This document shows positions 1 through 33,139 of a DNA stretch of 33,139 nucleotides, one piece after another; position 1 is the stretch's first letter, and each line of letters opens with the position of its first letter. This stretch comes from Prevotella sp. (GTDB lineage Bacteria > Bacteroidota > Bacteroidia > Bacteroidales > Bacteroidaceae). A program made the translations under genes and the position numbers. The DNA lies in the NCBI GenBank assembly GCA_017470345.1, contig JAFUEP010000038.1, positions 1 through 33,139 of the forward strand, read 5' to 3'. The notes below the pieces were generated by a model. The model was not told the origin of the DNA and made no database searches. It saw nothing but the letters and a program-made list of their open reading frames with translations.

Positions 1-102
1 ATCCTCGTGGCAATGGTTAGAGATCGAGTAAAATACAACCCCGATAACGTGTATAGAAAGAGTAATGAGGTGAGCTTAGCTCCTCAAGTGTTAAATATAT
101 AG
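1..102 (+). CDS. 3' end of an unidentified protein (partial)
   Basis: Frame 1 is open from the first base to a TAG at 100-102 and gives 33 residues ending in APQVLNI. The start lies outside the window. I do not recognise the family. The codons are much more AT-rich than those of the large operon to the right, which would fit a mobile or recently acquired gene, but the piece is too short to decide. It may be real coding sequence or a chance open stretch. Confidence 0.35.
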   Translation: MLVAMVRDRVKYNPDNVYRKSNEVSLAPQVLNI

Positions 103-145
103 TTAAATATCAATCAATATTTGGAATTTAGCATAGAATGCGGTT

Positions 146-181
146 CTTTGCCGAAGCAAAGCGAGCGGAGCTCGAGCGCTC
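146..181. repeat. Double-hairpin repeat element, copy 1
   Basis: A perfect hairpin CTTTGC-CGAA-GCAAAG (146-161) is followed without a gap by a second hairpin CGAGC-GGA-GCTCG (162-174) and then AGCGCTC (175-181). The same order recurs at 1967-2008, where the second hairpin reads CGACC-AAA-GGTCG. The arms change together, so pairing is kept. A related first hairpin without the second lies at 441-454. Confidence 0.6.
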
Positions 182-309
182 CTGATCCGTTTTTTGATGA
201 TGGTAATAGTTTCCATATTCAATTATTTTTTTCTGTTTATTCGTTTTATGATGCCGGAGCTGACACCAGTCATGCGGGGGAACAGCCCCGAGCCTGTCCC
301 TTTCGATGA

Positions 310-341
310 CAAAGATACGGATTATTATTCATTCGGCCAAA
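310..341 (-). promoter_or_regulatory. Orphan Bacteroidetes-type promoter pointing left
   Basis: On the minus strand, TTTG (341-338) is followed after 20 nt by TATCTTTG (317-310), matching the Bacteroidetes -33/-7 consensus. No minus-strand gene is visible between here and the left edge. It could drive a small or antisense RNA, or a gene beyond the window. Function is inferred from the motif only. Confidence 0.5.
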
Positions 342-440
342 TCTTTTGCAAGGAAAAACTGCGAACCAGAGGAGGCATGAGCGGGGATCGCCCCATGTCT
401 CGCCTATCGAGGTTTGAAATGGGCGGAAAAATGTCGTTCC

Positions 441-454
441 TTTGCCGACGCAAA
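441..454. repeat. Short hairpin related to copy 1 element
   Basis: TTTGC-CGAC-GCAAA forms a small hairpin. Together with its left flank (429-440) it closely resembles 137-160. It is followed directly by an A-run and a 7-bp-period array. Confidence 0.5.
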
Positions 455-560
455 AAAAAGTGAAAAATGAAAAATGAAAGATGAAAGATATGATTAGCTT
501 TGACACTAGTCATTAAGCGGGAAGTCTATTCATATCTTTCACTTTTCATCTTTCATCTCT
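453..560 (-). terminator. Probable operon terminator built from inverted 7-bp arrays
   Basis: The arm at 463-493 pairs with 530-560 over about 31 positions, most of them matched; the inner 11 bp (GAAAGATATGA with TCATATCTTTC) are perfect. Both arms are 7-bp-period arrays (AAAAATG/AAAGATG on one side, the complement on the other). Read on the minus strand, the stem starts just after the stop codon of the last operon gene and is followed by CAC and eight T residues (460-453). This fits a Rho-independent terminator. Confidence 0.6.
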
Positions 561-1949
561 TTAGTGTCTGATGCGGAAGGTATAGGGGAAGCGCTCGGGC
601 TCGCCAGCAGGGTCGGGCTGATGCTCGGTGGGCATGCGGAGCTGGCGGTGACGGGTGGGAGCACCCATGACGACGAGGAAGAGCCGGGAGAGGGGCTCCT
701 TCGACTTGAGGCGCGCATCCTGCGGCTGGCCATAGACGGAGCGGCCGTCGGGTGTGATGCCGACGAGGGCCCAGCGGAGGTTCTGGCCTTTCACCTGAAC
801 ACTCAGGCGGCGGTCGGCGGGCAGGGGGATGATGTTGAAGCCGTAGGCCTCGGGGACGTTCTGCGGGCGGAGCCATCCGCCACGGAGGGTGTCGAGGGGC
901 GTCTGCCAGGTGCAGGCGTAGGGTCGCGTCTCCTGGTGGGCATGACGGAAATCGAGGTTGACGAGGTGCTGATAGCCCTGCAGCATCTCGTCGCAGAACT
1001 GGCTCTGGGTGAGGCCGTGCATGCGCTGGTAGGTCATGACGGGGTCTTCGCCGCGTCGCCCCTGACGGAAGAGCTCGGCGATGACGCCACGGCCGTGGAG
1101 GTCGGCCCACCACTGGAGGACGTAGGGCGAGTGATAGATATTCTCAAGATGGAGGAAGGCCTTGTGGGTGAGCTGTCGGAAGGCCTCGAAGTGATAGTTC
1201 TCGTCGCGCAGCCACCAGGGGTTGACCTGCCAGAGCATCCACTGCGAGGCCATCTCGAAGAAGCCGGTGCCGCCCCATGCCTCGCCCTGTCCGTCAGCAA
1301 CGATCTGCGACTGGAACGAGTGGCCCAACTCGTGGGCCATGCAGTTCATCGTGCGGTCCTGGATGCGGTTGGGTGCCACCCAGAGGGCGCCGATGGTGTC
1401 GTCGTAGGTGCCACCGTAGGCTGTGCCGTCGAGGGAGTACATCACCATGACCATCATCTTGTAGCGGTCGGCTTTACTTGGTTGTGTAGAGTGGAGAGTA
1501 GTATCAAGTGTAGAGTGTAGAGTGTAGAGTGTAGAGTTTGCTGCCGCCGTCCCTTTTGTGGAAGAAGGAGTGGCGGTAGCAAACTCTACATTCTCCACTC
1601 TCCACTCTACATTCTTGTCATTCTCCACTCTACACTCTCCATTCTTAATGAATTCGAGGGAGTCGCGGAAGAAGTCGTAGAAGCGCTGCACGCGGTCGGT
1701 GAGCACAGAGAGGTTGAAGGCCATGGGGTGGCCGTCGAGCTGTGGCGGACTCTGCAGGTCGTTGCCGAATCCCCGCTCCCACATGAAGATGAGGTCGCGG
1801 GTCTCGACGCTGCGGCGGAAGGACCACTGCGAGGTGTCGCTCTCGAGGTCCATGCCCCGCAGGTCCTCAGGGATGTATATCTGCTTCTGCGCTGCCGCCT
1901 GCAAGCCACAGCCAATGGTCAGTGCCAGTAAAAAAAATAGTCGTTTCAT
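561..1949 (-). CDS. Secreted HExxH metallopeptidase-like protein (DUF6055-like)
   Basis: The 462-residue protein has a signal peptide (about 1-20, ending LQAAAQ). Zinc-site motif HELGH lies at 206-210, and a glutamate in GFFEMASQW about 22 residues later could be the third ligand, as in gluzincin-like enzymes. A later stretch (RPYACTW, then GWLRPQ and IIPL) resembles the corresponding part of the protein at 18602-20917, so the two are probably distant homologues. I think both belong to the DUF6055 type, but this is recall rather than a search. Residues about 101-156 are low-complexity, encoded by inverted 7-bp arrays, and look like an insertion ahead of the catalytic part. It is the last gene of the nine-gene operon, 78 bp after a SusD gene. 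Its substrate is unknown; a secreted peptidase acting on a host or dietary glycoprotein is an inference. Confidence 0.72.
   Translation of the reverse strand: MKRLFFLLALTIGCGLQAAAQKQIYIPEDLRGMDLESDTSQWSFRRSVETRDLIFMWERGFGNDLQSPPQLDGHPMAFNLSVLTDRVQRFYDFFRDSLEFIKNGECRVENDKNVEWRVENVEFATATPSSTKGTAAANSTLYTLHSTLDTTLHSTQPSKADRYKMMVMVMYSLDGTAYGGTYDDTIGALWVAPNRIQDRTMNCMAHELGHSFQSQIVADGQGEAWGGTGFFEMASQWMLWQVNPWWLRDENYHFEAFRQLTHKAFLHLENIYHSPYVLQWWADLHGRGVIAELFRQGRRGEDPVMTYQRMHGLTQSQFCDEMLQGYQHLVNLDFRHAHQETRPYACTWQTPLDTLRGGWLRPQNVPEAYGFNIIPLPADRRLSVQVKGQNLRWALVGITPDGRSVYGQPQDARLKSKEPLSRLFLVVMGAPTRHRQLRMPTEHQPDPAGEPERFPYTFRIRH
1484..1648. repeat. Inverted 7-bp arrays inside a coding gene
   Basis: The left arm 1508-1548 (GTAGAGT units running into TTTGCTGCCGCC) and the right arm 1572-1612 are inverted repeats, identical at 36 of 41 positions, with a 23-nt loop. 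Three of the five differences would still pair as G-U in RNA. Further ACTCTAC/ATTCTCC units run on to about 1648. The whole block is in frame within the metallopeptidase-like gene. Confidence 0.8.
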
Positions 1950-1966
1950 TATCTTAACTCTCAGTT

Positions 1967-2045
1967 CTTGCGTCCCTTCGGTAGCAAGCGACCAAAGGTC
2001 GAGCGCTCAGTTCTCAGTTCTCAACTCTCAGTTCTCAACTCTCAA
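1967..2045. repeat. Double-hairpin element copy 2 with 7-bp array
   Basis: CTTGC (1967-1971) pairs with GCAAG (1984-1988). The next hairpin is CGACC-AAA-GGTCG (1989-2001), then AGCGCTC (2002-2008), then about five 7-bp units of the AGTTCTC/AACTCTC type to about 2045. A short piece of the same array lies before the hairpin (1955-1968). The array overlaps the end of the SusD gene, supplying its last codons (LRVEN) and its TGA stop at 2030-2028. Confidence 0.7.
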
Positions 2046-3764
2046 GTACCAGTTCTTCGTGTCGCTGAGCTTATGCAGGAGCTCAGGGTCGAGAGAGCCC
2101 TTGCGGCTGGCCACACGACGGGCCAGATAGGACGCGTCGGCGCGACGGAGGGCCACACGCATGAGGTCGTAAAAGCGATAGCCCTCGAAGGCGAGCTCGA
2201 GCGCCTCCTCGTCGACGATGAGGTCCTCGACCTGCTCTATCTGGCTGGTCAGGTCGCCATCGGCCTCGGGGAAGAGGTAGGCGGGGTTCTGAGCCGAGAA
2301 GCCGCTGCCGCGCGAGTGGATGCCCATGGTGTTCTCCGTGGCCTGTCCGGCGCTGGTCTCGAGGATGTACTGCGTGTTGGGGAAGTTGAACGTGCGGAGC
2401 CATGCCTCGTCGGCAGGATAGTAGGGCAGCACCTCGGTCTCCATGACGCTGTTGTTGACGCCCTGCTTCAGGATCTGGAAGGCGAAGCGGGGGAATCCGG
2501 CGCGGTTGAGGGCCTCGGCCAAGCGCAGATAGACGGCGGCGCGGCGGAGGATATGGACGTTGCGCGTCTGATACTTAGAGAAGACGGCGTAGTGATCGAT
2601 GCGCTTTCCGTCCTGGCGGATGAGCAGGTCAGAGCCGGTGGCCTCGGCATAAGCGGCTTGCAGCCGCAGGTCGCCCGTCAGCTCCGCCTTGAGTCCTTCG
2701 GGGGCGAGGATGTATTCGCCGCCGCTGGTGAACTGGCAATACTTCTGGGCAGCGGAGAGGCTGCGGATGGCCTGCGAGGGCTGGAGGCTGGACTGATACT
2801 CATTGTTCTCGGTCGTGTTGAACAGGTCGCGCAGCTGGCTGTAGTTGCCTTCCGAGGGGATGCTGTCGCCGGGAATCATGGTGATGAGCTCGCCGTTCTG
2901 CATGTTGACCTCGCTTTGGAACATGACGCTCCACGAGTCTTGGGTCGACATCCAGCGCGAGTCGTTGTTCATGAAGCGGACGGCGTTGGTCGTGAGCGGA
3001 TAGGCCGAGTTGGTGCCGCCGCGCGTGGCGATGTAGCGGTAGTAGCTCTCGGCTGCCTGGCGATACTGTCCCGACCAGAGGTAGAGGTCGCCCAGGAGGA
3101 CATAGACGGGATAGTAGAACAGCTTGGAGTCGGTGTTGCGGATGGAGGCATAGCCGGGCGTCTCGACGTTGGCGTAGGGCGTGAGGTCGGCGATGAAGTA
3201 GCGGCACACCTCGCTGAGGTCGGCCATGGGGAAGTCGCGCTCGGAGTCGGCCTGGCTGAGGACGGGCTCGGTGATGAAGGGCACGCGGCCGTAGTTGAGC
3301 ACCAGCTGCAGATAGGTCCATGCGCGGAAGGCCTTGACGGCGGCATACTCCTTGCGGAAGATGAGCTCGTGGCGGTTATCGCGCAGCGCAGTGTCGGCAC
3401 GGGCGATGAAGAAGTTGCAGTTGTTGATGACGGCGTAGTAGTCGCGCGGCCGGTTGTACTGGTTGTCGGCCGTGACGCTGAAGTTAGCCATCTGGCGCAG
3501 GTCGGCCGACGCGTGGTCGGTCAGGTCGACGAGGTCGGCGCGCACCTCGCCGAGCAGGATGGTGCGGTCGGCCAGCACCTGCATCTTGTTCATGATGCCG
3601 GCCATGGCCCATAGCGTGTCGGCATCGCTGTCGAGGGCGTGGTCCTCGGCGTAGATATACTGGTCGGAGTCCTCATAGAGGAAGTCGCTGCAGGCGGTCA
3701 GCATCGCCCCCATGACGCAGGAGGCGAGCCCGGCAAAAAGATATTGATATGCTTTGGTAATCAT
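2028..3764 (-). CDS. SusD/RagB-family outer-membrane lipoprotein (pair 2)
   Basis: A 578-residue lipoprotein that binds the ligand above a SusC channel. I place the start at the ATG at 3764 (MITKAYQYLF), because the longer frame begins with TTG inside a 7-bp repeat. A signal peptide ends in a lipobox with Cys25 (MLTACSD). The N-terminal half has the helical TPR-like pattern of SusD (FRAWTYLQLVLNYGRVP), and the C-terminal half has the family signature ELAFEGYRFYDLMR. It follows its SusC partner by 36 bp. The last residues and the stop lie in a 7-bp array, so the C-terminus has probably been altered by repeat growth. The ligand cannot be read from sequence. Confidence 0.92.
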   Translation of the reverse strand: MITKAYQYLFAGLASCVMGAMLTACSDFLYEDSDQYIYAEDHALDSDADTLWAMAGIMNKMQVLADRTILLGEVRADLVDLTDHASADLRQMANFSVTADNQYNRPRDYYAVINNCNFFIARADTALRDNRHELIFRKEYAAVKAFRAWTYLQLVLNYGRVPFITEPVLSQADSERDFPMADLSEVCRYFIADLTPYANVETPGYASIRNTDSKLFYYPVYVLLGDLYLWSGQYRQAAESYYRYIATRGGTNSAYPLTTNAVRFMNNDSRWMSTQDSWSVMFQSEVNMQNGELITMIPGDSIPSEGNYSQLRDLFNTTENNEYQSSLQPSQAIRSLSAAQKYCQFTSGGEYILAPEGLKAELTGDLRLQAAYAEATGSDLLIRQDGKRIDHYAVFSKYQTRNVHILRRAAVYLRLAEALNRAGFPRFAFQILKQGVNNSVMETEVLPYYPADEAWLRTFNFPNTQYILETSAGQATENTMGIHSRGSGFSAQNPAYLFPEADGDLTSQIEQVEDLIVDEEALELAFEGYRFYDLMRVALRRADASYLARRVASRKGSLDPELLHKLSDTKNWYLRVEN

Positions 3765-3765
3765 A

Positions 3766-3800
3766 ATTCTCAATTCTCAGTTCTCAATTCTCAATTTAGA
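3766..3800. repeat. 7-bp tandem array (ATTCTCA)
   Basis: Four units (ATTCTCA, ATTCTCA, GTTCTCA, ATTCTCA) at 3766-3793 and a degenerate fifth fill almost the whole gap between the SusC stop (3801) and the SusD start (3764). As the leader of the SusD message it could affect translation. Confidence 0.8.
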
Positions 3801-6800
3801 CTACAGGTTGATCTTCACGCCGGCCACGAGCGAGCGGCTCTGACCGAGACGGCCCAGGTCGATGCCCTGGCCGATGACGCTGCCAGTCATGGCGAACTCG
3901 GGATCGCTGCCCAGATAGCGCGAGAAGGTCAGCAGGTTGTTGGCCTGCACCCAGAACTGGAAGCCCTGCAGGAAGGTGGTGTGGAGAGGCAGCGTATAGG
4001 AGAGGGTGACGGTCTTGAGCCTCAGGTAGGAGCCGTCCTCGATCCACCGGTCGCTGAAGCGGGCGTTGCCCATGGGGTCCTGGAAGGTGGCGCGTGGCAC
4101 GTCGGTCAACTGTCCCTCGGTCTGCCAGCGGCGTGTGAGCGTCGTGGTCTGGTTCATGAATCGGCTGCCTGCCTCGAGCTGCGAGCGCAGATAGTTGTAG
4201 ACGTCGTTGCCCAGCGAGTAGTTCAGGTTGACGTCGAGTCGGAAGCGCTTGTAGGCCATCGTGGTGAAGATGTTGCCATAGATGTCGGGGTTGGGGTTGC
4301 CGATCTGTACGCGGTCGGCGGCAGTAATCTGGTGATCGCCGTCGAGGTCGGCAAAGTGGATGTCGCCGGCCGAGAAGCTGAGGTGGTCGATGCCGTTGGC
4401 CGCGAGGAGATAGAGCCCGGCGTCGGCGGCCTCCTCGGACGTGGCGAAGACGCCGAGCGAGCGGTAGCCATAGAACATGTTGGCGGGCTGGCCCACCTCG
4501 GTGCGGATGGTGGCGCCGTAGAGGGTGTTCTCGATGGCCTGCTGACCGCCGGAGAGCTTGGTGACGCGGTTGACGTAGTGGCCCACGCTGGCGCCCAGCT
4601 CCCACTGGAAGTCCTTCAGGGCGAGCACCTTGGCCGTGGCGCTGACGTCGAAGCCCTCGTTGCGCATGGCACCGCCGTTGGCCCAGTTGCGCTCCAGTCC
4701 GGTGACGTAGCGGAGCGACTGATACATGAGCAGGTTGTCGGTGGTGCTGCGGAAGTAGTTGAAGCGCACGTTGAGCCGGTTTTGGACGAAATTGCCTTCG
4801 AAGCCGGCACTGAGGCGCCGCGTCGTCTCCCACTTCAGGCGGGTGTTGCCGATGTTGGCGAACGAGAGGCCCGAGACGTCCTCGAGGAAGTTGTTGGAGC
4901 TGAAGTAGCTGCGGGCGGCGTTGTAGTCGAGGTCGTCGTTGCCGCTGACGTCATAACCGGCATTCAGCCGCAGGTAGTCGATGCCGCGGACGTCGGCAAA
5001 CCATGGCTCATTGGTCACGACCCATGCGGCCTGGACGCCGCCGAAGATGCCCCAGGGCACCTCGAAGAGCTTCACGGCGCCCGAAGCATCGGGCCCGAAG
5101 CGCGAGGAGGTCTCGGCGGTCAGGTTGGCCTGCAGGTAGTAGCGCTGCAGATAGTCGTAGCTGGCCTGGGCGTACCAGGCGATGTTCTTCCACTTGTCGC
5201 TGTTGCCCGAGGTCTGGGCGTGGTCGAGGCTGGAGCTGATGGCCGGCATCTTGTCGCTGCTGGTGTTGTAGCCCAGCTGCGAGCTGAGGGTGTAGCTCTC
5301 CCAGTTGAAGCGGGCGCCGCCGAAGACGCGGACGGCGTGGCCGGCGTAGCGGTTCTGCCAGTCGAGGCGCGTGTCGCTCATGACGGAGTTCTGCTTGCCG
5401 GCCATGGAGCGCACCTCGTTCTCGCAGTAGGCATTGACGCTGGAGACATAGTAGGCGGGGACGCCGTTCAGGGGGATGTAGAACTTCTCGTTGGTGTTGA
5501 CCAGGTTGTAGCTGAAGTGCTCAGAGAGCGTGAGGTGAGGATTGAACCGATACTTCGGGATGACGGTGAGGTTGATCATCGAGTTCTCAAAGCGGTTCTT
5601 GTTCTCGGCGTCGCCATACTCATTGACGGCCAGGGGGTTGGCCAGCTTGTAGTTGTAGTTGGTGTAGTCGGCCAGGGCCTCGTCGAGATAGCTCTCGTCA
5701 CTGACGTCGATGTAGTTGTCGGAGATGCGGCCGCCGGCAAAGGTGTAGGGGCTGAGCATAGGGCTCTTGGCGTAGGCCAGGAAGGCGGCAGAGGTGGGTG
5801 TGCCCTCGGTATAGTCAGCCGGGGCTCCGTCGTTGCGCAGGTTGCGCTTCTGGTTGGCAAAGGAGGCGTCGAACCGCATGAGGAAGCGCTGCGTCAGCCG
5901 GATGTCGGAGTTGAAGCGGATGTTGAGCCGGTTCATGCTGTTCTGGCGCAGCGTGCTCTGGTTGGTGACGTAGCCGAGCGACAGGTTGTAGTCGGCCACG
6001 TCGTCGCCGCCCTCCACGTTGATGTTGTAGTTCTGGGTGACGGCCGTGCGGTAGACGTGGTCCTTCCAGTCGGTGTCGTTGTGATACTGAGGATAATAAT
6101 AGTAGGCGGGATCCTCGTTGAGGAACTTGAAGTCCTTGATGGTGGTGCGGGTGGTCTGCAGCAGGTCGGAGGCATAGCTCTTGTATTGCGTGGCATCCAT
6201 GACGTCGAGGAATTTGGGCTCGAGGGTGATGCCGGCCGAGAGGCTGGCGGTGATGCGGGTGGCCATGCTGTGGTTGCGGCGGGTGTTGATGAGGATGACG
6301 CCGTTGGCACCGCGGGCGCCGTAGAGGGCGGTGCCGTTGCGGAGGACGTCGACGCTCTCGATGTCGGCCGGGCTGATGTTGCTCAGGATGTCGTTGTAGA
6401 AGCCATCGTGGAGCGTCGAGCGGCCATACTGCTGGTCGAAGATGACGCCGTCGACGACGATGAGGGGCTGGGCGTTGGCATAGAGCGAGCCCAGTCCGTT
6501 CATGAACATCACACTGCCCACGCCGGGCGTGCCGTTGCGACTGACGGTGTGGACGCTGGCGCCGAGACGCTTCTGGATCTCCTCCTCGATGGTCACGGCA
6601 TTGGAGAAGCGAAAGTCGGAGGCCGACTCGCTGGCCGTCACATTGGTCGTCGCGTCGTAGTCGGGGGTGAAGGCGGCAGGAAAGAGCACGATGTCGGGCT
6701 GCTGCTCATGGGCCGACAGTCCGGTCCGGGTCAGGTTGAACTCAGGAGCGGAGACCTGGAGCGACGTGGCGAAGAGGGGCACGCGCAGCTCGTAGCTGCC

Positions 6801-7046
6801 GTCGTCCTCCGACAGGGTGCTGTAGCCTTCCACCTCGGCCACACGGACCATGACGCCCGAGAGGGGCGTCTTCGTCGTGGCATCGAGCACGCGGCCGCTG
6901 ACCATTCGCGTGGGATATTGCTTGCGGGGCTTCTCGGCCCGCTCGCGCTTGGGAGCTTCTGACAGTTCGCCGTCCTCATCCTGGGCTGATAGGGGAGCAG
7001 CCTGGAGCATGAGGGAGACAAGTGCGAAGATGAAATATCTGTTCAT
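3801..7046 (-). CDS. SusC/RagA-family TonB-linked outer-membrane channel (pair 2)
   Basis: A 1081-residue TonB-dependent transporter. The signal peptide ends near residue 21 (APLSAQ). A short charged stretch (about 22-45) comes before the carboxypeptidase-regulatory-like domain (about 48-125, GRVLDATTKTPLSGVMV). The plug (about 150-255) carries the SusC hallmark VLRNGTALYGARGANGV, and the rest is a 22-strand-type barrel. Length is normal for the family. It lies 33 bp after a FAS1 lipoprotein gene and 36 bp before its SusD. It differs clearly from the SusC at 12640-15987, so the two pairs are not a recent duplication and may import different ligands. Confidence 0.95.
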   Translation of the reverse strand: MNRYFIFALVSLMLQAAPLSAQDEDGELSEAPKRERAEKPRKQYPTRMVSGRVLDATTKTPLSGVMVRVAEVEGYSTLSEDDGSYELRVPLFATSLQVSAPEFNLTRTGLSAHEQQPDIVLFPAAFTPDYDATTNVTASESASDFRFSNAVTIEEEIQKRLGASVHTVSRNGTPGVGSVMFMNGLGSLYANAQPLIVVDGVIFDQQYGRSTLHDGFYNDILSNISPADIESVDVLRNGTALYGARGANGVILINTRRNHSMATRITASLSAGITLEPKFLDVMDATQYKSYASDLLQTTRTTIKDFKFLNEDPAYYYYPQYHNDTDWKDHVYRTAVTQNYNINVEGGDDVADYNLSLGYVTNQSTLRQNSMNRLNIRFNSDIRLTQRFLMRFDASFANQKRNLRNDGAPADYTEGTPTSAAFLAYAKSPMLSPYTFAGGRISDNYIDVSDESYLDEALADYTNYNYKLANPLAVNEYGDAENKNRFENSMINLTVIPKYRFNPHLTLSEHFSYNLVNTNEKFYIPLNGVPAYYVSSVNAYCENEVRSMAGKQNSVMSDTRLDWQNRYAGHAVRVFGGARFNWESYTLSSQLGYNTSSDKMPAISSSLDHAQTSGNSDKWKNIAWYAQASYDYLQRYYLQANLTAETSSRFGPDASGAVKLFEVPWGIFGGVQAAWVVTNEPWFADVRGIDYLRLNAGYDVSGNDDLDYNAARSYFSSNNFLEDVSGLSFANIGNTRLKWETTRRLSAGFEGNFVQNRLNVRFNYFRSTTDNLLMYQSLRYVTGLERNWANGGAMRNEGFDVSATAKVLALKDFQWELGASVGHYVNRVTKLSGGQQAIENTLYGATIRTEVGQPANMFYGYRSLGVFATSEEAADAGLYLLAANGIDHLSFSAGDIHFADLDGDHQITAADRVQIGNPNPDIYGNIFTTMAYKRFRLDVNLNYSLGNDVYNYLRSQLEAGSRFMNQTTTLTRRWQTEGQLTDVPRATFQDPMGNARFSDRWIEDGSYLRLKTVTLSYTLPLHTTFLQGFQFWVQANNLLTFSRYLGSDPEFAMTGSVIGQGIDLGRLGQSRSLVAGVKINL

Positions 7047-7079
7047 AATTGCTTGCAGTGGTTATCTTGAGATGACATG

Positions 7080-8732
7080 TTATTCGGCTTCTCTGTGGGG
7101 CCTGACGATGAGGCAGTCGAGACGCAGGGTGCTGGAGTGGGTCGACGTCTGGTTGGTCCGCACGTTAGAGCGGATGGCCACCTTGACGGCTGCGTCGGCC
7201 AGACCGTAGGAGCAGGTCGGGAAGGTGTAGTTGCTGACCAGCTGGACGGTGTCGACGACGTCAGGACGGGTCGTGAGGTCCTTGTTGTAGATGCGGCGGG
7301 CCTCGCGGCCGTTCTGGTCGCTCCAGTAGAGGGTGGTGCGGACGATGTTGGGCCGGGTGGTCTCGGCCACGGCGAGCGTGTCGTAGGCCGTGGCAGGGAC
7401 GAAGACGGCATAGATGTCATAGCCGACGTTCGACAGGATGTTGGGAATCTTGTACTGCACGGTCACCTGAGCCGTGGCAGGGTCGGGCTGCACCTCGACA
7501 AACGTGTTTCCGGAGACCTTGCCATAGAACGGATTGGTCGAGACGACCTCGCGCACCACGAGGGGCTCGACGGCATTGATGATGGTGTCCTGCGACTGGA
7601 TGGCCTCGGCCTCGACCTTCACCGTCTGCAGGAAGGTCTCGTACTTCGAGATGCGGAAGTCACGGGCCTTGAGGACATGGCCGTTGCTGCAGACGATGTC
7701 GTCGGTGCCATAGAACACGCCGCCGGCGTCGAAGGGCCGGAAATAAGTGTAATAGGGATAGTCGTTGCCCATCAGGGCGCGCACCAGCGACGAGGGGGCA
7801 CTGGTCGACACGGCGGAGTCGCGGAAGGCAACGTCGGGATTGGTGGTTCGGCTGAAGATGGTGCCGCCAATGATGGCCTGACGGGTGCCGACGCGGAACA
7901 TGGAGTCGCGGCGGGCCACGTTGTTGGGATAGTTGAAGTAGGGCTCATACTCCGCCAGCAGCCGGCTCCACTCGTCGTTGGTGGGGCAGACCATCCAGTA
8001 GGTGCTGTCCTCAGAGTCAATGAGGCCAAAGGATTCGAGCAGGGGATTGATGAGCACCGACACGGAGTCGAGGTAGACGGTCTGGCCGTCGACAATCTCG
8101 CCGGGGACGCTCTTCGTCTCGTCGAACTCATAGACGCTGTAGGCATTGAGGAACTGATAGACGCTGTCGAGCTCGCTATCGTGACCAAGATACTCAAAGA
8201 CATTAGGGAAATAGTCGAGTTTGCGGTCGATGGTGAACAGCAGGCCGTTGTCGTAGAGGGCATTCGAGGAGAGCAGCTGCCGATTGCCCAGATGCGTGTG
8301 GGTGAGCACCTCATACTTGTTGTTCATCATTGTGATGGAGTCGAGTGTGAGCGACGACACGGGATGGCGATAGAGCGCGATGTGGTTCTGCAGGAACTGT
8401 CGCACGACGGTGTTGTCGTTCGGACGGGTGCCGGCTGACTGCTGACGCTTGAACTCGGCTATCAGACTGTCGGCCTCGGCAGCCGAGAAGGTGGCGTCGG
8501 TGGGTGCAAAGACCGAATAGGTCTGGCTGCCATCAAGCACGACGTCGTAGCCACAAGCCTTGACGACGCTGGCAAAATGGGTCAGGTCGCTCTGTGAGGA
8601 GATTGCCTGCCAGAGCGTGCCGTCGTTGACGGCGCTGGCGTCGTAGTGCTCGTTCCATTCGTCGGAGCATCCGGCGAGGGCCATGCCTGCCAGAAGGGCT
8701 GCGCTGATATGTTTAATATATTTGTAAATCAT
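7080..8732 (-). CDS. FAS1 (fasciclin) domain lipoprotein
   Basis: A 550-residue protein with a lipoprotein signal (LAGMALAGCSD, Cys22). It has FAS1-type repeats: the first (about 35-200) contains YSVFAPTDATF and ends in LLFTIDRKL, and a second, more divergent one (about 205-375) contains YWMVCPTNDEW and VCSNGHVLKA. The last 150 residues look like a beta-rich domain of unknown type, ending LRLDCLIVRPH. FAS1 domains usually mediate adhesion or protein-protein contact. Here the gene lies between another FAS1 lipoprotein and SusC, where surface ligand-binding proteins sit in Sus-type operons. A role as an accessory binding protein is inferred. Confidence 0.85.
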   Translation of the reverse strand: MIYKYIKHISAALLAGMALAGCSDEWNEHYDASAVNDGTLWQAISSQSDLTHFASVVKACGYDVVLDGSQTYSVFAPTDATFSAAEADSLIAEFKRQQSAGTRPNDNTVVRQFLQNHIALYRHPVSSLTLDSITMMNNKYEVLTHTHLGNRQLLSSNALYDNGLLFTIDRKLDYFPNVFEYLGHDSELDSVYQFLNAYSVYEFDETKSVPGEIVDGQTVYLDSVSVLINPLLESFGLIDSEDSTYWMVCPTNDEWSRLLAEYEPYFNYPNNVARRDSMFRVGTRQAIIGGTIFSRTTNPDVAFRDSAVSTSAPSSLVRALMGNDYPYYTYFRPFDAGGVFYGTDDIVCSNGHVLKARDFRISKYETFLQTVKVEAEAIQSQDTIINAVEPLVVREVVSTNPFYGKVSGNTFVEVQPDPATAQVTVQYKIPNILSNVGYDIYAVFVPATAYDTLAVAETTRPNIVRTTLYWSDQNGREARRIYNKDLTTRPDVVDTVQLVSNYTFPTCSYGLADAAVKVAIRSNVRTNQTSTHSSTLRLDCLIVRPHREAE

Positions 8733-8738
8733 ATAAAA

Positions 8739-8780
8739 ACTATAAACTATGAACTATGAACTATGAACTATGGACTGTTT
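8739..8780. repeat. 7-bp tandem array (ACTATGA)
   Basis: Six units, ACTATAA, ACTATGA three times, ACTATGG and ACTGTTT, fill the gap between two FAS1 genes and run into the stop codon of the upstream one (8781-8779). The same 7-mer recurs in frame at 23540-23567. Confidence 0.85.
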
Positions 8781-10821
8781 ACAGCATGCTTTCCATCTTG
8801 CCCTCGTCGGTCACGCCGTAGACGCTCTTGGGCACCAGTTCCAGATAGTCGAGCATGAACTCATTGTCGTTGCCCTGCTTGGTGGAGACGCAACGGATGC
8901 GCAGGTAGTGGTCCTCGTCGGGATTGATGTGGGTGGTGCAGATGACCATGCGGATGGTGTGAGGCTGGGTGGCAAAGACGACCTGGGTCGTGCCGCCCTG
9001 CGGGGCATAGTGATAGCCGCCGGCCGCACCGCGATAGTAGCCCTTGTTCTTCAAGACCTTCTGGTCGGTGGCCAGGTCGGTGAGCGACATGCTGTTGTAG
9101 TCGGCCTTCCAGTCGGCGCCGAGGATGGAGGCGTCGCTGAGCTGCTTGGTCATGTCGAGCGGGATGCCCTGCGGCTTGTCGTCGAAGTAGAACTGGGCGA
9201 CGCCGCGGGTGCCCTCGGCAGCGAAGCCTAAGCGGATCTGCCATTCGCCCTCATAGGGCACGGGGGGCAGCTTGAACGTGGCGTCGAAGTCGCCGAAGAG
9301 GTTCATCTCGTCGCCCTCGTAGCTGTCGTACCAGTCGTGGGGCCGGCGATAGACGAAGTGGCAGCCCTCGTTGAGGGTGACGCCCTTCAGATAGCCGTTG
9401 GGGAAGTAGTAGTTGCGACCGTACTTGCCCGTCTCGTCGTACTCGGGATCCTGCTGCTTCATGCCGCCGTTGCGCTCGTTGAGGCGGATGTCGTTGGTCA
9501 TCAGCTCAGGGAAGATGGTGGAGAAGTCCATGCGGATGCGGTCGTTGTCGACGATGTCGCGGGTGGTGAGGTCGAAGGCCAGGATGTCGTCGACGTAGAA
9601 GTAGCGCCCGTTCAGTGCATCCTGCTTATAGTCGGTCTCGACGTTGGCGAAGATGCGGGTGCCCACGACGTTGAAGTCGTCGTCGTAGCGGCGGTTGATG
9701 TAGCGCTGGCCCAAGATGCTGGGGCCGGCCCACTTGCGGACGGTCAGCCGCTCGAACTTCATCATCGTGTGGGGCAGCATCGTCTCGTACCAGTCGACGG
9801 GATTCATCACCGTGGTCAGGATGCCCACGTCCTTATAGGGCGTCAGGTAGTTCCAGCCCTTGACGTCGCGCGTCAGCACATGATAGGCCAGGAAGCGGAA
9901 GAGCGGATTCTTCGGATGCTTGATGTGTGCAAAGTCGTGATACTCGGCATCCTTGTCCTCGGGGTAGACGGCATCATATATTTTGCAGGCCTTGTCGTAG
10001 AGCCCGCGGACGGTGGTGATGCCATATTTCTCGCGCAGCAGCGAGTCGGTCGGCACGAAGAGGGTGTAGCCGGTGCGTTTCTCGTCGGGTGGCGAGGCCG
10101 TCTCCCGGTTCACGTGCGAGATGTACTTCCAGTGCTGCTCATAGGCAGTGGGGTCCCAGGTGGGGTCCTTATACTGATAGAACGAGTCGGCCAGCCCCGT
10201 CTGCACGTAGGCATCGACGTAGAGCGAGATGTTCGGGTTCTGCTTCATCACGTCGAGAATCATGCGGTTGCTGCTCTCGAGCACCTCGGTGATGGGCTGC
10301 ATGATGCCGTTCTCGACGGAGTCGTCCTGCAGGGCGAAGATGATGTGTGAGGTGCCGTTGAGGAAGACCACGGCGTTCTGCTCCTCGTCAACGCCATGGC
10401 TGACCTCGATGTAGCGGCGGTTCATGTTGGCCGTCGACAGCACGCCGTCGTCCATGTCGGCCGTGGTGTACATGTTCTTCACCAGATGTGTGCGGGCCAG
10501 GGTGTCGCAGTCGGCGACGCTCAGCTCGCTGACTGACGACAGGCCGCGCTTGGCCAGGTAGTTACGTACGGCCTCGTTGGTCGGCGGGAAACAGGTGTAG
10601 GCTCCGTAGGCCGCAAGCAGTTCCATCATGCCGGCCCGCTCGAGGATGGCCGTGAACTCGCTGAACTGCTCATGCCCATAGAGGTATTCGCTCATCATCT
10701 GCCCCTTGAACGTATAGAAGTTCGAGGAGTCGGGCTCGTCGGAGCAGGACGAAAGGGCCATCGCGAAGCCATAGCACACGGAGAGTGCCAGGAGGAAATA
10801 TTTCATCGGCTTGGTATTCAT
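8779..10821 (-). CDS. FAS1 (fasciclin) domain lipoprotein
   Basis: A 680-residue lipoprotein with signal ending MALSSCSDEP (Cys about 26); the start could also be Met6. The first FAS1 domain (about 38-240) contains YTCFPPTNEAV and HIIFALQDD. The second (about 245-430) contains YTLFVPTDSLL, FLAYHVLTRD and GRYFYVDDIL. Residues about 490-680 form a separate beta-rich domain (GEWQIRLGFAAEG, FMLDYLELVP), similar in type to the tail of the FAS1 protein at 7080-8732. It starts 20 bp after the first SusD gene. The molecular ligand is unknown. A surface-exposed binding role is inferred from the lipoprotein signal and the locus. Confidence 0.87.
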   Translation of the reverse strand: MNTKPMKYFLLALSVCYGFAMALSSCSDEPDSSNFYTFKGQMMSEYLYGHEQFSEFTAILERAGMMELLAAYGAYTCFPPTNEAVRNYLAKRGLSSVSELSVADCDTLARTHLVKNMYTTADMDDGVLSTANMNRRYIEVSHGVDEEQNAVVFLNGTSHIIFALQDDSVENGIMQPITEVLESSNRMILDVMKQNPNISLYVDAYVQTGLADSFYQYKDPTWDPTAYEQHWKYISHVNRETASPPDEKRTGYTLFVPTDSLLREKYGITTVRGLYDKACKIYDAVYPEDKDAEYHDFAHIKHPKNPLFRFLAYHVLTRDVKGWNYLTPYKDVGILTTVMNPVDWYETMLPHTMMKFERLTVRKWAGPSILGQRYINRRYDDDFNVVGTRIFANVETDYKQDALNGRYFYVDDILAFDLTTRDIVDNDRIRMDFSTIFPELMTNDIRLNERNGGMKQQDPEYDETGKYGRNYYFPNGYLKGVTLNEGCHFVYRRPHDWYDSYEGDEMNLFGDFDATFKLPPVPYEGEWQIRLGFAAEGTRGVAQFYFDDKPQGIPLDMTKQLSDASILGADWKADYNSMSLTDLATDQKVLKNKGYYRGAAGGYHYAPQGGTTQVVFATQPHTIRMVICTTHINPDEDHYLRIRCVSTKQGNDNEFMLDYLELVPKSVYGVTDEGKMESML

Positions 10822-10841
10822 AGATAGTTGTCTCCTTATAG

Positions 10842-12611
10842 TTATTTTGTTCGTTCAATGCTGCTGTTCTCGCCGCTGCCGAAGGCCGGGTTCTGAACAA
10901 GGTTCTTATTCACCTTCACCTCATCGTTATGGTAAGGCCAGAAGATGGACTCCATGCGCGAGAGCTTGCTCGAGAGGGCACCGCTGCCGCTGGAACCCTT
11001 GCGCGCCACCATACCCACCAGGTAGTTGGTGTTGCCGTCGCGGAGCGAGCGACGCACCAGGTCGTACCATCGCTTGCCCTCGAACATCAGCTCGCGCTGG
11101 CGCTCCTCCATGACGAGGGCCTGCATGAGCGGCTTGGTGGCATAGTTGGCGGCATCCAGGTCCTTGCTGCCCGAGGAGCAGTTGGAGCGCTTGCTGACGG
11201 TGTTGACGATGGCAAAGGCCTGATGGAGCAGCGAGTCGGACAGCTCGCGCCCCGAAGCGGTCGTGTCGGCGTCGTTGACCAGCTCGACCAGTGCCTCGGC
11301 CTTCATCAGCATGATGTCGGTCAGGCGGTAGAGGATCCAGTTGGCGTGGCAATAGTCCTTGGTGTAGAATCCGCCGTAGGCAGCCATGATGTCAGCCTTC
11401 GACAAGTCGACCATGGCCGACTCGCAGGCATATTTGTTGATGCCCGACAGGGTCTTCGAGCCGTTGACGGGCTGCAGGTTCTCATAGTAGCGGGTGTCGT
11501 ATTTGCTGAGGAAGACGCTGTAGACTTCGTCGGTGACGTCGGTGCAGAGGAAGTCGGCCGGGCGGGCCAGCCCGGGGAAGGTCTCGTCGTTGCCATACCT
11601 AGTGCTGACGGCACCGTTGGCCAGCATCTGGTCGTTGTCCTGATAGATGAGTTCGAAGATGCTCTCGCGGCTGTCGCCTTCGCCGAAGATCTCGCCGAAG
11701 GCGTTGCCGTAGTAGTTACCCGACGCCATGGCATCGCCGATGAGCGGATAGCCGTCGATCATCTGGTCGTTGCTGCTGATGACACCCGACATCTTGTCGA
11801 GCGTCTGCTGATAGTCGGCCGTCTTGGCATCGATGACCATGTCGGCATAGCGGATGGCGTTGGCATAGTCCTGCTTCCATAGATACATGTCGGCCAGCAT
11901 GGCGTGGATGGCGTCCTGGGTGATGCGGCCGTGCTGATAGCCCGTCTTGGTGAGGGGATACTTCCTGACGGCCTGGCCCTGAATGGCCTCCAAGTCGAGG
12001 ATCAGACTGTCGAGGACGTCCTTGAAGGGCGTGGCAGGCAGGTCCAGCTGCTGGTTGTCGTCGAGATAGGGCTGCGTGGTGTAGGGCACGTCGCGGAACG
12101 TACGTATCAGGTAGAAGTACATCAGGTCGCGGATGGCCGACACCTCGGCCACGGTGGCCTTCAGCTCGCTCTGCGTGTAGTTGGGGTCCTTGCCGGCCAC
12201 GGTGGGGGCATAGTACAGGACGGTGTTGCAGCGATTAATGATATTATAGAACTCGCCCCACTTGGTGAAGCCGTTGCTGGCGTTGAGATTCTCCTTGAAG
12301 ATGTTCGACAAGTCGATCTCGTTCTCCACGCCCGTGCCGCCGACGATATTGTCGGAGCGGAACTCGCCCCACACCATCATGCGCTCGACGACGGCCTGCG
12401 CCTGCATGCTGGAATAGCATCCGGCGACGATGTTCTCCACGTCGGCCTCCTCGTTCCAGAACTTGTCCAGCACGATGGTCTCCTGCGGGGTGATCTCCAG
12501 GAAGTCGGAGCATGAGCAAAGCGCGCCGATGCCGCTGACGAATAATAAACCATGAATAAGGGACAAGCCGTTTATCCACGTCTTACTTCTCTTTATCATC
12601 TTGGTAATCAT
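10842..12611 (-). CDS. SusD/RagB-family outer-membrane lipoprotein (pair 1)
   Basis: A 589-residue ligand-binding lipoprotein. I take the ATG at 12611 (MITKMIKRSK), because the 14 residues upstream overlap the intergenic gap and do not look like a signal peptide; the SusD of pair 2 also begins MITK. The lipobox is ALCSC (Cys34), followed by SDFLEITPQET, a classic SusD N-terminus. The C-terminal signature is ERQRELMFEGKRWYDLVR. It lies 28 bp after its SusC. The signal-peptide core (SLIHGLLFV) is encoded by a loosely 7-bp-periodic stretch. Confidence 0.94.
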   Translation of the reverse strand: MITKMIKRSKTWINGLSLIHGLLFVSGIGALCSCSDFLEITPQETIVLDKFWNEEADVENIVAGCYSSMQAQAVVERMMVWGEFRSDNIVGGTGVENEIDLSNIFKENLNASNGFTKWGEFYNIINRCNTVLYYAPTVAGKDPNYTQSELKATVAEVSAIRDLMYFYLIRTFRDVPYTTQPYLDDNQQLDLPATPFKDVLDSLILDLEAIQGQAVRKYPLTKTGYQHGRITQDAIHAMLADMYLWKQDYANAIRYADMVIDAKTADYQQTLDKMSGVISSNDQMIDGYPLIGDAMASGNYYGNAFGEIFGEGDSRESIFELIYQDNDQMLANGAVSTRYGNDETFPGLARPADFLCTDVTDEVYSVFLSKYDTRYYENLQPVNGSKTLSGINKYACESAMVDLSKADIMAAYGGFYTKDYCHANWILYRLTDIMLMKAEALVELVNDADTTASGRELSDSLLHQAFAIVNTVSKRSNCSSGSKDLDAANYATKPLMQALVMEERQRELMFEGKRWYDLVRRSLRDGNTNYLVGMVARKGSSGSGALSSKLSRMESIFWPYHNDEVKVNKNLVQNPAFGSGENSSIERTK

Positions 12612-12639
12612 AGTTACTCTTTCTTCAAAAACAGTCTGA

Positions 12640-15600
12640 TTAGAAGTCAACACTCACGCCCAGCGTATAGGACTTGGCACGCGGGGTCTGGCCGCCGTCG
12701 ACAGCGGCTCCGTAGCCACCGTAGGACACTTCCGGGTCGACACCCTTGTACTTGGTCAGGATGAAGAGGTTGTTGGCACTGGCATAGAAGCTCAGGCGGC
12801 TGATGCCCAGCGCTTTCTTGATGACCTTCGGGTCGAACGAGTAGGACAGCTGCATGTAGTTCAGCCGGAGGAACGAGCCGTCCTCGACGAAGCGGTCGCT
12901 GATGAGCGTGTTGTAGTTGGTCGAGCTGCCGTACATGGCGCGGGGGATGCTGGTCTGGTCGCCCTCCTTGCGCCATCGGTAGTTGACGGCCTTCGTCTGG
13001 TTGTTGTTGCTGATCATGGCCTCGCCGTCGAGCCGGGCCAGGTTGAGGATCTTGTTGCCCACGCGGTAGTTGAACTGCGTGTTGAGCTTCCACCGGGCGT
13101 AGTTCAGGGTGAAGCCGAAGCCACCCGTCAGCTTGGGCAGCGAACTGCCTAAGTAGACGATGTCGAGGGCGTTGATGTCGCCGTCGTTGTTGATGTCCTC
13201 ATAGATGGCGTCGCCCCCGTTGAAGAGGTAGTTCTTGCCGACGCCGTCGTGGGTGTAGTTGTACATCATGTGAACGGGATTGCCCTCGTCGTCGATGATG
13301 ACGTTGCCGTTCTTGTCGAAGGCAATAGGGGCCGTATGGCCGGCGGCGAGGAAGGCCTCGCGCTCCTGCGGCGTCATGTCCTGGAAGGTATCATACTGGT
13401 ATTCATAGACGCCCTTGTAGCGGAATCCGTAGATGGCGCCGAAGGGGTTGTGGAGCTGCACGCGCTGCAGCACCTCGCGGTTGCCGAAGTAGAACTCCGA
13501 GTTGAGGGCCGAGAGGACGGTCTCGTCCATCGACAGGATCTCGTTCTGGTTGTTGCCGAACGTCATGTTGATGTCGGCGTAGAACTTGCCCTTCTGGAAG
13601 ATGCGGTTGGTGTTCAGGTTGAGCTCCCAGCCGATGTTGCGCATGGAGCCGACGTTGCGATAGGCCAGTGTGTAGTAGCCCGTGCTCGAGGGGATGCTCA
13701 CGTCGCGCATCAGCATGTCGCGGCGCGTGGAGTGATACCACTCGGCCTGCAGCGTCAGTTTGTCGTCGAACAGACCCAGGTCGACACCGATGTCGTAGGT
13801 CGACGTCGTCTCCCAGCGCAGGTCGGTCAGGCGGATGTTGTCGGGCTGCATGGCGCCCATGTCCAGATAGCGCGTGCCCTGACTGTAGATACTTTCGTAG
13901 AGGTAGTCGCGGTCGGGCTGGTTGCCCACCCGGCCCCAGCTGGGACGCAGGGACAGCATCGAGAGCCACTTCTCCGTGCCCTTCATCCAGGGCTCGTCGA
14001 CGATGTTCCAGCGCAGCGACACGGCGGGGAAGTAGCCCCAGCGGCGCTCGGGACCGAACTTCGTGGTGCCGTCGGCACGCACGGAGAAGTCGAGCATATA
14101 GCGGCTCTTGTAGGCGTAGTGCGTCGAGAAGGTGTAGTACATTGATCGCCACTGGCTGAAGTTGGAGCTCATGCCCGTCACCTTGCCGCCGGCAAAGGGC
14201 GTGGTGATGCCGCCTGAGGGCAGCTTCGTGGCGTCGGTGCCCTGTCCGTTGGAGCTGCCCGACGTCAGTTCGAAGCGTCCCATGGCCATGAGCGAGTGGT
14301 CCTTGTTGGCGAAGTGGGGGATGAACGTCAGCGTCTGCTTGGTGTTGAAGGCGACGCTCTTCGTCGACCCCGTATAGGCATTGTTCACGCCGTTGTTCCA
14401 CGACACGGTGACCAGCTCCTTGGGATAGAACTTGTCGATATACTCGTTGAAGATGTTCATGTAGACGCGCCCCTGCCAGTTCAGCTGGTGGTGCTCCTCG
14501 TCCATGCCCAGCAGGCGGTAGTTCAGCTCGAACTCGGGCGTGATGTCGTAGGTGCGGTCGTCGAACTTGGCCAGATGGGCCGAGGCCACCGGGTTGACGT
14601 AGACGCGCTGGTCGTCCTTGAAGACGTCGGGGGCCGACTGCAGCATCGTGTAGTATTTATAGGTGTTCTCGCCCGTCACGGGGTCCTGCTCGTAGATGCT
14701 CATGTTGGGCATCTTGTGGTAGGCGATGGCCAGCAGGTCGTCGTAGTTCTTGTTGTTCTTCGTGTAGGTCATCGAGAAGTTGGTCGAGATCTTGATGCGG
14801 TCGCTGACGTAGTAGTCGAGGGCCACACGGGTGGAGAATCGGTTGAGCTTCTGCTTGATGACCGAACCCGTCTCGTGGTCGAAGCCGCCCGAGATGCGGA
14901 ACGTGGCCTTCTCGCCGCCGCCGGTCAGCGAGAGGTAGTGGTTCTGGCGCAGACCCCACTGCGTGACGGCGTCCACCCAGTCGGTGTTGTTGTTATACTG
15001 CTCGTATTCGGAGAACGTGGGGTCGTAGTTCAGCTCGCGGATGTTCGAGGCGTTGTCGTTCTGTTCGGGATTGAAGTAGGACTCCTTCAGCAGCATCGTG
15101 TAGTCATTGCCGTTGAGCATCTTGTAGCCCTCGGGCTGGTAGGTGCTGGTCAGTCGGAGCGAATAGGTCAGCTTCGGCGTGCCGCGCGAGCCGCGCTTCG
15201 TCGTGATCTCGATCACGCCGTTAGCGCCCTGCGAACCGTAGATGGCCGTGGCGGCAGCATCCTTCAGCACCGTGATCGAGGCGATGTCCTCGGGGTTGAC
15301 GTTCAGCAGCTGTGCGAACTGCTCGTCGTTGGCATTGGTCAGGTCGAAGTTGGTCATGTCCACATTCCACGTGTTGCCGTTGACGACGATGAGCGGGTTC
15401 GAGCTGGTCAGCGTGCTGATCGACGAGGCACCGCGCAGTCGCATGGTGGTGCCGGCGCCCAGGTTGCCCGAGACGGCCACGATGTCGAGGCCGGCGATGC
15501 GTCCCTGCAGGGCTTCGTCGACGGTCGTCAGGCCCAGGCCCTCAAACTCCTTCATGTCGATGGTCTGCGTGGCGAACGAGATCTCGCGCTCCGGGATGGG

Positions 15601-15987
15601 CAGTCCGCCGCTGTTCAGCTTCTTCTTGGCCGTGACGGTGACCTCCTTGATCTGCGTCTGCGAGGCGAGCTTGACGTTGAACGTCTCGCGGTTGATGGGC
15701 AGCGTCTGCGTACGGCAGCCCACATAGCTGAAGCGCACCTTGTCCTTCGGGTTGCGGATGGCCATGGAGAAGTGGCCGTTGACGTCGGTGACGGTGGCCT
15801 CGATGATACGTCCGCTGGCGTCGATCTCGCAGACCGAGGCCCCCATCAGCTCGCCCATCTCGTCGGTGACGGTGCCGTGGATGGCTTTGATTTGTGCGCT
15901 TGCAGCGCTAATGAACAACGTAGAATGGATGATGAACAGACTGACGATCCTGATCCATCTGCCTTGTAGTATTGCTTTTGTCTTCAT
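12640..15987 (-). CDS. SusC/RagA-family TonB-linked outer-membrane channel (pair 1)
   Basis: A 1115-residue TonB-dependent transporter. It has a signal peptide (about 1-31, ending ISAASAQ), a carboxypeptidase-regulatory-like domain (about 36-115, GTVTDEMGELMGASV), a plug (about 130-265) with LKDAAATAIYGSQGANGV, and a long barrel ending with an aromatic residue (GVSVDF). It pairs with the SusD starting 28 bp downstream and follows a FAS1 lipoprotein by 15 bp. Family length and motifs are intact. The imported ligand is not evident. Confidence 0.96.
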   Translation of the reverse strand: MKTKAILQGRWIRIVSLFIIHSTLFISAASAQIKAIHGTVTDEMGELMGASVCEIDASGRIIEATVTDVNGHFSMAIRNPKDKVRFSYVGCRTQTLPINRETFNVKLASQTQIKEVTVTAKKKLNSGGLPIPEREISFATQTIDMKEFEGLGLTTVDEALQGRIAGLDIVAVSGNLGAGTTMRLRGASSISTLTSSNPLIVVNGNTWNVDMTNFDLTNANDEQFAQLLNVNPEDIASITVLKDAAATAIYGSQGANGVIEITTKRGSRGTPKLTYSLRLTSTYQPEGYKMLNGNDYTMLLKESYFNPEQNDNASNIRELNYDPTFSEYEQYNNNTDWVDAVTQWGLRQNHYLSLTGGGEKATFRISGGFDHETGSVIKQKLNRFSTRVALDYYVSDRIKISTNFSMTYTKNNKNYDDLLAIAYHKMPNMSIYEQDPVTGENTYKYYTMLQSAPDVFKDDQRVYVNPVASAHLAKFDDRTYDITPEFELNYRLLGMDEEHHQLNWQGRVYMNIFNEYIDKFYPKELVTVSWNNGVNNAYTGSTKSVAFNTKQTLTFIPHFANKDHSLMAMGRFELTSGSSNGQGTDATKLPSGGITTPFAGGKVTGMSSNFSQWRSMYYTFSTHYAYKSRYMLDFSVRADGTTKFGPERRWGYFPAVSLRWNIVDEPWMKGTEKWLSMLSLRPSWGRVGNQPDRDYLYESIYSQGTRYLDMGAMQPDNIRLTDLRWETTSTYDIGVDLGLFDDKLTLQAEWYHSTRRDMLMRDVSIPSSTGYYTLAYRNVGSMRNIGWELNLNTNRIFQKGKFYADINMTFGNNQNEILSMDETVLSALNSEFYFGNREVLQRVQLHNPFGAIYGFRYKGVYEYQYDTFQDMTPQEREAFLAAGHTAPIAFDKNGNVIIDDEGNPVHMMYNYTHDGVGKNYLFNGGDAIYEDINNDGDINALDIVYLGSSLPKLTGGFGFTLNYARWKLNTQFNYRVGNKILNLARLDGEAMISNNNQTKAVNYRWRKEGDQTSIPRAMYGSSTNYNTLISDRFVEDGSFLRLNYMQLSYSFDPKVIKKALGISRLSFYASANNLFILTKYKGVDPEVSYGGYGAAVDGGQTPRAKSYTLGVSVDF

Positions 15988-16002
15988 TGCGTAGCTCCTT
16001 TA

Positions 16003-18579
16003 TCATTCATTATTAGCGCGCAGCGCGTCGACCTCGTCCTGCCACTTCGTCAGCTGTGCCGACTCGTAGAACAGCGGGCCGTCGATCTGGTGGACCACCA
16101 GGTCGGAGGCGTTGTAGAGCTGGGTAGAGTTGACGTTGTTGGCATTCTGGATCCAGTATTCGCGGCCGATGATGTTGTAGTTGTCGCCTTTGACGACCGT
16201 GCGGGTGTTGCCCAGCTGGTCGGTGACGGTGAGGCGCTCGTCGTCGGCATTGACGGTGACGCTGAAGAAGCGGTTGTTCAGCGGATTCAGGGTCGACGTC
16301 TCATACTTGACGTTCGTGGTCGGCTCGCCGCCGATGAAGACCGAGTTGTCCTGGATGTGATACTTCATGAAGTTGAGGATGCGGTTGGCCACCAGCGTGC
16401 GGGCCTGCTTGAGCAGCGAGGCGTTGCCGCCGAACTGCTCGGCCGTCAGGTTCTCATAGTCGCTCCAGTCGGGCAGGATGCCCTCCGCGTGGAGCCGCTC
16501 GATCTCGGCATCCGTCGGCACGTAGACCGTGTAGTTGTAGGCATCGAAGAGGCTGCAGTTGTAGTCGGCGCAGGTGAAGCTGCTCATGCGGGCCTTCAGC
16601 AGCGTGTTGGCCGAGCCGCCGTTGTAGAGCAGGCTGAAGAAGCGGCTGCAGTCGTCGCGGCCGTTGAGGATGGAGTAGAGCGAGCGGCGGCTGGTGAGTG
16701 GCATGGTCTCTTCGACGACGTATGACTTGCCGTTGCCCGTGCGGGTCTGGTCGTAGATGGTCTCCACGGTGATGGGCGTCTCGCTCTCTATCTGATAGCC
16801 GCCGGCGAGGGTCATCGCGCCCTCCTGCCCGGCCCGGCCTACCTTGATGACGCTGCCGCCCTTGGTGCGGTAGTAGGTGTGGCCGTCCTCGATGTTGCCG
16901 ACGATGATCAGGTTGTCCAGCAGGTCGCGCAGGCGGTTCTGCACCTGCGCGTCGCTGGCGTCGTTGAGCGAGGTGGCGCCCTCGATGATCTGGTGGCTGT
17001 TCATGTCGTAGTTGTAGCGGTGGGCCCGCACCGTCTTGTAGTCGGTGTCGTAGTAGAACTCATAGAGGATGGTGGTCGAGCTGCCGTACGTGCAGGGGTC
17101 GATGTACTGCAGCATGGCCGTGTTGGTGGGGATGATGAAGCTGTAGTAGGAGTCCATCGAGTTGAGGTAAGGCTCAAACTCCAGTTTCTCGATGGCCCAG
17201 TAGATGACGTTCATCGTCTGCTCGTTGACCAGTGCCGGGAACGACACCGAGGCATAGGCGGCGGGGGTGAAGACGCGGTTGAGCTGATAGACCACGCCGT
17301 TGCAGCCCATGAAGCAGCTGTCGACGTGGGCCGTGGTGATGCCGAGGGGCACCTTCGTCGTGTTGTCGACGATGTTCTTGAACTTCGAGGGCACGGTCTC
17401 GGTGAACGAGCGGATGAGGTTGATGTCGAGCATCTTCACCAGCACCTTCATCGGCACGTTCTCCCACGTGCCGTACATGTCCTGCAGCACCCGTCCGTCG
17501 TGGTTCCACCAGTCGTCGAGCGCCGCATTGTTGGGCACGAGCATGGCGCCGGCGTCGTAGTGCAGGTCGCGTCCGGCCGTGTTGGTGTACATATACTGGT
17601 TCCATCCGGGATCGAAGCTGAGGGTGGCGTCGACGACGTTGCCGTCAGGGTCGGTGTTGAGGGTCGACGTGAAGTATTTCAGCGTGAAGACGGAGTCCTC
17701 GTTGTTATACAGACGGTTGTATTCCTTCGTCGCCTCGTCGTCATAATAGGGTGCGCAGAAGCGGTCGATGAGCGATGCGAACCTCGACATGCCGGCATGG
17801 TTGTGGATGATCTCGGCCATGTTGTCGGCAGCCGTGGCCAGTCCGTCGACCTTGTGGATATAGCCGTTCTTACAGGTGATGTCGGTCTCGATGAGCTTGC
17901 GGCCGTTCACCCACGAGTCGTCGGTCGACTGCGAGGCGCCGTTCGTCAGGACGCTGAGGTCGGCGTCGGTGATGTTGTTTTTGCGCATGAAGACAGGCAG
18001 GAAGTGGATCATCGGCTTCGAGGTGTTGTCGCGCAGCAGCACGATGCCCTCACGGTGGTCACGATACTTGTCCCAGAACGGCGTGTTGGGCATGTCGGCA
18101 GGATAGGCCCTGGCGATGGAGTCGAACACCGAGGCGGCCGTCTCGCGGCGCATGCACTGGCCCCTGAGGGGCGGGTTGCCGCTGACGTTGCTCAGCAGCT
18201 CCACCAGGTAGGCATTGTTCACCATGGCGCTGTTGAGCAGCAGTTTCTTCTGCGCCGTCGTCAGGTCGTCGTAGCGGCTGACGCCCCACGCATTCGAGGC
18301 GAAGAAGTTGTTGTAGATGGCATCGTCGGCCGCGAAGAGCGTCTTACTGCCCGTCTGGCTGAGCACTTCCTTCTGGCCCAGGTCGTCGATGAGCCGCAGG
18401 GTGTAGCTGAAGTGGCCGTCGTCCTGCAGCCGCTCATAGATGGAGTTGCCCAGCCACGAGGGGTCGTCCATGAGTTCGTCCTTGTCGCACGACGCCGTCA
18501 GGGCCGACAGGGCGAGGAGACAGGCAGGAAGGAAGGCATTCATCCGGCCCAAGCCCCTTTTCTGTTGTTTTGTCTTCAT
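16003..18579 (-). CDS. Large multi-FAS1 lipoprotein
   Basis: About 858 residues, starting at MKTKQQKRG (an alternative ATG lies three codons upstream at 18588). The lipoprotein signal ends LTASCDK. The protein appears to be several FAS1 domains in series. The recognisable domain starts and ends include KTLFAADDAIYNNFF and YIHKVDGLA; AMLVPNNAALDDWW and GVVYQLNRVF; YSFIIPTNTAML, then HTYYRTKGGSVIKV; and YTVYVPTDAEIERL with DLVVHQIDGPL. It is the largest of three FAS1 proteins in the operon and the only one without the extra beta-rich tail. It sits 22 bp after a secreted metallopeptidase-like gene and 15 bp before SusC. A surface adhesion or substrate-capture role is inferred. Confidence 0.87.
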   Translation of the reverse strand: MKTKQQKRGLGRMNAFLPACLLALSALTASCDKDELMDDPSWLGNSIYERLQDDGHFSYTLRLIDDLGQKEVLSQTGSKTLFAADDAIYNNFFASNAWGVSRYDDLTTAQKKLLLNSAMVNNAYLVELLSNVSGNPPLRGQCMRRETAASVFDSIARAYPADMPNTPFWDKYRDHREGIVLLRDNTSKPMIHFLPVFMRKNNITDADLSVLTNGASQSTDDSWVNGRKLIETDITCKNGYIHKVDGLATAADNMAEIIHNHAGMSRFASLIDRFCAPYYDDEATKEYNRLYNNEDSVFTLKYFTSTLNTDPDGNVVDATLSFDPGWNQYMYTNTAGRDLHYDAGAMLVPNNAALDDWWNHDGRVLQDMYGTWENVPMKVLVKMLDINLIRSFTETVPSKFKNIVDNTTKVPLGITTAHVDSCFMGCNGVVYQLNRVFTPAAYASVSFPALVNEQTMNVIYWAIEKLEFEPYLNSMDSYYSFIIPTNTAMLQYIDPCTYGSSTTILYEFYYDTDYKTVRAHRYNYDMNSHQIIEGATSLNDASDAQVQNRLRDLLDNLIIVGNIEDGHTYYRTKGGSVIKVGRAGQEGAMTLAGGYQIESETPITVETIYDQTRTGNGKSYVVEETMPLTSRRSLYSILNGRDDCSRFFSLLYNGGSANTLLKARMSSFTCADYNCSLFDAYNYTVYVPTDAEIERLHAEGILPDWSDYENLTAEQFGGNASLLKQARTLVANRILNFMKYHIQDNSVFIGGEPTTNVKYETSTLNPLNNRFFSVTVNADDERLTVTDQLGNTRTVVKGDNYNIIGREYWIQNANNVNSTQLYNASDLVVHQIDGPLFYESAQLTKWQDEVDALRANNE

Positions 18580-18601
18580 ATATGACATAAATTCTGTACT
18601 G

Positions 18602-20917
18602 TTATCGTTTGACAGTTATTTTCACGCTCGATGTCTCGCTGCCGTTGAGACCCTGCATGATGTAGATGCCAGGCGCGATGTCCGAAGGGATCAGGTAGTC
18701 GCCGTCGCGCATAAAACTCTGCTGGCTGACCAGCTGGCCGGCCTGGTTGTACAGACGCACAGGCACCTGCAGCTGCGAGGCGGCGGCGATGTGCAGGGGC
18801 ACGCGCTCGCCGCGCCTGACGACCATCCGTCCGGGCGTGATGGTGAAGCGGGCCGACGGCTGGTCAGCCATGAGGGCCTCGCCGATGCCGTTGATGAACT
18901 CGGTGTCGCGAATCGTCGAGCGGTAGTTATACCACTTCAGCTGGGCCTTGGCGGGCTGATAGACGCCCTCGCCCATGCGCAGCCGGTAGTCGAAGTGCTT
19001 CTTGCGCGTCTCCTCGCCTTTATATATATAATCGGTGTTGCAGACGACGGCGATCACGACGTTGTTGGCCGGCACGGCCTGCAGCTCCATCATGACGTCG
19101 CCCTCGCCCTCGACGGGCTGCGAGTAGAATATCTTGCCCTGCTTGGTGCGATAGCAGAGCATGCACACCATGTTCTGTCCCAGCGGTTTGAAGTGCAGGC
19201 TGACCATCGTGCCGACGTCGCCCTTGACGTGCAGCGGCACCTGGTTGGCACCGCTCCATCCGGGCGTCGTGCGCCATTCGGGGCGCCACCAGCCGGCGCT
19301 GTCGACCTCGTCGCAGCGATACATGTTGGCATAGGGCGTGGCCAGCCAGGGGGCGACCTTCTTCCAGTAGGGGGTCCACTCTTGCTCGACCTTCAGCAGC
19401 CAGTTGTCGTCGAGCAGCTTGCGGCAGGCCGTCGACCACTGGCCCACGTCGATCATGGCCTGACGGGCGCGGTATTCGAGGATGAGGCGCCGCATCTGGC
19501 TGTCGCCCAGCGAGTCGGCCATGCCGTCGAGCACGCGGTTCTTGCAGTAGCGCCATATCCAGGGGATGGAGCCGCGCCCCAGGATCTCGCTGACGAAGTG
19601 GGGGAAGAGCTCACCATACTGCACGCCGCCGAGCATGTTGCGCCAAGTGCATATCTGTCCCGATGCGCCGTACATGTTGACACCCTCGGCCGACGGGCCG
19701 CCGAACGTGTCGTCGAGCAGCCAGCCCGAGTAGCACTCGATGGGCATGAACGGCGCAATCATGTTGCCGGCGCTCAGGTAGCCCATGCTCGTGGGCGTCT
19801 TGCCGCTCTTGACGAGCTCGGCCTCGCCCTGCAGCCACGTGTTGCCGGCCTCCTGATACCAGGCGGAGTTCTTGCATCCCTCCAGGTCGGCAAAGATGGC
19901 GTGGATGCCCTCATGGACGCAGGCGTTCTGCTGGAAGGTCTGGTCGGTGACGGTGTGCTTCCAGTTGGGGTTCGTGTCGTAGGTGAAGGCGGGGTCGAAG
20001 CAGGCGATGGGGTAATAGCTGATGTTGACCATCGGCCACGACGAGCCGTTATACCACGTGGCGCCCTGCCATCCGCCCGTGGCATACATGTCGGCATCGT
20101 CGCTGTTGAGACCGCTGCCGTAGACGTAGACCGTGCTGTAGTATCCGTTGCGGGCGCGCTTGTCGGGCGGCCATCCCATGACGTCGCGGAAGAAGGCGAA
20201 GTCCTCGTTCATCTTGTCGAGCAGGCCCTGCTTGGCCGTCTCAGTGACGTAGGGGTTGGTCGTCGGTCCCCAGGCCACGGCCCACCATCCGTCAGCCTTG
20301 TAGCCCTTGATGTTATTGTTTTCGGGCAGCATCCGCGTGGGCGGATCGAGGGCGGGGTATTCGCTGCGATAGTCGTAGGAGAGTGTCGGCGAATAGGCCG
20401 GCCACTTATAGGGCACCGTCGGGTCGGCATAGCCGAAGATGCGCAGCTCGCGGATGCCGCAGGCCTTGTCGCTCCGCATGTAGATGCGCAGCCGCTCGGC
20501 CGAGAGGTCGACGTCGGTCTTCGACACCTGCTTGTCGTCGGCCGCATTGAGGCCGGGGCCCTGCTGCCACTCGCTGCCGTCCCACCAGGCCACGTAGGCA
20601 TCGGTGGGCAGGGCCAGGCGTTCGTCGGCGGTGGCCCAATAGACGCGTATCTCGCGGTAGACGTTCTGCTGCGCCCACGTGAGCTCCACGTATTCGTATT
20701 GCCCCATGTAGTCGTCGCCGTGATAGCTGCTCCAGTAGTTGCTCTCCGTCGTGCGGTTGTCGCTGACGAGGCTGACGGGGTGGCCCTCGTCGCTGGCCGA
20801 CGCCTCGATGCTGGTGGCCTTCACCGTCAGGTTGGTCAGCGTCTGGCCCTGGACCGTCTGAGTCAGCAGCATGCTGAGTGCGCCGGCGATGATGGCAGCA
20901 AAAGAAGTCAATTTCAT
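18602..20917 (-). CDS. Secreted HExxH metallopeptidase-like protein with F5/8C-like domain and T9SS tail
   Basis: The start is placed at the ATG at 20917 (MKLTSFAAII); the extra 20 residues of the longer frame include the untranslated leader. The protein is 771 residues with a signal peptide ending VQGQ. Residues about 30-165 look like a discoidin (F5/8 type C)-like domain (YVELTWAQQNVYREIRVYW, IRELRIFGYA). HEGIH at 335-339, followed by WYQEAGNTW, gives a possible zinc site. Later text (PYANMY, then GWWRPEW and NQVPL) matches the pattern of the metallopeptidase-like protein at 561-1949. The C-terminal 75 residues resemble a type IX secretion sorting domain (RLYNQAGQLV, GIYIMQGLNG, ending VKITVKR). 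It is the first gene of the operon, just after a strong promoter match. The substrate is unknown. Confidence 0.78.
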   Translation of the reverse strand: MKLTSFAAIIAGALSMLLTQTVQGQTLTNLTVKATSIEASASDEGHPVSLVSDNRTTESNYWSSYHGDDYMGQYEYVELTWAQQNVYREIRVYWATADERLALPTDAYVAWWDGSEWQQGPGLNAADDKQVSKTDVDLSAERLRIYMRSDKACGIRELRIFGYADPTVPYKWPAYSPTLSYDYRSEYPALDPPTRMLPENNNIKGYKADGWWAVAWGPTTNPYVTETAKQGLLDKMNEDFAFFRDVMGWPPDKRARNGYYSTVYVYGSGLNSDDADMYATGGWQGATWYNGSSWPMVNISYYPIACFDPAFTYDTNPNWKHTVTDQTFQQNACVHEGIHAIFADLEGCKNSAWYQEAGNTWLQGEAELVKSGKTPTSMGYLSAGNMIAPFMPIECYSGWLLDDTFGGPSAEGVNMYGASGQICTWRNMLGGVQYGELFPHFVSEILGRGSIPWIWRYCKNRVLDGMADSLGDSQMRRLILEYRARQAMIDVGQWSTACRKLLDDNWLLKVEQEWTPYWKKVAPWLATPYANMYRCDEVDSAGWWRPEWRTTPGWSGANQVPLHVKGDVGTMVSLHFKPLGQNMVCMLCYRTKQGKIFYSQPVEGEGDVMMELQAVPANNVVIAVVCNTDYIYKGEETRKKHFDYRLRMGEGVYQPAKAQLKWYNYRSTIRDTEFINGIGEALMADQPSARFTITPGRMVVRRGERVPLHIAAASQLQVPVRLYNQAGQLVSQQSFMRDGDYLIPSDIAPGIYIMQGLNGSETSSVKITVKR

Positions 20918-20974
20918 AACTGTGGTTAGTTGTAGATATTCTTGTCGTAGGCTGATTTCCTGTCGAAACCCATG

Positions 20975-21005
20975 CAAAGATACATCTTTTTTTGAGTATC
21001 TGCAA
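20975..21005 (-). promoter_or_regulatory. Promoter of the nine-gene operon
   Basis: On the minus strand, CTTG with TTG at 21005-21003 is followed after 20 nt by TATCTTTG (20982-20975). This matches the Bacteroidetes promoter consensus and gives a leader of about 50 nt before the ATG at 20917. Confidence 0.7.
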
Positions 21006-21050
21006 GTGAAATTAAGAAAAAATCACAAGAAAAAGGCGGGGGCTTGCAAT

Positions 21051-21082
21051 ATCGTCTAAAAGAATGGAAAAATCGTCTAAAA
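21051..21082. promoter_or_regulatory. Phased direct repeat between divergent promoters
   Basis: ATCGTCTAAAA occurs at 21051-21061 and again at 21072-21082, 21 bp apart, i.e. two helical turns. The pair sits midway between the leftward promoter (20975-21005) and the rightward one (21116-21146). This is the arrangement expected for a regulator binding as a dimer with AraC-type heads. The 11-mer GGAAAAATCGT overlapping the second copy (21066-21076) recurs upstream of the HTCS gene. Confidence 0.4.
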
Positions 21083-21115
21083 CGTCCTGCCAGCTTATAT
21101 TTTCTCCTTATTTAA

Positions 21116-21146
21116 TTGCCGGTTTTCAGATTTATTTGTATCTTTG
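21116..21146 (+). promoter_or_regulatory. Promoter of the DUF4859-like gene
   Basis: TTG at 21116-21118 is followed after 20 nt by TATCTTTG (21139-21146), a good Bacteroidetes promoter match. The leader to the ATG at 21221 would be about 70 nt. Confidence 0.7.
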
Positions 21147-21220
21147 CCAACAGTTACGGAACTGACCAAACGAAATTACTGCAAACATTTTAAAACATTA
21201 TTAACTAACATCCAAACAGT

Positions 21221-23653
21221 ATGATGAAAACTCTACTTAGAAATCTGCTGACCGCAGTGGTATGCCTGCTCGTCGGAACGACAGCTCAGGCACAACAGTT
21301 CGATGGCAGCGCTGAGCAGTATCCGACGACGGACTACGCATCATCGCCCATCGCATTCAACCTCACCGAGGTGGCCACGGCCCTCGGCACCGACGCCGCC
21401 ACGCTGGGCGCAGCCATCGGCGAGTACATCGCAGCCGAGACGCCCGCCACGAGTCTCTTCTTCGTGCAGCAGGCCGACGGCACTGAGAACTCTGACCCCA
21501 CGGCCGACGCCAACGGCTTCTGGATGGACGCTCAGGGCAACAACGTGGGCTATGGTGAGACAAGTGTCTTCTATGCCAGCCCCGACGTCGACATCGAGGC
21601 CGACGAGTTCGCTTTCTACGTGGGCCAGATGCCCGAAGTGATGCAGGCCGGCGACGCCGCCTCGGCCAAGATCGCCCTGAAGTTCAACGACAAGCAGGTC
21701 GTCTTCGCCATCACGCTCAACGTCATCGCCAAGCCCGTCTACGACATTCCCGAGCCGGCCACGCTCATCGAGAAGGAGGTCAACGTCGTGGGCGAGAAGG
21801 AAGTTGTCGTCGAGCAGTTCCCCCGCGGCGGCTATGACAGCGACGCCGTGAAGGTGGCCCTCGACGACGTCATCGAGAAGCTCGGCCTGCCGACCGTCGG
21901 CATCCTGGTCGACGCCATGGATCAGGTGCTCTACGCCCCCGAATACAACACGGCTGACGTCGAGCAGGGCGGCGGCTTGAAGAAGGACACGCTGAGCAAC
22001 ACCTTCACGGCCGGCGCCCCCGGATTCTGGATGCGCCCCGTGCAGAACGAGCAGGGCGAGGAGACGGGCGAATGCGCATCGGCCGGATGGGGCGACGCTG
22101 ACCGTTTCTTCGCTGAGGCCTTCGGCTTCAATACCGAGACGATGGAGCTGACGTTCAACCTGGGTCAGTATCCCGGCGCCTGCAAGACGAACGACGAATG
22201 GTTCAGCTATGTCTATCTCGTCTATGGCGACAAGGCCTACCGCGTGAAGATCACGCTGAAGGTGCTCGAGGTGGAGCAGGGCACGGGCATGGACGCCTAC
22301 ACGAAGGTGGGCCAGGCTGCCGTCACCGTCAAGCAGGAGCCGCGCACGTCGTGGGGCTCGGTGCAGGTCTATCCTGACCTCGAGGCCATCGCCCAGGCAC
22401 TGGGTTGCGAGGTGTCGGCCATCGGCATGAACGCCCTCGACAACAACGACAACTTCGGACAGACGACAGCCAACAACGGCGGATTCTGGTTCGACGAGGG
22501 CGGCCGCGTCGTGGCCTACGGCAACGGTGCCTTCTACATCGAGCCCGCCGAAGCCAACAACTATTCGACGCTCAACGTCGGACAGGTGCCCAGCACCTAC
22601 ACCTACGGCGACCAGTTCACGGCCAGCCTCTACTTCATGAACGGCGAGAACTACTACCAGTACGACGTCACCCTCCTCATCGACGATCCTGATCTTGTGG
22701 AACACGGATTCGAGAGCGTCACCACGCGCACCTTCGCCCTGCAGTCGCTGCTCTACAACGGCTATGAGGCCATGGACCTCTGCAGCATCGCCATGGATGA
22801 GGTGGAGCAGCTCATCGGCACCGCATCGCCCGTGCTCTACGGTCTGACGCAGGATACCCTCGTGGCCAAGCGCGGCACCTACTCGAAGGACTGGAGCTGC
22901 GACCCGAAACCCGGTTTCTGGCTCAACGCCGACGGCCGCGTCTCTGACTGGTACGATGCTAACGCCCGCGTGGGCATCAGCTTCCTCAGCGACGGCACGT
23001 TCCGCTTCTTCCAGTACCCCAACCGCAACAGCGTCGGCGAGGTGTTCAGCACACAGCTCTTCCTCGTCAACGAGGCCACTGAGAAGATGGTGACCATCAA
23101 CATCAACCTGCGCTTCGTCGACTCGGTCGTAGAGAAGGAGATCGTCGGCAACGAGAACCTCGGCATCCCCGTCTCGACGGATGAGATCGACGTCGTGCTC
23201 GACCTCAGCAAGCCTGCCGAGGCTCTGGGCGTGACCATCGACGACCTGCTCAGCCCCGACAGCTACTACCTGCGTGGACTCACCGCCGACGGCGTCTACG
23301 GCGAGGGCCAGAACGCTGAGAACGGCCTCAGCTTCGACATGGACGGCGGCTACAACGGCTACGGCGACATGTACTTCACCATCGCCCGCAACGGCGACGA
23401 CGTCGTGCTGACCATGTGCAGCAACAACGAGGTGGCCGACGACTACACGGCCAACGGACAGTTCTGCTTCGAGGTCGGCGACAAGCAGTACGTCTACTAC
23501 GTCACGTTCATGGCTGAGCCCGTCTACAACGGCATCCAGACTATGAACTATGAACTCAGAACTATGAACTGCTACGACCTGCAGGGCCGCCGCATCGCCC
23601 AGCCCACCCGCGGCCTCTACATCATGAACGGCCGGAAGTTCATCGTCAAGTAA
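21221..23653 (+). CDS. Secreted five-repeat protein (DUF4859-like) with T9SS-like tail
   Basis: An 810-residue protein with a signal peptide (about 1-25, ending TAQAQQ). The rest is five divergent repeats of about 130-160 residues, recognisable by a GFW-plus-acidic core: NGFWMDAQGN (about 107), GFWMRPVQNE (about 268), GGFWFDEGGR (about 423), GFWLNADGRV (about 564) and GLSFDMDGGY (about 704). This pattern fits what I recall of DUF4859. The C-terminus (YDLQGRRIAQ, GLYIMNGRKF) resembles the short sorting tail of Prevotella secreted proteins. Just before it, TMNYELRTMN is encoded by an in-frame ACTATGA array. It is divergent from the nine-gene operon and shares its control region, so co-regulation is plausible. 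Function is unknown. Confidence 0.8.
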   Translation: MMKTLLRNLLTAVVCLLVGTTAQAQQFDGSAEQYPTTDYASSPIAFNLTEVATALGTDAATLGAAIGEYIAAETPATSLFFVQQADGTENSDPTADANGFWMDAQGNNVGYGETSVFYASPDVDIEADEFAFYVGQMPEVMQAGDAASAKIALKFNDKQVVFAITLNVIAKPVYDIPEPATLIEKEVNVVGEKEVVVEQFPRGGYDSDAVKVALDDVIEKLGLPTVGILVDAMDQVLYAPEYNTADVEQGGGLKKDTLSNTFTAGAPGFWMRPVQNEQGEETGECASAGWGDADRFFAEAFGFNTETMELTFNLGQYPGACKTNDEWFSYVYLVYGDKAYRVKITLKVLEVEQGTGMDAYTKVGQAAVTVKQEPRTSWGSVQVYPDLEAIAQALGCEVSAIGMNALDNNDNFGQTTANNGGFWFDEGGRVVAYGNGAFYIEPAEANNYSTLNVGQVPSTYTYGDQFTASLYFMNGENYYQYDVTLLIDDPDLVEHGFESVTTRTFALQSLLYNGYEAMDLCSIAMDEVEQLIGTASPVLYGLTQDTLVAKRGTYSKDWSCDPKPGFWLNADGRVSDWYDANARVGISFLSDGTFRFFQYPNRNSVGEVFSTQLFLVNEATEKMVTININLRFVDSVVEKEIVGNENLGIPVSTDEIDVVLDLSKPAEALGVTIDDLLSPDSYYLRGLTADGVYGEGQNAENGLSFDMDGGYNGYGDMYFTIARNGDDVVLTMCSNNEVADDYTANGQFCFEVGDKQYVYYVTFMAEPVYNGIQTMNYELRTMNCYDLQGRRIAQPTRGLYIMNGRKFIVK
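23540..23567 (+). repeat. In-frame 7-bp array (ACTATGA)
   Basis: The units ACTATGA, ACTATGA, ACTCAGA and ACTATGA encode TMNYELRTMN at the join between the last repeat and the sorting tail of the secreted protein. The 7-mer is the same as in the intergenic array at 8739-8780. Confidence 0.85.
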
Positions 23654-23678
23654 GCACTACGCGTCCTAAAAACATAAT

Positions 23679-23716
23679 GGGGGCATGGCTTCACATCGAA
23701 GCCATGCCCCCTTTGT
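23679..23716 (+). terminator. Rho-independent terminator
   Basis: A perfect 14-bp stem (23679-23692 with 23698-23711) and a 5-nt loop, ACATC, are followed by TTTGTT. It lies 26 bp after the stop of the DUF4859-like gene. Confidence 0.9.
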
Positions 23717-23813
23717 TCTTAAGAATCAATTTCAAATGATCGTTCCAAATCATGCGCAGCCGCTCTCAACTGGGTTTGCGGACTGATCCGTTTTATCAAT
23801 GCGGCAGGGGCTG

Positions 23814-23846
23814 AAATAAAAAAAGCAGGAGATTTGTCCTGCTTTT
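23814..23846 (-). terminator. Terminator of the toxin-antitoxin operon
   Basis: AAAAGCAGGA (23821-23830) pairs with TCCTGCTTTT (23837-23846) around a 6-nt loop. On the minus strand the stem is followed by a T-run (23820-23814). It begins 3 nt after the toxin stop codon. The stretch between this and 23716 shows no gene. Confidence 0.85.
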
Positions 23847-23849
23847 CTG

Positions 23850-24125
23850 CTATTTATCGTTATAATGGCCTCCAACTTGGATGACCAAAACCGCCACAAC
23901 ATCGTCATATATATCATAGATGACTCTGTCATGCCCTGACAGACGTCTTGAATAGGTCACATTATTACCTCCTTTCAGTGGCTCAGGATGACCAGTGCCT
24001 GTTCGTGGGTGTTCTTCAAGTTCCGGCAACAAATCACGAAGCTTGTTGAAAGACCTGGGGTTAGATTTCTTCCATTTCTTCAATATCCTTTGAACCTCGG
24101 TTGAATAATCAATCCTGTATCTCAT
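23850..24125 (-). CDS. YoeB/Txe-type mRNA interferase toxin
   Basis: A 91-residue RelE-superfamily toxin. In the YoeB/Txe branch these proteins bind the ribosome and cleave mRNA. Family marks seen here are TGHPEPLKG, the SRRLSGHDRVIYDI core, and the C-terminal GGHYNDK with the usual catalytic-end histidine and tyrosine; all are intact. The ATG overlaps the antitoxin stop by 4 bp (ATGA), so translation is coupled. Codon use is more AT-rich than in the surrounding genes, which fits acquisition by transfer. Substrate specificity is taken from the family. Confidence 0.9.
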   Translation of the reverse strand: MRYRIDYSTEVQRILKKWKKSNPRSFNKLRDLLPELEEHPRTGTGHPEPLKGGNNVTYSRRLSGHDRVIYDIYDDVVAVLVIQVGGHYNDK

Positions 24126-24400
24126 AGACTATCCATCCACTGTTGTGCCTCTGAGGCACTGCCAAAACTTCTGGTCTTACCATCCAAGAACTCCTGCCTG
24201 GCCTTTTCAGCAACAGACTGGAAGGACATAGAGCCTACATATTCCTGGAAAGACTTCTCTTCATCTTCAATATCATCAGCAACAGGAGTAAGGACAACGT
24301 TACCCCGTCGGGTTTTTATATAGACATTCTCACCTTGGTGCGCCATGTCGATATACTTGCCCTGATTAGCCCTGAACTGACTTCCTGTTATTATTGTCAT
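24122..24400 (-). CDS. Phd/YefM-type antitoxin
   Basis: A 92-residue antitoxin. I choose the ATG at 24400 (MTIITGSQFR) because the promoter's -7 element lies just upstream, within the longer frame that begins at 24454. The N-terminal part (SQFRANQGKYIDMA, VYIKTRRGNVVLTPV) has the Phd/YefM DNA-binding fold pattern. The C-terminal tail (about 60-92) is the likely toxin-binding part. It normally neutralises the downstream toxin and represses its own promoter. Confidence 0.88.
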   Translation of the reverse strand: MTIITGSQFRANQGKYIDMAHQGENVYIKTRRGNVVLTPVADDIEDEEKSFQEYVGSMSFQSVAEKARQEFLDGKTRSFGSASEAQQWMDSL

Positions 24401-24423
24401 AAATAAAAAATCTTTTGTTTCTG

Positions 24424-24455
24424 CAAAGATAATCCTTTTATCCCAATTCTCCAAA
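24424..24455 (-). promoter_or_regulatory. Promoter of the toxin-antitoxin operon
   Basis: On the minus strand, TTTG (24455-24452), 20 nt and TATCTTTG (24431-24424) match the Bacteroidetes consensus. The leader would be only about 17 nt, and an antitoxin-controlled operator would be expected to overlap it. Confidence 0.75.
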
Positions 24456-24736
24456 TCATTTTTGGAATTTAACCAAAAGGGGGCTATCGGGAATCCCTAT
24501 CTTGAGGGGAACATTTAGACTGATTTGTAAATAAATTTCTGAATTATTCGCCTATTCATTACAACTTGTTGATTTTCTGCAAGATAGCTATGCGCCGAAA
24601 AAGAAGCGGTGCTTTTCGGGTCGAAAAGGACCGCTTCTTGAGTCGAGAAGCGGTGCTTTTTGGACGAAAAAGGACCGCTTCTCTGTGCCGAGATCTGAAT
24701 TTGTAAATAAAAAGGACACTTGAAAGATGCGTGGGG
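24456..24736. repeat. Two tandem hairpins flanked by a direct repeat
   Basis: There is no gene here. Two 37-bp hairpins lie at 24602-24638 and 24646-24682, 44 bp apart. Each has a 9-bp arm (AGAAGCGGT with ACCGCTTCT), one G-G mismatch, and an inner CTTTT/AAAAG stem. They lie between two copies of ATTTGTAAATAAA (24523-24535 and 24699-24711). The unit follows the end of the minus-strand PI-PLC gene but has no T-run after the stems, so it is not a classical terminator. Confidence 0.75.
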
Positions 24737-26854
24737 TCAGCGGCGGAGGAGGAGGTCGGCGAGGGCGCTGACGTCGGCGGCATTGACGGCGCCGTCGGCG
24801 TTGACATCGGCCGGGGCGGCGTAGCTGGAGGGGAGGCCGAGGAGGACGCCGACGAGGGCAGCGAGGTCGGCGATGGTGAGCGTGCCGTCGAGGTTGAGGT
24901 CGCCCGCCATGGGTGCGCCGAGGTAGGCCAGCCGGAAATTGTCGAAGCAGACCCAGTCCTGACCGTTCTTCTGGTCGAGCCGCAGGCCGATGGTGAGTGT
25001 GCCGCCGGTGACGACGGTGCGAATGGGGACGTTCTCGTAATAGCCGTCGCGGAAGGCGACGGAGGCGCGGCTCTTGCTGTTGGGATAGCGGTAGGTGGTG
25101 CCGTCGATGTCGACGCTGAAGTCGGCATAGTCAGCCGGCAGGTCCGCCGACAGCTGGTGCTGCAGATAGGCCTCACGGGCACCGATGTAGTACTTTGCAC
25201 GGAGCACATCGCCAGCGGCACGCAGCTGCTGGATGAGATAGTCGCTGGTGTTCGACTCGCTGATGCGGTAGTAGCCCTGCACGCGGAGCTCATAGACGCC
25301 GTCGGGCACGTCGGTGAAGGTCTGGTGGATGTCGAAGTTGGCGTTCCATGCCTCGGCGCAGTTGTTGCTCGCGTCGGCATTGCGGCACCAGGCGTCGCCG
25401 GGCCGCCAGTTCGAGCCGTCGGCGTTCTTCCATGAGTTTTGCTCGCCGTTGTAGCGGTCGAAGCCTTGGTTCTCGATGAGGAAGGTGGCGTCGGCAGGAT
25501 TCGAAAAAGTGGCGGCGCTGAGGTCCTCGCGCTCCTGCCGTGGGACAAACTGCCACTGGGCGGACCGGCCCTCGGCTGACGGGGCGGCCACGACGATGGT
25601 GCCGCCTGACTGGGCCTGCAGGTAGTCGGAGCCGTTCTTCAAGGTATAAATGTTGTTGGCGGCGTCGATGCACTCGAAGGTCCACGCCGTGGGCGTGTTG
25701 TCGACATAGACCGTCTCGCCGTTGCCGTCGGCGATGAAGATGCCGCGGCCGATGCCGCCCGTGTTGGTGACGAGCGTCAGCGTGCCGTCGCCGGCGTTGC
25801 TGACGGCGATGGGCATGCCGCAAAGGTCGAGCGAGGCGCGCGTGCCCCAGTCGTTCGCGCGGGTGACGTACATGTGGCGCTCAAGGTTGCGGAGGTAGTA
25901 CTGCCCCGTGGCGGGTGCGCTGGGCACGGCCGTGGCGATGAGGCTGTTCTGCTCGATGATCTTGCTGCAGAGGGCGGCGCCGCTGTGGTCGCCCGAGCCG
26001 GCGAAGTCCATCAGCACCCAGCCCGTCGGGCCGGGGTGGGCCGTGATCGTGCTGAGGGCCAGCGCATTGCAGGTCTCGGCGTTGCTGCTGATGTTGGTGT
26101 TACTGCTGCTGGAGCCCGTATAGCCCGACGTGTGGTTGATGAACATGCGGCTGGCGCTGCTGTTCGTGCGGGCCTCAGCGAGGATGTTGGCGATGGCCGA
26201 GGACTTGGCTGCGGCATCCTCCACCTGATAGTAGTCCTGGACGACGAAGTCGACGCCGCCAGCCGAACGGACGTCGCGCGTGGTGTTGTCGTTCCAGTAG
26301 TCGATCTTATAGCCGTCGGCAAAATAGTCGCGGCTGAGGATGAGGATCTTGCCACGGACGTCGCCCAGGCGGAGGTTCGGGCTGAACGGCATCACGTTCG
26401 TGAGGCTGCCGACGATGGCGCTCACCTTCGTCTGCCACTCATCGGCATCGCCGTCCTCCTTGCGCATCAGCACGACGGCAAACTCGCTGGGATAGGCCGT
26501 CAACCGGCCGCTGAGCGTGGTCAGCGCCTGGCGCAGCGTCAGCTGTGTCGGCAGTATGCCGTGGTTGATCGTGCAGTCGTCGCCGCTGGTCGTCGGGCGG
26601 AGGTCGAAGACGCGCACGCCGGCGTCCCACTGGCCCGCCAGATCCTTGTCCTGACACTTCCCATTGACGGCACCGCCTATTGTGCCTACTATGCCCGAGA
26701 AACCGTGCCCCGTGGCCGCATTATGCGCTCCCGGCAGCGACATCTGCGCGACGTAGATATTGTCTTTCAGACCGGCCATCCATTGCTTCGGGTCGGCGCT
26801 GGCATTCGCCACAAAGCAGGCGATGCAGAGAAAGAAGAAAACGATTCTTTTCAT
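24737..26854 (-). CDS. Secreted PI-PLC-X domain protein with ricin-like domain and dockerin
   Basis: The start is set at the ATG at 26854 (MKRIVFFFLC), giving 705 residues with a signal peptide ending ANASA. Residues about 25-290 form a PI-PLC X-type domain. The two histidines expected for catalysis are present, His44 in LPGAHNAAT and His98 in INHGIL, as is VRVFDLRP. Such enzymes cleave phosphatidylinositol or GPI anchors, but the exact substrate cannot be read. Residues about 315-455 resemble a ricin-type or similar beta-trefoil (YYLRNLERHMYV, AQWQFVPR). About 460-645 is a carbohydrate-binding-like beta-sandwich (GVYELRVQGYYR, WVCFDNFRLAYLG). The end (649-705) has two dockerin-like calcium repeats (GDLNLDGTLTIAD, ADVNADGAVNAAD). 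It appears to be a single-gene unit with its own promoter. Confidence 0.85.
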   Translation of the reverse strand: MKRIVFFFLCIACFVANASADPKQWMAGLKDNIYVAQMSLPGAHNAATGHGFSGIVGTIGGAVNGKCQDKDLAGQWDAGVRVFDLRPTTSGDDCTINHGILPTQLTLRQALTTLSGRLTAYPSEFAVVLMRKEDGDADEWQTKVSAIVGSLTNVMPFSPNLRLGDVRGKILILSRDYFADGYKIDYWNDNTTRDVRSAGGVDFVVQDYYQVEDAAAKSSAIANILAEARTNSSASRMFINHTSGYTGSSSSNTNISSNAETCNALALSTITAHPGPTGWVLMDFAGSGDHSGAALCSKIIEQNSLIATAVPSAPATGQYYLRNLERHMYVTRANDWGTRASLDLCGMPIAVSNAGDGTLTLVTNTGGIGRGIFIADGNGETVYVDNTPTAWTFECIDAANNIYTLKNGSDYLQAQSGGTIVVAAPSAEGRSAQWQFVPRQEREDLSAATFSNPADATFLIENQGFDRYNGEQNSWKNADGSNWRPGDAWCRNADASNNCAEAWNANFDIHQTFTDVPDGVYELRVQGYYRISESNTSDYLIQQLRAAGDVLRAKYYIGAREAYLQHQLSADLPADYADFSVDIDGTTYRYPNSKSRASVAFRDGYYENVPIRTVVTGGTLTIGLRLDQKNGQDWVCFDNFRLAYLGAPMAGDLNLDGTLTIADLAALVGVLLGLPSSYAAPADVNADGAVNAADVSALADLLLRR

Positions 26855-26934
26855 GCGGTTTGTTCCTTTTAAGAAGATACAAAATCTCATCAGGTTTTTA
26901 TTCGTTTTGCAAGTGAAGGTTAGCTTATTGCTGG

Positions 26935-26966
26935 CAAAAGTACGAAATAATCATCAAACCGCCAAA
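26935..26966 (-). promoter_or_regulatory. Promoter of the PI-PLC gene
   Basis: On the minus strand, TTTG (26966-26963), 20 nt and TACTTTTG (26942-26935) match the Bacteroidetes consensus. The leader is about 75 nt. Confidence 0.65.
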
Positions 26967-27014
26967 TATTTTGTAAAAAAAGACGGGCGAACCGCGACAG
27001 TTTCCCCAGAACAC

Positions 27015-27090
27015 AAAACCCCACCCGATCTCCCCGAAGGGGATGCCGGGTGGGGTTTTTACTCCCCTCTTTCGGAGGGGTTGGGGGAGG
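27015..27090. terminator. C-rich palindromic repeat acting as a likely two-way terminator
   Basis: A perfect 13-bp outer stem (27015-27027 with 27047-27059) encloses a CCCC-GAA-GGGG hairpin. T-runs lie on the + side, and TTTTGTG on the minus side. A second hairpin (CCCCTC with GAGGGG) follows at about 27063-27080. It lies after the minus-strand HTCS and BspA remnant and before the PI-PLC promoter. The inner part matches the in-frame repeat at 31747-31782. Confidence 0.65.
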
Positions 27091-27097
27091 CTCCTGC

Positions 27098-27400
27098 TTA
27101 GTCTTTTCCGAGGATGATGTCGACGAGTTTGGTGACGTCGGTGACCAAGTTAGCACTGCCATAACAATTATAGAATGTCATCTTGCCCCATGTAACTGCT
27201 GTTTCCGGTACATTAATAGTCTTCAAATAACCACATCTACAGAATGCTTCCTTTGGAAGTGACTCTAGTCCTGTGAAGTATTGGAACTCATCGAACGAGG
27301 TGATGTTCTTATTATAGAACACAGACTGATTCTTTTCGCTGTCGATGAGTGTCGTCACCGCTGCCGCCTCGGCCTTCGAGAGCTCGCCGTCGCGGTCAAA
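27098..27400 (-). pseudogene. Remnant of a BspA-type leucine-rich protein with dockerin end
   Basis: The frame reads FDRDGELSKAEAAAV (an EF-hand-like start of BspA proteins), then TSFDEFQYFTGLESLPKEAF and YLKTINVPETAV (leucine-rich repeats), then TDVTKLVDIILGKD (half of a dockerin). There is no ATG; the frame enters from inside the end of the HTCS gene, and only a GTG at 27358 could start it. The middle and the first half of the dockerin are missing. It is most likely a fragment left by deletion or recombination. A short expressed GTG-started protein cannot be excluded. Confidence 0.6.
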
Positions 27401-30400
27401 CCTCGCTGGGACGGATGCCGAACTGCTTCTGGAAGCACTTGGTGAAGTAGGAGGGATTGTTGAAGCCCACCTTGTAGCACACCTCGTTGACCAGATAGCG
27501 GCCCTCGCTGAGCAGGGCGTAGGCCCGCTTGAGACGCACCACCTGTATCATCTCGTTGGGCGTCATGTCGGCCAGGGTCTTGATCTTGGCGAAGAGTCCG
27601 CTGCGGCTGATGGCCATCTCCTCGGCCAGGAAGTTGACGTTGAGGTCGGGGTTGGCGAAGTTGGCCTCGATGATGCGGTTCATGCGCTCGAGGAACTCGT
27701 TGTCCGTGGGGTTGCTGGCAATCTGCGTGACGGGCACGTCGGGCTTCGACGTGAAGCGCTTCAGCAGTCGCTGCCGCATGTCGAGCATGTTGCGGATGCA
27801 GCCCTCGAGGAACTCCACGGAGAAGGGCTTCTCGATGTAGACGTCGGCGCCCACCTCCATGCTCTCCACGCGCGACATGTGGTCGGTCTTGGCCGTGAGC
27901 ATGATGAAGCTGATGTGGCTCGTGGAGGGGTCCTGCCGCACGCGGCGGCACAGCTCGGCGCCGTCCATGCGCGGCATCATCCAGTCGCTGATGATCAGCT
28001 GCACGTCGGCGCCTTGGCGGCTGAGCACGTCGAGGGCCTCGATGCCGTCGGCCGCCGTCAGCACGTTGTAGGTGCTCTGGAAGTTGCCGGCCAGGAAGCT
28101 GAGCATGTCGTCGCTGTCGTCGACGATGAGCATCGTGGGGAGGGAGGAGGGTGGAGGGGTGAGGGTGGAAGGTTGAGGTTCTGTTGCGTTGTCGATGGCC
28201 TGCTCTACGGGCAGGACGACGGTGAACGTGGAGCCCTGGCCGGGCTCGGAGCTGACGCTGATGGTGCCGTGGTGCTGGTCGACGATGTTCTTGACGATGC
28301 TCAGGCCGATGCCCGTGCCGGGCTTGTTGTCCTGTGCTTGGAAGAAAGGCTCGAAGATGCGCTCTCGGTCGGCCTCGCGGATGCCCACGCCGTTGTCGGC
28401 GACGACGATGCGGAAGTGGTCGCCGTCAGGTTCGACGGAGCAGGCCAGGCGCACGTCGTCGCGCGTGTATTTGTTGGCATTGGTCAGCAGGTTGCTCACC
28501 ACCTTGGTGAGGCCCTCATGGTCGACGAAGGCCGTGAAGCGGCGGTCGGGCAGGCTGACCTCGAAGTGCTTGCCGCCCTGCTCGAAGGTCGGGGCGAAGC
28601 GATCGCTGACGGCCCGCACGAGGTCATAGATGTTGTGGGGGGCCATGTGCATGACGAGGCTCTGCTGCTCCACCTTGCGGAAGTCGAGCAGCTGGCCGAC
28701 GAGCTCGAGCAGGCGGTGGGCGTTGCGGTCGATGATGTCGAACTGGCCCGCCATGCTCTCGTCCGTCAGGCGGCCCTTCAGCTTCTCCAGCGGTCCGATG
28801 ATGAGCGAGACGGGGGTGCGGATCTCGTGGGCAATCATGGTGAAGAAGTTCAGCCGCGCCTCGCGCACCTCGCGCTCCTTGGCCTCGCTGAGCCGCTGCA
28901 GCTCGTGCTGATGGCGCCGCTCGGTGCGCTTCAGCCGTGAGCGCACGAACCACCAGAGGGCGGCCACGGCCAGCAGCAGATAGAGTGCACGGGCCCACCA
29001 CGTCCACCAGAACGGCGGCCTGACGACGATGCGCAGCGTGGCCTCGTCGGGTGTCCAGATGCCGTCGTTGTTGGTGGCCTTGACGCGGAAGGTGTAGGTG
29101 CCCGGCGGGATGTTGGTGTAGGTCGCCTTATGCTGGTTGCCCACGTAGTTCCACTCCTTGTCGAAGCCGTCCAGCCGGTAGGCATACTGGTTCTTGTCGG
29201 GCGAGCAATAGCTCAGTGCGGCAAAGCTGAGCGAGAACATCTTGCCGTCGCCGTAGGCCATCCGGAGCTCGCGCTGCTGGCCGACGCTCAGCGGCAGTCC
29301 GTCGGGTGTCTTCTCCTCGCGGTTGAGGATCTCGAGCGACGTGATGTAGACGGGCGCCATGACGCTGTTGGTCTTGATGGTGTGCGGATAGAACGTGTTG
29401 AAGCCGCTCGTCGAGCCGAAGAAGATGCGGCCGTCGGCGGTCATCAGGCCCGCGTTGGGCTGGAACTGCTCGCTGACGAGGCCGTCCTGGCGCGTGAACC
29501 GCAGGATGCCGTCGCCCGCCACGTACTTGACGATGCCGCGGTCGGTCGAGAGCCACAGGCCGTCCTGGCCCTCGACGACGCACATGACGGCCTGCGAGGG
29601 GATGTCCATGTGGACGAGGGTGAAGCTCGCGGACGCCTCGTCCCACTGCAGCAGACCGTCCTGCGTGGCCACCCAGAGGCGCCCCTCGGCGTCGACGAGC
29701 GTGCCGTTCACCTGCGTGTCGGGCAGGCCGTCGTCCTGGCCCGCCTGGTGCTGATAGTGCTGCCACTGGCCGGTGCGCGGGGTGTAGCGCCACAGTCCGC
29801 CGCCCTGCGTCGAGAGCCACAGGCGGCCCTGGCGGTCCTCGTCGATGTCGATGGTCAGGGCGCCGATCTGGCGCACCATGCGGAAGCGGTCGGCCGCGGC
29901 GTCATAGCGCAGCAGGGCATTGATCGTGGCCACCCAGACGGTGCCCTCATGGTCGCGCATGATGGCATACGAGCTGTAGTCGTTCAGCCCGCGGTCGTGG
30001 CCCGTCGGGCCGTAGTGGCGCAGCCGGCCCGTCGTCGTGTTGAGCACGTAGACGCCGTCGGTGTAGGTGCCGATCCACAGGTCGTCGCCGTCGATGCAGA
30101 GGGCGTGGACGTTGAGCCGGCTCAGCTCCTGCTGGTGGGCGAACGGCGCGAAGCGACGCTCCGCCGCCACGTAGCAGCTCAGTCCGCCGTCGTCGCTGGC
30201 CACCCAGACGCGCCCCTGTCGGTCCTCGCAGAAGCGGCCGATGACGCCCGCCCTGACGGGCTCGAAGCGGCCGGCCACGGGCGACAGATAGTTGACGCCG
30301 CCATAGAACGTGCCGATCCATAGGCCGCCCTCGCGGTCCTGGCGGAAGGCATAGGCGAAGCGCTCGGAGTGCGGCGTGCCGCCGTCGGCCGGCAGCAGCC

Positions 30401-31262
30401 TGTGCCACTCGCCCGTGCGGGTGTTGAGGCTGAGGGGTCCGTCGTCGCAGCCGATGGCGATGCAGTCGGCCGAGAGCTCATAGAGCGTGTGGATGTGATG
30501 GCCCACCCTGTCGGTCTCGGGCGAGAGCACGGCCTCGAGGCGGCCGTCGTCAGCGATGCGCAGCAGGCCCTCCTCCCATGAGCCGAGCCAGAGGGTGCCG
30601 TCGCCGGTCTGGAGCATGCAGAGCGACTGGTAGGGGCCGTCGTAGCGGAGGCTGACGGGCTCGAACGCATCGCTCACCTTGTTGAGCCGCTGCACGGCCG
30701 GGTCGCCCCAGTTGGTCAGCGCCCAAACGCGGTTGTCGCGGTCGACGAAGAGGCAGTTGACGTTGCCGCGTATCTCGCTGAAGGCATAGTGCTTGCTGCG
30801 GCCGCTGCGCGCATCGTGGCGCCAGGCTCCCTGACCCAGCGTGCCGACCCACAGCTGGCCGTCGCGGTCGACGGTCAGGCTGGTCACCGCCGTGCTGATC
30901 GTCATCGGCAGGCGGCTGATGTGCTGCTGGGCGAAGTCGTAGAAGTAGACGCCGCGCTCCGTGCCGATGTAGAGGCCCTCGTCGGTTGATGTCAGGGCCG
31001 AGACGTACTGGCTCGTCTCCAGCTCGGCGATGCGGAAGGTCTGCACCTGCGTGCCGTCGTAGCGGCACAGGCCGTTGTCGGTGCCGAACCAGAGGAATCC
31101 GAAGCGGTCCTGCACGATATTGCGCACCGTGTTCGACGGCAGACCGTCGTCCATCGTGATGCGCCGGCAGTTGGTGCTGCCCGTCGTGGCCGCATGGCTG
31201 CCCGCCAGGCTGAGGCAGCAGATGGCCGTGAGCGTCATCAGTATCCTTTGAAATATGCTCAT
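27396..31262 (-). CDS. Hybrid two-component system sensor-regulator (HTCS)
   Basis: A 1288-residue one-protein signalling system. After a signal peptide (about 1-24) comes a large periplasmic sensor of two-component propeller repeats (first one DDGLPSNTVRNIVQDRFGFL) and a Y_Y_Y domain (about 680-745). One membrane segment lies at about 757-773. The kinase has phospho-acceptor His812 (AHEIRTP), N-box NLLTNANKYT, and G-boxes DNGVGI and GTGIGLS. The receiver (about 1043-1160) has Asp1093 (SDWMMP), and the AraC-type HTH is about 1190-1285. All key residues are present. The linker before the receiver (PSTLTPPPSSLP) is coded by a 7-bp array. The C-terminus stops right after IRPSEV, in the sequence of a BspA remnant. 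HTCSs usually sense a breakdown product and switch on nearby utilisation genes; the GH28-like gene is divergent next door. Confidence 0.95.
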   Translation of the reverse strand: MSIFQRILMTLTAICCLSLAGSHAATTGSTNCRRITMDDGLPSNTVRNIVQDRFGFLWFGTDNGLCRYDGTQVQTFRIAELETSQYVSALTSTDEGLYIGTERGVYFYDFAQQHISRLPMTISTAVTSLTVDRDGQLWVGTLGQGAWRHDARSGRSKHYAFSEIRGNVNCLFVDRDNRVWALTNWGDPAVQRLNKVSDAFEPVSLRYDGPYQSLCMLQTGDGTLWLGSWEEGLLRIADDGRLEAVLSPETDRVGHHIHTLYELSADCIAIGCDDGPLSLNTRTGEWHRLLPADGGTPHSERFAYAFRQDREGGLWIGTFYGGVNYLSPVAGRFEPVRAGVIGRFCEDRQGRVWVASDDGGLSCYVAAERRFAPFAHQQELSRLNVHALCIDGDDLWIGTYTDGVYVLNTTTGRLRHYGPTGHDRGLNDYSSYAIMRDHEGTVWVATINALLRYDAAADRFRMVRQIGALTIDIDEDRQGRLWLSTQGGGLWRYTPRTGQWQHYQHQAGQDDGLPDTQVNGTLVDAEGRLWVATQDGLLQWDEASASFTLVHMDIPSQAVMCVVEGQDGLWLSTDRGIVKYVAGDGILRFTRQDGLVSEQFQPNAGLMTADGRIFFGSTSGFNTFYPHTIKTNSVMAPVYITSLEILNREEKTPDGLPLSVGQQRELRMAYGDGKMFSLSFAALSYCSPDKNQYAYRLDGFDKEWNYVGNQHKATYTNIPPGTYTFRVKATNNDGIWTPDEATLRIVVRPPFWWTWWARALYLLLAVAALWWFVRSRLKRTERRHQHELQRLSEAKEREVREARLNFFTMIAHEIRTPVSLIIGPLEKLKGRLTDESMAGQFDIIDRNAHRLLELVGQLLDFRKVEQQSLVMHMAPHNIYDLVRAVSDRFAPTFEQGGKHFEVSLPDRRFTAFVDHEGLTKVVSNLLTNANKYTRDDVRLACSVEPDGDHFRIVVADNGVGIREADRERIFEPFFQAQDNKPGTGIGLSIVKNIVDQHHGTISVSSEPGQGSTFTVVLPVEQAIDNATEPQPSTLTPPPSSLPTMLIVDDSDDMLSFLAGNFQSTYNVLTAADGIEALDVLSRQGADVQLIISDWMMPRMDGAELCRRVRQDPSTSHISFIMLTAKTDHMSRVESMEVGADVYIEKPFSVEFLEGCIRNMLDMRQRLLKRFTSKPDVPVTQIASNPTDNEFLERMNRIIEANFANPDLNVNFLAEEMAISRSGLFAKIKTLADMTPNEMIQVVRLKRAYALLSEGRYLVNEVCYKVGFNNPSYFTKCFQKQFGIRPSEV
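28138..28182. repeat. In-frame 7-bp array in the HTCS linker
   Basis: On the minus strand the units ACCTTCC, ACCCTCA, CCCCTCC, ACCCTCC and TCCCTCC repeat every 7 bp and encode a Pro/Ser/Thr-rich spacer between the kinase and receiver domains. Confidence 0.65.
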
Positions 31263-31335
31263 GTGTCGCTATTTTTATTATGGGGTCTCTAACTTAATTC
31301 ACTCATGTAAGTCTCCGTTAATTTCAAACTCCCTG

Positions 31336-31367
31336 CAAAGATAATTCTTTTCGCGCGAACCGCCAAA
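31336..31367 (-). promoter_or_regulatory. Promoter of the HTCS gene
   Basis: On the minus strand, TTTG (31367-31364), 20 nt and TATCTTTG (31343-31336) match the Bacteroidetes consensus; the leader is about 67 nt. No equally good match was found facing the divergent GH28-like gene. Confidence 0.75.
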
Positions 31368-31374
31368 AAGATAC

Positions 31375-31385
31375 GGAAAAATCGT
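31375..31385. promoter_or_regulatory. 11-bp word shared with the operon control region
   Basis: GGAAAAATCGT lies directly upstream of the HTCS -33 element and recurs at 21066-21076 in the divergent control region of the nine-gene operon. It could be a binding site of a common regulator, perhaps the HTCS itself, but two A-rich copies are weak evidence. Confidence 0.25.
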
Positions 31386-31472
31386 AAGAACTGCTCGGTG
31401 GCGGGCGGCCCTTGAAGCGCTTTTATGCCAGTGTCAGGAAAATAAAACCGCGGGGCGACGCGTTAATAGTGT

Positions 31473-32921
31473 ATGAAACTAAACATTCTGATTCTACTCT
31501 TACTCATGGCTGCTGCCCCCATGTCGGCTGGGCAGCTGAAGACGTGGCCGGCGCCTGAGGGCGTCGGGCTGGCCGACGACTTCGCCGTGCGCGTCCGACT
31601 GACCGACGGCGGCGAGTGGCAACAAGTGCCCACGCTGGCCTTCAGCGTCGACCGCGTCGAGATGGGGCGCCACAACGTGGAGCGCTCCTCCGTGGCGCAG
31701 TTCGACTTCGAGGGCGAGGTGGAGGTCGAGGTGACGAGCCTCAGACAGACCCCTCCCGACCTCCCCGAAGGGGAGGAGTGGGTGCGTATCCGCCCGCTGT
31801 CGTACGGCATCGTGCCCAGTGTCTCAGGGCGCACCGTGACGTTCCGCCTCCATCAGCCCCGCTACCTGAGCATCGAGGTGGGGGGCGACATCTATCACAA
31901 CCTGCAGCTCATGGCCAACCCGATGCAGCCGCGGCTGACGAAGAAGGAGATGAAGTCGCGCCAGACCGTCTACTTCGGACCCGGACTGCACGTCATCGAG
32001 GGCGACTCGCTCGTCGTCGGCTCCGGACAGACCGTCTTCATCGACGGCGGCGCCGTCGTCAAGGGATGGCTGGCCGTCGACGATGCCCACGACGTGCGCA
32101 TCCTGGGCCACGGCATCGTCGACCCCGGGCGCCACGAGGGCATCATGGTGCGGCGCTCGCGACGCGTCGTCATCGACGGCCCCCTGACCACCCAGATTCC
32201 CGTCGGGGGCAGCGACAGCGTCACCGTGCGCAACGCCCGCGTCATCAGCAGCTACGGCTGGGGCGACGGCATGAACGTCTTCGCCAGCAGCAATGTCACG
32301 TATGAGCACGTCTTCTGCCGCACCAGCGACGACTGCTCCACGATCTACTGCACGCGCAAGGGCTACCGTGGCTCGTGCCGCAACATCCGCGTCAGCGACG
32401 CCGTCTACTGGGCCGACGTGGCCCATCCCATCATGATCGGCCTGCACGGCGATGTAGGCGTGGGCGAGACGATCGAGCACGTCGTCTACGACAACATCGA
32501 CATCCTCGAGAACCCTGAGCCGCAGATTGACTACAAGGGATGCTTCGGCATCAACAACGGCGACAACATCCTCGTCAGCGACGTCACCTTCCAGAACATA
32601 CGCGTCGAGGCTCTCCGCGACGGCGGCATGCTCTTCAACCTGCGCGTCTGCTGGAACCGCAAGTATTGCAACGCCCCGGGACGCGGCATCCGCGACGTCA
32701 CCTTCCGCAACATCAGCTACGACGGTCCGCGGCCGCAGCTCTCCCTTATCACCGGCTACAACGAGCAGCGACGCATCAGCGGCATCCGCTTCGAGAACCT
32801 CCGCATCAACGGCCGCCTCATCGCCGACGACATGCCCGGCAAGCCCTCATGGTATAAGACGGCCGACTTCGCCGACATCTTCATCGGCGAGCACGTCGAC
32901 GACGTCACCTTCAGCCGCTGA
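31473..32921 (+). CDS. Secreted GH28-like right-handed beta-helix enzyme
   Basis: A 482-residue protein with a signal peptide (about 1-20, ending PMSAG). After an N-terminal beta domain, about 170-480 shows beta-helix repeats (VFIDGGAVVKG, VRILGHGIVDPG, VTVRNARVISSYGWGDGMNV). SDDC at 285-288 resembles the GDDC catalytic region of GH28 polygalacturonases, with Asp286 and Asp287 as candidate acids. GH28 enzymes cleave galacturonic-acid links in pectins; related beta-helix families (e.g. GH49) are possible. Residues about 91-102 (RQTPPDLPEGEE) are encoded by a palindromic repeat and look inserted. The gene is divergent from the HTCS, which suggests HTCS control. Start chosen by the signal peptide. 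Confidence 0.75.
   Translation: MKLNILILLLLMAAAPMSAGQLKTWPAPEGVGLADDFAVRVRLTDGGEWQQVPTLAFSVDRVEMGRHNVERSSVAQFDFEGEVEVEVTSLRQTPPDLPEGEEWVRIRPLSYGIVPSVSGRTVTFRLHQPRYLSIEVGGDIYHNLQLMANPMQPRLTKKEMKSRQTVYFGPGLHVIEGDSLVVGSGQTVFIDGGAVVKGWLAVDDAHDVRILGHGIVDPGRHEGIMVRRSRRVVIDGPLTTQIPVGGSDSVTVRNARVISSYGWGDGMNVFASSNVTYEHVFCRTSDDCSTIYCTRKGYRGSCRNIRVSDAVYWADVAHPIMIGLHGDVGVGETIEHVVYDNIDILENPEPQIDYKGCFGINNGDNILVSDVTFQNIRVEALRDGGMLFNLRVCWNRKYCNAPGRGIRDVTFRNISYDGPRPQLSLITGYNEQRRISGIRFENLRINGRLIADDMPGKPSWYKTADFADIFIGEHVDDVTFSR
31747..31782 (+). repeat. In-frame palindromic repeat (TPPDLPEG)
   Basis: CTCCCC-GAA-GGGGAG (31761-31775) with its left flank matches the intergenic palindrome at 27019-27043. Read in the same frame, both give TPPDLPEG. 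Here it adds about 12 residues to the N-terminal domain of the GH28-like enzyme. Confidence 0.75.
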
Positions 32922-33139
32922 TTAGCGAAGGCTTTGCGGCCCTTCCTTATCATGCAGGCAAGGAGTGCGCAGTTGCTCCCCTCCCCTCTTTAACTTTGCT
33001 TTAACTTTGCAGCCTGAATAGAGTGTCCTTACGAACTCTTAAATTATTTAACGTTCAATAAACGGTAAAAAAGAGAAGAAATATCACGGTTTTTCCTTAC
33101 CTTTGTTGTAAAAAGGAAGGATTAACTGCCGGAGGTCAA
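32922..33139 (+). promoter_or_regulatory. Right-end intergenic region with promoter-like words
   Basis: No gene is seen. An 11-bp direct repeat TTTAACTTTGC (32990-33011) contains two TAACTTTG words like the Bacteroidetes -7 element, and TACCTTTG occurs at 33098-33105. None has a well-spaced -33 partner that I could find. A rightward promoter for a gene beyond the window is possible. A weak 5-bp hairpin (GAAGG with CCTTC) lies just after the GH28-like stop. Confidence 0.3.

Follow-up and report, generated by a model that had tools for sequence, protein, structure and literature searches.

The heptanucleotide arrays of this Prevotella genome probably represent a population of small dispersed palindromes that are reshaped by template switching between their two arms. 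About half of the heptad repeats examined form the two arms of small inserts that can fold into hairpins; these inserts are located either in frame within genes or in intergenic regions. As judged from sequence comparison with a close relative, their centres have been flipped and whole inserts exchanged, probably via errors in DNA copying. The host is most likely a rumen Prevotella, and the nearest named relative of its genome is the rumen MAG RUG12472.

Heptad arrays in the window and the genome

The window, i.e. the whole analysed stretch of 33,139 nt, was searched with Tandem Repeats Finder (TRF) and with our own scan, in which an array requires at least 14 net matches. A preliminary description had listed seven sites with arrays of period 7, and TRF recovered them with ends differing by a few bases, except for a start given as 1955 (Table 1). 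Our scan of the window detected five arrays at period 7 and four at the harmonic 14; all other periods between 2 and 20 were empty. A single first-order Markov resample of the window contained no array. The supposed arrays at 463-560 and 1484-1648 do show period 7, but each is a palindrome in which a unique core separates two inverted arms. For the site described as 1955-2045, the array was found from 2006 onwards, while 1965-2005 belongs to a separate dispersed repeat; the array at 28138-28182 is real but degenerate (75% matches in TRF). Compared with mononucleotide shuffles, the predicted RNA folds reach z scores of -6.8 at the 463-560 site and -16.4 at the 1484-1648 site (-104.7 kcal/mol for the latter), and no hairpin was found at the other five window sites (z at least 0.2 against such shuffles). 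Rfam models at gathering thresholds had no match in the window.

Table 1. Features of the window and their state in the sister genome G422, which is about 96% identical to the genome of the window (G000); G320 is the same genome as G422. Here and in the text, + means longer and - shorter in G422.
Feature	Position	Strand	Context	State in G422
Palindromic element, AAAAATG/AAAGATG heptad arms, core ATATGATTAGCTTT...AAGTCTATTCATAT	456..558		Intergenic; arms 456-489 and 534-558 (TRF: 456-486 and 534-558)	AAAAGTGAAAAGTGAAAA alone, no palindrome; similar copies of the element elsewhere
DUF6055 protein gene (462 aa)	561..1949	-	Host of in-frame element, open through the insert; Pfam PF19527, E 5.5e-103	
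Palindromic element, TTTGCTRCCGC core family, GTAGAGT heptad arms	1484..1648	-	In frame in DUF6055 gene; core 1537-1583 (TRF: 1484-1537 and 1583-1645)	Shorter in-frame element, arms GAAGAGT; -69 bp (23 codons); gene open
Dispersed 41-bp repeat	1965..2005		In front of array	83-98% identical copies in G422, G424 and G426
Solo AGTTCTC/AACTCTC array	2006..2056		3' end of SusD-like gene; TRF	Array retained; site 283 bp longer, extra mostly other repeat sequence
Solo AATTCTC array	3765..3796		Between SusC-like and SusD-like genes, adjoins likely susD start codon; TRF	Identical
Solo AACTATG array	8738..8776		Fills spacer of two fasciclin-domain genes; TRF	8 bp shorter
Solo ACTATGA array	23540..23570	+	In DUF4859 protein CDS, ahead of C-terminal segment; TRF	Same 61 bp (with flanks) non-repetitive, length change 0; flanks 95-98% identical; gene open
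Degenerate ACCCTCC array	28139..28178	-	Encodes kinase-receiver linker of hybrid two-component regulator; TRF	+42 bp (6 units, 14 codons); gene open

The shared period had been taken in the preliminary description as a sign against a mere collection of unrelated microsatellites, and it was proposed there to plot the period distribution and to compare unit numbers between relatives. Both comparisons agree with this view. In 400 kb of the genome, 40 arrays have period 7, compared with none at periods 2 to 6, three each at 8, 9 and 12, five at 10, and none at 11 and 13, so that the distribution is sharply peaked rather than spread (40 versus 0-5 at any other period from 2 to 13); the harmonic 14 accounts for 30 rows. 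Unit numbers change fast, with differences to G422 of +70, +42 and -14 bp (10, 6 and 2 heptads) among other changes. Length changes within genes keep the reading frame, as the sites at 28139 (+42), 1484-1648 (-69) and 23540 (0) all lie in genes that are open in G422. In contrast, the suggested universal step of 7 nt, by slippage or addition, is unsupported: 5 of the 14 sites compared with G422 differ by lengths that are not multiples of 7, and units of 8, 9 and 10 bp are found in further arrays, some of which form inverted pairs by eye. Because of these other unit lengths, a strict 7-nt enzyme step was set aside. Among the 14 sites, one is altered at constant length and one carries a differently built element. 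In one genome period 9 even exceeds period 7 (10 versus 6). Thus, period 7 dominates here, yet it does not reflect a universal step. The palindrome and template-switch view leaves the dominance of 7 in this genome without an explanation.

Inverted arms and the TTTGCTRCCGC core family

In 433 kb of the genome, an inverted partner is present near 30 of 64 arrays; the same comparison gave 2-6 of 64 next to other arrays and 0-3 of 64 at randomly chosen places. No partner was detected for the remaining 34, including five of the seven window sites. Inverted partners are not mentioned in the preliminary description. Predicted ORFs contain 38 of the 64 arrays and cover 91% of the sequence; arrays are therefore rarer in genes than expected by chance, and a preference for genes is not claimed.

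The clearest family of palindromes has the layout [purine heptads]-TTTGCTRCCGC-loop-GCGGYAGCAAA-[pyrimidine heptads]. Thirteen copies were found in this genome and none of the reversed control pattern. The core occurs in 67 of 398 genomes of the genus, our own included (control pattern in one genome), and in none of 294 other genomes of the order. A search of IMG/VR with the exact core pattern gave no match, and carriage by phages was rejected on this ground. Many of the assemblies are MAGs in which short repeats may be misassembled, but the cores and their frames recur in dozens of genomes.

Nine of the 13 copies are located in frame in ORFs and four outside; across all examined loci, ORFs harbor 30 of 56 elements. 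In 29 of these 30, the longest ORF uses the same frame, and in 29 of 30 the core measures 2 mod 3 in length. At its ends the core encodes F-A-A/T-A ... A-A/V-A-N, and the predicted element peptide in host enzymes reads EFATA...AANSTLYTLHSTL. Owing to these end codons and the core length, the core mostly stays open even when inverted, as is the case for 28 of 29 cores, compared with 22.1 +/- 2.2 for loop shuffles (8 of 2000 shuffles reach 28). Identical or similar loops occur in different genes (L073/L149, 100%; L145/L148, 89%), and one gene (L094) contains a second, inverted copy with 96% identity.

The in-gene elements are missing from orthologues among the matches listed. RNase R (L075) was dropped from this empty-site evidence, as 63-84 bases separate the aligned halves in 10 relatives, and the alignment of 11 others runs through without a break. 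At 1484..1648, the insert is absent from 25 orthologues, whose two aligned parts are at most 18 bases apart, and the eight relatives whose site sequence was inspected have only a short linker. The nearest orthologue without the insert among the matches listed shares 76% protein identity, a distance at which insert boundaries and target-site duplications are not resolvable.

Arm matching, loop inversion and competing explanations

Complementarity between arms is higher within an element than between different elements (22.1 versus 19.2 of 28 positions; 0 of 5000 permutations), in a test that still includes relatedness between elements. At one orthologous site the effect is small, with 19.5 versus 18.5 of 25 positions (35 of 10,000). 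Of six elements shared with the sister genome, two have an inverted loop, one of them in a gene that is open in both genomes, and four have not. At one shared site the sister genome carries a palindrome of another family. Template switching is reported to give arm homogenisation and inversion of the spacer or loop (PMC8604942, PMC8794818, as far as described there). We infer template switching since arm matching and loop inversion, here found between close relatives, are its published signature.

Plain replication slippage would treat the arrays as heptanucleotide simple repeats, with 7 nt suiting the polymerase and the pairing of arms being incidental. A published form of the idea attributes the prevalence of heptanucleotides to an interaction of 7 nt with DNA polymerase (Mrazek 2007, as described in PMC4679880). 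Slippage would account for the sharp period in this genome, for gains and losses of whole heptads and for the many arrays without detected partner. This reading is already weakened by the conserved cores, which join the arms at 13 loci, and the excess of inverted partners, the other unit lengths, the site altered at unchanged length, the inverted loops and the presence of two different families at one shared site all speak against it as well; we regard it as quite unlikely. Hairpin selection, too, could keep arms matched, namely if a role in mRNA processing or stability preserved the palindromes and the match of their arms reflected selection instead of copying. A strong hairpin is predicted in 28 of 28 acpP-fabF spacers examined from core-bearing genomes, formed by several unrelated families, and in 13 of 19 spacers from genomes without the exact core. 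The other six core-free spacers have only 15-36 bases and no hairpin, the in-gene elements are missing from listed orthologues as stated above, and selection on a stem does not predict loop inversion, which together make this explanation very unlikely.

A MITE- or REP-like system, in which an enzyme acting in trans such as a Y1 (RAYT) transposase recognises and moves the palindrome, appears unlikely. It would fit the recurrence of identical or similar cores in separate genes, and a Y1_Tnp match is indeed present in 14 of 17 core-rich but only 7 of 19 core-free genomes. However, three core-rich genomes, including the sister genome G422, have no such match, and by eye the Y1 proteins seem to belong to several subfamilies. 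The Y1 copy of G000 lies within a methyltransferase-like ORF, flanked by its own repeats and with no core half within 5 kb, and a core-half motif within 300 bases was seen in only 1 of 16 Y1 regions (G399). The elements also have no conserved terminal inverted repeats: the TTTGCTRCCGC blocks are internal and the end arms vary in heptad and length, which is the reverse of a MITE.

According to the template-switching model, each palindrome of about 90-200 bp would comprise two inverted heptad arms and a short core, and solo arrays may be halves, relics or seeds of such palindromes. Folding back of the arms during replication, or their pairing across strands, would allow DNA polymerase to jump from one template arm to the other, as the products suggest. 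Such a jump would copy one arm onto the other, giving concerted heptads, and could flip the loop, while realignment by one or more units would lead to gain or loss of heptads. The period of an element would then be inherited and not set by an enzyme. Spread to new positions would probably involve template switching over longer distances, or ectopic copying from a second element, with the heptads providing local homology. Hairpins would be kept where useful or harmless, as in the acpP-fabF spacer, protein loops and linkers, while their sequence is swapped.

Relation to known systems and significance

Among the matches listed, titles and abstract openings revealed no literature on these elements in Prevotella, which is no proof of absence. 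A comparable element named BrickBuilt comes from Porphyromonas gingivalis, a species of the Bacteroidales. This MITE likewise combines a small inverted-repeat element with internal tandem repeats, but is described as a single block of a 23-bp minisatellite between short inverted ends and as always intergenic (PMC4596501). Also comparable are the Rickettsia palindromic elements (RPE; Ogata et al., as described in PMC2229807), also reported in Wolbachia: palindromes of about 105-146 bp with long predicted stem-loops, located in intergenic regions and in frame in conserved protein genes, the same two settings as found here. Our elements are set apart from RPE by that description, as their stems are tandem heptads differing per copy, the core is the conserved part, loop orientation differs between sister genomes, and the host belongs to the Bacteroidota. 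The long heptanucleotide repeats (Mrazek 2007) and TAACTGA repeats (MacGregor 2015) share period 7, a patchy distribution among related species, positions near start codons and presence in some Bacteroidetes (PMC4679880). MacGregor's repeats, as described there, are direct, of one heptamer and mainly intergenic, whereas here heptads vary, many form inverted arms around cores, and they are often coding. Published template switches at inverted repeats likewise include coding DNA; the cases in yeast genes are inverted spacers carrying 2-5 substitutions, and the rRNA loops usually have 4 nt and at most 7-8 nt (PMC8604942, PMC8794818); here the loops have 20 and 25 nt and belong to a dispersed multi-copy family. 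Coding palindromes in Nematomorpha mitochondria are also long inverted repeats retained in translated genes, but as described their arms encode conserved protein parts and not an added insert (PMC6649704).

More tentatively, the elements may be regarded as frame-neutral, invertible hairpin cassettes, in which template switching alone spreads and diversifies protein inserts without a transposase. Since 7 and 3 are coprime and the core is symmetric, such a cassette could enter a gene, flip, grow in steps of three heptads or be exchanged for another with the protein remaining open. This would link coding palindromes, heptanucleotide arrays and template-switch mutation, until now three separate curiosities. 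In gene predictions, solo arrays and halves of elements would become recognisable as relics, and the origin and upkeep of long hairpins would become testable, as genomes with about 96% identity already differ in loop orientation and in the element at a site. It also suggests a route by which a bacterium may equip ordinary enzymes with short additional peptides and yet leave them intact.

Heptad arrays of the window and their period

The window is part of a genome assembly of 2.67 Mb in 68 contigs with a completeness rating of 61.55%, in which it constitutes contig C37. Of the named relatives found, the nearest is the rumen MAG RUG12472 of an uncultured Prevotellaceae bacterium, with 94% protein identity in window 18602-20977. 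RUG12472 is the genome G422 (identical to G320) of our comparison set and shows 96% identity to window 2008-9000. Since RUG MAGs come from the rumen, the organism is most likely a rumen Prevotella species. Genes of the window encode SusC/SusD-like, fasciclin, DUF6055 and DUF4859 proteins, a hybrid two-component regulator and a dockerin protein that weakly matches PI-PLC.

Repeats of the window (solo arrays are 7-bp tandem arrays without detected inverted partner)
Position	Feature	Remarks
141-243	dispersed repeat	several copies in G422, 88-98% identity, some partial
456-558	palindrome	core other than TTTGCTRCCGC
1484-1648	palindrome	TTTGCTRCCGC core family; adds about 54 residues to the DUF6055 protein
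1965-2005	41-bp repeat	directly before heptad array; many copies in three related genomes, 83-98% identity
2006-2056	solo array
3765-3796	solo array	within 3741-3796: AATTCTC array, then AATTATGATTAC at the likely susD start codon
8738-8776	solo array
23540-23570	solo array
24619-24682	22-bp imperfect tandem repeats	AAGCGGTCCTTTT-like, inverted within the unit; mostly preserved in G422
28139-28178	solo array

The heptad arrays named in the preliminary description were all recovered at their places by TRF. A scan of 400 kb of the window's own genome (G000) for periods 2-20 revealed 40 arrays at period 7 and 30 rows at the harmonic 14; there were none at periods 2-6, three each at 8 and 9, and five at 10, and one first-order Markov resample gave no array at all. 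The proposed common period of 7 bp dominates in G000. In related genomes, arrays of periods 7, 8 and 9 numbered 26, 13 and 6 in G422 (320 kb), 6, 5 and 10 in G120 (79 kb), and 12, 6 and 3 in G034 (236 kb). Across the four genomes sampled, period 5 was absent and period 6 was represented by a single array. Period 7 is therefore a habit of the G000 genome and not a law. By eye, several arrays in G422, G120 and G034 form inverted pairs, and so do some of the G000 arrays with periods of 9 and 10 bp.

Allowing up to 3 mismatches, AATTCTC-type triples match at 95 places versus 27 for the reversed control. Their distribution among relatives is patchy, with matches at up to 2 mismatches in 24 of 60 genomes (own genome counted); several genomes of the same genus lack the array, and some are instead rich in the reversed control.

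Inverted pairs and the core family

Viewed with their flanks, many arrays turn out to be paired in inverted orientation, with a short unique sequence between them. An inverted match (at least 15 of 18 bases, no more than 170 bp from the array) was detected for 30 of 64 arrays in 433 kb. In five draws each, neighbourhoods of other arrays gave 2-6 and random places 0-3 of 64; the former control supports the reading as inverted pairs. Predicted ORFs hold 38 of the 64 arrays, fewer than expected from the coding fraction of 91%. Two element halves are also present in the 433 kb. A predicted start codon is no more than 20 nt away for 5 of the 34 solo arrays. Solo arrays located ahead of genes may represent halves of elements that supply the start codon.

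The best-defined palindrome family has the core TTTGCTRCCGC-loop-GCGGYAGCAAA. G000 contains 13 copies and none of the reversed pattern; other G000 palindromes have other cores. Within the genus, 67 of 398 genomes have the core (own genome counted) and one has the control pattern; none of the 294 genomes searched from the rest of the order carries the family. Core loci from relatives are flanked on one or both sides by 7-bp-periodic sequence of differing heptads (GAAGAGT, GTAGAGT, AAAAGTG, GAAGAAT). Core-free relatives are poor in period-7 arrays, with four (G003) and five (G010) in 400 kb.

A FabF search in 46 core-bearing genomes matched 39 and yielded 30 loci, of which 28 acpP-fabF spacers were left after removal of a duplicate genome and one locus with no start found; in two of them 150 bases were taken for lack of an identifiable acpP end. 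Strong folding is predicted for all 28 (z -4.4 to -16.0, mononucleotide shuffles). By eye, 15 contain the TTTGCTRCCGC core, intact or degenerate, one a coreless heptad hairpin, three other heptads, one 8-bp units and eight C-rich palindromes. Of 20 spacers obtained from genomes lacking the exact core, 19 were readable, comprising ten plain hairpins, two heptad palindromes of another sequence, one variant core and six short spacers without hairpin. With hairpins in 28/28 and 13/19 spacers, the acpP-fabF hairpin is thus common, not universal, and differs in sequence. In the G203 spacer, the palindrome core is a ATTATGAT...TAATCATAAT stretch similar to AATTATGATTAC.

Elements inside genes and their variation

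The loci examined hold 56 distinct elements (16 from G000, 40 from relatives), 30 of them within ORFs. The longest ORF reads 29 of these 30 in the same frame; in the exception, L076, that frame lies in a shorter sense ORF. In ORFs, 29 of 30 cores have a length of 2 mod 3 (all but L098, whose ORF is short and doubtful), compared with 13 of the 26 outside ORFs. Judged by sequence, the hosts presumably include ArgC, Xaa-Pro aminopeptidase, UvrA, GMP synthase, carbamoyl-phosphate synthase and glycerol kinase. A 68-bp core in four genomes (L092, L104, L105, L109) overlaps an apparent signal peptide, by eye of RlpA-like proteins in L105 and L109; its loop may be functional by now. One ORF (L094, RNA methyltransferase-like by eye) carries two elements whose loops are inverted copies with 96% identity.

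Searching 150 genomes for the DUF6055 protein gave any match in 51 (own genome counted) and a close orthologue in 25. In these, the first aligned part extends no further than about residue 106, the second starts around 154-159, and the parts are within 18 bases of each other. The insertion site was read in eight relatives from 25 loci tried, and all eight show just a short linker there. Joined flanks of nine host genes, compared with 23 relatives and the own genome, align straight through the junction for eight, by eye in at least 15, 15, 14, 11, 11, 11, 4 and 2 relatives, some at low identity; the ArgC match is ambiguous in G002. RNase R was rejected as empty-site evidence: the alignment runs uninterrupted in 11 genomes, but 10 others have 63-84 extra bases.

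Fourteen array sites were compared with the sister genome G422. Three differ by whole heptads (+70, +42, -14) and five by other lengths (-8, -18, -24, +58, +283). Two sites are identical, one has an inverted loop between nearly identical arms, and one palindrome is confined to G000. At 1484, GTAGAGT arms in G000 correspond to GAAGAGT arms in a G422 element 69 bp shorter, and at 23540 a length-neutral replacement lies within the gene; in G422 the genes at these two sites and at 28139 are open. Flanks of 13 sites are mostly 93-100% identical, with three lower (90.9, 84.0, 78.9%). The reverse scan from G422 found arrays in G000 at seven of eight sites. For the nine exact-core elements of G422, six have the same element in G000 (four in the same orientation, two with inverted loop), one site carries a different palindrome family (L348 versus L041), and two have no counterpart among the G000 loci examined. 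One inverted pair (L341/L077) lies outside predicted ORFs, the other (L345/L083) inside an aminopeptidase-like gene open in both genomes. In keeping with these inversions, 28 of 29 coding cores stay open when inverted, versus 22.1 expected (reached by 8 of 2000 shuffles; L098 was left out, and L076 was taken in the orientation of its sense ORF).

Possible origin and spread

Left and right arms match at 22.1 of 28 positions when taken from one element and at 19.2 when taken from different ones (0 of 5000 permutations); for a single orthologous spacer in ten genomes the difference is smaller (19.5 versus 18.5 of 25; 35 of 10000). Template switching between inverted repeats leads to arm homogenisation and loop inversion according to two reports (PMC8604942, PMC8794818). 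By analogy, the homogenised arms and inverted loops seen here would be its expected products, and heptads could be gained or lost by realignment within the repeated arms.

A Y1 transposase was considered as mover, and the search gave no convincing link to the elements. A Y1-type transposase-like stretch lies in frame within a DNA methyltransferase-looking ORF of G000 (contig C35, L197:6450-7350), with repeats encoding DVSHVATEDVASHVASG / DVRHVAS on both sides, which may be palindromic repeats of its own.

Precedents exist separately for coding palindromes, heptanucleotide arrays and template switching; the literature searched yielded no dispersed, invertible, in-frame family uniting all three in Prevotella. 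An identical loop occurs in different genes of two genomes, and similar loops occur in two G000 genes. Together with the inverted second copy within one gene, these sequence likenesses suggest that the elements do spread.
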